Below, one piece after another: positions 1-64,000 of a stretch of 64,000 nucleotides of DNA (within the stretch, counting starts at the first letter, position 1; each line of letters starts with the position of its first letter). The notes beneath the pieces are model-generated. The model had not been told where the DNA came from. It was given only the letters and a program-made list of their open reading frames with translations, and ran no database searches. Location: the NCBI RefSeq assembly GCF_000186865.1, contig NW_008705585.1:416955-480954 (forward strand), in the 5' to 3' direction. The DNA is from Aureococcus anophagefferens. Lineage: Eukaryota > Sar > Pelagophyceae > Pelagomonadales > Pelagomonadaceae. Position numbers and translations under genes: made by a program.

Positions 1-393
1 CGCGGCCTGGGCGCCGCGGTAGGCGCCTAAAAGCAGCGGCTCGCAGGACGCGGCCTCGGCGGCGAGCGCCGCGAGTGCGCCCGCCGACGGCCGCGCGGCC
101 GCGCGCGCGACGCCCGCGACGACGGCCGCCGCCGCCGCCGCGACGTGGCGCGGCGGCGCGCCCTTGGCGGCGAGCCAGGCCAGCGACCGCACGGCGACGA
201 CCTCGACGACGTCGTCGCCGTCGCGCGCGGCCCAGGCGCCGGCCACCTCGCCGTAGGCGGCCAAGGACTCGGCGACGTCCTCCTCGTCGGCGAGCGCGGT
301 TTTCAGCGCGCGGCGCACGCCGTGCAACGCCGCGACCTTCTTTTCGCGGGACGATTTGTCGGCTTTGCGCAGGCGCGCGATTGCTTCGTCCAT
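1..393 (-). CDS. N-terminal part of an unrecognised alanine-rich helical protein (runs off window)
   Basis: An open minus-strand frame starts at the ATG complement at 391-393 and stays open to base 1, so the C-terminus lies outside the window. The translation begins MDEAIARLRKADKSSREKK and continues as about 130 residues dominated by Ala, Glu, Val and Arg, with helix-like spacing. The pattern resembles HEAT/armadillo-type helical repeats, but no diagnostic motif is present and I do not assign a function. Codon use (strong G/C third positions) matches the neighbouring genes. It is divergent from the ABC transporter, with 103 bp between the two start codons, so the pair probably shares a promoter. 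Confidence 0.6.
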   Translation of the reverse strand, partial: MDEAIARLRKADKSSREKKVAALHGVRRALKTALADEEDVAESLAAYGEVAGAWAARDGDDVVEVVAVRSLAWLAAKGAPPRHVAAAAAAVVAGVARAAARPSAGALAALAAEAASCEPLLLGAYRGAQAA

Positions 394-496
394 CCTTGCG
401 TGATCGCCGACGGCAACGCCGGCTTCACCACATTCCGGAACATCTTCACCTCTGCCGCGGGTGGCCACCACCACAGTGTCCTCGAGCAGTCAGCCG

Positions 497-2641
497 ATGG
501 CGTGTTCCGCTGGCCGCCGCGCCATGCACGTCGTGCGGGCATCATCTCTCTTCCTCCTACTCACCTGCGCGCAGGGCCTCGTCGTGCCGCTTCGCGGCCT
601 CGCCGCGCGCCCCTGCATCCGCCTGCCGCTGCGCCCCTGCATCCGCCAGGGCACGCGGCGTACCCAGCTGCGCGCCGCCAGCGCCGCCGCACCGCCCGCG
701 ACGGCCGCCCAGAGCGCGAACGTCGACGCCGCGGCGCCCAAGGTCGTCAGTCGCTGGGGCAAGCTCGCGTCGCTCGTCGGGTCCGACGGTCCCATCATCG
801 TCGCCGCGGGCGTGTCGCTGATCCTCGCGGCGCTGGCGGACGTCGCCGTGCCGCACTTCTCGTCCAAGGCGCTCAACGCCGTCGTCGCCGGCGACGCCGC
901 CCGCGCGAGCCACCAGCTCGCGGGCCTCGGCGCGGCGTGCCTCCTCGGCGCGGCCTTCACGGGCCTCCGCGGCGGCCTGTTCTGGCTCGCGGGCGTGCGC
1001 GTGGTCAGCCGTCTACGGGTGCGCATGTTCTCGGCGATGCTCCGCCAGGACCTGGGCTGGTTCGACGAGACGTCGACGGGGTCGCTGAACTCGCGGCTGA
1101 GCAGCGACGCGACGCGCGTCGCCGACGTCGTCTCGTTCAACCTAAACATCCTCGCGCGGCAGTCGATCCAGGCCCTCGGCGGCGTCGCGTACCTGTGCTA
1201 CCTGGACGGGCGCCTCGCCGCGCTGACCGTGGCGTTCATGGGTTTAGCATCCGTCTTCGCGGACGTCTACGGGCGCGCGTCGCGGCGCTTCGCGAAAGAT
1301 ACGCAGGATAGGCTCGCGGCGTCGGCCGCGATCGCCGACGAGTCGCTCCGCAACGTGCGCGTCGCGCGGTCCCTCGCGGCGGAGCCGCGGCTCGCGGAGC
1401 GCTACGCGTCCGCCGTCGACGGCGTCACGCGCGTGCAGACGCGCCACGGCCTCTGGTACGGCGTCTCCCGGCTGGCGCTCGGCTCCGCCAAGGGCGCGTC
1501 GAGCGTCGCGACGCTGGCCTACGGCGCGCAGCGCGTCGCCGTCGGCGCGATGACGGGCGACCAGCTCGTGACCTTCCTCTTCTACGCGGCCTACGTCTCC
1601 AACGCGGCCTTTGACGTGGGCGACCAGTGGGCCAAGGTCGAGGAGGCGCTCGGCGCGGGCGCGGAGGCCTTCAAGCTCGCCTACCGCGCGCCGACGTGGA
1701 CCGGCGCGGCGCCGCCGAGCTCCCTGGTGGACGACGCGGCGCCGCCGAAGGCCCGCAATCCCGCGCGCGGCGCGGTGGCCTTCGACGACGTGTCGTTCTC
1801 TTACCCGGCGCGGCCCGACGAGGCCGTGCTCCGGGGCGTGTCGCTGGCCGTGCGGCCCGGCGAGAAGGTCGCGCTCGTCGGCGAGTCGGGCTCCGGCAAG
1901 TCGACGCTCGCGCGCCTCGCTTTGCGCCAGTACGAGGCGTCGTCCGGCGTCGTGTCGCTCGACGGCGACGACGTCCGCGACGTCGCCATGGGCGACCTGT
2001 GCGAGCGCGTGGCCTACGTCGAGCAGGAGCCGAGCCTCTTCGGCGGCACCATCGCCGACAACATCCGCTTCGGCCTCGACGCGGCGGACCCGCGCGCGTC
2101 CGACGCGGCCGTGCGCGCCGCGGCCGAGGCCGCGGGCGTCGACGAGTTCGCGGACCGCCTGCCCCGGGGCCTCGACACGGAGATCGGCGCCGACGGCGTC
2201 TTCCAATCGGGCGGCCAGAAGCAGCGCATCGCCATCGCGCGCGCGCTCGTGCGGGATCCGGCGCTGATCGTTTTAGACGAGCCGTCGTCGGCGCTCGACG
2301 CCAAGTCGGAGGCGCTCGTGCAGCGCGCGCTCGACGCGACGACGTGCTCCATGCTCGTCGTGGCCCATCGCCTGGCGACCATCTACGCCGCGGACCGCAT
2401 CTTCGTGCTCTCCAAGGGCGAGGTCGTCGAGGAGGGCACGCACGTCGACCTCATGGCGCGGAACGGCGAATACGCGTCCATGGTGCGGCGCCAGTCCTTC
2501 GAGGAGGCCAAGGAGAACGTCGCCGCCACGCCCGCGGAGTTCGTCTCCGACGACGGCGCGGACGTCCCCGCGGAGGCCCCCCGCGAGGAGGCGACGAACG
2601 ACCTCGTCGCCGCGCCGCCGCCGCTGACGGAGGCGCGCTAA
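497..2641 (+). CDS. ABC transporter, half-size B-type (TMD plus NBD)
   Basis: A 714-residue half transporter with an exporter-type membrane domain followed by one ATPase domain. Walker A GESGSGKST is at residues 462-470, the signature SGGQ at 571-574, Walker B LIVLDE at 590-595 and the H-loop His at about 624, so the ATPase looks intact. Such proteins work as homo- or heterodimers exporting peptides, lipids or drugs; the substrate cannot be read from sequence. The N-terminus has a hydrophobic signal-like stretch after the second Met (nucleotide 524), then an Arg/Ala-rich presequence, suggesting an organelle membrane, possibly plastid, though the usual Phe after the signal cleavage site is missing. 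The in-frame codon at 461 is GTG, so I start at the first ATG, 497; 524 is an alternative. No intron is needed. Confidence 0.9.
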   Translation: MACSAGRRAMHVVRASSLFLLLTCAQGLVVPLRGLAARPCIRLPLRPCIRQGTRRTQLRAASAAAPPATAAQSANVDAAAPKVVSRWGKLASLVGSDGPIIVAAGVSLILAALADVAVPHFSSKALNAVVAGDAARASHQLAGLGAACLLGAAFTGLRGGLFWLAGVRVVSRLRVRMFSAMLRQDLGWFDETSTGSLNSRLSSDATRVADVVSFNLNILARQSIQALGGVAYLCYLDGRLAALTVAFMGLASVFADVYGRASRRFAKDTQDRLAASAAIADESLRNVRVARSLAAEPRLAERYASAVDGVTRVQTRHGLWYGVSRLALGSAKGASSVATLAYGAQRVAVGAMTGDQLVTFLFYAAYVSNAAFDVGDQWAKVEEALGAGAEAFKLAYRAPTWTGAAPPSSLVDDAAPPKARNPARGAVAFDDVSFSYPARPDEAVLRGVSLAVRPGEKVALVGESGSGKSTLARLALRQYEASSGVVSLDGDDVRDVAMGDLCERVAYVEQEPSLFGGTIADNIRFGLDAADPRASDAAVRAAAEAAGVDEFADRLPRGLDTEIGADGVFQSGGQKQRIAIARALVRDPALIVLDEPSSALDAKSEALVQRALDATTCSMLVVAHRLATIYAADRIFVLSKGEVVEEGTHVDLMARNGEYASMVRRQSFEEAKENVAATPAEFVSDDGADVPAEAPREEATNDLVAAPPPLTEAR

Positions 2642-2718
2642 AGTTGTTTATTTTCCAGCCTGAGTTACTTACTCGCGTAGCCCGCCGCTGGCAGAGGCGC
2701 GCTAAGGTTGTTTATTTT
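2618..2718. repeat. Diverged direct duplication across a stop codon and 3' flank
   Basis: Two copies of a 37-bp segment (2618-2654 and 2682-2718, offset 64) match at about 34 of 37 positions. Copy 1 holds the last codons and TAA of the ABC transporter plus a following TGTTTATTTT. Copy 2 lies between the convergent genes, and its T-rich end supplies the stop codon of the HAD gene on the other strand. Confidence 0.75.
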
Positions 2719-3463
2719 ACACGCGCAGCTCGGTGAATCCGAGGGCGATCAGCTCCGTTCGACAGTCCGCCGAGTCACCCAAGAAGTGGATCGTCGACAG
2801 GCCGAGCTTCGCGGCGGCGTCGCAATTCATTTTGTTGTCGTCCACGAAGACGACCGTGTCGCGGCCGACGTCCGCGCCGAGTTTGGCCAGCGCGTCCTCG
2901 AAGGCGCGCGGGTCCGGCTTGCGGAGGCCCGTCTCGCAGGAGACGAAGGACCAGTCGAGGTAGCGGCTGAGTTCGAGCTTTTCTTCGATGTTGCGCCAGT
3001 AGGGCCCGTAGTTGCTTAAAGCGTGAACCTCGACGTCGCCGATGCGCTTGATCTCGCCGAGCAGCGAGCGCATGCAGCGCACGTAGTCGTAGTGCTCCTC
3101 GAGGAACGCGACGGCGGCGGCGCCGTCGGGCGGCGCGGTGCCGTCCTTGTAGTAGCGCCGCCAGAGCTCGGCCTCGCCGATCGCGCCGGTCTCGAAGGCC
3201 TCGTAGGCCTCGCGGTCCGTGCTGCCGTAGAGCGCCTCGAGGCTCTCGAAGCCGAAGACCTCTTTGTGCATGCCCTGGAAGAAGGGGTCGACGACGAGCG
3301 TGTCCAGCACGTCGAAGAGGATGATGCGTCGCGGCGCGGCGCTGGCGCTGAGCGCAGGCGCGGCGGTGGCGCTGAGCGCATTCGCGCCGGCAGCGAGGAT
3401 CAATGCGGCGGCGACGACGAGGCTGCTGCTGCTGCGCATCGATGCGGTGCGTCCTCTTTGCAT
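2717..3463 (-). CDS. HAD-superfamily hydrolase, probably secreted or organellar
   Basis: A 248-residue haloacid-dehalogenase-like protein with all four motifs: nucleophile motif FDVLDT at residues 50-55 (Asp51, Asp54), Ser150 in ALSNYG, Lys182 in RKPDPRAF and the acidic pair Asp208-Asp209 in VFVDDNKMN. This predicts a Mg-dependent phosphatase or related phosphotransferase; the cap region is too generic to give a substrate. The N-terminus carries a clear signal peptide core (residues 12-29), so the product enters the secretory route or, in this lineage, possibly the plastid. A second in-frame Met at nucleotide 3439 is equally plausible as start. The gene is convergent with the ABC transporter and has no intron. 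Confidence 0.85.
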   Translation of the reverse strand: MQRGRTASMRSSSSLVVAAALILAAGANALSATAAPALSASAAPRRIILFDVLDTLVVDPFFQGMHKEVFGFESLEALYGSTDREAYEAFETGAIGEAELWRRYYKDGTAPPDGAAAVAFLEEHYDYVRCMRSLLGEIKRIGDVEVHALSNYGPYWRNIEEKLELSRYLDWSFVSCETGLRKPDPRAFEDALAKLGADVGRDTVVFVDDNKMNCDAAAKLGLSTIHFLGDSADCRTELIALGFTELRV

Positions 3464-3537
3464 GTTCTCGGTACTTGCTGCACTGGGCCGCGGGCGCGTG
3501 CGATCACTCGAGCATAAGCACGCCGATCTCTCTACTT

Positions 3538-3849
3538 ATTAAAAACCGGATCGTTGATCGCAAGCCCTTGTTGAGTAAAGGTAAAAGTCGTCGAATCCAG
3601 CTCTGTGATTGGCTCAGACGACTTTGACCGCCGAGCTGTTGGGAGACGATGGGCAGCCCGAAGCGGCCTGTCTGAGGCCCATGTCGGTCGTTTGGACGAG
3701 CCGATGGCATTTTTTGCCCACCCCAAATCATGATGAAGCCGGCGGTGGCGGCCCTCGACCCCTACGCGGGGCGCGCGACCGCGGGCGCGCGAGCACATCG
3801 CGCGCGCAGCCCTGACTTTTACCCTAAATTCAACGATCCGGTTTTTAAT
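3538..3849. mobile_element. MITE-like element with 20-bp perfect terminal inverted repeats
   Basis: The ends ATTAAAAACCGGATCGTTGA (3538-3557) and its exact reverse complement (3830-3849) enclose about 312 bp. A second inverted pair, GGTAAAAGTC at 3580-3589 and GACTTTTACC at 3814-3823, sits just inside. No coding potential for a transposase is seen. No 8-bp flanking duplication is visible, which separates it from the introners; a 2-3 bp T/A-rich duplication would be hidden in the repeat ends. It fills most of the 384-bp gap between the HAD gene and the ankyrin gene, and its right end overlaps the first possible ATG of the latter. Confidence 0.75.
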
Positions 3850-3889
3850 GGGTAAGGTCGAGGGATGTTTGACTGCTTGCACAATGTCG

Positions 3890-4020
3890 TTTCGTGCGGC
3901 CCCATCGAGTTCGGGCTGCAATGGATTTGAACAGGGAGCAGTCGAGCGCGCGTCCCCTTCAATAACTTGGTCAATTTCGTCTTTGTGCAGCCCCGTCGAG
4001 TCTCGGGCCGCAATGGATTT
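3890..4020 (+). repeat. Diverged direct repeat around the ankyrin gene start
   Basis: Segments 3890-3928 and 3982-4020 are related copies of about 39 bp, both containing GCCCC-TCGAGT and ending GCAATGGATTT. The second copy contains the likely start ATG at 4013; the first holds the same ATGGATTT followed by a stop. A small local duplication has therefore copied a start-codon context upstream. Confidence 0.6.
3956..3974 (+). promoter_or_regulatory. 19-bp motif shared with the CTL-gene upstream region
   Basis: Exact copy of CCTTCAATAACTTGGTCAA, also found at 48366-48384 on the other strand. It lies 39 bp before the preferred ATG at 4013, between the two diverged leader duplications. Confidence 0.4.
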
Positions 4021-4657
4021 CCCTGCAATGAACGGGGACCGGGAGCTTCGTCTCCTTGCTATCGTGGATCGTGACGATGCGCCGGAGCTCCGCCGTGAGG
4101 CTGCCGCCGCTCCGGAGATTTTGCCCGGGTTTTTAGGGGGCGGTGTGACGCTCCTCCACGAGGCGGCTCGGAATAACAAAATTGAATGTTTCCGCGCCTT
4201 GATTGAGCTCGGCGCCGACGTGAATGCAGTCACGGCGCACGGCAACACACCGCTGCACATCGCGTGTCTCAACGGACATGCGTCCTGCGCCGATGCGCTG
4301 TGCAAGGCTGGGGCCAAGCTCGACGTTCTCGATAGTCACGACCAGAGCCCTTTTTGCGTTGCGGTCGCGGCTGTTATGATAATTAATGTTAGAAAAGCTT
4401 CCGGTCGGCGCCGCGTCATCCAGATCTTGCTGCGCGCCGGTGTCCAGCCGCACTTCCCATCCTTTGAAGAGTTTCTTCAAATCCCTCGTTCCGTCGCGTG
4501 GATCCTCGCAAAAGCCGTCGAACGCGCGGGCGGCTGGCCGGCGTACGTCCTGAACCACAAGCGCATCCTCGTCGGCCTCGTGACCAAGTGTCGGCCCGTG
4601 CCCGCCGACGTCGCGGGGCTGATCGTCGAATTCTGGACGCCGCCCGGCGGCTTCTAA
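4013..4657 (+). CDS. Ankyrin-repeat protein
   Basis: A protein of 214 residues from the ATG at 4013, with two readable ankyrin repeats: one around TLLHEAARNN and ELGADVNAV, the next with GNTPLHIACLNGHASCADAL and KAGAKLDV. A degenerate C-terminal part follows without a recognised domain. Ankyrin repeats bind partner proteins; nothing here indicates which. The frame is open upstream to an ATG at 3848, but that start overlaps the inverted repeat of the MITE-like element and reads through the duplicated leader, so I prefer 4013, with 4028 as another option. The stop lies 22 bp from the stop of the convergent C2/EF-hand gene. Codon use is less G/C-biased than in most neighbours. Confidence 0.7.
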   Translation: MDFPAMNGDRELRLLAIVDRDDAPELRREAAAAPEILPGFLGGGVTLLHEAARNNKIECFRALIELGADVNAVTAHGNTPLHIACLNGHASCADALCKAGAKLDVLDSHDQSPFCVAVAAVMIINVRKASGRRRVIQILLRAGVQPHFPSFEEFLQIPRSVAWILAKAVERAGGWPAYVLNHKRILVGLVTKCRPVPADVAGLIVEFWTPPGGF

Positions 4658-4679
4658 GATGGAAGTACGAAACCCGATG

Positions 4680-7600
4680 TTAGACCCCCTCGCCGGGCAC
4701 GACGCGGCCGGGGAAGTTGCGGGGCGTGGCGTTGGGCCGCTTGCGCAGGACGACCTCCTCGTCGAGCGTGTCGTCGATGATGTGGCGCGTGGACGGCGTC
4801 TCGCGGTCCGGGAAGACGAGGCCCGAGAGGACGTGGAAGAGCGCGTCCCGGAGCTTGGGGTCCAGCGAGAAGGTGCGCATGGACGCCGGCCCGTCGCCCT
4901 TGCGGAGCTTCAGGGAGATGCAGTCGGGCCGCTTCGGCGTCCGGAGCACGTCGTCGACGGCGTCCTTCGGGAGGCGGACCTGCGACCGGTCGCGCCGGAG
5001 CCAGATGAGCTCGCCGGCGTCGAGGTTCCAGTGGAGCGCCGTCGCGTGCTTCGACGCGGCCTCGACCCAGGAGTTGGAGCCGAGCTTGTGGCACGTGAGG
5101 CCCTCCTTCAGGAGGTGGCGCAGCGTCTCGGTCTGGAGCAGCATCTGCGTCAGATCCGACTCGAAGACGACGCGCTCGAACTGCGCGAGCGTGAGCACGT
5201 CGCCGTCGCCGTGGCGCGCGACGAGGTTCGCGACGAGCGACACGACGTCGACGTCGTTTCCGGCGACGAGGTGGCGCACGCGGCCGTCGACGGACTTGGC
5301 GCGGCCCTTGCGCAGGTACTCGACGAGCTCGTCGCGCGAGATCTCGTGGTCCGTGTTCCGGTCGATGCCTGTGTGCAAATCAAATCTTCAACCCGACTTC
5401 AATGTGCGCGTATTCGAATGTTTCGACACAATCTCTTCGGCTGTGCTCCGAGAACTCGATGAGAGCAATCGATCCGTCTAAAAATCAGCCGAATCGACCT
5501 CGATTTGACCGAGCTAGAGAATTTCAAAGTTTGGTCGGGACGTCCCAAACCAGCGGTTGATTCGCACACAGGTCGATGCGCGCGAAGACGTCGTTGACCA
5601 TGTACTGCTTGACGAGCGTGCGCCGGTGGAAGCCGAGGCCCAGGTGGCCCTCGCCCGAGTTGTACTCGTCGAGCTTCAGCGCGGGCCGGTGCTCGGACCT
5701 GTGTGGAAATCAACCAGTGGAACGCCCTGTCCAGCAAAAACTTCAAACCTCTCTATCTCAATCAAATCGAAGTCGTTTTGGCTGATTTTTGGACGAATCG
5801 ATCGCTCTCGTCGAGTTCTCGAAGCACAGCTGAAAGTCTGGTCCAAACCGTTCGCGAAAATTGAATTCGAGTTGAAGATTTGATTTCCACACGGGCTCGG
5901 ACGCGCGCGCGACGCGGACGCCCGCCTCGTCGTCGCCGGACTCGTCGCGCGCGCGCGCGCGCCGCCGCAGCTCCGCGTAGGCCCGGAACACGCGCGGCCC
6001 GACGTCCGGGAGCCGCAGGCACAGCTGCTTGAACCACTCCGTGAAGTAGACGAAGCTCAGCGCCAACGCCATCAGAAAAAAGGTCCGCGGCTCGAGGTGG
6101 AGCTGCGCGTAGGCGCCTAAAACGTTGACCGCGACGAAGGGCCCGGACACGAGGGGCTTGTCCCAGGCCAGCAGCTCCCGGAGCGGGTCGAGGTCGCGCA
6201 CGGCGCTCGTCAGGTCGTGCTGGTAGGGCGCGAGCGCGGCCTTGCGCCCGGCGAGGTTGATGACCTTCTTCGCGACGCCCTTGAAGACCTTCTTGGGCCC
6301 CGGCGCCGGCGCCGGCACCATGGACCGCGGCGGCGCGAGCGACGACCGCCGGACGCTCTTCGCCGGCGGCAGCGCGGCCTTGATGGCCTTTTTGTGGGAC
6401 GTCGACAGCGCGCCGAGCGACGGGTGCCACTTCGCGAGCGTCCGCGCGACGCGCTCCACCTCCGTGTCCTGGCGCGACGCGCCGTCGCCGTCGTCGTCGG
6501 ACGACTCCGCGGCCCCGTCCTCGCCCACGACCAGATCGTCGTCGCGCTTCGCGTCGACGCCCAACGCCTTGGCCAGGTCGGGGAAGCGGAAGATGAAGTC
6601 CTGGAACTCGACGAGCGTCAGGATCCCGTCGCCGTCGTCGACGGCGGCGAAGGCCCGGGCGACCTCGTCGGCGGACGGCGGCTTGACGTTCATCGACGCC
6701 GCGAACGCGGTCACGGCCGCGGAGATCTCGTCGACGTCGAGGCTGCCCGACCGGTCGACGTCGATGCGGTAGAAGATCTCCGCGCAGCGCTCCCGCAGGA
6801 GCCGCGCGCGCCGCGCGACGTAGCCGCCGCGCAGCACGCCCGCGGCCAGGCCGACGTGGACCATGGACCGCCAGTAGACGACGAAGTAGCACACCGGCGA
6901 GCACGCGGCGACCCAGACTAGCGTCGTCGGCGTGTGCTTCCACTTGACCGCATCCAAGGCCCTCTTCTGGAAGTCGACGAGCGGGTCCGCCCAGTCCTGG
7001 AGCGTCATCGCCGCCGCGTACGTCACGTTGACGTCGAACTTCGAGTCGTCGATCAGGGGGCGGTGGCTCCAGATCAAGGACCAGGCGCTCAGGGCCGGCG
7101 ACACGGCGACGGTGACGCGCATGTGGACCGCCGCCGACGGCGCCTCGAGGCCGTCGCTCACGTCGAGCTGCCACCAGCGCTGGATGCTCCCGCGGCACGC
7201 CAGATCGTCCAACGACAGGCGGCAGCGGCCGAGCGCGCCGACGACGTCGTCGCGGATCTCGACGTCGAGCACGCCGCCGCTGCGCCAGAGGTCGAACTCG
7301 AAGCGCTCGTTGAACCAGGGGCTCCGGTCGTTCGCCGCCGTCTTCGTCCGCCCGGCGAAGCGCCGCGCCTCGGGCCACGGCACGCCCTTGGGGCTCCAGC
7401 CGCGCAGCTTCAGGGACGCGTGGGCGTCGCAGAGGTTGCTCAGGGACGCGCGGCTCGGCAGGCGGCAGGCCTCGATGACGTCGCAGGTCACCCGGCCGAT
7501 GCTCGCGCCCTCGAGGCGGTTCAGCAGCGTGCCCTTGAGCACCGGCAGGAGGCGCGACGGGTAGTGGCGCGCCGGCTTGCGCTCGTAGAGCGACGACTCC

Positions 7601-7683
7601 TTCGACGACTCCCGGCCCAGGGCGAAGCCGACCCGCGGCGTGTCCGGCGCCGCATCGGCGGATTTGCCGGGGCTGCCCACCAT
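4680..7683 (-). CDS. C2 domain and EF-hand membrane protein (three exons, two introners)
   Basis: Exons 7683-5903, 5698-5580 and 5368-4680 join to 862 residues. The first part contains a C2-like domain (from about IGRVTCDVIEACRLPS), which in this family binds Ca and lipid. Hydrophobic membrane segments follow (around PVCYFVVYW and later FFLMALALSFVYF) and flank a pair of EF-hands, one canonical at DVDRSGSLDVDE and one degenerate. Exon 3 adds another EF-hand whose loop, DRNTDHEISRDE, is complete only after the second introner is removed across the exon 2/3 junction, which strongly supports the splice choice. A membrane-anchored Ca sensor is the inferred role. An in-frame ATG at 7761 would nearly touch the divergent oxidoreductase start, so 7683 is preferred. 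No family name is assigned. Confidence 0.75.
5369..5579 (-). mobile_element. Introner intron, family B, sense orientation (211 bp, GC-AG)
   Basis: Element 5369-5571 has inverted ends CTGTGTGCAAATCAA / TTGATTCGCACACAG. The flanking 8-bp duplications are GTCGATGC at 5361-5368 and 5572-5579. On the coding (minus) strand the intron begins with the duplicated copy GCATCGAC, giving a GC donor, and ends in the element's CAG. Removing duplication copy plus element restores an EF-hand loop exactly; using the internal GT 10 bases later shifts the frame. Confidence 0.92.
5699..5902 (-). mobile_element. Introner intron, family B, antisense orientation (204 bp, GT-AG)
   Basis: Duplications GCTCGGAC occur at 5691-5698 and 5895-5902, with element ends CTGTGTGGAAATCAA and GATTTCCACACGG. 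The conserved core (CGGCTGATTTTTGGACGA) reads on the plus strand although the host gene is on the minus strand, so the element is spliced in the opposite orientation to its neighbour at 5369-5579. The donor GT is the start of GTCCGAGC. The 119-bp exon between the two introners keeps frame. Confidence 0.92.
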
Positions 7684-7783
7684 TGGAACTCTGGAATGGC
7701 GCCACGAAGAAGATTTGGAAGAAGTGCAACAACCGCTTTTGTCTATTCTGCGGCAGCCCATTGGATCGTCAAGAATACTCGCG

Positions 7784-9196
7784 ATGGTGGTCGCTGCCCT
7801 GCTCGCCGCTGGCCTCGTGGCCTGGGCCGCCTACGAGTACGTGACGAGAAAGTCGCGCGCCGTGCCCTGGCGCGACATCGACCCGGAGATCTTGAAGAGC
7901 GGCGCCTCGGCGAAGAAGCTCCAGAAGTTCGCCGAGGCGGGCCCCATCGACTACGTCGTCGTCGGCAGCGGCCTCGGCGGCCTCACCTGCGCGTCCATCC
8001 TGGCCCAGGCGGGCTTCCGCGTGCTCGTCCTCGAGCAGCACGACGTCGCCGGCGGCGCGACGCACGCCTTCGAGCTGCACGGCCACGAGTGGGACGTCGG
8101 CATCCACTATATCGGCGAACGTCTGACCGCGTGGTGGTCGCCCGTGCGCAAGCTCTTTTCCGTGGCGTCGGGCGGCATGCTCGAGTTCTGCAAGACGGCC
8201 GACGACTTCGACTACTGCGTCAACGAGGTCACGGGCCAGAAGGTGCCCGTGTCGTCGGACCCCGCGAAGAAGCTCGAGGCCTTCGCCGCGGCCGCGGGCG
8301 GCGACGTAGCGGCGAACCTCGCGGCGCTCAAGAAGTACCGCCGCGCCTGCTTCGTCGCCAAGGCCTCGGCCGCGTCCCTCTTCGTCTTCAAGCTCCTCCC
8401 GCGCTGGTGCTACCCGCGAGCCTTGCTCGGCTGGGCCTGGGACTGGTCCGCGAGCCGCGACGCCGTCGACGTCATGAGGAACTGTGGGATGAGCGACGAA
8501 TTGATCGGCGTCGCGACGTACCTCTACGGCAACTACGGCGAGGGCCCGAAGCGCGCGCCCTTCGTGACCCAGGCGCTCCTCGAGACGCACTTCGACGGCG
8601 GCGCGTACTTCCCGCGCGGCGGCTCGCCGTCCATCGCGAAGACCATGGTCAAGGTCCTGAACGACCGCGGCGGCGCGTGCCTCGTGCGCGCGCGCGTCGA
8701 CGAGATTATCGTCGAAGGCGGCCGGGCCGTCGGCGTGACGTGCAAGGGCGTGCGCCTGGACGCCGCGCGGGGCGTGATTTCGAACGCGGGCTGCGCGAAC
8801 ACCTACGAGAAGCTGCTGCCCGAGGCGTACGCGGCGAAGCCCCTCGCGGCGCTCCGCGCGTCGACGGGCGAGGAGACGAAGGAGGAGCCCAAGCCCGCGG
8901 GCTGCGACCCGTCCGTCGCGCTCGTCTACGTCTTCGTCGGCCTCGACGGCTCCGACGAGGAGCTCGAGCTGCCCGCGGCGAATCTCTGGTGCCTCACGCA
9001 CTCCGTGGAGCGCTTCTCCAAGGACGCGCAGCTGGCGGCCTGCCACACGGAGACGGACGTGGAACGCCTGACCATGGTCGGCCAGGACGCCTTCGCCGTC
9101 GGCATCGCCGCCGCCGTCTCCTCCGGCTTCATCACCGCGGGCTACCTCTCCAAGTACGCGCTCCTCAAGGCCGTCGCGGGCTTCCTGACGGCCTGA
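7784..9196 (+). CDS. FAD-dependent oxidoreductase, retinol saturase / carotenoid isomerase-like
   Basis: A 470-residue member of the phytoene desaturase/RetSat group. After a hydrophobic signal anchor (residues 1-17) comes the dinucleotide-binding motif VVVGSGLGG (residues 58-66), with the ribose-binding Glu near 84 and the conserved GGATHAF and GIHYIG segments. The C-terminal GQDAFAVGIAAA matches the second FAD-contact region of these enzymes. The family saturates or isomerises conjugated polyene chains of retinoids and carotenoids; in this alga carotenoid metabolism in the ER or plastid envelope is plausible, but the substrate is unproven. Upstream codons in frame reach a GTG at 7640, but the first ATG is 7784. 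It is divergent from the C2/EF-hand gene with 100 bp between starts, and intronless. Confidence 0.85.
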   Translation: MVVAALLAAGLVAWAAYEYVTRKSRAVPWRDIDPEILKSGASAKKLQKFAEAGPIDYVVVGSGLGGLTCASILAQAGFRVLVLEQHDVAGGATHAFELHGHEWDVGIHYIGERLTAWWSPVRKLFSVASGGMLEFCKTADDFDYCVNEVTGQKVPVSSDPAKKLEAFAAAAGGDVAANLAALKKYRRACFVAKASAASLFVFKLLPRWCYPRALLGWAWDWSASRDAVDVMRNCGMSDELIGVATYLYGNYGEGPKRAPFVTQALLETHFDGGAYFPRGGSPSIAKTMVKVLNDRGGACLVRARVDEIIVEGGRAVGVTCKGVRLDAARGVISNAGCANTYEKLLPEAYAAKPLAALRASTGEETKEEPKPAGCDPSVALVYVFVGLDGSDEELELPAANLWCLTHSVERFSKDAQLAACHTETDVERLTMVGQDAFAVGIAAAVSSGFITAGYLSKYALLKAVAGFLTA

Positions 9197-9226
9197 GCTC
9201 CCCTCCACACGGAGACGCGCCCGGGC

Positions 9227-9531
9227 TTACTTCTGGGGGAGCTCCTTGATCTTGCGGATGAGGGTCATGACGACGGCCGTGTCCGCGGGCGAGAGGCCGA
9301 GGCCGTGGGGCTCGTCCTCGCGGAGGTCGCCCTCGGTCATGTGGACGAGCGTGCTGCCGCCGATGTGGCGCCGCACGAAGATCTCGCCGACGTGGGGCAG
9401 GTAGAGGTGCTCGGCGACGTAGGCCTTGGCGTCCTCGGGCCGCCACGACAGGGGGTCGAGCGCCGCGAGGTCGACGCAGCCGTCGTCGTCCGGCGGCGCC
9501 GCGGGCGCCTCGGCCGCGGGCGCGCCGCCGC

Positions 9532-9563
<32 letters not shown>

Positions 9564-12500
9564 AAGGACGACCGCCGCGCGGGCGCGAGCGCCGCGGGCG
9601 CGGGGATGGGGTTGAGGGGCTTCGGCGCCGGGTTCGGCCCGCGGTCCGCGTGGCTCGGGCTGCGCTGGAGCGATCGGATGCCCCGGAGGCCGCCGACCAT
9701 CTGGGGCAGGCCCGCCGGCGGCGGCTCGTCGGACGCGAGGCGCGGCCGCGGCGCCGCGGGCGGGCAGCTCGTCGTCGTCACGGGCGGCGGCGCGCGCGCG
9801 ACGCCCGGCTGCTTGAAGGCCGCGCCGCCGGGCGCGCCGCCGAGCTTCGCCGCGCAGGACGTGCGCAGGTGCTCGTCCATGGCGAAGCGGAGCACCTTCT
9901 TCCCGCAGCCGGCCTNNNNNNNNNNNNNNNNNNNNNNNNNNNNNNNNNNNNNNNNNNNNNNNNNNGCCGCGGGGGGCTTCGCGGGCGCCGTGAGCACCGC
10001 GCCCGCGGGGCCCGCGTCGGGCACGGGCGACGCGCCGCGCGACCGCGGCGGCGCCGGCTCGTCGAGCGACGCGCCCCGCGACCGCGGCGCGCCGGAGGAT
10101 GCGCCGTCGTCCTCCGGCGCCGGCGCCGGCGCGTCCGCCGGCGCTTCGTCCGCTTCGTCCTCCTCGTCGTCGTCGTCGAAGCCCTCGCCGGGCGCCGGGT
10201 CCTCGGGCGCCGGGTCCGGGGGCTTCTGGGGCGCCGCGTCCGGGGGCTTCTGGGGCGCGGGCGCGGGGGCGGGCGGCGGGCCGACGGGCAGCGGCGGCGG
10301 CCGGTGGCCCCCGGCGAAGGACGCGCGGCTCCGCGGCGACCGCTGGAGGCTCGCGGCGCCGAGGCTCGGCAGGCCGAAGGTCGTCGGCTTCGCCGCGTAG
10401 GCCGCCGGGCGGCTCGCGGCGCCCGGCGTCGTCGACCCGCCCGACTTGATCGTGTCGTCGTCGGCGTCGTCGTCGTCGTCGTCGTCGGCCTCGGGCGTCG
10501 CCGCGGGCGCGGGCGCGGGCGCGGGCGCCGCGGGCGCCCCGGCGCGGTCCTTCTCGAGGGGGTCCTCCGTCGTGATGTCGCTGTCGCCGTCGTCCTTCTC
10601 GTCCCGGCCGGCCTCGAGGCGCGCGACGCGGTCCGCGAGCCGCCGCACGGCGTCGTTCGTCGCCTCGACGGCGCCCCGGAGGTCGTCGAGCGCGCCGGCG
10701 TCGGCCGGCGGCGCCGCGGCGGCCGGGGCCGGCGCGCCGCCGCCGCGCGCCGCGAGCTGCCCCGCGAGCTGGGCCACGCGCGCCTCGAGGTCCGCGAGGC
10801 GGTCGTCGCGGCCCCGGAGGCCCGCGTGCGCGTCCGCGGCGACGGCCTTGGCGTCCGCGGCGAGCTCGCGCGCGCCGCGCGCGTCCGCGGCGGCGTCCGC
10901 GGCGCCCGCGGACGCGTCCTCGGACCCCTTGCGCGCCTCCTCGCCGAGGCGCCGCGCGTCCGCGGCCGCGCGGCCCGCGGCCGTCGCCGCGGCCGACGCC
11001 TTGTCCGCGCGCTCCGCCGCGTCCTCGGCGCGCGTCGCCGCGGCGTCGGCCTTGGCGCCCGCGGCGGACGCGGCCTCGCGCTCGCCGTCGCGCGACGTCC
11101 GCAGCTCCGCGGCCTCCTCGCGGCCGCTCGCCGTCGCCGCCGCGGCGTCGTCCGCGCGCCGCTCCGCGCCGGCGACGCGCGCCTCGAGCGCCGCGAGGGC
11201 CTGGCGCCAGTCCTCGACGGGCGCCCGGAGCGCGTCGAGGTCGCGGCGCCGGCTCGCCTCGGCCTCGCGCGCGCGGTCCCGGTGTTCCCGGTCGACGTCG
11301 TCGACGCGCCGCCGCAGCGCGTCGACGCTCTTCTCGCCTATTATAAGAACGTCTCTTTTTTGAGAAAAAGGTCGGCCGTAAAAAACGCCGCGAGAACTCG
11401 CCGGCGTCGACGAACGCCGACGCGGCGGTCTCGTGCGCCTCGCACCGCTTCGCCGCGTCCGCGGCCGCGGCGACGGCGGCGGCGAGCGCGTCGTCGCGGC
11501 TCCGGTCGCGCTGCGCGGCGAGGGCCGCGAAGGCGTCGCGCGCGGCCGCGTCCGCGGACGCCGCGAGCTCGTCTTTGAGCTTCGGCAGAAGCGCGCGCGT
11601 CGCGCGGTCGGACACGGCGCGCTCCGCGTCCTCGGCGACGCGGCGCCCCGCGGCCTCGAAGGCCGCGCCGTCGCGCAGCGCGTCGTCGACGGCGCGCGCG
11701 GCCGCGCGCTGCGCCGCGTCGCTCGCCAAGGAGGCGACGCGGCTCTCGAGCTCGGCCGCGACGGCGTCGCCCGCGCGCGAGCCGCCCTCGAGCGTCTGCG
11801 CGAGCGCCGCGCGGGCCGCGCGCCGCACCCAGGCCTCGGCCTCCGGGTCCGACTCGCAGTAGCGCCGCGCGCCGTCGCGCGCGAGGTCCACGGCCGCGCG
11901 CCGCGTCGGCCGGTCCTCGAGCGCCAGTCGCAAGGCCGAAATAGAGCTCCGCACGTTGCGCGCGGCCGCGTCGTCGGCGGCCGCGCGCTCGACGAAGGCG
12001 CGCTTCGCCGCCGTCACGGATTCGACGACCTCGTCGGCGCGGCGCGCGGCCTGGCGCGCGAAGCGCTCCGCGCGGGGGACGTGCTCCTCGTCGAGCTTGG
12101 CCAATCGCGCGTCGAGCGCGGACTGCCCCGCCGTGAGCATGTTCAGCTGCGCCTGCACGGACCGCGACACGTTCGTCGCCTCGGCGATGGCGTCCCGCAG
12201 GTCCCGCGAGAAGGGCGCGTCCAGGGGCGCGTCGTCGGGCGGCCGCGCGCGCGCCGCCGCGGCGGCGAGCGCGTAGCGGTCGCGGTCGCGGTCGTAGGGC
12301 TGCTGCGGCGGCGGCACGGGCGGGTGCGTCGGCAGCGTCGTCGACCGCGGCGGCGGCGTCGCCGACGCGTAGCGCGGGCCCGGCGGCGGCGCGGAGGTCC
12401 GGTAGTCGTAGGGCCGCGGCCGCGCCTCCGCGGCGCGCGGCTCCTCGTAGGGCGTCGTCGCGCGCCGGTCCTCGTAGGCGCTCCGCACGTTCAGGTCGCT

Positions 12501-12695
12501 CCGGTTGACGTCGTAGGCGCCCGCGGGGCCGCCGTAGGCCCGGGGCGTCGCGTCGTAGCGCGGCGTCTCGTAGCGCGGCGTCTCGTAGGGCGACGGCTGC
12601 CGGAGGGCGCTGTGGAGCGACGACTGGAACGCCGACGCCGTGTGGGCGGCGGCGGCGCGCGACGCCGCCTCCCGCGCCTGCGCGTAGTCCATCAT
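9227..12695 (-). CDS. Long coiled-coil protein with C-terminal SAM domain (two exons, contains assembly gap)
   Basis: Exons 12695-11402 and 11337-9227 give about 1134 residues, counting the 50 unknown bases as written. The N-terminus is Tyr/Pro/Arg-rich with short repeats (PYETPRYETPRYDATPR), followed by long Ala/Arg/Glu/Asp heptad-type stretches through the exon junction, low-complexity acidic and proline-rich linkers, a short CGKK...HLRTSC segment that may be part of a C2HC finger partly hidden by the gap, and a C-terminal SAM domain (LSWRPEDAKAYVAEHL to VVMTLIRKIKEL). SAM domains oligomerise or bind RNA or lipid; coiled coils suggest a scaffold or cytoskeletal role. No ortholog is claimed. 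The intron is needed because the coiled-coil frame changes at 11338-11401. Confidence 0.75.
9916..9965. other. Assembly gap of 50 N
   Basis: Fifty unknown bases lie inside the second exon of the coiled-coil/SAM gene. The true length is unknown, so up to an intron or a metal-binding Cys pair could be hidden. The base pair after the gap, read on the minus strand, is AG, so a hidden acceptor site is possible. Confidence 0.98.
11338..11401 (-). other. Short spliceosomal intron (64 bp, GC-AG) with partial 8-bp direct repeat
   Basis: The coding frame requires removal of 64 T/A-rich bases. The best fit is a GC donor (GCGAGTTC) and acceptor TTATAATAG followed by GCGAGAAG. The first five bases of donor-side and acceptor-side octamers agree, echoing the introner layout, but no clear terminal inverted repeat is visible. 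Confidence 0.7.
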
Positions 12696-12870
12696 CCGCC
12701 GCGGCGCTTGCCTTCCTCTGCAATGTTAGGGCCCGCACATCGGGCTGCCCAACGTCTTCAAGATCTCTTCAAGGTGTGTAATTGAGAAGTCAATCAAGCA
12801 TGATTCCTGCGTCGCCACCCTCCGCTCTCCCCGAGATCTTGTGCCGGCACTCCCGACACAGCCCGCAGTC

Positions 12871-13284
12871 ATGCGCGCCGTCGCAGCGCTGCTCGCGGCG
12901 GCGACCGTCGCCGGCGCCTTCGTCGCGCCGGCGCCGCGGCCGCGCGCCGCATCGATCGCGCGGCGAGCGCAGGACAAGCAGGCCGACGAGCCCGAGGACA
13001 CGGACGAGCGCAAGGGCAAGATCACCATGGATGGCTTGCGGGATCTCGTCGCCCTGGGTCTCGGCGCCCCGAACCTCGGCACCTTCAAGGGCGTCGACGA
13101 GGAGACGGGCGCTTTGAAGTTCGAGCTCGACGAGAACCGGTTCATCACGAAGGACGGCAAGGAGTACGGCTCCTTCGACAACTCCAAGGGCACCTACTTC
13201 GAGTCCGGCGAGGTCGACGAGTCCGCCGACTTCATGGGCGGCCTCATGAAGTTCTTCGGCGGCGGCGACAAGAAGAAGGAGTAA
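12871..13284 (+). CDS. Small plastid-targeted protein of unknown function
   Basis: A 137-residue precursor. The first 17 residues form a signal peptide, followed immediately by FVAPAPRPRAAS: a Phe after the cleavage site and an Arg/Ser/Pro-rich stretch. This is the bipartite ASAFAP-type presequence used by secondary plastids of red-algal origin, so import into the plastid is well supported. The mature part (about 100 residues) is charged, with GTFKGVDEETGALKFELDE and a Lys-rich C-terminus GGGDKKKE; I do not recognise the family. An in-frame GTG at 12841 is ignored in favour of the ATG at 12871. It is divergent from the coiled-coil gene (175 bp between starts) and convergent with the small secreted protein gene. 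Confidence 0.8.
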   Translation: MRAVAALLAAATVAGAFVAPAPRPRAASIARRAQDKQADEPEDTDERKGKITMDGLRDLVALGLGAPNLGTFKGVDEETGALKFELDENRFITKDGKEYGSFDNSKGTYFESGEVDESADFMGGLMKFFGGGDKKKE

Positions 13285-13312
13285 AGTCTATACTAGTCTC
13301 GCGCGGCGGCCG

Positions 13313-13730
13313 TCACTCGAAGTACTTCTCGACCGCGGAGAGGATCCACGCGAGGAGGCAGTAGTTGTACCACGGCTGGCCTGCGGCGGGGAGGCGGCGG
13401 CGTTAGCGCGCTCGTTTCGATGGCCAGGGCTCGCGGCCGCCGGCGTGGATTCGACGGAAAGGGCTCGCGGCGACGCTCTCGAGCGACCGACGGCCGACGC
13501 GGGCGCGCGCTCGTCGCAAAGTCCCAGATGCGCATGGGGTCGAGGAATCCTCGTGCCGGCTTCGTCGGCGGATGGATCGAGTAGCAGTTCTGTCCCTTGG
13601 GCGAGTGCGGCGCCGGGTCGACGACGAAGTGGCCGCTCGACAGGGCGCCGGTCTGCTTGTCGATGCACACCTCGTTGGCGCCGGCGAGCGCCGCGACGAG
13701 CAGCCACGCGAAGGCGCCGACGCCCCGCAT
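13313..13730 (-). CDS. Small secreted protein, unknown, two exons
   Basis: Exon 1 starts at 13730 with a clear signal peptide (MRGVGAFAWLLVAALAGANE) and continues with a short Cys- and Pro-containing region ending near MRIWDFAT. The frame then degenerates into Arg/Pro-rich sequence, while another frame downstream gives a compact hydrophobic ending QPWYNYCLLAWILSAVEKYFE and stop at 13313-13315. I infer an intron of about 130 bp, 13381-13510 with acceptor CCGCAG; the donor is uncertain (a GC at 13509-13510 or a GT nearby). The joined product is about 95 residues with a possible C-terminal membrane helix. No family is recognised. Confidence 0.55.
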
Positions 13731-13974
13731 CGTTTCACTGCGGGCGGTGGTCCAACGCGCGCGCGCCGCTGCGCCCGAAGACGAGGTGATTGGTGCGGGA
13801 CGGCGCCGCGGCGGCCGAAGCTGCTCCGCGTCGTCGTCCTCGTCAAGCGCACGGCGCCCTGGGCGCGCCCCGCCGCCCCCCTCGCGCGAGGAGTCGGCGC
13901 CGCCGCGGCTCTCTCACCGAACAGCAAATCTCCGCGCGGACCGACCGCGCGCCGAGCCCACGACCTAAGCGACC

Positions 13975-14874
13975 ATGTCGACGCTCAGCGCGGCCCGCGC
14001 CGACAACTTCTACTACCCGCCGAACTGGGACCCGTCGAAGGAATCCCTGTCGCAGCACACGGGCGACACGCGGGGCCGGAACCAGTACGAGCAGGAGGGC
14101 CTCATCCGCTTCGAGCTGCCGTTCGACGGATGGTGCGAGGGCTGCGGGCGCCACGTCGGCAAGGGCGTGCGCTTCAACGCGAAGAAGGACGCCGACGGCA
14201 AGTACCACAGCACGACGGTCTGGAAGTTCACGATGCAGTGCCCGTCCTGCACGACCAAGTTCGTCATAAAGACGGACCCCGCGAAGTCGGACTACGACTT
14301 TGCGTCCGGCATCCGCCGCAAGGTCGAGTCGTACGCAGAGGACGCGGCCGACGGCGCGCGCCTCCTCGGCGACACGGACCACCGGGCCCAGGAGGCCGCC
14401 CTCGCGAAGCGGCGCGACCCCATGGCGACGCTCGAGCGCACGCGGGACGACAAGGCGAAGGCGAAGCGCGCCGCCGGCGAGCTCGCGGAGGACTGGGGCC
14501 GCGCGGAGCGCTTCTACGACGACTACGGCGCGAACCGCGCGCTGCGGAAGCGGCACCGCGCCGTGCGGAAGGACGCCAAGGAGCGCGACGGCATGGGCCG
14601 GCGCCTCGGCCTCGCGATCGAGCTGCTGCCGCCGCATCCCGACGACGCCGCGGCGGCGAGGGCCGTGACCTTTGCGCGGCCCCGGCGCGCGGCGGCGGCG
14701 CCCAAGGCGACGTCCATCTTCGGCCGCCCCGTCGCGCCGCGGTCGTCCAAGGCCGCGGCCCTCGCGCGCGAGCGCGGCATCGACCCGAAGCGGCTCCAGC
14801 TCAAGCCCCGGCCCGGCGCGCGCGCTCCGGCGCCCGCGGCGCCGACGACGACGACGCGGCGGCGACCGAGGTAA
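13975..14874 (+). CDS. CCDC130: CCDC130 / YJU2-family splicing factor
   Basis: A 299-residue member of the CWC16 family. The diagnostic N-terminal block is present: NFYYPPNWDP, then IRFELPFDGWCEGCGRHVGKGVRFNA and TTVWKFTMQCPSC, with four zinc-type cysteines at residues 54, 57, 89 and 92, followed by TDP. The remainder is Arg/Lys/Ala-rich helix with a basic tail, as in CCDC130 (YJU2B). YJU2-type proteins join the spliceosome around the first catalytic step; CCDC130 itself is less studied. The protein is nuclear by inference. The stop codon lies inside AGGTAAGG, which also resembles a donor site, so an additional 3' exon cannot be excluded, but the product length fits the family. Confidence 0.9.
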   Translation: MSTLSAARADNFYYPPNWDPSKESLSQHTGDTRGRNQYEQEGLIRFELPFDGWCEGCGRHVGKGVRFNAKKDADGKYHSTTVWKFTMQCPSCTTKFVIKTDPAKSDYDFASGIRRKVESYAEDAADGARLLGDTDHRAQEAALAKRRDPMATLERTRDDKAKAKRAAGELAEDWGRAERFYDDYGANRALRKRHRAVRKDAKERDGMGRRLGLAIELLPPHPDDAAAARAVTFARPRRAAAAPKATSIFGRPVAPRSSKAAALARERGIDPKRLQLKPRPGARAPAPAAPTTTTRRRPR

Positions 14875-14915
14875 GGGCTTTCTTTGGGCATGCTGCCATT
14901 GCTGCTGGTAGGAGC

Positions 14916-14932
14916 TGGGTAAACTTTACCCA
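14916..14932. repeat. Short palindrome (8-bp arms, 1-bp loop)
   Basis: TGGGTAAA and TTTACCCA flank a single C in the space between CCDC130 and the dynein gene. It may be a 3' hairpin or a transcription-factor site; nothing else supports a role. Confidence 0.5.
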
Positions 14933-15066
14933 ATCGAAATGGTGCCGTATCTTAGCTGCCATAACGAAGCGTTGGCTGCCCCCCGACCTGGCAGCAGCAC
15001 GCGAGCCCGCCAAGTAGGGCCCGCCGCTCCCCGGTCGGCACCTCCGCCCTTGGCCCGTTTGGCGCC

Positions 15067-18000
15067 ATGGCCGACGAGGAGGAGAAGAAGGAGGAGGACA
15101 AGGAGCTCAAGGAGCTCATCGCGCGCGACGCCTTCGGGCTGCGCACCTACCGCTGCAACGCCCCGTGGCGCGCCGGCGCCGGCGGCGACGGGGGCGGGGG
15201 CGGGGCGCTGCGGCCGCCGTTCGCGCGCGCGCGCGCGCTTCGCTCCGAAACCGAAACCCCCGCTTTTCTAGGCCCGTGGAGCCCTTCGGGGGCGAGCTCG
15301 AGGTCGAGGCGCACAAGACGCTCCGCGACATCTTCGCCCCGGGCACGTGGCGCATCGACGGCTGCCGCGAGCGCAAGTCCGTGAACCACGACAAGATCCT
15401 CGCGGACATCGAGGCGAGCGGCAAGGACTCGGCCTTCGCGGCGGCCGTCTGCCCCTTTTCCGGGGTGACGGCGCTGCACGCGTGCGCGATCAACGGCTAC
15501 CTCAGCCTGCTCAAGGTCCTGGTGGAGAAGTGCGAGATGTCACCCCTGGTCTGCGCCGGCGGCTTGAGCTCCATGATGAGCAGCCGCCTCGAGCACGTCC
15601 GCGGCGCCGACGCGATGTGGATGGCGAAGCGCCGCGGCCACAAGCACGTCATCGAGTACATGAAGACCCTACCGATCGTCAAGCAGGCCACCGTGTCCCT
15701 CGAGAAGCAGCTCGTCGTCATGGAGGCGGCCCACAAGGAGGCCGTCGCGGAGGCCAAGGAGCGCGCCGTCGAGGAGGCCGCGCGCAAGGCCGAGGAGGAG
15801 GCGCGGCTCGCGGCGGAGGAGAAGAAGCGCAAGGAGAAGGAGAAGGCCCAGCGCAAGATGCGCGACGAGATCCAGGCCTTCGACGGCGTGCTCCGCGCGA
15901 AGAAGAAGGCCCTCATGGACCCGAGCTACGCGTTCAAGCTCGCGGAGACGGGCCAGGCCAAGGCCATGGAGCTCCTCGAGGACGAGAAGCAGTCGCACAA
16001 GCAGGACACGAACCGCTGCAAGGCCATGCGGAACCGCGCCGAGGACAACGAGATCGGCGCGGAGATGAAGAAGCCCGAGCAGCTAGGAGCTGTGCCGGAA
16101 ACAACCACTGGTCTGGGTGGTCCCGACCAAACTTCAAACCTCTCGGTCAAATCGAAGTCGGTTCGGCTGATTTTTGGACGAATCGAGTGCTCTCGTCGAG
16201 TTCTCGGACAGAGCCGAAAATGTTGCGTCGAAACTGTCGCGTACGCGCCCACTGAAGTCGGGTTGAAGATTTGGTTCCCTCGCAGGCTCATCGCGGACAT
16301 CGACGAGATGCTCAACGAGTACATCGCGCTCTGGGAGCTCGACGAGCAGCTGGAGAAATACGTCGCCGAGGCCAACGACACGCGCTGGGGCGATCTGGTG
16401 CCCGAGGAGCTGGAGGAGAACGCGAAGAAGCTCACGTCCAAGGTCAAGAAGCTCCCGAAGCCCGTGAAGACGTCCGAGGCGTTCAAGGTCCTCGACCGCC
16501 GCGCGAAGGAGTTCTACACGTCGTGTCCGCTCATCCTGTCGCTGCACACGCCCTGCATGAAGAAGCGCCACTGGGACGAGCTGCTGGAGGGCGCGCACGC
16601 GACGCTCTCGGAGACGCCCATCGAGAACCCGAACATCGAGCTCTCGGAGATTCTGAGCCTGGAGCTGCACCGCGCGTCCGTCGCCGCCGTCGTCGAGGAG
16701 GTCACGGACAAGGCCGTGAAGGAAGCGAAGCAGGAGGAGACGCTGGAGACCCTCGAGGTCAACTGGAGCGGCATCGTCTTCGTGCGCACGCCCTACGACA
16801 AGGACGAGTCCGTGCCGCTGCTCAAGATGGACGAGAAGGACTTCGAGCAGCTCGAGTCGGATTTACTGACGCTCCAGTCCATGGTCTCCTCCCGCTACGA
16901 GTTCTTCAAGGAGCGCAGCACGAAGTGGCAGGCGGAATTGCAAAACGTCGGCGAGGTCATCGCGATCCTCGCGGAGCTCCAGCGCATGTGGTCCTACCTC
17001 GAGCCCCTCTTCGTCGGCTCCGACGAGGTGAAGCGCGAGCTGCCGGAGACGGCGGCCAAGTTCGCGGAGATCGACGCGACGGTGCGGTCCCTCCTGAAGG
17101 AGGCGTGGGAGACGAAGAACGTCAAGGCCGCGTGCAACAAGGAGGGCCTCATCCCGACCCTGGAGGACATCACGGTGAAGCAGGACATGTGCAAGAAGTC
17201 GCTCAACGAGTTCTTGGATTCGAAGCGCATGCAGTTCGCGCGCTTCTACTTCGTGTCCGAGGCGGACTTGCTCGATATTCTTTCCAACGGGTCGAACCCG
17301 TCCGCGATCATGAAGCACGTCGACAAGGTCATGCTCGCGACCAAAACTTTAACGCTCACGGACGACGACGCGGAGACGGGAAGACCGACGGCCCTCACGT
17401 GGATCTCGGGCGTCGGCTCGGAGTGGTGCGAGTTCACGCCGCCGCCGAAGCTCCTCAACAAGGTCGAGGTCTACCTCCAGACCGTGTTGGACGCCCAGAT
17501 GACCACGCTCGTCGAGCAGGCCAAGCGGTCCATCGGCCGCTACGCGTCGACGGCCGTGCGCACGGACTGGCTCCAGGAGAAGGCGACGGCGAGCGACGGG
17601 GCAGCACAAGAGAGCGACATTCCCAACTTCAAAGGCTCATATCTCGGCCATTTTCCACTCGTTTCGGCTGATTTTTGGACGAGCGATCATCTCTCGGAAC
17701 GGTCTCGACGCGTGGATGCTTTTCCCGGAACGCGCGCGCGCGGAACACTCACGTTGAAGCGACGTTGAACCACTCTTGTGCTGCCCAGGCGAGCGACGGC
17801 CGCACGAACGGCGCCGACGCGGGCCAGATCGGGCTGCTCATCGCCGCCATCTACTACACGAAGGAGTGCGAGGACGCCATGGAGAAGATCGCGGGCAACG
17901 GCGACGAGGCGCCCTACGTCGAGTTCCAGACGCGGACGCTCGCGCAGCTCTCGGATCTCATCCTGCTCACCAAGGGCAAGCTCGACGGCGCGATGCGGAC

Positions 18001-21000
18001 GCGCGTCATGTGCATGATCACCTACGACGCCCACAGCCGCGACATGATCGAGAAGACGCTGCGCGCGAAGTCGTACCAGATCTCGAGCTTCCAGTGGCAG
18101 TCGCAGCTCAAGATGCGCTTCGACGAGTCGCAGAACCGGTGGCTCGTCCACATCCTCAACGCGGAGTTCGACTACGGCTTCGAGTACCTCGGCAACGGGC
18201 CGCGTTTGGTCGTGACGCCCCTCACGGACCGCGTCTACGTCACCGCAACCCAGGCCCTGAACCTCTGCATGGGCTGCGCGCCCGCGGGGCCCGCGGGCAC
18301 GGGCAAGACGGAGAGCACGAAGGACCTCGCGTCGGCGCTGGGCAAGTGCTGCTACGTCTTCAACTGCTCGCCGGAGATGGACTACAAGTCGTTGGGCAAC
18401 ATCTTCAAGGGCCTGGCGTGCTCCGGGTCCTGGGGCTGCTTCGACGAGTTCAACCGGCTGATCCCCGAGGTCCTGTCCGTGTGCACGGTCCAGTTCAAGG
18501 CCGTCTGCAACGGCGTCAAGCGCGTCAAGACGGCGCGCAAGGTCGCGCGCAAGAGCGGCAGCCCCTTCGACGAGGCGGCGCGCATGACGACCATCGAGGG
18601 CGACCTCGTGAAGCTCGACGAGACGTGCGGCGCGTTCATCACGATGAACCCGGGCTACCTCGGCCGCTCGGAGCTGCCCGAGGGATTGAAGGCCCTGTTT
18701 CGGCCCATGACGGTCATGGTGCCCGACCTCGTCATGATCTGCGAGAACATGCTCATGGCCCAGGGCTTCGTGAGCGCGAAGTCGCTCGCGTCCAAGTTCT
18801 ACTCGCTCTACTCGCTGCTCAAGGATCTCCTCTCGAAGCAGGAGCACTACGACTGGGGCCTGCGGGCCATCAAGTCCGTCCTCGTCGTCGCGGGCATGCT
18901 CCTCCGCACGGACCCGGACAGCGACGAGGACAACATCCTGATGCGCGCGCTCCGCGACTTCAACATCGCCAAGATCGTCAAGGCCGACGAGGTCGTCTTC
19001 TTCGGGCTGCTCAACGATTTGTTCCCGGGCCTGGACCCGCCGCGCGTCATCGACAAGACGCTGGAGCAGTCCGTGGAGAAGGCCGTCGAGGAGAGCGGCC
19101 AGTTCGGCGACGACGTCTTCAAGCTCAAGTGCGTCCAGCTCGACGAGCTCATCGCGATCCGCCACTGCGTCTTCGTCATGGGCCCGCCGGGCTCCTTCAA
19201 GACGTCCTGCTGGAAGATGCTCGCGAACGCCTACAAGATCAAGGACCCGGACAACCCCGTCAAGGTCGTGGACATCAACCCGAAGACGATGCCGACGCAG
19301 GACCTCTACGGCTACATCAACATGGTCACGCGCGACTGGAAGGACGGCCTCCTGTCGACGATCATGCGCGACCTGGGCCAGATCGACGACGAGAAGCCCA
19401 AGTGGATCCTGCTCGACGGCGACCTCGACGCGAACTGGATCGAGTCCATGAACTCGGTCATGGACGACAACCGCCTGCTGACGCTCGCGTCGAACGAGCG
19501 CATCCCGCTCAAGCCCCACATGCGCATGATCTTCGAGATCCGCGACCTGAAGTACGCGACGCCGGCGACGGTGTCGCGCGCGGGCATCCTCTACATCTCC
19601 ACGGACGAGGGCTTCCAGTGGCGGTCCATGATCAACACGTGGGTGTCGACGCGCTCCGGCGACGGCTTCACGGACGAGTCGCGGCAGTGGCTCACGGAGT
19701 GCTTCGACGAGTACGTGGGCCCGTCCCTGAAGTGCTTCCGGAAGATGCTCACGTCCATCCCCCAGTTCGAGACGACGCTCGTGGAGAATTTACTGCGACT
19801 GCTCGACGCCACTTTGACGGCGAACGAGCTCCAGTCGCAGCGCAACGTCGCCATCACGTTCAGCTTCTGCGCGGTCTGGGCTTTAGGATCCTCGCTGGGC
19901 ATCGCCGACGACGGCAAGGACTACAAGCGGACCTTCAGCGAGTGGTGGAAGAAGCAGTTCCGCAACGTCCAGTTCCCGACGAAGGACACGGTCTTCGACT
20001 ACTGGCTCGACACGGAGTCCATGTCCTTCGAGTCGTGGAAGAGCAGTCCCGCGTTCTCCGAGGTGGCCTTCAACAGCCGCGAGATGAACATGTCCGACGT
20101 CACCGTACCTACCGGCGAGAGCGCGTCGGTTTCTTTCTGGCTGAAGCTCCTCGTCGACGGCCACCACTGCGCGATGCTCGCGGGGCCCTCGGGCACGGGC
20201 AAGACGCAGCTCATCAACGGCCAGCTCAAGGCGCTCAACCCGGAGCAGACGCTCTTCCAGACCATCAACATGAACTTCTACAGCTCCGGGCTCGTGCTCC
20301 AGGCGAACCTCGAGGTGTCGCTGCAGAAGAAGACGGGCAGTCTCTACGGCCCGCCGGGCGCGTGCCACATGGTCTACTTCATCGACGACCTGAACCTGCC
20401 GGAGCTCGACAAGTACAACACCCAGTCGGCCATCGCCCTCGTGCGCCAGCACCTCGACTACACGCACTGGTACGACATCACGAAGCTCGCGCTCAAGACC
20501 GTCGAGAAGTGCCAGTACGTCGCGGCGATGAACCCGACGGCGGGCTCCTTCCACGTGAACCCGCGCCTCCAGCGCCACTTCACGACCTTCGCCGTGTCCA
20601 TGCCCAGCGACCAGTCCCTGGGCATCATCTACGAGACGTTCCTCAGCGGCCACATCAACAACGTCTTCACCAACACCGCGGCCGAGATGATGAACATGCT
20701 GCCCAAGATCATCAAGACGACGCTCCTCGTCCACAAGGACGTCTCCGAGAACTTCCGCAAGACGGCGACGAACTTCCACTACGAGTTCAACATCCGCCAC
20801 GTCGCGGGCGTCTTCCAGGGGCTCCTCATGACGTCGCCGGCCAAGTTCGGCAACACGTCCATCGTCGCCGACTGCTGGCTCCACGAGTGCTACCGCGTCT
20901 ACGGCGACCGCCTCGTGTCGCCGGAGGACCTGGCGAAGTTCGACGGCATCATGGCCGCGCAGGCGAAGAAGGGCTTCGGCGAGTTCAACCTGAGCCGCTT

Positions 21001-24000
21001 CTACGGCGAGACGCGCGACCCGTTGACCTTCTGCCACTTCATCGAGGGCATCGGCGAGGACCCCATCTACGACCAGATCCACGAACTGGCCGTCCTGCAG
21101 AAGATCCTGGACCAGGCGCTCGAGGAGTACAACGAGTCGAACGCGCAGATGGACCTCGTCTTATTCGAGGACGCGCTGAACCACATCTGCCGCATCACGC
21201 GCATCATCAACAACCCCCAGGGCCACGCCCTGCTCGTCGGCGTCGGCGGCTCGGGCAAGAAGTCGCTGTCGCGCCTCTCGTCCTTCATCTGCGGCTTCCA
21301 GACGACGATGATCCAGATCTCCGCGACGTACGGCATCAACGACCTCAAGGTCGACCTTCAGGCCATGTACAACCGCGCGGGCGTCAAGTCCGAGGGCGTC
21401 ATGTTCCTCTTCACCGACGCGGAGATCACGAACGAGCGGTTCCTCGTCTACCTCAACGACCTGCTCGGCTCCGCGGACATCGCGGATTTGTACGCGCAGG
21501 ACGAGAAGGACACGGTCATCAACTCGTGCATGAAGAAGGCCAAGGCCGCGGGCTTCGCCCCGGAGGCCGGGCCCGTCTACGAGTACTTTTTGCAGGAGGT
21601 GCGCAAGAACCTGCACGTCGTGCTCTGCTTCTCGCCCGTCGGCGAGGCGTTCCGCATGCGGTGCCGCAAGTTCCCGGCCCTCGTCAACTGCACGGTCATC
21701 GACTGGTTCCAGCCCTGGCCGAAGCAGGCGCTCTACTCCGTGGGCTGCAAGTTCCTCGCGCAGATCGAGGACCTCGGCGGCGAGGAGGTGCGGCAGCAGA
21801 TCGAGAACTTCATGCCCTACTCCTTCGACTCGACGAACAAGGCCGCCGTCGAGTACTTCGACATGGACGGCCGCTACGTCTACACGACGCCCAAGTCCTA
21901 CCTCGAGCTGCTCAAATTGTACGCGACGGTCCTCGACACGAAGCGCGCGGAGAACGACCAGGCGACGAAGCGCCTCAAGAACGGCGTCCAGAAGCTCGAG
22001 GACTGCACCAAGGTCGTCGACGTGCTCAAGGAGGAGATCGCGGGCAAGGTCGCCGACGCCGAGGAGAAGAAGGCCACGGCCGACGGCATCGCGAAGCGCG
22101 TCAAGGCCGAGAAGGAGGTCGTCGAGATGGAGTCCGAGAACGCGTCCATCGAGGAGAAGAAGGTGACCAAAATCGCCGCCGAGGTCACGGCGAAGCAGCA
22201 GTCCGCCGAGGCCGACCTGGCCAAGGCCGTGCCCGCCGTCGAGGCGGCCATGGCCGCGCTCGACACGCTCGACGTGAAGCAGCTCCAGATGTGCAAGACC
22301 ATGGCCAAGCCGCCGCCGGGCGTCGACGACGTCTTCAGCGCCTGCCTCGTGCTCCTCGCGGGCCTCAACCCCGCCGTGACGGTCCAGAAATCGGGCAAGG
22401 TCAAGGACAAGGACCGGTCGTGGGACGTCGCGAAGAAGGCGCTCCTCGGCGACCCGAAGAAGTTCGTCGACGAGCTCAAGTCCTACAAGGAGTCCTTCGA
22501 CGGGGGCAAGGTGCCCCTCATCAACTTCAAGGAGGTGCGCTTCTACCTCGCCATGGAGCACTTCCAGCCCGACATCATCATGGGCAAGAACTCCGCGGCC
22601 GCGGGCCTGTGCAACTGGTGCATCAACATCGTCGTCTACTACGACGTCGTGTCCATGGTCGAGCCCAAGAAGAAGCTCGTCGCCGAGGCGACGATCCAGC
22701 TCCAGGAGGCGAACCACAAGCTCGAGCAGGTGCGCAAGAAGGTCGCGGAGCTCGAGGAGCGTTTGGCGATCCTCGTGTCGGAGCTGCAGGAGGCGGAGAA
22801 GGTCAAGAACGAGGCCGAGGAGGTCGTCGCCAAGGGCCAGATGAAGTTGGGTCTAGCCGAGCGCCTCCTGGGCGCCCTGTCGTCGGAGAACGTGCGCTGG
22901 TGCGCGGGCATCGAGTCGCTCGGCACGTCGCGCGCGTTGCTCGTCGGCGACACGCTGCTCAGCGCCGCGTTCATCTCCTACATCGGCCCCTTCACGAAGC
23001 AGTACCGCACGAAGCTGCTCGAGGAGCAGTGGGTGCCGCGGCTCCGGTCCCCGACGACGGGCGTGCCCGTGCCCATGTCCAAGGAGGCGGACCCGCTCAC
23101 GGCGCTGACCAGGGCATCAAAAGAGAGCGAAATTCCCAACTTCAAAGGCTCCGATCTCGGCCGTTTTCCACTCGTTTCGGCTGATTTTTGGACCGAGCGA
23201 TCGCTCTCGGAACGGTCTCGAAGCGTGGATGCTTTTTCCGGAACGCGCGCGCGCGGAACACTCACGTTGAAGCGACGTTGAATCTCTCTTTTGCTGCCCA
23301 GGCGCTGACGACGGACAGCGAGATCGCGCTCTGGCAGACGATGAAGCTCCCCGCGGACCCCGTGTCCACGGAGAACGGCGCCATCGTGTCGCGGTCCACG
23401 CGCTGGCCCCTCCTCATCGACCCCCAGCTCCAGGGCGTCGCCTGGGTGAAGACCAGGGCAGCACAAGAGAGCGACATTCCCAACTTCCAAGGCTCCTATC
23501 TCGGCCGTTTTCCACTCGTTTCGGCTGATTTTTGGACGAGCGATCATCTCTCGGAACGGTCTCGAAGCGTGGATGTTTTTTTCGGAACGCGCGCGCGCGG
23601 GACACTCACGTTGAAGCGACGTTGAATCACCCTTGTGCTGCCCCCCAGGTGAAGACGCAGAACACGCGCGACAAGAACGCGATGCTCCGCGTGTCGCGCC
23701 TCGGCACGAAGGACCTGCTCAAGACGCTCAAGGAGTGTTTGGTCGGGGGCTTCCCCATGCTCGTCGAGAACATGGGCGAGCAGATCGAGGCGTCCATCAT
23801 GCCCGCGGTGCAGCGCGCGAAGATGCGCCGCGGCGGCCGCTACTTCCTGAAATTAGGGGAAGACGAGGTCGAGTACCACGCGAACTTCCGCATGTTCCTC
23901 CACACGAAGCTGAGCAACCCCCACTACCCGCCGGAGATCCAGGCCGAGTGCACGCTCGTCAACTTCACGGTGACGCCCGCGGGTCTCGAGGACCAGCTTT

Positions 24001-27000
24001 TGGCGCTCGTCGTGTCGAAGGAGCGGCCGGACCTCGCGTCCCAGAAGGTCCAGCTCATCCAGCAGCAGAACCAGTTCAAGATCAAGATGATCCAGATCGA
24101 GGACGAGATTTTGGCGCGCCTCGCCGCCGCCGAGGGCGACATCACGGACGACAAGGACTTGATCGAGGGCTTGGAGGCCGCGAAGCGGACCGCGCGCGAC
24201 ATCGAGGCCAAGCTCACGGCGGGCCGCAAGACGACGGAGTCCATCAACAACACGTCGGAAAAGTTCCGCCTCGTCGCGCGCCGCGGCTCCCAGCTCTTCT
24301 TCATCATGAACGACCTCGTGAAGATCCACACGTACTACATCTACTCGCTCAACGCGTTCGTCGTCGTCTTCTTGAACGGCATCGACCAGGTCCAGCGCGA
24401 GTCCAAGGAGGCCGAAGAAGAGGCGAAGCCCAAGAAGAAGAAGGGCTTCGGCCTCAAGGCCTTCAAGAAGATCGCGAAGAAGGTCATCGGCGGCCTCGAG
24501 CGGTTCCCGTGGAACCGCGACATCCTGATGAACGCGTCCCACAGCGACACGCTCGACAGCGACTTCCTGGACAAGCTCATGTCCATCGGCAAGAAGAAGT
24601 CGCCCCGGGGCGGCGAGGGCTCCGAGGGCACCTTCAAGGTCGGCGACGTCGTCGAGGGCGACCTGTGCGTGGGCACGGTCAGGAAGCTCTGCAAGGTCGG
24701 CGACGTCGCCGCGCTCGTGCTGGAGACCAAGGCCGACCCGCCGCGCTACTACGTCGTGCCCGAGACGACGGTGGAGAAGTACGTCGACTACGCCGCGCGC
24801 TGCGTCAAGCTCATCGACACGTGCACGTCCGTCTGCTTCAACTACGTGCGCCGGGGCCTCTTCGAGCGCGACAAGCTGACCATCGTGTCCCTCTTCGTGC
24901 TGACGCTCCAGATCGCCGACGACAAGCTCGACGGGGCCTACCTGGGCATCATGCTCGGCGGCCGCGAGGCCGAGGGCGAGCCCGCGCCCGTCGAGGCGTC
25001 CGCGTGGCTGCCCGAGGCCACGTGGCCCAAGCTCCGGGCGCTCCAGGAGGACTGCGGCGACAAGGTGCCCATGTTCGGCGGGCTGCTGAAGCACATCGAG
25101 GAGAACGCGTCGGCCTGGGAGTCCTGGTACAACCACAAGTCGCCGGAGACGGAGACGCCGCCGCTGCCCGAGGGCTGCCCCGCGCCGAACCTGTTCGAGA
25201 TGGTGCTCCTGCTGTGCACCATGCGCAGCGACCGCGTCACCATGGGCGTGACGAACTACATCGCGTCGAACTACGGCGACGGCTACGTGCACCAGCCGCC
25301 CTTCGACATGAAGAAGGCCTACCAGGAGTCCACCGCGTCCACGCCCATCTTCTTCGTGCTCTTCCCCGGCGTCGACCCGACGCTCTGGGTCGAGAGTTTG
25401 GGCGAGTCCTTCGGCATCACGGCGGCGAACCACAAGTTCGTCAACATCTCCATGGGCCAGGGCCAGGAGGCGCCCGCGGAGGCCATGCTCGAGAAGATGG
25501 CCCACGACGGCGGCTGGGTCATGCTCCAGAACCTGCACCTCATGCAGTCCTGGCTGCCCGTGCTCGAGCGCAAGCTCGAGGTCTGCTCCGAGCACGCGCA
25601 CCAGGACTTCCGGTGCTACGTGTCCGCGGAGGCGCCGTCGTTCAGCTACCAGCGGAACATCCCCGAGTCGCTGCTCCAGTCGTGCATCAAGGTGTCCAAC
25701 GAGGCGCCGAGCGACATCAAGTCGAACATCGAGCGCGCCTGGGCGCCCTTCCCCCAGGCGCGCCTCGACGAGTGCACGCTGCCGCTCGAGTTCCGGAGCT
25801 GCCTCTTCGGCCTCTGCTTCTTCCACTCCGTCATGCTCGGCCGGAAGCGCTTCGGCCAGCAGGGCTGGAGCCGCAAGTACGGCTTCAACATGGGCGACCT
25901 GACGATCTGCGCGGACGTGCTCCAGACGTACCTCGACGACAACGGCCGCGTGCCCTGGGACGACCTCCGCTACATCTTCGGCGAGATCATGTACGGCGGC
26001 CACATCACGGACTTCTGGGACCGGCGCACGAACAACACGTACCTCGAGGTGTCCTTCACGCCGAGCCTCCTCGCCGCCGAGGAGCTCGGCGAGGGCTTCA
26101 ACTCGCCCGACCCGGCGACGCACACGACGCGCGAGATGTACGTGGAGCACCTCAAGACGAAGCTGCCGCCGGAGAGCCCGTTGATTTATGGGTTGCACAT
26201 GAACTCGGAGATCGCCTACCTGAACTCGGCGACGACGGCGCTGCTGAGCACGATCCTGCGGCTCAAGGCGGGCTCGAAGGCCGGCGGCGGCGGCGGCGGC
26301 GGCAGCGGCATCGACGAGATGATCACGGACCTCATCGAGCGCCTGCCGGAGCCCTACGACCTCATCGACATCAACGAGAAGGCGGCGCCCCTGCTCAAGG
26401 GCAAGGAGGCGCCCTACATCGTCGTCGTGCTCCAGGAGGTGGGCCGCATGAACGGTCTGTGCGCGGAGATGGGGCGGACGCTCGAGGAGCTGCGCAAGGG
26501 CCTGCTGGGCCAGCTCAACATGTCGGAGCTCATGGAGGAGCTCATGTCGGCGCTGCTCATCAAGCAGGTGCCGGGCCGGAACCCGTTCCACACCGCGTCC
26601 TGGGAGAAGTACGCGTGGCCGTCGATGAAGGGCCTGCTGCCCTGGTTCGCGGACCTGATCCAGCGCTGCGAGCAGCTCACGGCCTGGAGCGGGGCCGAGG
26701 GCATCAAGACGCCCACGTCCGTCTGGCTGCCGGGCCTCTTCAACCCCACGGCCTTCCTCACGGCCATCAAGCAGGTGACCGCGCGGAACAACTCGCTCGC
26801 GCTCGACAAGATGTCGACGGAGACGCACGTGTCCGCGTTCAACGAGCCCGACGAGATCACGGAAAGACTCACGGAGGGCGCCTACATCCACGGCATGTTC
26901 TGCGAGGGCGCGTGCTGGGGCGAGGTCGAGAACGAGGCCTTCGACGACACCGTCGACTCGACGCAGCTCGCGGGCATCCTGCGCGACTCGCGGCCCAAGG

Positions 27001-27289
27001 AGCTGCTGCCCCACATGCCCATCATCTACATCAAGGCCGTCCAGGTCCAGCCGACCTGGGAGCCCTCGGCCGTGGGCTACCTGCGACCGGAGCCGACGAT
27101 CTACAACTGCCCCGTGTACCTGACGACGCGCGCCGCCGCGTCCGACGCGCCTTTCCGTCGACGGAACAAAACTCTGCGTCTCTTAGGTTCCGCGGCCCGA
27201 CATTCGTGTTCGTGGCGACGCTCAAGACGGACCTGCCCGCCTCGAAGTGGGTACTCCGCGGCGTCGCGCTCGTCGCCCAGCTCGATTAA
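15067..27289 (+). CDS. Axonemal-type dynein heavy chain with ankyrin-like N-terminus (seven exons, four introners)
   Basis: Inferred exons: 15067-15164, 15272-16081, 16286-17588, 17789-23101, 23302-23445, 23649-27127 and 27187-27289, total 3749 residues. The N-terminus has an ankyrin-like stretch (GVTALHACAINGYLSLLKVL) and a charged coiled coil before the linker. P-loops are visible for AAA1 (GPAGTGKT, 18287-18310), AAA2 (GPPGSFKT, 19181-19204), AAA3 (GPSGTGKT, 20183-20206) and AAA4 (GVGGSGKK, about 21239). The coiled-coil stalk with microtubule-binding tip spans about 21950-22850, followed by AAA5-6 and the conserved C-terminus GPTFVFVATL...SKWVLRGVAL. It is a minus-end motor of cilia by family. 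Typical heavy chains exceed 4000 residues, so the tail is short. The exon 1 donor (15165) and last donor (27128 GC or 27140 GT) are the least certain junctions. Confidence 0.9.
16082..16285 (+). mobile_element. Introner intron, family B, sense orientation (204 bp, GC-AG), aged copy
   Basis: The left end CTGTGCCGGAAACAACC and right end GGTTCCCTCGCAG are recognisable but degraded inverted repeats. The octamers GCTAGGAG (intronic copy) and GCTCATCG (exonic copy) share only the first three bases, yet taking the intron from that GC restores ...E-Q-L-I-A-D in the dynein frame. The core CGGCTGATTTTTGGACGAATCGA is present. Confidence 0.85.
17589..17788 (+). mobile_element. Introner intron, family A (200 bp, GC-AG)
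   Basis: The 8-bp duplication GCGAGCGA occurs at 17589-17596 and 17789-17796. Element ends are CGGGGCAGCACAAG and CTTGTGCTGCCCAG. The intron, taken as first duplication plus element, lies in phase 0 between ACG and GCG and keeps the dynein frame. No GT is available at the donor, so splicing must use GC. Confidence 0.93.
23102..23301 (+). mobile_element. Introner intron, family A (200 bp, GC-AG)
   Basis: The duplication GCGCTGAC is at 23102-23109 and 23302-23309. Ends are CAGGGCATCAAAAGAG and CTCTTTTGCTGCCCAG; matching changes in both arms (AAAAG/CTTTT) keep them complementary. Phase 0, sense orientation. Confidence 0.93.
23446..23648 (+). mobile_element. Introner intron, family A (203 bp, GT-AG)
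   Basis: The duplication GTGAAGAC is at 23446-23453 and 23649-23656. Ends are CAGGGCAGCACAAGAG and TTGTGCTGCCCCCCAG; the right end has a short run of extra C. Phase 0. It lies 144 bp downstream of the previous introner. Confidence 0.93.
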
Positions 27290-27382
27290 CGAGCTCCAGC
27301 GTGCTCCGACGGCGCTCCCCGCCCCCACGGCCCGCGCACTCGCGGCCCTAGGAGTAACTCGCGTACCAGCTATTACCGATCC

Positions 27383-27979
27383 TCACGCCTTCGCGCCCGC
27401 GCGGCACGCGGCGATCTGCTGCTTCGTCTTCAGGTTCGGGTTGCTGCAGGGCACCATGGTCCAGACGTTGCCGTCGGGGAAGGTCAGCGTCGCGCCGAAG
27501 CCCTCGTAGGCGGCGAGCGCGACGGCCTCGCTCGGCCCGCCCTTGGGCGTGAAGTCGACGATGAGCTGCTCCGCGTCGACGCCGTTGTAGCCGCTGCAGG
27601 CCACCGTGGCCTTGACGACCCAGGGCTTGCCGTCCTCGTCGGCGCCGTAGATGCTCGCGAAGCGCGTGCCGCCGATCTGCGCGACGCGGCGCGTGCAGCC
27701 CGGGTGCTTGGGGTCCGTGTACGTGCCCACCAGGCGCGATCCGCACGCGCGGAGCGACGGGTCCAGCGGCGGCGCCTTGAGCGACTCCTGCAGCTTCGCC
27801 GCCTTCGCCTCGTCGGCCGCGCGGCGGCTCTCGGCGGTCTCGAAGAACGGCAGGGCGCCGGCCGCCGGCGCCAGCGCCGTCGCCGCGGCGCCGGGCGCCA
27901 GCGATGCGAGGGCGCGGCGCGGCACGCGCAGGGCGCGGGCCGTCGTCGCGACGGCGAGCAACAGCAGCAGCAAACGCAT
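27383..27979 (-). CDS. Signal-peptide protein, possibly thylakoid-lumen targeted, unknown function
   Basis: A 198-residue precursor starting at 27979. It has a strong signal peptide (MRLLLLLLAVATTARA), an Arg-containing segment, then a second hydrophobic Ala-rich stretch ending AAGA before LPFFETA. Two consecutive cleavage-type signals suggest plastid and then thylakoid-lumen targeting, although no Phe follows the first site. The mature domain contains GTYTDPKHPGCTRRV, a conserved-looking Asp-Pro-x-His-Pro-Gly-Cys motif, and a beta-rich region with KATVACSGYNG and FPDGNVWTMV; I have seen this pattern only as an uncharacterised algal domain and assign no function. The frame is open further upstream to 28165, but that stretch is low-complexity and unlikely to be translated. 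It is convergent with the dynein gene. Confidence 0.7.
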   Translation of the reverse strand: MRLLLLLLAVATTARALRVPRRALASLAPGAAATALAPAAGALPFFETAESRRAADEAKAAKLQESLKAPPLDPSLRACGSRLVGTYTDPKHPGCTRRVAQIGGTRFASIYGADEDGKPWVVKATVACSGYNGVDAEQLIVDFTPKGGPSEAVALAAYEGFGATLTFPDGNVWTMVPCSNPNLKTKQQIAACRAGAKA

Positions 27980-28177
27980 GGGTGCAGACGTGTGCGTCGG
28001 CGGGTTCGCTGCTGTGCACGCGGTGGTTGCACGCGACGAGGTAGCAGCGCGACGGCTCGATCCTGGTACAGCTGTGGCGGCTGTGATGTGGCCGCTGCGC
28101 TCGATTGACGGCAACGAGCCGCTGGGCCTGATCAATGCACTCTGCTCTGGTGTCCTGCTTACCACGCGTCGCCGCCC

Positions 28178-30925
28178 CTACTCCGGCGCGTGTGCCTTCG
28201 TGACGGCGTCGGCCTTCTTGACCTCGGCCTGGAGGAGCGAGTAGCGCTCGCGGAGCTCCGCGATCTTCTGCTCGACGCGCTGGAGCTCGGACTTGCGCTT
28301 CTCGAAGTCGATGACGAGGAGGTCGTTGTTCGCGAAGCCCTGGCGCTGGCGGAGGCCCGCGTTGTCGGCCTTGAGGGACTCGCGCTCCGTCTTGGCCTTG
28401 GCGACGCGGTCGCGCTCGCTGCCGAGCTCCTCGTCGAGCGTCGCGAGCTCCGCGCGGACGACGTCGTTCTCCGCGGCGACGAACTGCAACTTCTCCTTGA
28501 AGTGCGTGAGCACCTGGACGTTGGCCGTGTTCTTCTTGCGGAGCTTGTGGAGCTCCTCGTTGCGCTCCTCGATCTTCTCGTTGAGCGTCTGGTTCTCGAT
28601 CTTGAGCTGCTCGAAGTCGATGAGGTGCAAGCCCTCGGCGAGCTGCTCCTTGGCGCGCAACGACGCCTCGAGCTTCCGGAGCGTCATGCGCAGGTTGATG
28701 TTCTTGAGGCGCACCTTCTCGACCTCGGCCTCGCGGCGGAGCTCGAGCTCCTCGAACTGGGCGATGATGCGCTTCGGGATGGGCTTGGACGTCCGCGAGT
28801 TCTCGGCCGATAAGGCGATCTCGTGCTTGAACTCGCGGAAGCTGTCGCTGATCTTCTTCGCTTTAAATTCTTTTTCGTCGAGGCGCGTCTGGAGGTCGAA
28901 GGCGCCGCGGTCGTACTCGTCCTTCATGCCCGCCGCGCGGCGCTTCGCGTCGAGGATGGCCGACAGCGCGTCGGAGTACTGCTTCTCGCCCTCGTGCGCG
29001 GGCGCGGCGGCCGCCTCCTTGGCCGCGTCGGCCGCCGGCGCGCCGCCCTTGGCCGGCGCGCCGGCGGCCTGCTCGCCGCGCTTCGTCGACGCCAGCAGCG
29101 CCGCGAGCCGCCGCTGGAGCTCCGCGTTCGCGCCCAACTGCTCCGCCTTCTGCTCCGCCAGCGACGCGAGCTCCGCGGCGAGCTGCTCGCGCCGCGCGAG
29201 CGCGTCCCGCTCGAGGGCCTCCGCGTCGGCGCGCGCCTCGGCCTCGCGGAGCCGGTCCGCGCGCTGCTCCTCGAGCTTCACGACCTGCTCGGGCGTGAGC
29301 GTCGTGTCGAGCAGGTCGTCCTCGTCGTCGCGGTCCTCGTCCAGCGGGTCGAAGCCGCCGCCGATGGAGTCGCCGTCGAAGTCGCCGTCCTCGGCCTTCA
29401 TCGCCGCCGCGGCCTCGAGCGCCGCGTCGGACGCGAGCTGCTCCGCGGCCCGCCGGCCCGCGCCCTCGCGCTTCACGCAGACGACGATGGCCGCGCCGTA
29501 GGCGTCGGCGACGGCCGGCGGCAGGGGGACGGTCTCGTAGCCGCCGCCCATGTCGAAGGGCGGCGCGCCCGCGGCGCGCGTTCCCGGCTTGGGGCCGTAG
29601 ACGACGGCGAGGTCCACGAGCACGCGGGGCCCCGCCGTCGACGCGGGCGCCTTGGACACGCACAGCTTCGGCGCCGTCGCCGCGTAGGCGTCGTCCATGG
29701 GGTTCGGCGGCGGCAGGAGGAAGCCCTCGATGGCCTCGAAGCCCGGCGGCGGCGCCTCGCCGCCCGCGGCGACGCAGACGTCGACGACGACGAGGGGGTC
29801 GTTGTCGTCCGCGAGCTCCTCGGGCGCCAGGCGCTTGAACGCGACGCCCAAATTCGCCGTCGTCAGCTGCTCCGCGCGCTCCACGGGCATGTAGACCGAC
29901 TTCTCGAAGTCCTCGCCCGGCGTCGCCAGCGCGCCGACGCCGTGGAGCATCTCCAGATGCGTCGCGGGCGCGCCGTCGGGCTTCGTCGACGCGGCCAAGG
30001 CGTCGTGCCGCGCGGCCTGCTCCTCGAGCGTCAGGTCCCCGGGCCCGTCGTCGCTCTTCGCCGCGCCGCCCGCCGCCGCGAGGTGCTCGCCGACGGTCAG
30101 CACGACGCCCGTCGCGCAGACGGAGCCGTCGCCGGGCACTTCGACGCCGTCCGCCTTCTCCCCGTAGGGGATGGACTCGACGTCCCCCCGGAGGTAGAGC
30201 TGGACGTAGTAGGTGCCCGGCCGCAGCGCCAGGTCCCCGCAGACTTTCAGCTTTGCCGAGAAGGTGCCGTCGGCCGCCGAGAACGAAAAGTCCCAGGGCC
30301 AGGACACCTCCAGTTGCTCCGGCGAGAAGTCGTCGTAGGGGCCCGCGAAGTTCGAGTTGAGCTCCTCGGCGCCCATGGGCTCCGGCGGCGGGTCGTAGTA
30401 GACGACGGCGCAGTAGGGCCCCATGGGCTCCCTGCCCGGGATGACCGCGCCGCTCAGCGTGAGCTCGGGCGCGAGCAGCTCCTCGGGGCACGAGACCTCG
30501 TCGAGGTCCACGCGCGTCGTCACGAACGCCACGACGAAGCGGAACTCGTTCGCCGTCAGGGCCACGCCGAAGGCGACGTGCGTGCAGTGGAGCCCCGCGG
30601 CCAGGGCGTTGGCGTCCTTGAAGACGGAGTCGCGCGCGGCGGAGCACAGCTCCGCGAGCCGCTCCTGCCGGCCCGCCGCGTCGTCCCCGAAGGCGCCGCT
30701 CTCGCCGTGGATGACCTCGCGCACGTGGCTCCGCACGCCGCCGAAGGCGTAGCGCTGGTACGGGTTCCGCCCGTCGAGGCCCCAGTGGCTCAGGAAGCCG
30801 TGCTCGCACATGCTCGCCGCGTGGGCGCCGGCCACCGTCTCCGCCGTCGCGTCCACCTCGAGGGCCGCCAGGGACGCCTCGGCCCGCAGGGCGTTGAGCG
30901 CCTCGACGTGCTCCGCCATCGCCAT
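28178..30925 (-). CDS. CAP domain / coiled-coil protein with CCDC96-like C-terminus
   Basis: A 915-residue single-exon protein. The first 150 residues form a CAP (SCP/PR-1) domain, seen in MCEHGFLSHWGLDGRNPYQRY and the following beta strands. The middle contains two beta-rich segments; one with VVVDVCVAAGG, PPPGFEAIEG and VLVDLAVVYGPKPG resembles a MABP-type fold. A Glu/Arg/Ala coiled coil follows, and the last 250 residues (KPIPKRIIAQFEELELRREAEVEKVRLKNINLRM onward in the translation) match the CCDC96/CCDC113 (DUF4201) type found in ciliary modulatory complexes. No signal peptide is present, so the CAP domain would be cytosolic. Lying near the dynein gene, a ciliary role is plausible. Confidence in CAP is high, in the MABP-like part moderate. 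Confidence 0.75.
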   Translation of the reverse strand: MAMAEHVEALNALRAEASLAALEVDATAETVAGAHAASMCEHGFLSHWGLDGRNPYQRYAFGGVRSHVREVIHGESGAFGDDAAGRQERLAELCSAARDSVFKDANALAAGLHCTHVAFGVALTANEFRFVVAFVTTRVDLDEVSCPEELLAPELTLSGAVIPGREPMGPYCAVVYYDPPPEPMGAEELNSNFAGPYDDFSPEQLEVSWPWDFSFSAADGTFSAKLKVCGDLALRPGTYYVQLYLRGDVESIPYGEKADGVEVPGDGSVCATGVVLTVGEHLAAAGGAAKSDDGPGDLTLEEQAARHDALAASTKPDGAPATHLEMLHGVGALATPGEDFEKSVYMPVERAEQLTTANLGVAFKRLAPEELADDNDPLVVVDVCVAAGGEAPPPGFEAIEGFLLPPPNPMDDAYAATAPKLCVSKAPASTAGPRVLVDLAVVYGPKPGTRAAGAPPFDMGGGYETVPLPPAVADAYGAAIVVCVKREGAGRRAAEQLASDAALEAAAAMKAEDGDFDGDSIGGGFDPLDEDRDDEDDLLDTTLTPEQVVKLEEQRADRLREAEARADAEALERDALARREQLAAELASLAEQKAEQLGANAELQRRLAALLASTKRGEQAAGAPAKGGAPAADAAKEAAAAPAHEGEKQYSDALSAILDAKRRAAGMKDEYDRGAFDLQTRLDEKEFKAKKISDSFREFKHEIALSAENSRTSKPIPKRIIAQFEELELRREAEVEKVRLKNINLRMTLRKLEASLRAKEQLAEGLHLIDFEQLKIENQTLNEKIEERNEELHKLRKKNTANVQVLTHFKEKLQFVAAENDVVRAELATLDEELGSERDRVAKAKTERESLKADNAGLRQRQGFANNDLLVIDFEKRKSELQRVEQKIAELRERYSLLQAEVKKADAVTKAHAPE

Positions 30926-31150
30926 GGCCGCGCGGCGGCTGCGGCTGCGGCTACGCCTGCAGGCAGCCCCAGCAGCAGCGCAAAACGCGTTATCAGCTGG
31001 ATACTAACGTCAACATTGGTGGGCGGCTTCGATGTTGACGCTCGGCGCCTGACCGGCGATAGACAGCTTCGTGAGCGCTTCGGCCGCCCTCGACAAGACA
31101 ACGCTTTGCTTTCGTGGCTTGCTTGCGTGACCGCGCCGTAACACACCACT

Positions 31151-32056
31151 ATGGCCCGCGGCCTCGAGGCGCAGCTCGCGGCCTTCGAGAACGCGTCCGA
31201 CGACGACGACTCGAGCGACGGCGGCGGCGACAGCGTCGACCACGACGAGCTCGCGCGCGCCGGCGAGGCCGCGAGCAGCGACGACGACGAGAGCGACGGC
31301 GAGGCGGACGCGAGCGACGACGAGGGCTACGACTCCGAGGCCGAGGCCGCGGCGGCGGCCGCGCGGAAGCCCAAGCCCAAGGCCTCGGGCCTGTCGCTCG
31401 GCGAGCGGCTCCGGCGCCTCGAGGAGGAGGCGACGGCGCGCGCTGCCGCGGGGACGTCCGCCAAGGACCTGCGCAAGGCCCGCGCCGCGCCCAAGGCGAC
31501 GCGGTCCCGGCCGTCGAAGAACGCGCCCGCGGAACAGTCGTCGAAGAAACGTCCCGCCGCGCGGACCATCGAGGGCCTCAAGAAGAAGCAGACCGTGCGC
31601 GACCCGCGCTTCGAGGCGCTCTGCGGCACCTACGACGCCCACGCCACGGAGAAGCGCTACGGCTGGCTCGACGACCACGAGGCCGAGGAGATCTCGCGGA
31701 AGCAGGGCCAGCTGAAGACGAAGAAGGGCCGCAAGGACGCGGGCCTCAAGGCCGAGGTCGACGACGCCGTGCGCAAGCGCAAGCAGCGCAAGCACGACGA
31801 GCGGAAGCGCGACGTCGTACGGTCCATGAAGCGCGAGGAGCGGACGAAGGTCAAGGCCGGAAAACAGCCCTACTACGCGAAGAAGTCCGTCGTCAAGCAG
31901 CGGCTCCTCGAGGACCGCTTCGACCAGCTCAAGAAGGCGGGCAAGCTCAACGGGTTCCTGCGGAAGAAGGCGCGCAAGCCCACGTCGCTCCTCGAGGCCG
32001 GCGCGCGGTCCCGCGAGGCGCGCGGCGTCGTGCCCCGCGGCGCGGCGCAGAGCTAA
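31151..32056 (+). CDS. RRP36: rRNA-processing protein RRP36
   Basis: A 301-residue protein. The N-terminal third is acidic (Asp/Ser/Glu runs); the rest is strongly basic. The RRP36 signature is clear: SKKRPAARTIEG, VRDPRFEALCGTYD, KRYGWLDDHE and, near the end, GKQPYYAKKSVVKQ and FDQLKKAGKLNGFLRKK. RRP36 acts in the nucleolus in early cleavages of the pre-rRNA leading to the small ribosomal subunit. The length is close to the family norm. The gene is intronless and divergent from the CAP/CCDC96-like gene with 225 bp between starts. Confidence 0.88.
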   Translation: MARGLEAQLAAFENASDDDDSSDGGGDSVDHDELARAGEAASSDDDESDGEADASDDEGYDSEAEAAAAAARKPKPKASGLSLGERLRRLEEEATARAAAGTSAKDLRKARAAPKATRSRPSKNAPAEQSSKKRPAARTIEGLKKKQTVRDPRFEALCGTYDAHATEKRYGWLDDHEAEEISRKQGQLKTKKGRKDAGLKAEVDDAVRKRKQRKHDERKRDVVRSMKREERTKVKAGKQPYYAKKSVVKQRLLEDRFDQLKKAGKLNGFLRKKARKPTSLLEAGARSREARGVVPRGAAQS

Positions 32057-32340
32057 GCGCTTGTTTGTGGCCCTTTATGACTCGGGGGCGCCTCACCTCG
32101 GTCGCCGCGAGTCTGGGATGCTGACAAGTGCAGAAGTTGGGTAAGCCGTCCATCTCCTCGACGTACTAGAAGTATATGTTGCAGTTCACCTTGAAGCGGT
32201 GTGGCGACGAGCTCACCATCTGAGCTCACCTCGAGCTCTCGCCCGCTGGAGCTGCGCAGAGCTGCTCTGTATAAACACGGGCTGCTCGAGCCGCGCGCGC
32301 GTCGGGGACACGTGCCTGCGCATCGTCAACGCCCGCATCG

Positions 32341-35196
32341 ATGGGCAAAAAGAAGAGCCAGGCGCGGCGCGGCGGCGCCAGCGCACCACTGGTCCTCGCG
32401 GGCTATGTCGGCTGCCCCGAGGAGCCGGCGCTGCGCGCGGCCATCGGGCGCATCCTCGAGCGGCCGCCGCTGAACGCCAAGCGCAACATGTTTCTGAACA
32501 TGATGCCTCTCACCGACTGGGCCGGCCGGCCGACGCGGTGGGCCGATCGGTACGGCGGGCCGCCGTCGTCGGACGACGGCGACGCGGACAAGGACGCCGA
32601 GGAGCGGGCCCTCTACTGCGTGGTCAAGAGCCTCATCGCCCTCCGGGAGCCGCCGCCGGAGCTCGCGGCGTCCGTGGCGCGCATGCAACGGGAGCAGGGC
32701 GCGAGCTACGGCGAGATGCTCCTCCACGCGCTCTTCGGCCAGGAGCTGTGCCGAAACCAAATCTTCAACCCGACTTCAATGTGAGCGTATTCGAATGTTT
32801 TGACACAAGCTCTTCGGCTGGGCTTCGAGAACTCGACGAGAGCGATCGATCCGTCCAAAAATCAGCCGAATCGACTTTGATTTGACCGAGCTAGAGAATT
32901 CTCAAGTTTGGTCAGGACCACCCAAACCAGTGGTTGGTTTCGGCACAGGCCAGGAGCAGGGCGCCTGCATGGCGTGGGCCTGGACGAACTCCTACTTCGA
33001 GGACGAGGGCAAATCCGACGACGACGACGACGGCGACGACGCGCCGGAGGAGAGCGAGCTCGCGCGCGCGCTGACCCGGGCGCTGGCCCAGGTGCGCGCG
33101 GGCCGCGCGCTCCACCACGCCGCGCGCCGCCCGGACGGGGGCCTCGCGCAGCTCGTCGCCCTCTACGCGGAGACCGTGTCGCTCCTCGACCCGCCGCTGA
33201 AGGAGCTCCACAAGAGCCTCTTCGAGAAGCGCCACCCGAAGGCGACGCGGCGGCTCATCGCGGCCGCGCTCGCGACGCGCGGCTGGGCGCGCGCGTACGT
33301 CTGCTGGGCGCGGACCCAGGGCGCGGCGCCCATGCTGCCGCACGACGAGTTCGTCGCGGCGCTCCTGCAGGTCCAGTTCGACGCCGCGTACCTCGTCGCG
33401 GTCCGCCGGGGCTGGCGCCGGTCGCCCGACGCGCTCGGCCTCCAGGGCGCCGCGCAGCTCGTCCGCGGCAACGCCGCCGAGGCCGCGCAGCTCCTCGCGG
33501 CGGCCCTGTCGGCGCCCGCCGAGCACTGGGCGCTGGAGGAGGGCTCGGAGGTCCGCTACCTCTGCGGCAAGTGGCTCACGACGGCGCGGCAGGGGACGAC
33601 GCCGCTCACGGGCCGCTGGCGCCGCCGCGGAAACGCCGGCGGGCCGGCGAAGGCGTGCGGGCCGGCGACGGCCGCCGTCGGCGACACGACCTACGTCTTC
33701 GGCGGGCTCGCGGGCGCCGGCTCGGGCGCCGGCGGCGGGCTCCTGCGGCGGCCCTTCCTCTGCTTCGCCACGGGCGCGACGGCGTCGCACGACGACGGCC
33801 CCTCCGCCGAGCTCTGGGCCCTCGACGTGCCCAGCGGCGCGTGGCGCAAGGTCGAGGTCGCGGGCAAACGGCCGCGGCCGCGCGCGTTCGCCTGCCTCGC
33901 CCACGACGCGGGCAAATTGTGGCTCTACGGCGGGAGAACCGCGTGGAGCGCCTGGGCGAAGGGGACGGAGCACCTGAGCGACACGTGGAGCTTCGACCTC
34001 GCGACGCGCAAATGGACGCAGCTCCTGGGCTCGAATCGCCTCGTCCACACGCCCGGGCCCTGCGCGGCGCGGGGCGGCTTCCTCTACGTCGTCGACTCGG
34101 GGTCGCTGCGGGGCGCCCAGCGCGACGGCTCGGCCGAGGTCGAAGCCGCGACGCTCCGGCGGCTGGACCTCGACACGGGCGAGTGGCGCGAGCCGCGCGC
34201 GGCCGCGCGGAAGACGGCGCCGGCGATCTGCGCCGACGGCAGCGGCTGGGCGGACGGCGGCTCCCTCTACGTGTGGGTCCTCGAGAAGGGCGCCAAGGGC
34301 TTCCGGGCGGGCGTGCTCTGGGAGGCGGCGCTCGACGGCGAAAACTGGGGGTCCTGGTCGACGCACGAGATCTGGCGCCACCCGGCGGACCCGGCGCCCG
34401 GCCGGCCCGCGGCCCGCGCCTGGGCCTTCGAAGCCCACCAGAAGAGCCCCGTCTCCCAGGAGACCGCCGCGGCCTTCGACGACTCGACGGGCCTCGCGTA
34501 CGTCTTCGGCAGGGCAGCACAAGAGAGCGAAATTCCCAACTTCAAAGGCTCCTATCTCGGCCGTTTTCCACTCGTTTCGGCTGATTTTTGGACGAGCGAT
34601 CATCTCTCGGAACGGTCTCGACGCGTGGGTGCTTTTCTCGTGACGCGCGCGCGCGGAACACTCACGTTGAAGCGACGTTGAATCACTCTTGTGCTGCCCA
34701 GGTCTTCGGCGGTTGGCACCCGGACAACTACGAGATCGGCGTCGAGGGCCACCAGGCCAAGTGCCTCAGTGGCCGCTACTACAACGTGCTCCTCCAGGTC
34801 GACACGAAACGGAGGACGCTGCGCGCCGTGGAGCCCTGCGGCGCGGAGGACGGCGCCCTCGGCCCCGGGAAGCGCGGCTTCGCGTTCCTCGCCGCGCGCG
34901 GAAACGCGATCCGCTGCGGCTTCGGCTACACGACCTTCTGCGAGCGGGGCGGCACCTACCGCGACGTCCGCTTCCTCGACGACGCCTGGGACTGCGAGCT
35001 CCTCGGCGAGGAAGCGGCGGTCCAGGAGCCCGCGCGCGACTTTGGCCCGCGGCGGTGCGCGCGCGAGGGCTGCGCCGCCGCCGACGGCGTCAAGCTGCGG
35101 AGCTGCACGCGGTGCGGCGTCGCCCGGTACTGCTCCCGGGACTGCCAGGTGGCGGACTGGCCGGTCCACAAGCTCGTGTGCCGGAAATGCAAGTAA
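32341..35196 (+). CDS. Kelch-repeat protein with C-terminal MYND zinc finger (three exons, two introners)
   Basis: Exons 32341-32737, 32949-34501 and 34702-35196 give 814 residues. The N-terminal half is helical with an acidic Asp run and no named domain. From about residue 350 come Kelch-type blades, each with a Gly-Gly or Tyr-Gly-Gly followed by Trp: TTYVFGGLAG, KLWLYGGRTAW, TWSFDLATRKWTQL, and YVFGGWHPDNYEIG. The last blade is complete only when the introner at 34502-34701 is removed. The C-terminus is a MYND finger with CAREGC, CTRCGVARYCSRDCQ, DWPVHKLVC. MYND and Kelch domains both mediate protein contacts; some relatives are chromatin or ubiquitin adaptors, but nothing specific can be said here. 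Confidence 0.85.
32738..32948 (+). mobile_element. Introner intron, family B, antisense orientation (211 bp, GC-AG)
   Basis: Perfect 8-bp duplications GCCAGGAG occur at 32738-32745 and 32949-32956. Element ends are CTGTGCCGAAACCAA and TTGGTTTCGGCACAG. The conserved core reads on the minus strand (AAAAATCAGCCGAATC on plus), opposite to the gene. Splicing from the GC of the first duplication joins TTC G to GC CAG GAG in phase 1. Confidence 0.93.
34502..34701 (+). mobile_element. Introner intron, family A (200 bp, GT-AG)
   Basis: The duplication GTCTTCGG is at 34502-34509 and 34702-34709. Ends are CAGGGCAGCACAAG and CTTGTGCTGCCCAG. Phase 0, sense. The sequence is close to the copies at 17589 and 23446, indicating recent spread. 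Confidence 0.93.
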
Positions 35197-35222
35197 CCGC
35201 CGCCACGAAGAGTTATGCACCT

Positions 35223-36701
35223 CTACGCGTCGGCGCCGACGCCGCCCCTCGCCACCTCCGCGGCGTTGAGTCGCGTCTGTAGGTTGGCGTAGAAGGGCAG
35301 GAGCTCGACGCAGCGGTCGTACTGGTGCAGGAGCGCGGCGCGCTTCCCGTCGGACCGGAGCACGTAGCCGTCGGCGTCGCGCTTGAGGTCCGAGAGGAAG
35401 TGGCTCCCGACGCGGCCGGCGGTGTAGACGGGGCCGCGGTCGTAGGGCGTGATCACGAAGGTGCCCGCGACGGCGGGCTTGGAGAGCGGCGCGGTCGCGG
35501 CGATCTGTGCGAGGTCCCCGGCCGTGGCGAGCGTAGCGTAGACGATGTAGTTGTGGTGCCCCTGGTCGATGCCGCCCGTCTCCACGCACGCCGGGAAGTC
35601 GCGCGCCGCCGCGGCCGTCACCTGCGCCAGGTACATCGCGAGGAATTTGGTGATGGCGCCGTAGGTGCCCATGGTGTTCGACGAGCAGAGCGCGGGCGTG
35701 CCCGGCTTCGCGTCGTCGAGGGGCCCGATGCGGTCGAGGAGCTCCGTGCCGAAGCAGCCCTGGACCCAGCTCCGCGTGTGGCCGGCGGCCGTGATGGGCT
35801 TCCCCGGGTGCTCCGCGAAGAAGACGAGGTCCTTCCCCATGCTGTCGTCGACCCAGTCCTCGAAGGGGTTGCGCTGGAAGACCGCGTCGCGGAAGTCGGA
35901 CCAGAGCACGACGTCGAATTCGCCCGCGTGGTTCGCGAGGTACTGCGCGTAGTGCGCGTAGCGCATGAGCGACGGCCTCGGCGAGGCGCCGCCGCCCCAG
36001 GCCGGGTGCCGGTCGCAGTACGTCGGCCCGGACGTGCCCGCGCACGACGCGACCCGGACGAGCTCGACGCGGCGCGCGGCGAGCCACGGAAACGTCCGCG
36101 GGTCCCGGAACGCGACGCAGTCCGGGTGCACGAAGACCGCCAAGTGGCCCTCGTACCGGGCCTCGAGGCGCGCGGTGTCGATGAAGGCCTTGAAGACGGC
36201 CTTCATGTAGTTTTGGTCCACGGCGTAGGTCATGAGGAGCGTCCGCGCGGGCTCCGGCGCGCGCCGCGCGGCGGCGGGCCGCGGCCACGGGGGCGGAGCG
36301 TGCCGCGGCTCGTCCGCCGCGGCGGTCGGCTCGTCCCAGGTCACCTCGTTCGTCGCGCGGTTCCACCAGTAGGGATCGCCGCTCGTCGAGTCGGTCAGCC
36401 GGGTCCAGCCTCCCGCGGCCGCCGCGCGCTTCGGGGGAGCGGCCGGCGCCGCGACCGCGCCGTCGTCGTCGTCGTCGTCGTCGTCGCTGTCGTCGTCGTC
36501 GTCGTCGGCCGGGGCGTCGCGGCGCGCGTTCGACCTCGGGTCGTATCCCCCCGGGAGGCGCGCCTCCGCTTTGTGAAGCCGCTCGTGGAGGTCCTGGATC
36601 GCTCGCTCCTTCTGGGCGATGATAGTGAAGGCGAGATTCGCGAGGTAGGTCGCGACGGCGGCCAACCCGAGGGCGACGATTAGTCGAATGCGCAATCTCA
36701 T
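35223..36701 (-). CDS. Type II membrane protein with WW domain and glycosyltransferase-like domain
   Basis: A 492-residue single-exon protein. The N-terminal hydrophobic segment (about residues 6-28, IRLIVALGLAAVATYLANLAF) acts as a signal anchor, followed by a short coiled coil, an Asp-rich linker and a WW domain (GWTRLTDSTSGDPYWWNRAT, then EVTWDEP; two conserved Trp). The C-terminal 330 residues contain a transferase-like core with LWSDFRDAVFQRNPFEDW, an Asp-x-x-Asp motif typical of nucleotide-sugar-dependent enzymes of this kind, and VETGGIDQGHHNYIVY. A Golgi-lumen glycosyltransferase is inferred; the donor and acceptor are unknown. A WW domain on the lumenal side is unusual, since WW domains normally bind cytosolic Pro-rich ligands. 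Confidence 0.75.
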   Translation of the reverse strand: MRLRIRLIVALGLAAVATYLANLAFTIIAQKERAIQDLHERLHKAEARLPGGYDPRSNARRDAPADDDDDDSDDDDDDDDGAVAAPAAPPKRAAAAGGWTRLTDSTSGDPYWWNRATNEVTWDEPTAAADEPRHAPPPWPRPAAARRAPEPARTLLMTYAVDQNYMKAVFKAFIDTARLEARYEGHLAVFVHPDCVAFRDPRTFPWLAARRVELVRVASCAGTSGPTYCDRHPAWGGGASPRPSLMRYAHYAQYLANHAGEFDVVLWSDFRDAVFQRNPFEDWVDDSMGKDLVFFAEHPGKPITAAGHTRSWVQGCFGTELLDRIGPLDDAKPGTPALCSSNTMGTYGAITKFLAMYLAQVTAAAARDFPACVETGGIDQGHHNYIVYATLATAGDLAQIAATAPLSKPAVAGTFVITPYDRGPVYTAGRVGSHFLSDLKRDADGYVLRSDGKRAALLHQYDRCVELLPFYANLQTRLNAAEVARGGVGADA

Positions 36702-37017
36702 TGTGCCTCCGGCGACGGCTAAAATCCTAGTGGAGAATTGGTGCGAATGGCGATCGTGCGCCGTGAAGGCCGCCGCACTGGCCCGCAGGCCTCTCCGCGC
36801 ACGACGCCTCGCACGTCGGCCGCGACGGCCGCTTCGGAGGCGCTGCGCTGGGTCACATGCCCGCCGGCTTCGGCAAGTGCGGAAGCCCGGGCTACGCCGG
36901 AGACACGGTTGCTTGGTTTATTCCGGATCCGGATCCGCCCCGGGCCGCGCGGGCCGCGTTTTCGCGCGTTCGGCGGGCCGGCGGCCCCACAACACCCCGC
37001 CACACGGCCCGCCGCGC
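36702..37017. other. Intergenic, nothing recognised
   Basis: These 316 bp lie between the start of the glycosyltransferase-like gene and the stop of aureochrome. They hold the upstream region of the first and the 3' flank of the second. A GGATCCGGATCCG doublet near 36926 is the only repeat noticed; no coding frame with domain content is present. Confidence 0.5.
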
Positions 37018-38204
37018 TCAGAAGGCCGGGAAGGGCTCGTCCTTGGCGATGGCCTGGGCGAACTGGTCGCTGACCTGGCACTGGACGCCGACGTAGTTGA
37101 CGACGTTGCCCTGGCCGTCGCGGAGCGGCGCGACGAAGAACTGGTTGAAGAAGGTGGAGCCGTCGATGCGGTAGTTGAGGAGGCAGACGGACGTGTCGTA
37201 GCCCTCGTCGACGGCCTTGCGGATCTTGGCGACGGCGCGCGGGTCCGTGCGGGGCCCCTGGAGGAAGCGGCAGTTGCGGCCGAGCACGGACTCGAGCGAG
37301 TAGCCCGTGAGCGTGAGGAAGCCGTGGGACGCGAAGACGATGGGGTTGTCCGGCAGGCTCGGGTCCGTGATGACGAAGTTCTGCTGCGCCGTCTGGAGCG
37401 CCTTGACGAGCGAGTAGTCGGGGTCGTCGAGGATCCGCGTCGCGTCGCTGGGGTCCCGCGCGATGAGCGACGTCTTCTTCCCGTCGCTGCCGCAGCGCGC
37501 CAGGAGCTCGTTGGCGACGGCGTCGCCCATCTTGTCGCGGATGGCCACGCGGAGCTTGTCGTTCTCGTACTGCAGCGCGTTGACGCTCTGCTGCAGCGAC
37601 TCGAGGAGGAACTTCTTGCGGACCCGGCTCCGCTTCGCGTGCTCCCGGTTCCGCTCCCGCCGCTCGTCCTTCTGCTGCTCCGTCATCTCCCGCGCGCTCG
37701 CCGCCCGCGACCGCTTGGGCTTGGCCCCGCCGCCGCCGGACGGCGCGCCGGCCCGCGCGCCGGCCGCGCCGAGCGGTGGCGCGCCGGGGCCGTCGTCGTC
37801 GTCGTCGGCGGCCTCCTCCATGGGCGCGGCGGACGACGACTGCAGCGGCGGCGCCGACGCGTCGTCGGGGGACGTCGACAGCATGCCCCCGTCCATGAGG
37901 TCGACCTGCGGCCGGCCGGGGTTCCGGGCGAGCGCGCGCGCGCGCGGACGATTCGGCGGCGCCGCGGCGCGCCTCGCCGTCCTGCGTGAAGAAGCAGTCG
38001 GCGAAGATGTCGTCGAGGTTGATCGTCGTCGCCTGAGAGGAACGGCGGGGTCGCGGAAACGCCGAGAAACAGGCGGAGTGGCATCTCGGTCGAAATCGTC
38101 AACGAGCGGACGCTGCGACGCGCGGTTTTCGTCCCCGGCGCGGCGCTAAAGAGTGGCATGACGCCGCTCCCGCCGGACCCGTCCATGCCCGAGTCCATGA
38201 TCAC
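37018..38204 (-). CDS. Aureochrome, blue-light-responsive bZIP-LOV transcription factor (three exons)
   Basis: Inferred exons 38204-38163, 38032-37973 and 37905-37018 give 329 residues. The order is characteristic: an acidic/Ala-rich N-terminus (with NLDDIFADCFFTQDGE encoded by exon 2), a basic region ERNREHAKRSRVRKK near residues 118-132 with its leucine zipper, and a C-terminal LOV domain with GRNCRFLQG, whose Cys (about residue 246) forms the flavin adduct in blue light. Aureochromes bind DNA in the nucleus and drive light-dependent transcription, and are confined to photosynthetic stramenopiles. Exon 1/2 junctions have GT-AG ends and a 130-bp intron; the second intron (37906-37972, GC donor) is less certain. 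An ATG at 37896 would give a truncated form starting in exon 3. A long minisatellite lies about 100 bp upstream. Confidence 0.92.
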
Positions 38205-38306
38205 CGCGGTGCGTCCGGGCCGCCCTCGACGTCGTCTTGAACTCCCGGCCGCGGCACTCGGAGCTGCGCCGGCGCGCCGGCGCGCCGCGACCGAGGGGGT
38301 TGACCG

Positions 38307-38812
38307 CCGGTATGCCTGGTAGTATGCGCCCGCTATGCGGGCTTTATGCGGGCTTTATGCGGGCTTTATGCGGGCTTTATGCGGGTGGTATGCGGGTGGT
38401 ATGCGGGTGGTATGCTGGTGGTATGCTGGTGGTATGCGGGTGGTATGCGTCTGCTATGCCGGTGGTATGCGGCTGCTATGCCGGTGGTATGCGGCTGCTA
38501 TGCCGGTGGTATGCGGCTGCTATGCCGGTGGTATGCGGCTGCTATGCTGGTGGTATGCGGCTGCTACGCTGGTGGTATGCTGGTGGGCTGCTATGCTGGT
38601 CTTATGCGCCTGCTATGCTGGTGGTATGCGGCTGCTATGCTGGTCTTATGCGGCTGCTATGCTGGTGGTATGCGCCTGCTATGCGCCTGCTATGCGTCTG
38701 CTATGCGCCTGCTATGCGCCTGCTATGCGTCTGCTATGCGCCCGCTATGCGTCTGCTATGCGGCTGCTATGCGGCTGCTATGCTGGTGTATGCCGTGGCT
38801 GGTGTATGCCTG
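38307..38812 (+). repeat. 11-bp minisatellite (about 43 units) with higher-order structure
   Basis: The array is built of 11-bp units with the invariant core TATGC, such as GCTTTATGCGG, GTGGTATGCGG, GTGGTATGCTG and CTGCTATGCCG. It is organised in blocks: first four GCTTT units, then GTGG units, then an alternating CTGCTATGCCG/GTGGTATGCGG 22-bp dimer repeated several times, later CTGCTATGCGC/T units. One unit carries an extra 5 bp (near 38584). Because 11 is not a multiple of 3, all three plus-strand frames are open and give Cys/Tyr/Leu-rich repeats, which are not real proteins. The rest of 38205-38905 shows no gene. Confidence 0.95.
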
Positions 38813-38905
38813 GTGGTCGGCCCCCTCTGCGCCGCGAGCCCGACCCCCGCCGGAGGCCTCGCCGGGCCCCGGCGAAACACTGAGGTCGTCGAAACACGCG
38901 CAATG

Positions 38906-39844
38906 TTACGCACCCCCCCGCTCCCAGAGCACCTCGTGGTCGACGAGCCCGTCCTCCGCGTCGAGCCAGACGCCGAGCACGCGCGTCGCCGCGCGGGCGT
39001 CCATGTCGACGACGGTGAAGTAGAAGTGGGACCCGCGGTGCCGCGGCACCTTCGCCGCGTTGACGTGGAGCGTCCCGCGGGCGTCCTCGTGGACCATGCG
39101 GCGGGCGCCGCCGCCGCGGAGCTCCGAGTGCATGTGCCCGAAGACGCAGAGCGGCACGGGCACGCGCGCGTCCCGCGCCGTGTCGAGCGCGTCCCGGAGG
39201 TCGTCGTCGCCGAAGTCGCTCGCCCGCTTCGTCCAGTCCTTGCCGCAGATCGCCGCCCGGTCCTCGCCGAGCCCCGCGGGGCCCTGGTGCGCGAGCACGA
39301 TCGCGGGCCCGACGCTCCCGAGGAGCGCGTCCGCGACGACCTGCGTCGACTCGTCGGAGCCGTCGACGCCGTAGAGCTCGCGGATCACGCGCCAGGCCGC
39401 GGGCGTCGTCTGCTTCAGGCCGCCGCCCCAGGACAGGGGCCGCGCGCCGACGAGGGAGAAGACCGACGACGCCGACGGGATCTCCACGCGCCCGTACGCG
39501 ACGTCCAGATCGCCGCACGCGGCCTTCGTCCGCCGCAGCGCGTCGCTCGCCGCGCCGGCCTTGGCGCTCGTCCACGCGTCGTGGTTCCCGAGCACGAGGT
39601 GCCGCGCGCCGCTCAGGCAGGCCGTCGACGCCACGATATTTTCCACCACGGCCGCGTCCTCGTTCGCAAAGTCGCCGACCGCCAGAAACAGGTCCGGCCG
39701 CACGACGCGCTCGAGCGTCTCCGCCTCGACGCGGCCGCGCCACTGGTCGTGCACATCGCCGAGGACGGCGATGCGGAACTCGGGCCGCCGCAGCGCGCCG
39801 GCGTCGAGGAACTGCATGGCGGCGAGGCCGACGGCGCGGCGCAT
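38906..39844 (-). CDS. Calcineurin-like metallophosphoesterase
   Basis: A 312-residue protein with the complete metal-binding set: LGDVHDQW, AVGDFANEDAA, LVLGNHDAW, an isolated His in VLAHQGPAG and FGHMHSEL. The spacing is that of the calcineurin-like superfamily, in the clade shared with cyanobacteria and plastid-bearing eukaryotes, so a plastid location is possible. The substrate cannot be told (phosphodiester, pyrophosphate or protein). The open frame continues upstream to a GTG at 39895; the first ATG is 39844, with MQFLD at 39817 another option. It is divergent from the YHYH gene (238 bp between starts) and intronless. Confidence 0.85.
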   Translation of the reverse strand: MRRAVGLAAMQFLDAGALRRPEFRIAVLGDVHDQWRGRVEAETLERVVRPDLFLAVGDFANEDAAVVENIVASTACLSGARHLVLGNHDAWTSAKAGAASDALRRTKAACGDLDVAYGRVEIPSASSVFSLVGARPLSWGGGLKQTTPAAWRVIRELYGVDGSDESTQVVADALLGSVGPAIVLAHQGPAGLGEDRAAICGKDWTKRASDFGDDDLRDALDTARDARVPVPLCVFGHMHSELRGGGARRMVHEDARGTLHVNAAKVPRHRGSHFYFTVVDMDARAATRVLGVWLDAEDGLVDHEVLWERGGA

Positions 39845-40082
39845 GCAGATGAGGTAGCGGCGGGAAGCGCGATCGACCGCCGGCCGCTGAAGCACGAAGG
39901 CACTTGCTGCTGGCTAGATGAGCCCTGTGTGCGCTGGGCTAGACACGCAAGGACAAGCCATGCTTGCGGCAACTGGTTCAAGTTGAACAGCAAGGACCAC
40001 CTGATTGGGCAGTTTTCAGATCAGGCTGCCCCGCCTCCAGTAGAGAGAGCGATCCCTCCACTGCCGCCACCTGATTCTGATC

Positions 40083-41768
40083 ATGCGCGCCGCGCCGCTC
40101 CTGCTCCTCGCGGCCTCGGCCGGTGCCTACGAGACCGACGAGCGCGAGGCCTGGGAGTCGCCGACGATGGCGACGCCCGGCGGCATCGCGCGCTTCGCGC
40201 CGCGCACGGCCGACTCGGTCTGCACGGGCATCAGCCAGGCTTTGCCCGCGGCCGAGTGCGCGGCCTGGGCGACGATCTACGACGCCTACGACCTCGGCAA
40301 CCTCAAGCCGCGGTCCTGCGCCGGCGGCCGCACGAACCCCTGCGCGTCCGCGACGTGCGTCGCGTGCACGTGGACGAACAAGAGCTACGCGCGCGTCACG
40401 GGCATCGACCTCGGCGACCGGGGCCTCACGGGCAAGCTGGTGGACGCCTTCGGTGACTTTGAGGAATTGACCTACCTCATGCTCGCGTCCAACGCCCTGA
40501 CGGGCCCGCTGCCGAAGCTGCCCTTCGAGAACTACGAGGACTGCGGCGGATCCAACTACGTGACGACGACGCTCCACGACGCCGAGGGCAACGGCTTCCA
40601 GGCCCAGCTGCTCCACCCGGGCCCGCAGAACGCGGAGAACTCGACGGCCTACCGCGACGCCTGGCCCAAGGGCGAGTGCTGCTACCTCGACTCCGCGGCG
40701 GATTCGGGCGTCTACAACGCGTTCGATTGCCCGCTGCCCGAGGGCGCGGCGGACTACTGCAACGCCGAGTGCGGCAACACGCCGGACCCGCGGCCGTCGA
40801 CGGACGACGAGGGGCCCGGCCCGCCGCCGGGCCCGCCCCACAGCGCGCCGACGCGCGCGCCGCGCGACAACGAGACCGCCTCGCTGCTCGCGGCCGCGAC
40901 GGACACGGACCTCTCGGGCGTGCTCCCGCGCGTGGACCCGGCGCCCCTCGAGGCGCTCCGCGACGGCGCGGACTGCAACGCCGCGTGCACGACGCCGAGC
41001 AACGCGACGTACCCCATCTGCGACGTCGAGACGTCGCTGAATTTCGGCGACGCGGACCTCTGGGCGAAGAACAACATCGCCGCGGCCTACTGCACGGAGC
41101 AGGACCTCGTCGTCTGGAGCAACGGCGAGCCGAACCACGAGGTCTTCCTCGAGGAGATCCCGAAGCCGCCGGGCGCGCCCACGGACCAGTCGTACCCCAT
41201 GGGCGGCGACGGCCAGGGCGTGCTCCGCACGTGGATCCACATGTCCTACGCCTACCGCATCCCGCTCCAGCCCAAGAAGGCGTCGTCCATCACCTACTAC
41301 ACGGGCTTCGGCGCGACGTGGATGGCCGTCAACGGCATGCCCGCGTACCCGGACGACTCGACGTCGGGCACGTCGACGAAGCTCGACCAGCAGCTCGACC
41401 ACTGCAACGAGCACGCGGGCAAGGGCGCCGACGTCCACTACCACGGCAACCCGGGCTGCATGTACAACTCGTCGGTGCCGACGCTCGTCGGCTACGCGGG
41501 CGACGGCTACCCCGTCTACGGGTTGATCGACCCGACGACGGGCAAGAAGCAGACGAACGAGACGGGCCTCGACAAGTGCAACGGCAAGACCATCACCTTC
41601 GCCGACGGGACGAGCACCTACGCCTACTTCAACACGCTCGAGTCGCCCTTCACCGTGACCTGCTGGCAGGGCGACCCCGGGGACAAGTGGTCCAACGGCC
41701 ACCAGTGGAACTACGACAACTCCATGGAGCGCACGGACGGCGACCTCCTCAAGCGCTGCTGCAAGTAG
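40083..41768 (+). CDS. Secreted YHYH-domain protein with leucine-rich segment
   Basis: A 561-residue secreted protein. A signal peptide (MRAAPLLLLAASAGAYE) is followed by a Cys-rich N-terminal region and a single LRR-like block (VTGIDLGDRGLTGKL to LTYLMLASNALTGPLP) of the type found in stramenopile surface proteins. A Pro-rich linker leads to a C-terminal YHYH-type domain: VHYHGNPGCMYN, VGYAGDGYPVYGLID and a Cys/Asn-rich end NGHQWNYDNSMERTDGDL. YHYH domains occur in bacterial and algal extracellular proteins; function is unknown. Many Cys suggest disulfides and extracellular placement. A second YHYH gene lies at 62319-63842. Confidence 0.78.
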   Translation: MRAAPLLLLAASAGAYETDEREAWESPTMATPGGIARFAPRTADSVCTGISQALPAAECAAWATIYDAYDLGNLKPRSCAGGRTNPCASATCVACTWTNKSYARVTGIDLGDRGLTGKLVDAFGDFEELTYLMLASNALTGPLPKLPFENYEDCGGSNYVTTTLHDAEGNGFQAQLLHPGPQNAENSTAYRDAWPKGECCYLDSAADSGVYNAFDCPLPEGAADYCNAECGNTPDPRPSTDDEGPGPPPGPPHSAPTRAPRDNETASLLAAATDTDLSGVLPRVDPAPLEALRDGADCNAACTTPSNATYPICDVETSLNFGDADLWAKNNIAAAYCTEQDLVVWSNGEPNHEVFLEEIPKPPGAPTDQSYPMGGDGQGVLRTWIHMSYAYRIPLQPKKASSITYYTGFGATWMAVNGMPAYPDDSTSGTSTKLDQQLDHCNEHAGKGADVHYHGNPGCMYNSSVPTLVGYAGDGYPVYGLIDPTTGKKQTNETGLDKCNGKTITFADGTSTYAYFNTLESPFTVTCWQGDPGDKWSNGHQWNYDNSMERTDGDLLKRCCK

Positions 41769-41928
41769 GCGCCCCGCCGCGAAGACGCCGCGCGCCCGCC
41801 CGCGCCGTCCGCTATGTTGTCTTTTTTATTGAGCCGGAAGGCGGCGGGGCACAGGGAGGGGAGGGATCGAAACAAAAAGCTGTGGGGTGACATAGCCCGC
41901 CGGCGGCGGGCTATGTCGGGGGTCGCCG

Positions 41929-44900
41929 CTAGGCGATGGCGCAGGAGCCGTTGGACCGGTCCAGCTCGGCCTTCTGGTGCTCGTCGTCGGCCTTCCGCGG
42001 CGGGTTGATGACGAGGCCCGGCGACTCCGGCTCCGGCGGATCGTTGGAGTCGTCGTAGGGCAGCACGGGCATGGAGTGCTTTTTCGTCAACGCCTTGCCG
42101 ATGCGCCGCGGGCTCGGCATCGCGACCAGGCTCCCCCAGGACCGGCTCCGGCGCCGCGGCGTCGCGGACGGCGGCGTCGCCGCGCCGCGCTCCCGGAGGA
42201 GCTTGACGACGGCCGCGTGGTGCCCCTGCTCCGCGTCGCGCAGCGGCGTGCCGTGCCAGCGGTCGACGGCGTCCACGTTCGCGCCGCGGTCGACGAGGAA
42301 GCGGACCGCGTCGACGTGGCCCTCGGCCGCGGCGAGGTGCAGCGCGGTCCGCTTGTCGTAGTCGCCGGCCGTGACGTCCGCGCCGCCGTCGATGAGCTCG
42401 CGGAGCGTCGCCGTGTCGCCGTGGCGCGCGGCCTCGCAGAGCGCGCCGACGGCGTCGGCCGCGGACGACGCGCGCGGCCGCCGGCCCGTCTCCGCGGCGC
42501 CGTGCTTCCGGAGCAGGGCCACGACGGACAGGTGGTTCCCGTCCTCGGCGTCGCGCAGGGGCGTGCCCCGCCAGCGGTCGACGACGTCGATGGCCGCTTT
42601 CTCGTCGATGAGGAACCGCACGGCGTCGGCGTGGCCCTCGGCCGCGGCGAGGTGCAGGGCCGTGCGCTTGTCGTAGTCGCCGCCGTTGACGTCGACGCCC
42701 GACGCGAGGAGCGCGCGGATGCCGCCGACGTCGCCGCGCTTCGCCGCCTCGAGGAGCCTGCCGATGCCGACGGTCGCGTCCTCGAAGTCCTTCGACCGGC
42801 GCCCGCGCGCCGCGCCCCGCTCCACGAGGAACGCGACGACGGACGCGTGGCGGCCGTCCTCGGCGTCCCGCAGGGGCGTGCCGCGCCAGCGGTCGACGGC
42901 GTTGACGTCCGCGCCGCGGTCCACTAAGAACCGCACCGCGTCGAGCTCGCCCTCGGCCGCCGCCAAATGCAGCGCCGTCCGCCGGTCGTAGTCCGCGCCG
43001 TTGACGTCGACGGCCGCGTCGAGCAGGCGCCGCAGCGCGTCCCGGTCGCCGCGCTTCGCCGCCTCGAGGAGCTTGCCGACGTTCGCGACGTCCGCGTCCT
43101 CGGGGACCTCGTCGGCGGCGCCCGCGGCCCGCAGCCGCGCGGCGATGTCCGCGTGGCCCGCGGCGAGCGCCGCCTTCAGGGGCGTGCCGCCGAAGCGGTC
43201 CCGCGCGTTCGCGCGCGCGCCGAAGTGGAGCAGCTTGCCGACGACGTCGCCGTGCCCCGCGGCCGCCGCGACGTGCACCGGCGTCCGGCCCTCGGCGTCC
43301 GCGGCCTCGGGCGGCGCGCCCCGCGCGAGCAGCAGGCCCACCGCGTCCTTGAAGCCGCCCGCCGCCGCCGCGTGGAGCGCGCCGCGGCCCCGCGCGTCCG
43401 CGGCGCCGGGCGCCGCGCCCGCGTCGAGCAGCGCGACGAGCGCGCGGACGTCGCCGGCCTCGGCCGCGACCCGGAGCTGGCGCCCCGTGTCGTCGGGCAC
43501 GTCGTCGTCCCGCGCGCCCTCGGCGCGGAGCAGCGCGCAGACCGCGTCGTGGCCCTCGCGCGCGGCGTCGCCGAGGGGCGTGCCGCCCCAGCGGTCGCGC
43601 GCCGCGACGTCCGCGCCCTCCGAGAGCAGGAACCTGCGTGGAAATCAAACACCGGTTTCGGACGTCCCGACCAAACGTTGAAATTCTCTCGCTCGGCCAA
43701 ATCGGAGTCGATTCGGCTGACTTTTGGACGAATCGATCGCTCTCGTCGAGTTCTCGAAGCAGAGCGAAAGATTTTGGTCCAAATCATTCGATTGCGCGCA
43801 CATTGAAGTCGGGTTGAAGATTTGATTTCCACGCAGGCAGGAACGCGACGACCGCGCCGTGGCCGCGCGCGGCGGCGACGTGCAAGGGCGTGCGCCGGTT
43901 CTCGTCGCCCGCCGCGACGTCGACGCCGCGCGCGGCCATGGCCTTGAGCGCCTCGAGGTCGTCCGCGCGCGCGGCGTCCCGGGCCGAGTCGGGCTCTCTG
44001 AGCGCGGTCCTCGAGTCGCGGTTGAACGCGCGGAAGTCGTCGAAGAGGGGCTTCGCGACGTTCTCCGTCTGCTCCGAGAGCGCGTGGACGCGGCCCATGA
44101 CGTCCGTCGCCGGGTCCGGCAAAAACGGCGGCGTCTCCCGCTTCGCCTCCAGGGACCGCCACGGGACGTCCGCGAAGAACGCGTGGGCCTCGAGCGCCTT
44201 CACGCCCAGGCCCTCGCCGCAGCCGAGGCGGTCCTCGGGCTTCCGCTCCAACAATTTCGCGCAGCAGTCCTTCGCCGCCGCGCCGAGCTTCGCCGACGTC
44301 AGGAACGACGGCGTGCCCGTCTTGATGAGCTCCATGAGGTCCGGGAGGTTCGTCGCGAGGAACGGCGGCCGCCCCGTGAGCATCTCCACGAGCAGGCAGC
44401 CGAGCGTCCACCAGTCGACGGACCGGCCGTAGGGCATCTTCGCCACGACCTCCGGCGCCAGGTAGAGCGGCGTGCCGCAGAACGTCTCCGCCTTGGCCAC
44501 GGACGTGCGGAACGACGCGCGCAGCGCGTTTTCCTTCTTCTCCTCGAGGCCCAGCGTCTTCGCGAGGCCGAAATCCGCGAGCACGACGTAGCCGTCGAGG
44601 CCCAGCAGCACGTTCTCGGGCTTCAGGTCCCGGTAGACGATGCCCTGGCCGTGCAGGTACGAGAACGCGGAAACGAGCTGCGCCGCGTAGAATCGCGCGA
44701 GCGGCTCGCCCAGCACGCCGAGCCGCGTGATCAGCTGGTAGAGATTCCCGCCGCCCACGAAGTTCGTCACGAGATACAGCCGCGTCGCGTCCTGGAAGGC
44801 GTACTGCAGCGTCAGGATGAAGGGGTGGCGCATGGTCTGCAGGATGTGGTTCTCGTCGAGCATGTGTTGCACCGCCGCTTCTCCCGCGTGTAAAAGCCGC

Positions 44901-45307
44901 TCCTTGCGCACGGCCTTGATGGCGTGGAGGCTGCCGCCGTCCCGCTTCTTCGCGAGGACGACCTTGCCGAAGCCGCCCTCGCCGATCTGGGAGAGCACGT
45001 CGAAGTCGTCGAGGCAGGCCTCGGCGCCCGCGCGCCGCGCGCCGACCTGCTCGGACGACAGCCGGAGCTCCTCGAGGAGGTCGTCGTCCTCCGGCACCTG
45101 CTTCGTTAGGCCGCGGTGCGACGCGTCGAGGGACCCGATGGACTCGCTGCGCTGGCGCGACACCTCTTCCGTGCGCGCGCTGTGGACGCTCGTGTCAATC
45201 GGCTTCGATTTTTTTAGTGGGCTGTCGAGGGACGACGTCACCGTAACGACCTCTTCCGCGGCCGCCAGGCCCTCGAGGGTGCCGCAGGACGACGACGTCG
45301 ACTTCAT
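41929..45307 (-). CDS. AGC-type Ser/Thr kinase fused to an ankyrin-repeat array (two exons, one introner)
   Basis: Exons 45307-43845 and 43633-41929 give 1055 residues. The kinase domain has GEGGFGKV at 109-116, the ATP Lys at 131, YRDLKPEN with catalytic Asp227, DFG at 245-247 and a CGTPLYLAPE activation segment, so it should be active; the sequence is closest to the AGC group (PKA/PKG/S6K style), with an AGC-like C-tail (PPFLPDPATDV). From about residue 440 there are roughly fifteen ankyrin repeats, several nearly identical in pattern (DYDKRTALHLAAAEG, DRWRGTPLRDAEDG). One repeat is completed across the introner at 43634-43844. The C-terminus is low-complexity. Cytosolic signalling with ankyrin-mediated substrate binding is the inferred role. 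Confidence 0.88.
43634..43844 (-). mobile_element. Introner intron, family B, antisense orientation (211 bp, GT-AG)
   Basis: Perfect 8-bp duplications GCAGGAAC (plus strand) are at 43626-43633 and 43837-43844. Ends are CTGCGTGGAAATCAA and TTGATTTCCACGCAG. The core CGGCTGACTTTTGGACGAATCGA reads on plus while the gene is on minus. The donor on the gene strand is the GT of GTTCCTGC; removal joins VVAFL to LSEGAD inside an ankyrin repeat. Confidence 0.93.
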
Positions 45308-45563
45308 GCCGCCTCACCGCCGTCGGGGGGGGTGGTGGACGGCCGCCGCCATTACCAGCGCCCGGGGCTGCCAGGGCTCTTGACATAAAACGTTATAATC
45401 GGGAATGTTTGTGGCCGTCAAGGCCCCTGAAGCTGAAGTCAGTGAAGGCGTTGAAGTCGTTCCCAACGGTCGACCCAACGGCACGTCGGTCGGCACTGTC
45501 GGCGGCGAGAACGCGCGACCCTGGCCCGTACGCGTCCCGCCCCCACCGGCCGTAGCGCCGAAC

Positions 45564-48315
45564 TTAGCCGCCCGGGTCCTCCTCGTCGCCGCCGTCGTCG
45601 TCGCTGAGGTCGTCCATGAGCTTGTCGAAGCTCTTCATGGCGTCGGCGAGGGCCTTGAACTCGAGGGTGCCGTCGAGGGCGCGCTTGTGGATGGTCTGGA
45701 ACTCGTCGAAGCCGATGGCGCCCGACCCGTCCGTGTCGACGGCCGTCATCATCTTCTTCAGCTCCGCGTTCGACGGCTCGGAGCCCGTGAGCTGCGAGAG
45801 GAGCTTGCTCAGCTCCGGCGCCTCGATGGAGCCGCTCTTGTCCGCGTCGTACTCGTCGAACTTGGCCCGGAGGGGCCCGCCGTCGCCCGCGGGCCCGCCG
45901 CAGCAGCCGCCGGCGGGCGCGTCCGTCGACTTGGCGATCGCGGCTTGGAGCGCGCCCGACGCGAAGGGCTCGGCCTGGAACGTCGTCTCGTCCAAGATGA
46001 AGGACTGCAGGATGGTCCAGATGGCCATGTCGTACAAGTTGTTGAATGCGTCGACCGTCGCGAAGGCGCAGCAGAACACGAGGAACGTCGGCGCCAGCAC
46101 GCCGTTGAGGTCGTCGGCCCGGTCCGCGACGACGTAGAAGTAGAACGCCGCCGTCGTCCCCAGGGCCACGAACAGCTTCCCGAAGAACAGGACGAAGGCG
46201 GCGACGAGCCCGACGGCGGCGACGCGGCCGCCGTGCGTCGCGATGAGCGCGAACGCGCGGAAGCCCGCGCGGCAGAAGCCGACGCCGTGCAGCGCCGTCT
46301 GGATGTACGCGTTCTTGTTCAGAAACCGCACGCACTTCTCCACGGCCACGAGGCAGGCCGTGACGCAGTCGAGCACGGCCTTGACGACCCTGGAGCCCTC
46401 CGACGGCGCGTTCCGTTTGAGGTATTGGACGATCGCCTGCGCGGTCTTGCAGAGGGCCACCAATAACGCGCCAAATGCCGCCGTGCCCGCGTGTCTTTTA
46501 AACACGGTGACGACGAGCCAGAAGAAGCCCGGCGGCGTGACGACGGCCGCGTCGAGCTTGTTCCGCGAAAAGTACCAGCGCACGACGGCGACGGCGACGA
46601 CGAGCTGCCCGAGCGCCGCGACGAACTCCGAGGTCCAGAACCAGACGAAGAGCAGGTAGAGCGCCGCGTAGTGCTGCTCCCTCGAGTAGGAGAACTCCTT
46701 GTAGGAGATCTGGAGGCCGTTGTACTCCGCGTAGACCGTCTCGATGGACCCCGACGACGCGAGGTAGAGCGCGTACGCGACCCAGACGGCGAGGAAGCAC
46801 AACAGCCCCGCGGCCTGGAGGATCGGCAGCAGCACCAGCGCCGGCATCGTGCCCAGCGCGCGCGCCGCCTCCTTCAGGACGCCGATGGCCAGCGCCACGC
46901 GCTTCCGCAGGAAGCAGAGCGCGCAAAAGTAGAGGCCCGCGCCCGCGAAGAGGAGCGCGGCGACGGCCTTGGCGGCCTTGACCTCGTCCGCGTCGTGGAG
47001 CCGCGGGTCCTCGTCCTGCCAGGCCTTGGCCGTGTGCGCCGTCGCGGCGGCGCAGCCCGCCAGCACGACGAAGACGGCGAGGAGCATGGCCCAGACGACG
47101 ACGAAGAGCAGGCCCGGGATCTGCAGCAGCGCGAGGTAGACGAAGCCGAGCCCGCAGGCCACGCCGAACCCGAAGGCGAGCATGGGCTTCCAGAGCTTGA
47201 ACAGGTCCGCCGCGACTTCCTCGTACAATTCCGAGTCGTCGCCGCTGTCGGCCTGCCCCACGGGCGGCGGCGACGGCGTCGGCGCCGACGAGTCGCAGAA
47301 GCCGCACGCGAAGTCGCACGCGCCCGGCAGCTGGCACTCCGGGCAGAAGAGGCCGTAGCAGTACGAGGCCGCGGACGCCGCGGACGCGTTGACGCCCACG
47401 AGGCCGTCGCAGTAGGCCCGGTCCAACGCTTGCGCGCACGGGACGCTGGCGTTGAACGACGGCGCGGCCGTCGGCGCGCGCGTGCCGTTGAACGGCGACG
47501 GCTTCGACGTCGGGGCCGGAACGGGCGCGGCCGTCGGCGCGAACGACGGCGCGGCGGACGGCGCGGCGCTCGCCGTCGGCGCGAGGAGCAGCGGCGTTGG
47601 CGCGGCGGTCGTCGGCGCCGCCGTCGGGTCGTCCAGGGGCCCCGTCGTCGAAAACGCCGTCGCGTAGTCGGGGACGTCGTCGAAGACGCAGTGCGTCAGG
47701 AACTCCGTCGTCTTCCACCTACCAGATGTGTCGGTGACGATTTCCCTTCGTTTTCACGGTCAAAATCTCTCGAAAATCGTCACGGCCACAGGACGCTGTC
47801 TTCCACAGGAAGTTGCACTCGTACGCGTAGACGCCCGCGACGCCCGCGCGCCAATAGGCGTCGACGTCGCCATCCGCGAGGTAGCCGTCGAGGGCCTCCT
47901 GCGTCTCGTAGTGGCAGAAAAACCGGTCCGCGTCGTCCGCCGACGGGCAGCTCTCGACGCAGACGACGGCGCCCGACGGCAGGTAGTAGGCGTAGGGCAG
48001 CTCGCGGACGTCGTAGAGGCGGTACGCCGCCGTCGCCTTCAGGTAGCTCGTGCGGCCGTCGACGCCGCAGAGGTCGCCGAGGTAGTCCATGCCGTAGACC
48101 AGGCGCCGCGGGTCGCCCGACGGCAGCCGCGGGTTCTTCCAGATGCCCACGACGGCGAAGCCGAGGACCGTCATGCCGCCCCAGGCGGCGACGAGGATCA
48201 GGAGGCAGAGCACGTCCGTGCAGCGGCCGCTGGCGTGGGCGAGCGGGCCGTCGGCGGACATGGCCGCGGCCGACGCCGCGGCCTCCTCCTCCGTCTCCTT
48301 GGCGCAGCAGCCCAT
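45564..48315 (-). CDS. Choline-transporter-like (SLC44/CTL) protein with C-terminal EF-hand pair (two exons)
   Basis: Exons 48315-47807 and 47718-45564 give 887 residues. The start MGCCAKETEEE is followed by a first membrane helix, a large lumenal Cys-containing loop (YGMDYLGDLCGVDG, YLPSGAVVCVESC) and a Thr/Pro/Ala-rich stretch. At least nine more hydrophobic helices follow, with the CTL hallmark region (FWTSEFVAALGQLVVAVAVVRWYF, HAGTAAFGALLVALCK in the translation). CTL proteins move choline or related amines across membranes. The C-terminal 130 residues add two canonical EF-hands (DADKSGSIEAPE and DTDGSGAIGFDE), which suggests Ca control of transport and is unusual for the family. The 88-bp intron between exons has an 8-bp duplication like the introners. 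Confidence 0.88.
47719..47806 (-). mobile_element. Putative miniature introner (88 bp, GT-AG), unrelated to families A and B
   Basis: The octamer TCTTCCAC (GTGGAAGA on the coding strand) is duplicated exactly at 47711-47718 and 47799-47806. Removal of one copy plus the intervening 80 bp joins ECNFL to WKTTEFL in frame. Inside are subterminal inverted repeats, CCGTGACGATTT and AAATCGTCACCG (coding strand). The layout (donor from the duplicated site, acceptor at the insert end) is the same as in the 200-bp introners. Confidence 0.7.
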
Positions 48316-48365
48316 CTCGCGGTGAGAAGCTAGCACATCGTCAACCGACAGGTGGGCAGCCCATG

Positions 48366-48384
48366 TTGACCAAGTTATTGAAGG
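48366..48384 (-). promoter_or_regulatory. 19-bp motif shared with the ankyrin-gene leader
   Basis: CCTTCAATAACTTGGTCAA occurs here on the minus strand, ending 51 bp upstream of the CTL start, and again on the plus strand at 3956-3974, ending 39 bp upstream of the ankyrin gene start. Same orientation relative to the gene and similar distance suggest a promoter or leader element, or a fragment of a repeat. Confidence 0.4.
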
Positions 48385-48553
48385 AGATATTACCTTTTTG
48401 GATGCCATCATGTCATGACATTTCCCTTTCGGACGCTGCCGTGTTGGCTCCCAACACCATTTGCATTCGTCCGCGTTCGACGCAGCCCGTGCGCGGCCCC
48501 GGTTGCATTCCGCGCATCGCAAAGCGACCGTCCCGCCAGCGATCCCACGCGCC

Positions 48554-49063
48554 ATGTTTTTCGGCAGCAAAAAGTCGAGCCCCAAGGCCGAGGCGTCGGC
48601 GTACCCCTGCCGCGACATCCTCACCGCCGTCTTCGGCGACCTCTCGAACGACCAGTCCCTGATCGACGGCAAGGAGCTGAAGATGGTGCGGTTCAGCCTC
48701 ATCGAGAAGCTCGACGCGAACGGCGACGGCATGATCTCGCGCGACGAGTTCGTGGACCGCCTCGAGAAGATCCTCATCCACGCGGGCCCCGAGACCCGCA
48801 CGCAGCTCTCCGGCGAGCTCATCACGCTCGTCGCCCGCGTCCACAAGCTGCGCTTCGAGCGCCACGCGGCCGCGGAGCGCACGCGCGCGATCGAGCGGGA
48901 ACAGCGGGCCGCGGAAGACGCGGCCGCCAAGGGCGGCTGCGGCCTCGTGCGGGGCTACAGCTGCTGCGAACTCAAGGACTGCTGCGAACTGGACGAGGCG
49001 GAGTCGTGCGAACTCGCGACGGTGCACGTGAAGTCGACGGCGCTCGAAGCCGTCGTGGTCTGA
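48554..49063 (+). CDS. Small EF-hand protein with Cys-rich tail
   Basis: A 169-residue protein starting MFFGSKKSSPK. It has one clear EF-hand, helix-DANGDGMISRDE-helix, in the first half, a charged helical middle rich in Ala/Glu/Arg, and an unusual tail with paired Cys-Glu-Leu units (SCCELKDCCELDEAESCEL). A Ca-binding role is supported; the tail could bind metal or be lipid-modified, but this is a guess. The ATG at 48554 is the first in frame (an upstream TTG at 48461 is not used). It is divergent from the CTL/EF-hand transporter with 238 bp between starts, so two Ca-binding genes share one intergenic region. Its 3' end runs into the 27-bp repeat. Confidence 0.75.
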   Translation: MFFGSKKSSPKAEASAYPCRDILTAVFGDLSNDQSLIDGKELKMVRFSLIEKLDANGDGMISRDEFVDRLEKILIHAGPETRTQLSGELITLVARVHKLRFERHAAAERTRAIEREQRAAEDAAAKGGCGLVRGYSCCELKDCCELDEAESCELATVHVKSTALEAVVV

Positions 49064-49083
49064 CGCCCGACGGTCGAGCCGCG

Positions 49084-49190
49084 AGCTAGAGTAAACTCCT
49101 CGGGGACACAAGCTAGAGTAAACTCCTCGGGGACACAAGCTAGAGTAAACTCCTCGAGGACACAAGCTAGAGTAAACTCCTCGAGGACAC
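49084..49190. repeat. Four tandem copies of a 27-bp unit at convergent gene ends
   Basis: The unit AGCTAGAGTAAACTCCTCGG plus GGACACA repeats four times; copies 3 and 4 carry CTCGAGG in place of CTCGGGG. On the minus strand each unit reads V-S-S-R/P-S/R-L-L and TAG, and the copy next to the gene at 49167-49815 encodes its last codons and stop. The other three copies are downstream of that stop. Confidence 0.92.
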
Positions 49191-49815
49191 GCCGCGGACG
49201 GACCCCCGTCGCAGGGCGCCGGGGATGACGTTCGACGTCTGCCGCGAGGCCGCGCCCGCGGAGTTTGCGAGGGGCCCGAAGAAGGGCCGCTTCGTCGTCT
49301 GCGCGCCGAAGTGGCACCGCGGGTACTGCTGGCGGGTGTGCTTCTCCTCCATGAAGACGGGGTTGATGCCGCCGGAGCAGGGCCAGTCCATCTGCCGCGC
49401 GCGGTGGCGGTTGAGCCGCGCGATCTGCTTCTCGTTCCACGACGCCTTGCGGCCTACGAGTTTGACATGTGTCGAGGGACGCGAAAGTAACGGACGCGGG
49501 CCGCGGAGCACTGAAGACGTGGCTCGTCGACTGGCGCTTCTTCGTCGAGACGAGCTCGGGGTTGATGTTGTGCGTCGAGTAGCGCGCGGGGCCCGGCGAC
49601 TCCGTCGTCTTGAGCCTCGTCCGCGCGCGGCACCGCCGCGTGCCAAAGTCCGTCCCCGCCGGGCCGTAGAAGCTGAACTGGGGGCCCGACTCGTGGCGCG
49701 CCTCGACCTGGCTCCCGAGGAGGCTGCGCACGGAGCTCGGGAACGGCAGCAGCGAGCTCGCCTCGAAGCCCGGGGGGCGCTCCTCCTCCTCCTTCATGGA
49801 CCGCCGCGTCGACAT
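49167..49815 (-). CDS. Unknown protein with a SHIPPO/STOP-like motif (two exons)
   Basis: Exons 49815-49511 and 49452-49167 give 196 residues; the 58-bp intron (49453-49510) has GT-AG ends and acceptor CTCGTAG. The N-terminal part contains SPGPARYSTHNINPEL, similar to the Pro-Gly-Pro-x-x-Tyr repeats of SHIPPO/ODF3-type microtubule-associated proteins of the axoneme. The exon 2 part has RKASWNEKQIARLNRHRAR and FMEEKHTRQQYPRCHFG and is otherwise unrecognised. The stop codon lies inside the 27-bp tandem array. With dynein and CCDC96-like genes in the window a ciliary function is possible, but a single motif is weak evidence. Confidence 0.6.
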
Positions 49816-49843
49816 CTGTTTCGGTCGCTCTGTGCGCTACGCT

Positions 49844-49873
49844 CACACACACACCGCACACACACACACACAC
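49844..49873 (+). repeat. CA-dinucleotide microsatellite
   Basis: An interrupted (CA)n tract of about 30 bp lies just upstream of the gene at 49167-49815. Confidence 0.9.
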
Positions 49874-50018
49874 CGCCGCGGAAGAACGCGCTACGGCGCC
49901 AACATCGTGCGTGTATGAAAAGTTGATCTTCGCCTCGGCATCGTTGACATCGTTGAAGTGGGGCACCTTGAGGGGCACCTACGGGGGCCTTTCTCCGGCC
50001 TGAAAAAACTCGGGTCTC

Positions 50019-50990
50019 TTACTCGGCCTTGGCCGCGGACTTGGCCGCGCGCGCGGGGTTGCGGCGGACCGGCGTCGCCGCCGCCGCGGCCGCCTTGGCC
50101 TTCTTCGGCGCCGCCTCCTTCGAGAAGGCCGGCGCGGGCTTCCAGGGCACGACGGAGGACGTGTGCTTGACGTAGTGGAGGTAGGCCGGGTCGTCGCCCC
50201 ACTTCTTCATGGACGCGCGGTCGACCATCGGCAGCCCCGACACGCACAGCAGGAGCAGCGCCGTGAACGCCGGCGAGCCGAAGGACCAGACGACGCGCTT
50301 GAAGTCGTCGGCGCCCGCCGCCGCGTTCGTCGCCACGGCCGCGAGCGCGAGCCACATGAAAATCTCGCCGAAATAGTTGGGCTGGCGCGCGTATCGCCAG
50401 AGGCCGACCGTGATGAACTTGCCCTTGTTCGCCGGGTCGCAGCGCCAGACGAACTTCTGCACGTCCGCGAGCGTCTCTAAGATGAAGGACGCGCACCAGA
50501 TCGCCGCGAGGGCCGCGTCGACCGGGCCCAGCGGCGCGTCGTCGACGCGGTCGTTGACGAGGACCACAGGGAGCTGGACGAGCGACACCCAGAGCGCCTG
50601 GATCGTCCACGCGCCCAGGAAGCGCAGCGCGTGCTTCTTCAGCGCGTCGAAGCGCTCGTCGCGGCCGTCCTTCTCGATGCGCAGGAAGAGGAACGTGCCC
50701 AGGCGGCAGCACCAGACGACGCCCGCGATGGCGACGGCGATCTGCCGCGGCGTCCGCGGCGCCTCCTGCACGAGCGCCGCGCCGATGACGCAGAGGTGCG
50801 TCAGGCTGCCGGACAGGTCGTAGAAGCGCTCGCTCTTGCAGGGCAGGCCGTGGACCAGGTAGACGCCGTACTGCACGGCCAGCGCGACCTTGACGTAGGT
50901 CGCGAGGTCGAGCGACGTCGCCACGGCGTAGAGGAGAGCGCCGGCGATGCCGTTGGACAGGACGCCCTTGACGAGGTCGGGCAGGGCCAT
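50019..50990 (-). CDS. DUF1295 / steroid 5-alpha-reductase-like membrane protein
   Basis: A 323-residue integral membrane protein with about seven hydrophobic helices. The C-terminal half holds the family core: DPANKGKFITVGLWRYARQPNYFGE, with the conserved Gly-Leu-Trp-x-x-x-Arg-x-Pro-Asn-Tyr-x-Gly-Glu motif, then FTALLLLCVSGLP and a Tyr near the C-terminus. Members reduce or methylate lipid double bonds or are uncharacterised; no specific substrate is claimed. The tail is Lys/Ala-rich and soluble. In-frame codons continue upstream to a TTG at 51101, but the first ATG is 50990. The gene is intronless and located in the ER membrane by inference. Confidence 0.82.
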   Translation of the reverse strand: MALPDLVKGVLSNGIAGALLYAVATSLDLATYVKVALAVQYGVYLVHGLPCKSERFYDLSGSLTHLCVIGAALVQEAPRTPRQIAVAIAGVVWCCRLGTFLFLRIEKDGRDERFDALKKHALRFLGAWTIQALWVSLVQLPVVLVNDRVDDAPLGPVDAALAAIWCASFILETLADVQKFVWRCDPANKGKFITVGLWRYARQPNYFGEIFMWLALAAVATNAAAGADDFKRVVWSFGSPAFTALLLLCVSGLPMVDRASMKKWGDDPAYLHYVKHTSSVVPWKPAPAFSKEAAPKKAKAAAAAATPVRRNPARAAKSAAKAE

Positions 50991-51763
50991 GATGGTTTGC
51001 TGCTGTGCTGAGGTTGCGTCGCGCGATGTCGTCGGCGGTGTGCTTCGCGGCAGTGGCAGCTCGTTCGGGATCGCTGAATATCTGCTGAATTTCTTCGGCA
51101 ACGTCGGCAGCGTCGCGCAACGGCGGCGTCTAAGTCACGTTTTTTTGCATGCGCCGAGAGAGGTCCGGTGGCTACGCTCGCGTGAAGCAAGCTCTTTCTA
51201 ACTCGACGATCTCGGCACAATATCCTCGAAAAAGGACCGCCTACGTACGAATACGCGCGTATACGCGCCAGCCATGCGCTGCGTATAGGTGCAGAACGGT
51301 TGCTTTTTGTGGTCGGGGCGACGCCCCATGACCCCTGGCGTCGCCCTGGACGGTTGGTGAGTGCCGGAGAAGGCGTCGGAGACGCAGTTTCGGTGTCGGT
51401 CCAAAATCCACCCTACGGGCCTCGTTCGTCCACCGCGCTCCTACGGACAAATCCGGCACAGCCGATCTCGCCACCATCGATGGTGTTGGACGTGCCCCTT
51501 GGTTTCCTAGTCGACGGTACTATGAAGGTTCGATCGCGCGCTCAAGATCGTGACTTTCGAGTACGGCGTCGCGCCGCTAGAGGGGTCGGCCGGGGCGCCA
51601 CCGCGGAGCAAATCCCCCTGTGTCGGAGTGGATCGCCGCGATTCCGCGCGACGCTCGAATCAAACAAGGCTGAACACCGCACGCCGCGCGCAGAGTTGAG
51701 CCCTCGACCACACCCACAGACGCCGGATACGCCGACTCGCCGTCGCCCGCGCCGAGAACAGCC
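50991..51763. other. Intergenic region between divergent genes
   Basis: These 773 bp separate the DUF1295 and Dispatched-like starts, by far the longest divergent spacer here. No domain-bearing frame is visible on either strand. One 10-bp inverted repeat (51316-51325 with 51337-51346, GGGCGACGCC and GGCGTCGCCC) could form a hairpin, and an alternating pyrimidine-purine run (TACGAATACGCGCGTATACGC) lies near 51246. It may hold the promoters of both genes or an unrecognised short gene. Confidence 0.5.
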
Positions 51764-54700
51764 ATGGGCAAGGGCGCCGGCCCCCTCTTCGATGGCTCCC
51801 AGATTGACGAGGACGGCCACCTCGCCGCCATCGACGAGGATGCGCCCCTGGGCTTCCCGAGCATCGCCTCGGGCGAGAACGAGCGGTCGAACAAGGACGA
51901 CGACGCGTCGCCCGTCTTCAAGCTCATGTGCGCGCGCCGCGTGCCCGTGTTCTGCCTCCTGCTCGCGATCAACGCGTGCTTCCTCCTGCTCACGATCGCG
52001 CTCGCCGTGCGGGGCCTCGACCCCATCAACCTCGACAACTTGGGCGAGGTCGGCATCGTCATCCCCACCGACGAGTACCAGGCTAGAAGCAACGCCTTCG
52101 AGCGCGCGGAGGACGAGGCGGACTTCACGCGCGCGGGCGGCAAGTGCGCCCGCCAGGACAACGCGAACCCCATCGCGCTGACCGTGCTCAAGGGGTCCTT
52201 CGAGGACGAGACCAAGGGCAACGCCCTGACGAAGAAGGGCCTCGACACGCTCCGCGAGCGCGAGCGCCAGATCACCGAGGCCGAGGGCTGGGGCGACCGG
52301 TGCGCGTTGATCTACGCGGAAGGGTACCCGGACTGCGTCGTCGCGCCGAGTTTGGCGGTCGACAACGGCGTCGGCGGCACCTACTTCGCGTCGGATGCCC
52401 GCGGCTGCATGCCCCCGTAGTCCCGCGGCGCCTAGTACCGCGCGCGCTTCCGCTTCCGCCGCGGCCGCGATCGCGCCGTCCCGCAGGTATTCTCCCGTCT
52501 TCCTCTTCGACAAGTACGGCGACCCGGACTTCGAGGACGTTCCCGGAACCGTCGCGACGATCTTGGCGTCGACGGACGCGGCGTCGTTCCGCGACATGCT
52601 CCACAAGGACTTCACGGCGTCGAACCTGGAGTCGAAGATCCTGGCGACGGCCGCCTACGCGGGCACGCCGCGCAAGGCCGTGTCGCACTACGTCGACGCC
52701 GAGACGGAGGCGGCGATCCTCGGCGGCGCGCACATCGCGTACTACGACGACTCCGCCAAGGAGAAGGAGGAGGACCACCTGCACGCCTGGGTGCGCCGCG
52801 AGCTACTCGACGACCTCGTGAAGGACTTTGCGGACTCGTCGTACCCGACGACCTACAGCTTCGTCGGCGACGAGGCCGTGAGCGACCAGGTCGGCGAGGA
52901 TTTGAAGCTCATCGCGGCGTCCATCGCCATCGTCTACGCGTACATGGCCTACTACACGGGGTCCCTGTTCGTGGCTTCCTGCGGCATGGGCTACGTCATC
53001 ACGTCCTTCACGGGCGCGAACCTGCTCTACCGGTACTGCTGGCCGCACGGCGACGGCCTCGGCTACAACTACTTCTCGGTCTTCTGCGGTTTGGCGCTCT
53101 TCATCATCATGGGCATCGGCGCCGACGACTTGTTCGTCTACTGGGACACGTGGAAGGGGTCGAGCGCCGTGGACTACGACTCGGAGCCGCAGCGCCTCGC
53201 GCACGTCTGGCACCACGCGGCGGGCGCGATGATGGTCACGTCCCTGACGACGATCCTCTCGTTCCTCTCGAACCTGAGCTCCGACTTCGTCGGCGTCGTG
53301 ACCTTCGGCGTCTTCGCCGCGCTGCTAGTGTTCGTGAACTACTGCGCGGTGACGACGTTCATGCCGTCCGTGGTCCTGGTCTACGAGTCGCACGTCTCCA
53401 AGATCGCGTACCCGTTCGGCGCCGCGCGGGCCCGGCTCTGGGCCGCGCGCCCGGCGTGCCTGAAGCCCGAGGACGACGCGCCGAAGGAGCACGGCCACTT
53501 CTTCAAGGCGAGCTTCGCGCCCTTCATCTTCGCGCACAAGAAGAAGCTCGTCGCGCTGCACGTCGCGCTCTTCGGCGTCGCCGTCGCGTTCGCGTCCATG
53601 CTCGAGCCGACGCCCTTCAAGAGCTACACGCTCCTCCCGGAGGACTCGAACTTCTACCAGCTCAACGCCATCAACGAGGAGTGGAAGCCGCTGAGCGCGA
53701 ACCCGCTCATGGTCCACGTCGTCTTCGGCCTGCAGCACCGCGACCCGCTGGCGTGGGACGGCCCGGACTTCCGCTTCGTCGGCATGGCGTCGGGCGACGC
53801 CAAGTGGGACGCGAGCTTCGACGTCGACTCCGTCGCGGCCCAGGAGCAGCTCCTCAACGTCGCCGAGGAGCTCGCCTACGCCCCGCGGCGCGGCCTCAAG
53901 ATCGACCCGGCCTACGGCATCAACGCGCAGCTCGCGGGGTCCTCGACGGGCTCGCTCGCCGACACGCCCGACGCCGGCGCGTCCGCGGGCGTCCAGGCGG
54001 CCTACGGCGTCCAGTCGCTGCTCCACGCGCTCAGGGACTTTGAGGACGTGTCGACGGCCCAGGGCGGCGGGTCCTACGCCGCCGAGGGCGGCGTCTCCGC
54101 GTGCGAGCCCTGCTTCCCGACCTTCGACCTGTCGCCCGACCCGGCGACGCTCGACGACGGCTTCGTCGACCCGGCCACGGGCCGCGTGAGCGCGCTCGAG
54201 CTCGACGGCACGTCGCCCCTCGTCGACGGCTGCAACTGCGTCGGCTTCTTCCCGCTGCCGAGCCGCGTCTGCGTCGACGAGACGGCGGGGAGCAGCGACG
54301 AAACGCGCTTCAAGTGCACCTACCCGGACCACGTCGTCGTCCAGGAGCTCGACGCCTTCGCGGCGCGGCCCGTGGACCGCAAGTGGTGGGAGGACTACTT
54401 CTACCTCCTGGGCCGCAGCGACGGCACCTTCGAGCGGCCCGCGCTCTACGACGTGCAGGTCCAGACGACGTTGCGCGCGTCGGAGGGCGACTACGCCGTC
54501 GGCCTGCGCATGGCGAAGAAGTGGGACGACTGGATGGACGACCACAACTCGGACCCGAAGCACCCGCTCCGCGCCATGGTCTACGTGCCGGGCGCGAACA
54601 TGTGGGTCATCTCGAAGATGCTCGTCCCGTCGGGCATCTCGAACATGCTCCTGTCGCTCTTCCTCGCGTGGCTCGTGCTCACGTACTCGACGGGCAACTA

Positions 54701-55337
54701 CGTGACGTCGTCCATCGCGACGGCGACCATCGGCATGATCGCGACGTTCGTGCTCGGCTTCCTCCAGATCGTCGGCTGGGGCCTGGGGCCCCTCGAGTCG
54801 ATCCTCATCGTCATCGTCATCGGGTTTTCGGTGGACTACACGGTGCACCTCGCGGATTCCTACATGCAGTCGCACGCGCCGACGCGCGAGGGCAAGGTCA
54901 CGGACGCGCTCGTCCACACGGGCTCGTCCGTGCTCTCCGGCGCGATCTCGACGATCGGCGCGTCGATCCCCATGTTCTTCGCGAAGATCATCTTCTTCTA
55001 CAAGTTCGGCATCTTCATCCTCCTCACGATCGCGCTGTCGCTCAACTTCTCGCTCGTCTTCTTCAGCGCGGTCCTTGCGTGGGTCGGCCCCCTGGGCAAG
55101 ACGGGCGAGGTCGCCATGCTCTACGCGTCGTCCGTCAAGCGCGCGCAGGCGACGATCGACGAGATCGAGGAGGCCCAGCAGCTCGTCGACGACGCCAAGG
55201 CCGCGGCGGCCGCGCCCGCGGCGGCCACGGAGACCTTCGACCCGGACCTCGAGGACGACGCGAAGCCCGTGAAGCGCCGCAAGGCCAAGACGAGCCTCAT
55301 CGGCCCCGACGGCGACGTCGACGAGCTCCAGTACTGA
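51764..55337 (+). CDS. RND-type permease, Dispatched/Patched-like (two exons)
   Basis: Exons 51764-52416 and 52487-55337 give 1167 residues. A cytosolic N-terminus leads to the first helix (CLLLAINACFLLLTIAL), a large extracytoplasmic domain, then a six-helix bundle with the RND/sterol-sensing core including LALFIIMGIGADDLFVYWDTW (Gly-x-Asp-Asp motif) and SLTTILSFLSNLSSDF. A second helix is followed by a second Cys-rich loop and another bundle with IVIVIGFSVDYTVHLADSYM. The duplicated topology and motifs match Dispatched/Patched/NPC1-type proton-coupled lipid exporters; sterol or lipid transport is the likely role. The 70-bp intron 52417-52486 (GT donor, CCGCAG acceptor) is chosen by frame; the donor and acceptor octamers agree at six of eight bases. 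Confidence 0.88.
52417..52486 (+). other. Short intron (70 bp, GT-AG) with imperfect 8-bp repeat
   Basis: Donor-side GTAGTCCC and post-acceptor GTATTCTC agree at six of eight positions. The join makes ...C-M-P-P-Y-S-P-V-F-L-F. Another GT at 52390 would also keep frame but shows no octamer match. Confidence 0.6.
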
Positions 55338-55531
55338 CGCCCCCGACGACGACCAAGGTCCGGCCGCGCGCTCCACGCCCATCCCCCCCCGCCCATCCAG
55401 CGTTGCGCTGAGAAGCCCCCCCCTCGCGGCATCGCGCACGTTCTCGTGCGCGGCGCCGGGGCCCGAATATTTACAAGTAGGTCGGCGTTAAGCAGCTCTC
55501 GATTCCTCCCTTCTTACTACTTCTAGTACTT

Positions 55532-56428
55532 CTAGTAGTAGCCTCCAGGAGGTTCCTCGAGGGCATCGAGCGCCGCTTTTAATTCCACAGCTGACGCTGC
55601 CAGCCCCTCCTCCTCCGTAAATTCTACGTGGATGTCCAGTGGCTCAAACCAGCTGTCGTCGTTTCCGTTGATTTCACTCAAGCTCCTGTGCAATTGGAAG
55701 AAGGTCTCGTCGTCGCGGATGTGGCGTCCGCGAAATACCAGTCGAGCGTCCGTAGGTGGACGGCCCGCCTGTGGCGATACCTGTGGCACTCTATGCAATT
55801 TCAGCAACAACCTCGTGTAGGCCCCGCGAATTGTCGTAACAGCGCGTCCAACCGCGTATACTGGAGGGAGGCCGCCAGAGAAATGAGGTGGAAGGTGCAT
55901 ATCAAAGTGGGCGTCGTAAGCATATATTTGTAAATTTGGCATACGAATCTTAAGCTTCTTCAAGGTCTGAGGAGTTGTGCGTTCAGGTCCCCAAAGGTTG
56001 GACAGATGCGCCCACAGGTTCGACAACTCCTCTTGTTGATTATAATTTTCTTGAATACGATGGACGGCCAACAGGCGAAGCTTCGGACACGCGTCTGGAA
56101 GGAGAAACAAGAGTGGTTGTGTCAGCGCGCAATTCATCAAATCAAGACCAAAGAGTCCACTGTAAAACCGCGCCACGAGCAGAAACGCGGTGTCTGCCAA
56201 GGGACCTTCAATTCGATTGTTCTCCTCGTCGCGCGTGCCGCCGCCAACGCCAGCGAGCCGCGAAATCCGTCCCACCTCCTCGACCCGGGCGCGGAACACG
56301 CCCATCTCTTGACGAAACGTGCGGTTCAGACAGGCGGTCGTCGCGGCGACGTCTAAGTGAGCAGAGATGAAATCGAGGACTGGAACGAGCCGCATCAGTC
56401 GATCATCAGTGGGCACGAGCTTCGCCAT
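55532..56428 (-). CDS. Unrecognised protein with atypical base composition
   Basis: A 298-residue frame from the ATG at 56428 (MAKLVPTDDRLMRLVPVLD). Codon third positions are far less G/C-rich than in all neighbours. The N-terminus (VLDFISAHLDVAATTACLNRTF) looks faintly F-box-like; near the middle are short leucine-rich segments (KLRLLAVHRI, LKKLKIRMPNL). RLVFRGRHIRDDETFFQL recalls the second half of a ubiquitin-like fold. None of these is strong enough to name. An upstream extension to 56731 in frame is Arg/Pro-rich and lacks a clear role. It could be a fast-evolving or recently acquired gene. Convergent with the Dispatched-like gene. Confidence 0.55.
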   Translation of the reverse strand: MAKLVPTDDRLMRLVPVLDFISAHLDVAATTACLNRTFRQEMGVFRARVEEVGRISRLAGVGGGTRDEENNRIEGPLADTAFLLVARFYSGLFGLDLMNCALTQPLLFLLPDACPKLRLLAVHRIQENYNQQEELSNLWAHLSNLWGPERTTPQTLKKLKIRMPNLQIYAYDAHFDMHLPPHFSGGLPPVYAVGRAVTTIRGAYTRLLLKLHRVPQVSPQAGRPPTDARLVFRGRHIRDDETFFQLHRSLSEINGNDDSWFEPLDIHVEFTEEEGLAASAVELKAALDALEEPPGGYY

Positions 56429-56720
56429 CCGGAACGGCACCCTACAATGTAGGGAAGGCCTTCTGGTCTTCGGACGTGCAGAGCGTCCAGTGGCCCTGCG
56501 CGTTCTACTCCTCGCGTCGCGGGGCAGGGCGAGCGGGGGGTCGCGCGCGTCGCGGTGTGGCAATTTTGCGGTCTGACAGGCGAGTGGTGAAGGCGGCCTG
56601 AGGGAGTCCCAAGGGCAAGCCCGACCTCCCTGGAGCCGTACGTTTAGAGACAAGTTTAGAGACGCATTCAGGCCAACGCGACGTGCCCCCCCCCGAGAGA
56701 GTCCACTAACGTCGCCCTTA

Positions 56721-59201
56721 TCACTGGGCATTGCTCGGGAAGAGCGCCTCCCGCCGGCCGAGGATGCGGCGCCGCGCGTCGCGGCCGCCCGCCATGTCGT
56801 AGTCCGCGTCGCGGGCCGCGCCCGGCTCGTCGTCGGCCTTGGCGAGGGCCGCGACGAGGGCCCGGAGAAACACGTGCAGATCCTCGAGGATCTTCGTCGA
56901 GTCGTCCTCGCCGAAGTAGTCGCAGAGCGCGTCGACTTTCGACGTCACGTCCTCGACGCGGCGCCGCAACCGCGCCGCCGCGCGCGCGGACCGGTCCACG
57001 AAAGCGCCCAGGCGGGCCACGCGCCGCCCGGCGACGGCGTGGGCGCCGCGCCGCCGCGCCGCGTCCGCCTGCACCGACGGCGACCGCGACCGCCGCCGCT
57101 CCGCCGCGCGGAAGAGCGAAAAACCCGCCGACTTCGTGAACGTGTCGAAGAAGCGCGGCGCCTCGTGCTCGGCCATGTTCTCCATCTCCTCGTCGGCGAC
57201 GGCGCCGTCGAGGTCGGCGGCCGCCGCCGCGGCCGCCGCGAGCGCGCGCCGCGCGCCGCGGACCGCGTCCTCGAGCGCGCGGTGCTCCCGGAGCACGTCG
57301 GCGACGGGCACGCGCCGCGCGCCGTCGACGAGCCCGGGCAGGTCCCGCGCGGCGCGCCGCACCTCCGGCGCGTGGCCCCGCTTCGACAGCGCGCGGACGA
57401 CGTAGTCCAACACCGTCGTCGACCGGTCGCGGCCCTTCGTGTGCACGATCTGCCCGAGCGACGCGAGGGTCACGCCGACGGCGTCGCCGCGCGCCGTGCC
57501 CGCGTTCATGGCGTTGCCCACGGCTAGGATGTGGCGCAGGGCGCGCGCGAGGCCGCCGCTGTCGAGCACGGCCGCCGCGGCCGCGAGGACCGCCGCCGCG
57601 GCGGACTCCGCGGCTACGAGCCGCGCGTCGAAGCCGCTGACGGCCAGCGCCGTGTCGAGGAGCCCCGCGCGGTCGCCCGCGCGGCCCGCGGCGTCGACGA
57701 AGCGCTCCGCGGCGCCCAGGGACGCCGCGTCGCGGCCCGGCGTCGCCGCCAACCAGGCCCGGACGGCCGCGCACTCGCCGTCGCTCGGCAGCGCCGGCCG
57801 GAGCCGCTCGTAGTCGTCGGCGCCGAGGCGGGCGTCGAGCTGGGCGACGGAGGCCCAGAGCCGGTCCATGTCGCCGTCGAACTTGCGCGCGACGCGCGAC
57901 ACGGCGATCGTGACGTTCTGCGCGCGCTTCGGGTCGAGGAGCGCCGCGCCCGGCGGCGGCGCGCGCCGCTCGGACCCGCGGCGCGCCGACGTCGACGCCG
58001 GCGCCTGGCGCGGCGGCTCCTGGGCGAAGAGGGCCTCGATGGCCGCGACGTCGTCGCCGTCGAGCGCCGCGGCCTCCGACGGCCGCTCCTCGGCCCAGAG
58101 CTTTGGCGCGCGCGACGCGTCGACCTTGTCCCAGTGGAGCGTCATCGTCGCGCGGCGCCGCGGCGCCGCGGGCGACGGCGCGGGGGCGTCGACGGGCGTC
58201 GCCGCCGCGGGCGCCGCGGGCCGCCGCGCGGGCGCCGGCGCGGGATCCGGCGCGCCGCCGCGCGCGTCCGCGAAGCGCCGCACGTCCGCGGCGTCGACGC
58301 CGTCGGCGCGCATCTTGTGGAGCACCGTGGGCAGGTCCAGGCCCACGCGCAGCATGCGGTCGTACTGCGGGAAGGCCGCCGCGGAGCCCGCCGCGGGCGC
58401 CGCGGGCGCGGGCGCCGCGGGCGCCGCGGGCGCCGCGGCGAGCGCGCGGGCGATGGACGCCTCGTCCAGGCCCTGGGACCGCATCTTGTGCTCGACGGCC
58501 GTCGCGGGGACGCCCATGGCGAGCATGCGCGCGTACTTGCCGTCGTCGGGCGGCGGCGCCGCGGGCTCCTCCCAGGTGCCGACGGGCGACGCGGGCGCGC
58601 TGCCCCAGGACGACGACCCGGGGCTCGGCGGCGCCGGCGGCGGCGGCGCGGGCGCGGGCGGGTTTTTTGTCGCAGGCTCCCCGGCGGCCGCCTCGATGGC
58701 CTTGGGCGGCTTCTCGACGTCCGCGGGGTCGACGCCGGTCACGCGGCGCAGGTCGTAGCTCACGCGCTCGGCGACGGCCCGGCGCCAGCCGCGGCGCACG
58801 AGCGCCGCGCAGACGTCGTGCTCGCGCACCTCGCCGCCGATGAGGAGCCGCACGGCGCAGCCGTAGGCCGCGGCGTCGTCGTCCGCGGGCCGGACGTCGC
58901 TCTGGTCCCTCGGCGCGTCGTCGCTCCGCTTGATGTGCCGCCCGCCGAAGCCGAAGGACAGCATGCCGCGCGGCAGGCCGCAGGAGCACAGGAGCTGCTC
59001 GAAGGTCGTGCAGGGCGTCGGGTCCTTGCGCGGCGGCGGGCAGGGGCTCGCCGGGCAGTCCGTGCGCTGCAGGGCCGCGCGCAAACTGAAAACCGGCGAC
59101 GCCGTGTGCGCGGCGGCCGACGACGACCGGCGGTCGCGCGGCGGCTTCTCCGGCCCGCCGTAGTACGCCTCGAGGTCCACGCCCCCGCGCGGCGGCGCCA
59201 T
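56721..59201 (-). CDS. Formin (FH2 domain) with CCDC53/WASH-like repeats
   Basis: An 826-residue protein. The first 270 residues are partly disordered and Pro/Ala-rich; they contain two related units, YARMLAMGVPATAVEHKM and YDRMLRVGLDLPTVLHKM, of the type seen in the WASH-complex subunit CCDC53 and in many stramenopile formins. The FH2 domain then begins at MTLHWDKVDASRAPKLW and shows LLDPKRAQNVTIAVSRV, a GNAMNAGTARGDAVGVTL segment and LGQIVHTKGRDRSTTVLDYVV, all conserved in formins. FH2 dimers nucleate and processively elongate actin filaments. The in-frame codon at 59252 is TTG, so the ATG at 59201 is used. The Pro-rich FH1 segment is short. The gene is intronless and cytosolic. Confidence 0.88.
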   Translation of the reverse strand: MAPPRGGVDLEAYYGGPEKPPRDRRSSSAAAHTASPVFSLRAALQRTDCPASPCPPPRKDPTPCTTFEQLLCSCGLPRGMLSFGFGGRHIKRSDDAPRDQSDVRPADDDAAAYGCAVRLLIGGEVREHDVCAALVRRGWRRAVAERVSYDLRRVTGVDPADVEKPPKAIEAAAGEPATKNPPAPAPPPPAPPSPGSSSWGSAPASPVGTWEEPAAPPPDDGKYARMLAMGVPATAVEHKMRSQGLDEASIARALAAAPAAPAAPAPAAPAAGSAAAFPQYDRMLRVGLDLPTVLHKMRADGVDAADVRRFADARGGAPDPAPAPARRPAAPAAATPVDAPAPSPAAPRRRATMTLHWDKVDASRAPKLWAEERPSEAAALDGDDVAAIEALFAQEPPRQAPASTSARRGSERRAPPPGAALLDPKRAQNVTIAVSRVARKFDGDMDRLWASVAQLDARLGADDYERLRPALPSDGECAAVRAWLAATPGRDAASLGAAERFVDAAGRAGDRAGLLDTALAVSGFDARLVAAESAAAAVLAAAAAVLDSGGLARALRHILAVGNAMNAGTARGDAVGVTLASLGQIVHTKGRDRSTTVLDYVVRALSKRGHAPEVRRAARDLPGLVDGARRVPVADVLREHRALEDAVRGARRALAAAAAAAADLDGAVADEEMENMAEHEAPRFFDTFTKSAGFSLFRAAERRRSRSPSVQADAARRRGAHAVAGRRVARLGAFVDRSARAAARLRRRVEDVTSKVDALCDYFGEDDSTKILEDLHVFLRALVAALAKADDEPGAARDADYDMAGGRDARRRILGRREALFPSNAQ

Positions 59202-59399
59202 CGGCGTCGGGGTGACGGTGGAATCCTTGTTCGGGGCAACAACATCACCCAAAACAGTCGGGGCAGCTTCATCATCGCCCCAGTTTGGGATGCGCTATGG
59301 TGGGGCTGCATTCCCCATGTAGCTTAGCCCCCGTGGGACTGATTGCTGAGTAACGAATGGCCAAAAGCTAGGTGCGCGTCCGGGCGCGCTATTCCGACC

Positions 59400-62294
59400 A
59401 TGGGCGCCGGCGCCAGCGCCGAGCGCCCCCCTCCTCTCAAGATGAACGAGCGCGACGTGCGCCTGCGCCTCGGCGTCGCCTACGACGAGACCTGCGCGTC
59501 CGGCCGCGTCCTTTTGCCGCCAAAACAAAAAGATTTAACGCAGCGTCGCGCGCAGGCGACGCCTACTTCAAGGCGAACGCGCGGCCGTCGACGACGGGGT
59601 CGCCGCGGATCCCGACGGCGGAGCTCGAGCACGTCGCGGAGGTGCGGGGCCTCTTCCACCGCATGTTCTTCGACAACGTCGTCGCGTTCAACAAGTGCGT
59701 CGCGGCCTTCGCCGCCGCCGACGCGCGGCTCACGGGCGCCGCCGCGGCGATCCCCTGGGCGCCCGTGGACAAGAGAGGAGTCTACGCGAACGTCGGCGAC
59801 GGGTGGCGGCAGCGCGCGTTCGACGCGAAGCCCGTCGCGAGCCTCGACGACCTCTTCGCCGTCGCGGCGCGCGCGCGCGAGCCCTTCCTGGCGACCATCG
59901 AGGCGGCCCTGGACCGGTCGAACGTCACGGGCGTGACCCTCGAGGCCGCGGAGCTCAAGCCGCGGAAACGCGCCGCGGAGAAGCTCGCGGAGGGCGGCGG
60001 GCGGGACCCGTCGGCGGTGTTCGACGTCGTGCGCTGCGCCGTCGTCTGCGACGACGAGGCGGCGCTCGTCGCCGTGCACCGCGCGTTCACGTTCGACGAG
60101 ACCGTCGAGATCGTCCGAGTGAAGAACCGGTTCACGGACGCGACGTTCACGGGCTGGCGCGACGTGCTCGTCTCCGTGAGCGTGCCCATCGTCAACGAGC
60201 ACCTGGCGTCCCAGCACCTCTGCGAGGTGCAGCTCGTCCTCGAGTCCTACACGGACGTCGAGGACGAGTGCGACGCGCTCGCGCTCCGGGACTACTTCGC
60301 GCCCTACCTGGGCCGCGGCGTCGACGCGCGGAAGCGGCGGTCGCGCGTGGCGCTGCTGACCGCGCTGCCGCTCCGCGTCGTCTCCGCGCTCTCGACGACG
60401 GAGTCGCTGGTGACGAAGCTCTGCCGCGAATTCGACGACGACGCGATCCAACTGCAGAACCTCGTGGACCTGCTCACGACGATGAGCGAGCTCTCGCACG
60501 CCGCGGCGGCGCGGCGGCGCATCGACGTGCTCGAGCACACCATGGGCGGCGGCCTCGGCGCGGAGGCGCGGTCCGTCGAGCTGCTCTTCAAGAAGGCGCT
60601 CGAGCTCAAGGAGAAGCAGTACGGGCCGGACCACCCGGCGACGGCGGCGTCGTGCGCGGACCTGGCCGCGCTGCTCTGCGGCCAGCTCAAGTTCCGCGGC
60701 GCGGAGGACTGGAGCCGGCGGGCGCTGGACATCCGCGTCAACGCGCTGGGCAAGGAGAGCCCCGAGGTCGCGGACAGCCTCGACAACTTGGCGCTGATCC
60801 TCCGCGCGGGCGGCCGCGTCAACGAGGCGGAACCCTTGCTGAGGCGGAGCCTGGGCATCCGGGAGGCGCGCTGGCCCGACGACCACGCCGACGTCGCGAT
60901 CTCGTTGTCGAATCTGGCCGGGGCTCTGCGGGACCTGGGCCGCTGCGCGGACGCGGAGCCGCTGAGCCGGCGCGCGCTCGACGTGCGGCGCCGGCTCCTG
61001 GAGCCGGACCACCAGGACCTCGGCGTGTCCCTGGCGAACCTCGCGGGCATCCTGACCCTGCGGGGGCGCTACGCGGACGCGGAGCCGCTCTACCGCGAGG
61101 CGCTCGCGATCTACGAGCGCCGCTTTGGCGCCGACAGCGCGCACGTCGGCCGCGCGCTGCACAACCTCGCGAACCTCCTGCGGGCCGACGGCCGCTACGG
61201 CGAGGCGCGGCCCGCCGTGGACCGGGCCCTGGCGATCAAGGAGGCGGCGCTGGGGCCCGAGCACCCGGACGTGGCCGCGACGCTCGAGTGCGCCGCTGCG
61301 TGGGAAACAACCGGTGGAACGCCCCGTCCATCGAAAACTTCAAACCTCTCTAGCTCGGTCACATCGAAGTCGTTTCGGCTGATTTTCGGACGGATCGTTT
61401 TCTCTCGGAACGTTCCTTTGAGACAACGAAAAAACTAAATCGTGCGCATACATGCATATTGAAGTCGTGTTGACTATTTTTCTGCCCAGGTGCGTCGGCG
61501 CGCTCGCGCTCGCGACGGGCCGGCCGGGCGACGCGGAGCCGGCGCTGGACCGCTGCCTGCGGATCCGGACGAAGCGCTTCGGGCCCGACCACGCCGATGT
61601 CGGGTCGACGCTGCGCCACCTGTCGGCCCTGCACCGGTCGCGGAAGGACTACGACCGCGCGGAGCCCCTCGCGCGGCGGTGCCTCGAGATCGCCGAGGCG
61701 TCGCGGCCCGCGGCGCACCCGGAGGTCGCCGCCGCGCTCGACGCGCTGGCCCACGTCCTCAAGGCGACGGCCCGCAGCCAGGAGGCCGAGTGGAAGTACG
61801 AGCGCGCGCTCAAGATCCGCGAGGAGCTCTTCGGCGGCGACTCGGACGGCGTCGCGAGCAGCCTGTGCCACCTCCTGGCCGTGCTCCAGCAGGAGCAGGA
61901 GCAGTACGCCGACGCCGAGGACCTCTTCCGCCGCTGCGTCGAGATCAAGGAGCTGCGCCACGGCAAGGACCACGTGTCCATCGCGCCGACGCTCAACAAC
62001 ATCGGCGCGCTGACGTCGCGCCAGGGCCACGGCGCCAAGGCCGAGTCCGCGTACAAACGCGCGCTGGCCATCTTCGAGAGGCACCACGGCGAGGACAGCG
62101 TCAAGCTCGTGCCGACGCTCTTCAACCTCTGCATGCTCTACGACGCGCGGAGCGACACGGAGGGCGCGCTGCCCTTCGTCGAACGCGCCGGCGGCCTCGC
62201 GTGTCGCTCGCTCCCGGACGGCCACCCGACGCGGCGCCGCGTGCTGCTGCTGCGCGACTCGCTCCGCCGGAAGCACGCGGGGCGGGCCTACTAA
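59400..62294 (+). CDS. RelA/SpoT-like and TPR (kinesin-light-chain type) protein (three exons, one introner)
   Basis: Inferred exons 59400-59493, 59556-61287 and 61490-62294 give 876 residues. The start MGAGASAE is a candidate N-myristoylation site. Residues about 150-310 resemble a RelA/SpoT-type nucleotidyltransferase fold: VFDVVRCAVVCDD, VKNRFTDATFTGWRDVLVSV, HLCEVQLVLES. The full catalytic set of true ppGpp synthetases is not evident, so activity is doubtful. The C-terminal half has about ten kinesin-light-chain-type TPRs (for example YGPDHPATAASCADLAALL, AEPLLRRSLGIREARW), one of them interrupted by the introner. TPRs bind partner proteins. The first intron (59494-59555) has a GC donor by my best fit, with a GC at 59506 also possible. 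Confidence 0.75.
61288..61489 (+). mobile_element. Introner intron, family B with mismatched right end (202 bp, GT-AG)
   Basis: The octamers GTGCGCCG (61288-61295) and GTGCGTCG (61490-61497) match at seven of eight. The left end CTGCGTGGGAAACAACCGGT is a normal family B terminus and the core CGGCTGATTTTCGGACGGATCG is present in sense orientation. The right end, TATTTTTCTGCCCAG, does not complement the left and resembles a family A end. Removal keeps the TPR frame (L-E-C-V-G-A). Confidence 0.88.
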
Positions 62295-62318
62295 TTCGCT
62301 CTATTTGAAGCCCCATGC

Positions 62319-63842
62319 TTAGACCATCTCCCGCGCGGGCGCCTCGTCGCTCTTCGCGTCGTCGTCGGCGGCGGTCGGCGCGTCGGCGGTCGCGCCGGCC
62401 TTGGTCGTCGGGGGGAGCTCGATGTCGGAGCCCCGCGGGCCCGCCGCGGCGGCCTCGAGCGCCTCCCGCTTCTCGCGCGTCTTGTCCCGCCGGAGCGACG
62501 CGGCGAGGCCCGCCGCCGCGCAGCACAGGAGCAGGGCCCCGCCCGCCGCCAAGGGCCCGAGCAGGTGCGCGAGCGGCGGCGGCCGCCGCGCGCCGTCGTC
62601 GTCGTCGCGCTCCGCGGTCGGCCGCTGCGACAGCGACGGCGCGGGCGTCGGCGCGACGACGGGCGCCGCCGTCGGCGCGTTGGCGCACTCGTCGAAGGCC
62701 GGCGGGTCGAAGCAGGGGCAGTACAGGTCCACGGTGACGTCGCCGTCGGCCGTGGAGAACGTGGTCGCGTCGTCGCCGCACTCGTCGTACAAGTCTTCGC
62801 ACATGGACCGCGTGACGGCGACGTCCGGCGACCCGTAGCAGGCGGGCGTCCAGGTGCCGGGGAAGGCTTCGGAGTCGCTCGTGTGGTAGTGGTAGATCGC
62901 GTCGCCCTCGGCGATGCCGTAGGCGTCGTTCGCGGGCACGGGTCCCACGTGGCCGAGGCACGCGTCGAGGTCGCAGGGCCGCGACGCCTCCGACTCCATG
63001 ACGCCGTACACGACCCGTCCGTCGAGCATGACGCCCACGGCCGTCGAGTGGCCGCCGTCCGACGACCCGTAGTTGCAGATGGGGTCGGTGTGGATGTGGT
63101 AGGGGTCCGCGTGGCCGCCGCAGGTGTCCACGAACATCTCGTAGGTCACCGACGTGCTGCAGGCGTGCTCGAGGTGCGCCTCGCACGTCCGGACGTCGAC
63201 GCCGCCCGCGCACTCGGCGCCGTAGCAGGCGCAGGGCATGCCGTCGGCGCAGTCGTTGAAGCCGGCCTCGAAGGCGCTGTAGATGTTGACGCCGCCGCTG
63301 AGCGTCATGCCCGCGCGGCCGAGCGTCGGCACCGCGGACCGCGCGGACGCCGTCGGGATGGTCTGCGACTCGCAGGCCGCGTAGGACGCGCCGTCAAAGA
63401 GCCCGCTCGAGTAGCGCCGCTCGTGGTCGTTGCAGCCGTTCGTGACGAGCTCGCCGGCGAAGAGGCCCGTGGCGGCGTCGTACGTGAGCCCGGACGCGTC
63501 GGCGTAGCCCGTGGAGCCGTCGGCCTCGCAGGCCTCGCCGTCCGCGCCGGGGCAGGCGTCGGAGCTCGTCCCCGACGTGCCGCCGCCGCCGCCGTCGGGC
63601 GGCGCGCCGCCGCCGGGCGGGGGACCGCCCTGGAGCCGGCGCGGGCCCGCTGGGGGTCTTCGCGGGAAGTACTGCGACGAGGCTGCGTGGAGCAGCGCGC
63701 ACAGGACGCAGGCCCGGCTCGAGGGGCTGCGTGCGAGGCGACCGGCGCTGCGCGAGGGTGACGGTGGGGCTTGAAGCCGGAGGCCTGGCCCTGGGGCTCG
63801 GTCGTCCATCATCACACGACCTGGGGCTCGGTCGTCCATCAT
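62319..63842 (-). CDS. Second YHYH-type protein, single-pass membrane anchored
   Basis: A 507-residue protein. A hydrophobic segment (ACVLCALLHAASS, about residues 44-56) probably serves as signal or anchor, followed by a Gly/Pro-rich linker and a large Cys-rich extracellular region. The YHYH-type domain shows PYHIHTDPICNYG, TAVGVMLDGRVVYGVME, LDACLGHVGPVPAND and DAIYHYHTSDSEAFPG, followed by a Cys-rich stretch. A Thr/Pro linker precedes a C-terminal membrane helix (LLGPLAAGGALLLCCAAAGLAAS) and a charged cytosolic tail. The sequence is distinct from the YHYH gene at 40083-41768. The start is uncertain because a 30-bp duplication has doubled the N-terminal MMDDRAPG; a later Met is also possible. 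Confidence 0.75.
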   Translation of the reverse strand: MMDDRAPGRVMMDDRAPGPGLRLQAPPSPSRSAGRLARSPSSRACVLCALLHAASSQYFPRRPPAGPRRLQGGPPPGGGAPPDGGGGGTSGTSSDACPGADGEACEADGSTGYADASGLTYDAATGLFAGELVTNGCNDHERRYSSGLFDGASYAACESQTIPTASARSAVPTLGRAGMTLSGGVNIYSAFEAGFNDCADGMPCACYGAECAGGVDVRTCEAHLEHACSTSVTYEMFVDTCGGHADPYHIHTDPICNYGSSDGGHSTAVGVMLDGRVVYGVMESEASRPCDLDACLGHVGPVPANDAYGIAEGDAIYHYHTSDSEAFPGTWTPACYGSPDVAVTRSMCEDLYDECGDDATTFSTADGDVTVDLYCPCFDPPAFDECANAPTAAPVVAPTPAPSLSQRPTAERDDDDGARRPPPLAHLLGPLAAGGALLLCCAAAGLAASLRRDKTREKREALEAAAAGPRGSDIELPPTTKAGATADAPTAADDDAKSDEAPAREMV

Positions 63843-63845
63843 ACA
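63790..63845. repeat. Tandem 30-bp duplication over the start codon
   Basis: CCTGGGGCTCGGTCGTCCAT plus CAT occurs at 63790-63812 and 63820-63842, period 30. On the minus strand both copies encode Met-Met-Asp-Asp-Arg-Ala-Pro-Gly in the same frame, so the gene has two equivalent starts. Confidence 0.9.
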
Positions 63846-63926
63846 TAAAGTCTACTTCAACTTCGCGGTGGCAAGAGAAGGTGCACCCGAAGATGCCGCC
63901 GACCCCCTCGGCGAGCGCGAGCAGCG

Positions 63927-64000
63927 ATGTCGACCGAGGAGCCCGTGGACCCCGAGACCCCGGCGGTGACGCCGAAGTCCGTGATCGTGCACCCCATCGT
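63927..64000 (+). CDS. Start of a probable MPN-domain protein (PSMD7/CSN6/eIF3f type), runs off window
   Basis: From the ATG at 63927 the frame gives MSTEEPVDPETPAVTPKSV then IVHPIV up to the window edge. The Val-x-Val-His-Pro-x-Val block close to the N-terminus is how MPN-domain subunits of the proteasome lid (RPN8/PSMD7), COP9 signalosome (CSN6) and eIF3 (eIF3f) begin. Only 25 codons are visible, so the subunit cannot be chosen. Another ATG at 63892 opens a different, Pro/Arg-rich frame and is less likely. It is divergent from the YHYH gene with 84 bp between starts. Confidence 0.5.
   Translation, partial: MSTEEPVDPETPAVTPKSVIVHPI

Follow-up and report, generated by a model that had tools for sequence, protein, structure and literature searches.

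Ten elements of about 200 bp in five genes of Aureococcus anophagefferens are very probably introners, that is, MITE-like non-autonomous DNA transposons acting as spliceosomal introns. They lie in a 64,000-bp stretch of DNA (hereafter the window; G000:C25:416955-480954) with a GC content of 69.7%, within an assembly of 49.05 Mb and 86 contigs. A first-pass annotation of the window had proposed this reading, and it is supported by the copy number of the elements, their terminal repeats, their 8-bp target duplications, the restoration of the host reading frames upon their removal, and splice signals that point in the coding sense.

All ten segments occupy the positions that the annotation had given them (Table 1). 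They span 200-211 bp when one flanking octamer is counted and 192-203 bp without it, and a profile search of the window returned exactly these ten, with no eleventh copy at E<1e-5. The flanking octamers likewise proved to be as described, being identical in eight cases (e1, e2, and e4-e9), matching at seven of eight positions in e10, and diverged in e3, where the mismatch may reflect drift of the intronic copy. The left octamer of e3 resembles the octamer of e7, a likeness that we judged by rough reckoning to be due to chance.

Table 1. Host genes (g) and inserted elements (e), in window positions; codon counts are those of the reading frame with the elements removed.
Feature	Position	Strand	Type	Octamer (match)	Remarks
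g1	4683..7830	-	C2 / EF-hand protein		911 codons without e1, e2
e1	5369..5579	-	family A	GCATCGAC, gene sense (8/8)	in g1; span includes one octamer copy, other copy 5361-5368
e2	5699..5902	-	family A, 5′ end CCG	GTCCGAGC (8/8)	in g1; other octamer copy 5691-5698
g2	15018..27506	+	dynein heavy chain		3,894 codons without e3-e6
e3	16082..16285	+	family A	GCTAGGAG / GCTCATCG, diverged (4/8)	in g2
e4	17589..17788	+	family B	GCGAGCGA (8/8)	in g2
e5	23102..23301	+	family B	GCGCTGAC (8/8)	in g2
e6	23446..23648	+	family B	GTGAAGAC (8/8)	in g2, inside conserved dynein stretch
g3	32275..35193	+	814-aa protein from its Met		836 codons without e7, e8
e7	32738..32948	+	family A	GCCAGGAG (8/8)	in g3
e8	34502..34701	+	family B	GTCTTCGG (8/8)	in g3
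g4	41932..45313	-	ankyrin-repeat protein		1,057 codons without e9
e9	43634..43844	-	family A	GTTCCTGC (8/8)	in g4; other octamer copy 43626-43633
g5	59372..62291	+	TPR protein		906 codons without e10
e10	61288..61489	+	divergent, A-like	GTGCGCCG / GTGCGTCG (7/8)	in g5

The ten copies belong to two related families, A (n = 6; e1, e2, e3, e7, e9, and e10) and B (n = 4; e4, e5, e6, and e8), which have in common an internal core around TTTCGGCTGATTTTTGGACGA. In family A the terminal repeats follow the pattern CTGTGTGGAAATCAA, while family B ends in CAGGGCAGCACAAGAG at 5′ and CTCTTGTGCTGCCCAG at 3′, with variants. In the regions that align, the four B copies are 93-96% identical to one another, and e1, e2, e3, e7, and e9 are 77-89% identical. 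The remaining element, e10, is a mosaic, with a 5′ end of type A and a 3′ end resembling that of B (CTGCCCAG); it can be aligned to both families and may be an old intermediate or a recombinant. The inverted ends CTG...CAG that had been ascribed to all ten elements are found, in gene sense, in five of them (e1, e3, e7, e9, and e10). They do not hold for the other five, as e2 reads CCG...CAG and the four B copies have CAG or CGG at 5′ and CAG at 3′. What is constant in all ten is an octamer starting with G(C/T) and a 3′ end CAG; the predicted donor is GC at e1, e3, e4, e5, and e7. The resemblance among the ten elements is not due to chance, and the terminal 23-mer of family A has 1,191 matches in the genome at three mismatches or fewer, as opposed to 0 for a reversed control.

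When each element is removed together with one octamer, the reading frame is restored in 10 of 10 cases, as the annotation had claimed, leaving a single open frame across the junctions in each of the five genes. GC3 in these restored frames is 0.96-0.97. Other frames are also open at the junctions in this GC-rich window, some of them on the opposite strand, so it is GC3 and homology that carry the frame argument. Intron phases are mixed, with four elements in phase 0, two in phase 1, and four in phase 2. The ankyrin-repeat gene g4 additionally contains a 315-bp tandem repeat of about 2.9 copies (window 42178-43081).

Comparisons with known proteins bear on several of the junctions. A Pfam search with eight joined pieces spanning all ten junctions gave matches above the cut-off that extend across e6 (AAA_9) and e9 (ankyrin), and matches below the cut-off that extend across e1 (EF-hand) and e10 (TPR_NPHP3 and TPR_MalT); it returned no domain across e2, e3, e4, e5, e7, or e8. 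In the dynein gene, the e3 junction lies just upstream of DHC_N2 and the e4 junction falls within a 12-residue stretch absent from PDB dyneins. The e6 junction is free of gaps in the two alignments with PDB dyneins that were inspected, the dynein stretch being continuous once e6 is removed, and a further dynein (P0007, 183 of 228 residues identical) aligns without gaps across both e5 and e6. For g3, an 814-aa protein (P0001) is identical to the joined protein at 806 of 814 positions, and the alignment crosses e7 and e8 without a gap. P0001 is encoded on a 4,716-base ENA contig and may represent either a transcript or an allele without the insertions; its Pfam accessions are presumably those of kelch and MYND. 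Two proteins carrying the name 'C2 domain-containing protein [Aureococcus anophagefferens]' (P0002 and P0003) match g1 with 62% query coverage and 81-82% identity. P0002 departs by a few residues from the predicted junctions at both e1 and e2, and P0003 disagrees with the prediction at e2 and includes part of e1; both may be automatic gene models.

Copies elsewhere in the genome were collected from a sample of 94 stretches, window included, that comprises 357,362 bases (8,939 of them N) with some overlap. Most of these stretches were chosen for a close copy within them, and the sample therefore favours young copies. From 150 hits, 126 were kept after 14 short hits, eight duplicates, and two hits at edges had been dropped. 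Flanking octamers agree at 7/8 or better in 113 of the 126 kept copies and at 8/8 in 89, with copy ends placed within 6 bases so as to favour matching octamers and repeats. Copy density was assessed in five arbitrary stretches plus L064, a stretch that adjoins a copy-bearing one; these 51,950 bases hold six copies, and the window holds ten in 63,950. Extrapolation from 6 copies over 52 kb, or from 16 over 116 kb once the window is included, gives a genome total of approximately 5,700-6,800. The elements thus have the short length and high copy number of MITEs, as well as their terminal inverted repeats and target duplications of fixed length. They also show a mark of introners, namely many near-identical predicted introns at unrelated sites with similarity running up to both predicted splice boundaries.

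The two families differ in how their ends relate to the host gene. CTG...CAG ends are present in 36 of 55 sampled A copies, and CAG...CAG ends in 46 of 58 sampled B copies. Because the ends of A are mostly CTG...CAG, an acceptor is present in whichever orientation the element lies. In the genome sample, the body of the element runs with the coding strand in 19 A copies and against it in 30, and the corresponding figures for B are 38 and 2.

Predicted splice signals are nearly invariant across the sample. Of the 58 B copies, 56 combine an octamer starting with G(C/T) with an AG end (19% for random GY sites); of the 55 A copies, 54 do so when read in one direction or both (35% for random GY sites taken in either direction). 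The three copies that lack this combination look by eye like cases in which the boundary finder misplaced the ends. The coding frame of the flanks was judged from stop codons and from GC at codon positions over 150 bases on each side. With the element and octamer removed, the flanks lie in one strand and frame in 89 of 95 copies, compared with 70-73% of random sites. Moreover, the sense of the splice signals is that of the coding strand in all 78 testable copies, meaning those with one frame and one possible sense, while only 37-47% of random in-frame GY sites point along the coding strand. Sense could be settled in 85 copies, which were picked by GY and AG, and their donors are 47 GC (55%) and 38 GT. 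A GC share of 55% is high for spliceosomal introns, a point against the introner reading. No strong preference was found in these 85 copies at the other octamer positions or at exon positions -6 to -1 (lowest p = 0.011, at -1, uncorrected for 18 columns), so that the predicted donor is a bare dinucleotide.

A mechanism consistent with this anatomy can be outlined. A cut-and-paste transposase acting in trans would move these very short elements and leave 8-bp target duplications. Where an element enters an exon such that the octamer on the coding strand starts with GT or GC, this dinucleotide would serve as the 5′ splice site, and the element's own terminal CAG would serve as the 3′ splice site. 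The spliceosome would then excise the element with one octamer, and the frame of the mRNA would be unchanged. Family B, with ends that are mostly CAGGG...CCCAG in gene sense, would work one way only. Actual splicing of the elements is in this scheme deduced from the genomic sequence. The enzyme would probably be a hAT-like transposase, given the 8-bp duplication and the CAGGG ends.

Other origins of the same elements were weighed. In RNA-based introner gain, lariats reverse-splice into transcripts and are copied back to DNA, with no transposase involved. Such a route would suit the near confinement of the sampled copies to coding sequence, the spliceable sense of every testable copy, and the lack of a clear duplication at e3. 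However, duplications of at least 7/8 flank the great majority of sampled copies, the copies have terminal inverted repeats, A bodies occur in both orientations, and non-splicing cousins, described below, share the terminal repeats; each of these features is a mark of DNA transposition. We therefore consider an RNA origin very improbable. Even less credence is due to the view that the elements are ordinary MITE insertions that stay in the mRNA and leave five genes broken. Two predicted proteins, P0004 and P0006, do continue into e2, as this view would have it, but with the elements removed the genes have uninterrupted frames of 836-3,894 codons, and the gap-free P0001 crosses both junctions of g3. 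Furthermore, a GY donor and an AG acceptor that are nearly invariant and lie in the coding sense would be unexpected in unspliced insertions.

A separate issue is whether the introners, as we take the elements to be, are aimed at genes. Insertion could be random, with selection acting solely against exon copies that fail to splice. The over-representation of GT donors relative to GC, as compared with their background share (38:47, p = 0.0006), is what selection on splicing would give. Under such blind insertion and purging, however, 60% of A copies and 75% of B copies should be non-coding, an estimate that assumes 78% of the genome to be coding and depends on a coding test that is crude and on sampled copies that are close ones. 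The flanks were not in one frame in 4 of 53 A copies and 2 of 42 B copies, i.e., six of 95 looked non-coding, and at least one of these six, e1, is coding and has e2 in its flank. Random insertion without gene targeting is thus improbable, though less so than the two origins considered above. Since the non-coding copies observed fall far below the estimate, either insertion aimed at genes or a loss of copies between genes would then have to contribute as well. In the available text of a survey of introners, genic enrichment is reported in 161 of 175 genomes, together with a bias to nucleosome linkers (PMC9860276).

The first-pass annotation had placed the mobilising transposase elsewhere in the genome and had suggested searching for the terminal repeats and for an autonomous element. 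The A repeat was found, in the 1,191 matches given above; an autonomous transposase-bearing element was not. Four terminal-repeat patterns that excluded the introner continuation, each of which would catch only a fraction of such elements, returned no autonomous relative with the same ends. Five stretches considered as an autonomous partner (L061, L062, and L236-L238) were rejected, all being ordinary introners. One pattern search yielded two places, L234 and L235, and its reversed control one; L234, which ends in 439 N, shows no partner end and was taken as chance. A further terminal-repeat search gave 19 places (control 0), of which three are ends of the two cousins described below, and the other 16 were rejected as new elements because all match the B introner profile. 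The hAT models PF05699 and PF14372 and the KDZ model PF18758 had 0 matches in the genome and also 0 in control genomes, and the MULE model PF10551 had 0 matches in the genome and was positive in 3 of 14 controls. Viral carriers were sought in IMG/VR through exact matches to the core common to A and B and to each of the two terminal repeats, which gave 1, 43, and at least 120 stretches, 80 of the 120 being listed individually. Among these 164 stretches there were only weak profile matches (E = 0.022 and 0.18, in L065), both at the seed word and in coding frame and hence attributed to chance, and viral carriers were rejected. As regards the type of enzyme, the elements have the 8-bp target duplication of hAT transposons, and a CAG(G) terminal repeat is present at the 5′ end of most B copies and at both ends of the two cousins, but not in most A copies. 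A transposase gene bounded by CAGGGCAGSAAAAGGG or CTGTGTGGAAATCAA repeats and flanked by 8-bp duplications would be that of the mobiliser.

Two longer elements bear on the origin of the B acceptor. The one in L235, on contig 32, was found via the B terminal repeat pattern with the introner continuation excluded. It is a non-introner element of 502 bp whose terminal repeat (CAGGGCAGGAAAAGGGC) is perfect over 17 bp. Its ends are CAG...CTG, its duplication matches at 8/8 (GTCGCGCG), and by eye it lies between two genes. The sole further copy found with it is L240, a second cousin of 479 bp on contig 1 (about 618576-619054) with ends CAGGGCAGCAAAAGGGC. The two have approximately 150 bp in common at each end and differ in the middle, and L240 lacks matching octamers. 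By eye, L240 seems to sit within a duplicated gene and to break up one of its copies; the last codons of this gene recur upstream, and the interrupted copy is possibly a broken paralogue. Both cousins carry the terminal repeat of B yet end in CCCTG, while the gene-sense ends of B introners are CAGGG...CCCAG whichever way the body is oriented. Reversed B copies number five of 65 in a tree (one, in L022, was assigned by hand), and four of them fall in a clade of five with support 0.845; an apparent large class of CTG...CTG-ended B copies stemmed from minus-strand loci read as plus and was rejected. A symmetrical CAGGG...CCCTG ancestor with one T-to-A change at the acceptor end accounts for both B orientations. 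The comparison with the cousins suggests that B gained its acceptor through one T-to-A substitution within such a repeat, the direction of this change being inferred.

We tentatively propose, as a conjecture that could well be wrong, that family B was a plain transposon that became an intron-maker through a single T-to-A change in the outermost trinucleotide of its CAGGG...CCCTG ends, which would persist in the two cousins of 479-502 bp. One end would have changed in the main lineage and the other end in the minor lineage of opposite orientation. Combined with insertion directed to transcribed genes, this would leave nearly all survivors as working introns with a donor defined by GY only. Neither the cousins nor a one-base acceptor is named in the titles and abstract openings of the open-licence literature searched. 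The mostly ambidextrous A, the one-way B, the cousins, the bare donors, and the scarcity of non-coding copies are handles on the identity of the mobiliser, and the same details bear on whether introner insertion is aimed at genes.

The window has other repetitive features as well. A minisatellite of 11/22-bp units (GCTATGCGGGT) is present in about 20-40 copies at 38323-38793, and a 27-bp unit that is AT-richer than the window overall is repeated four times in tandem, nearly perfectly, at 49084-49190. A run of 50 N at 9916-9965 marks an assembly gap next to sequence of very high GC content (82% at 10-12 kb).

MITEs of the hAT superfamily have 8-bp duplications and CAG(G)-type ends. The introners described here resemble them in the 8-bp duplication and in the CAGGG ends found at the 5′ end of B and at both ends of the cousins, but differ in that family A ends in CTGTG and the octamer has no strong motif apart from GY. 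Introners of A. anophagefferens and Micromonas were reportedly described by Huff et al. in Nature in 2016, and their existence in A. anophagefferens is already known. A later paper by Gozashti et al. (2022) presents introners as a leading explanation for mass intron birth and covers those of A. anophagefferens (PMC9860276), of which the window offers a clean example. As characterized there, Aureococcus and Micromonas introners have terminal repeats and target duplications, insert into exons, usually leave mRNA length unchanged, and are biased to genes, all as observed or predicted here, and nothing in that text contradicts the window copies (PMC9860276). Family 4 of an Aureococcus sp. TARA MAG, from the same genus, also has an 8-bp duplication like the window copies; however, both of its splice sites lie within the element, and the mRNA gains 12 bp (PMC9860276), while the ten window elements would take their donor from the octamer with no predicted gain in mRNA. 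In Symbiodinium microadriaticum, introners likewise have terminal repeats, their own 3′ splice site, and a 5′ splice site from the duplication, which is 4 bp long rather than the 8 bp seen here (PMC9860276). Beside what the available text of that paper reports, the present analysis adds the end sequences of both families, the bare GY donors in 85 copies, and the non-splicing cousins.
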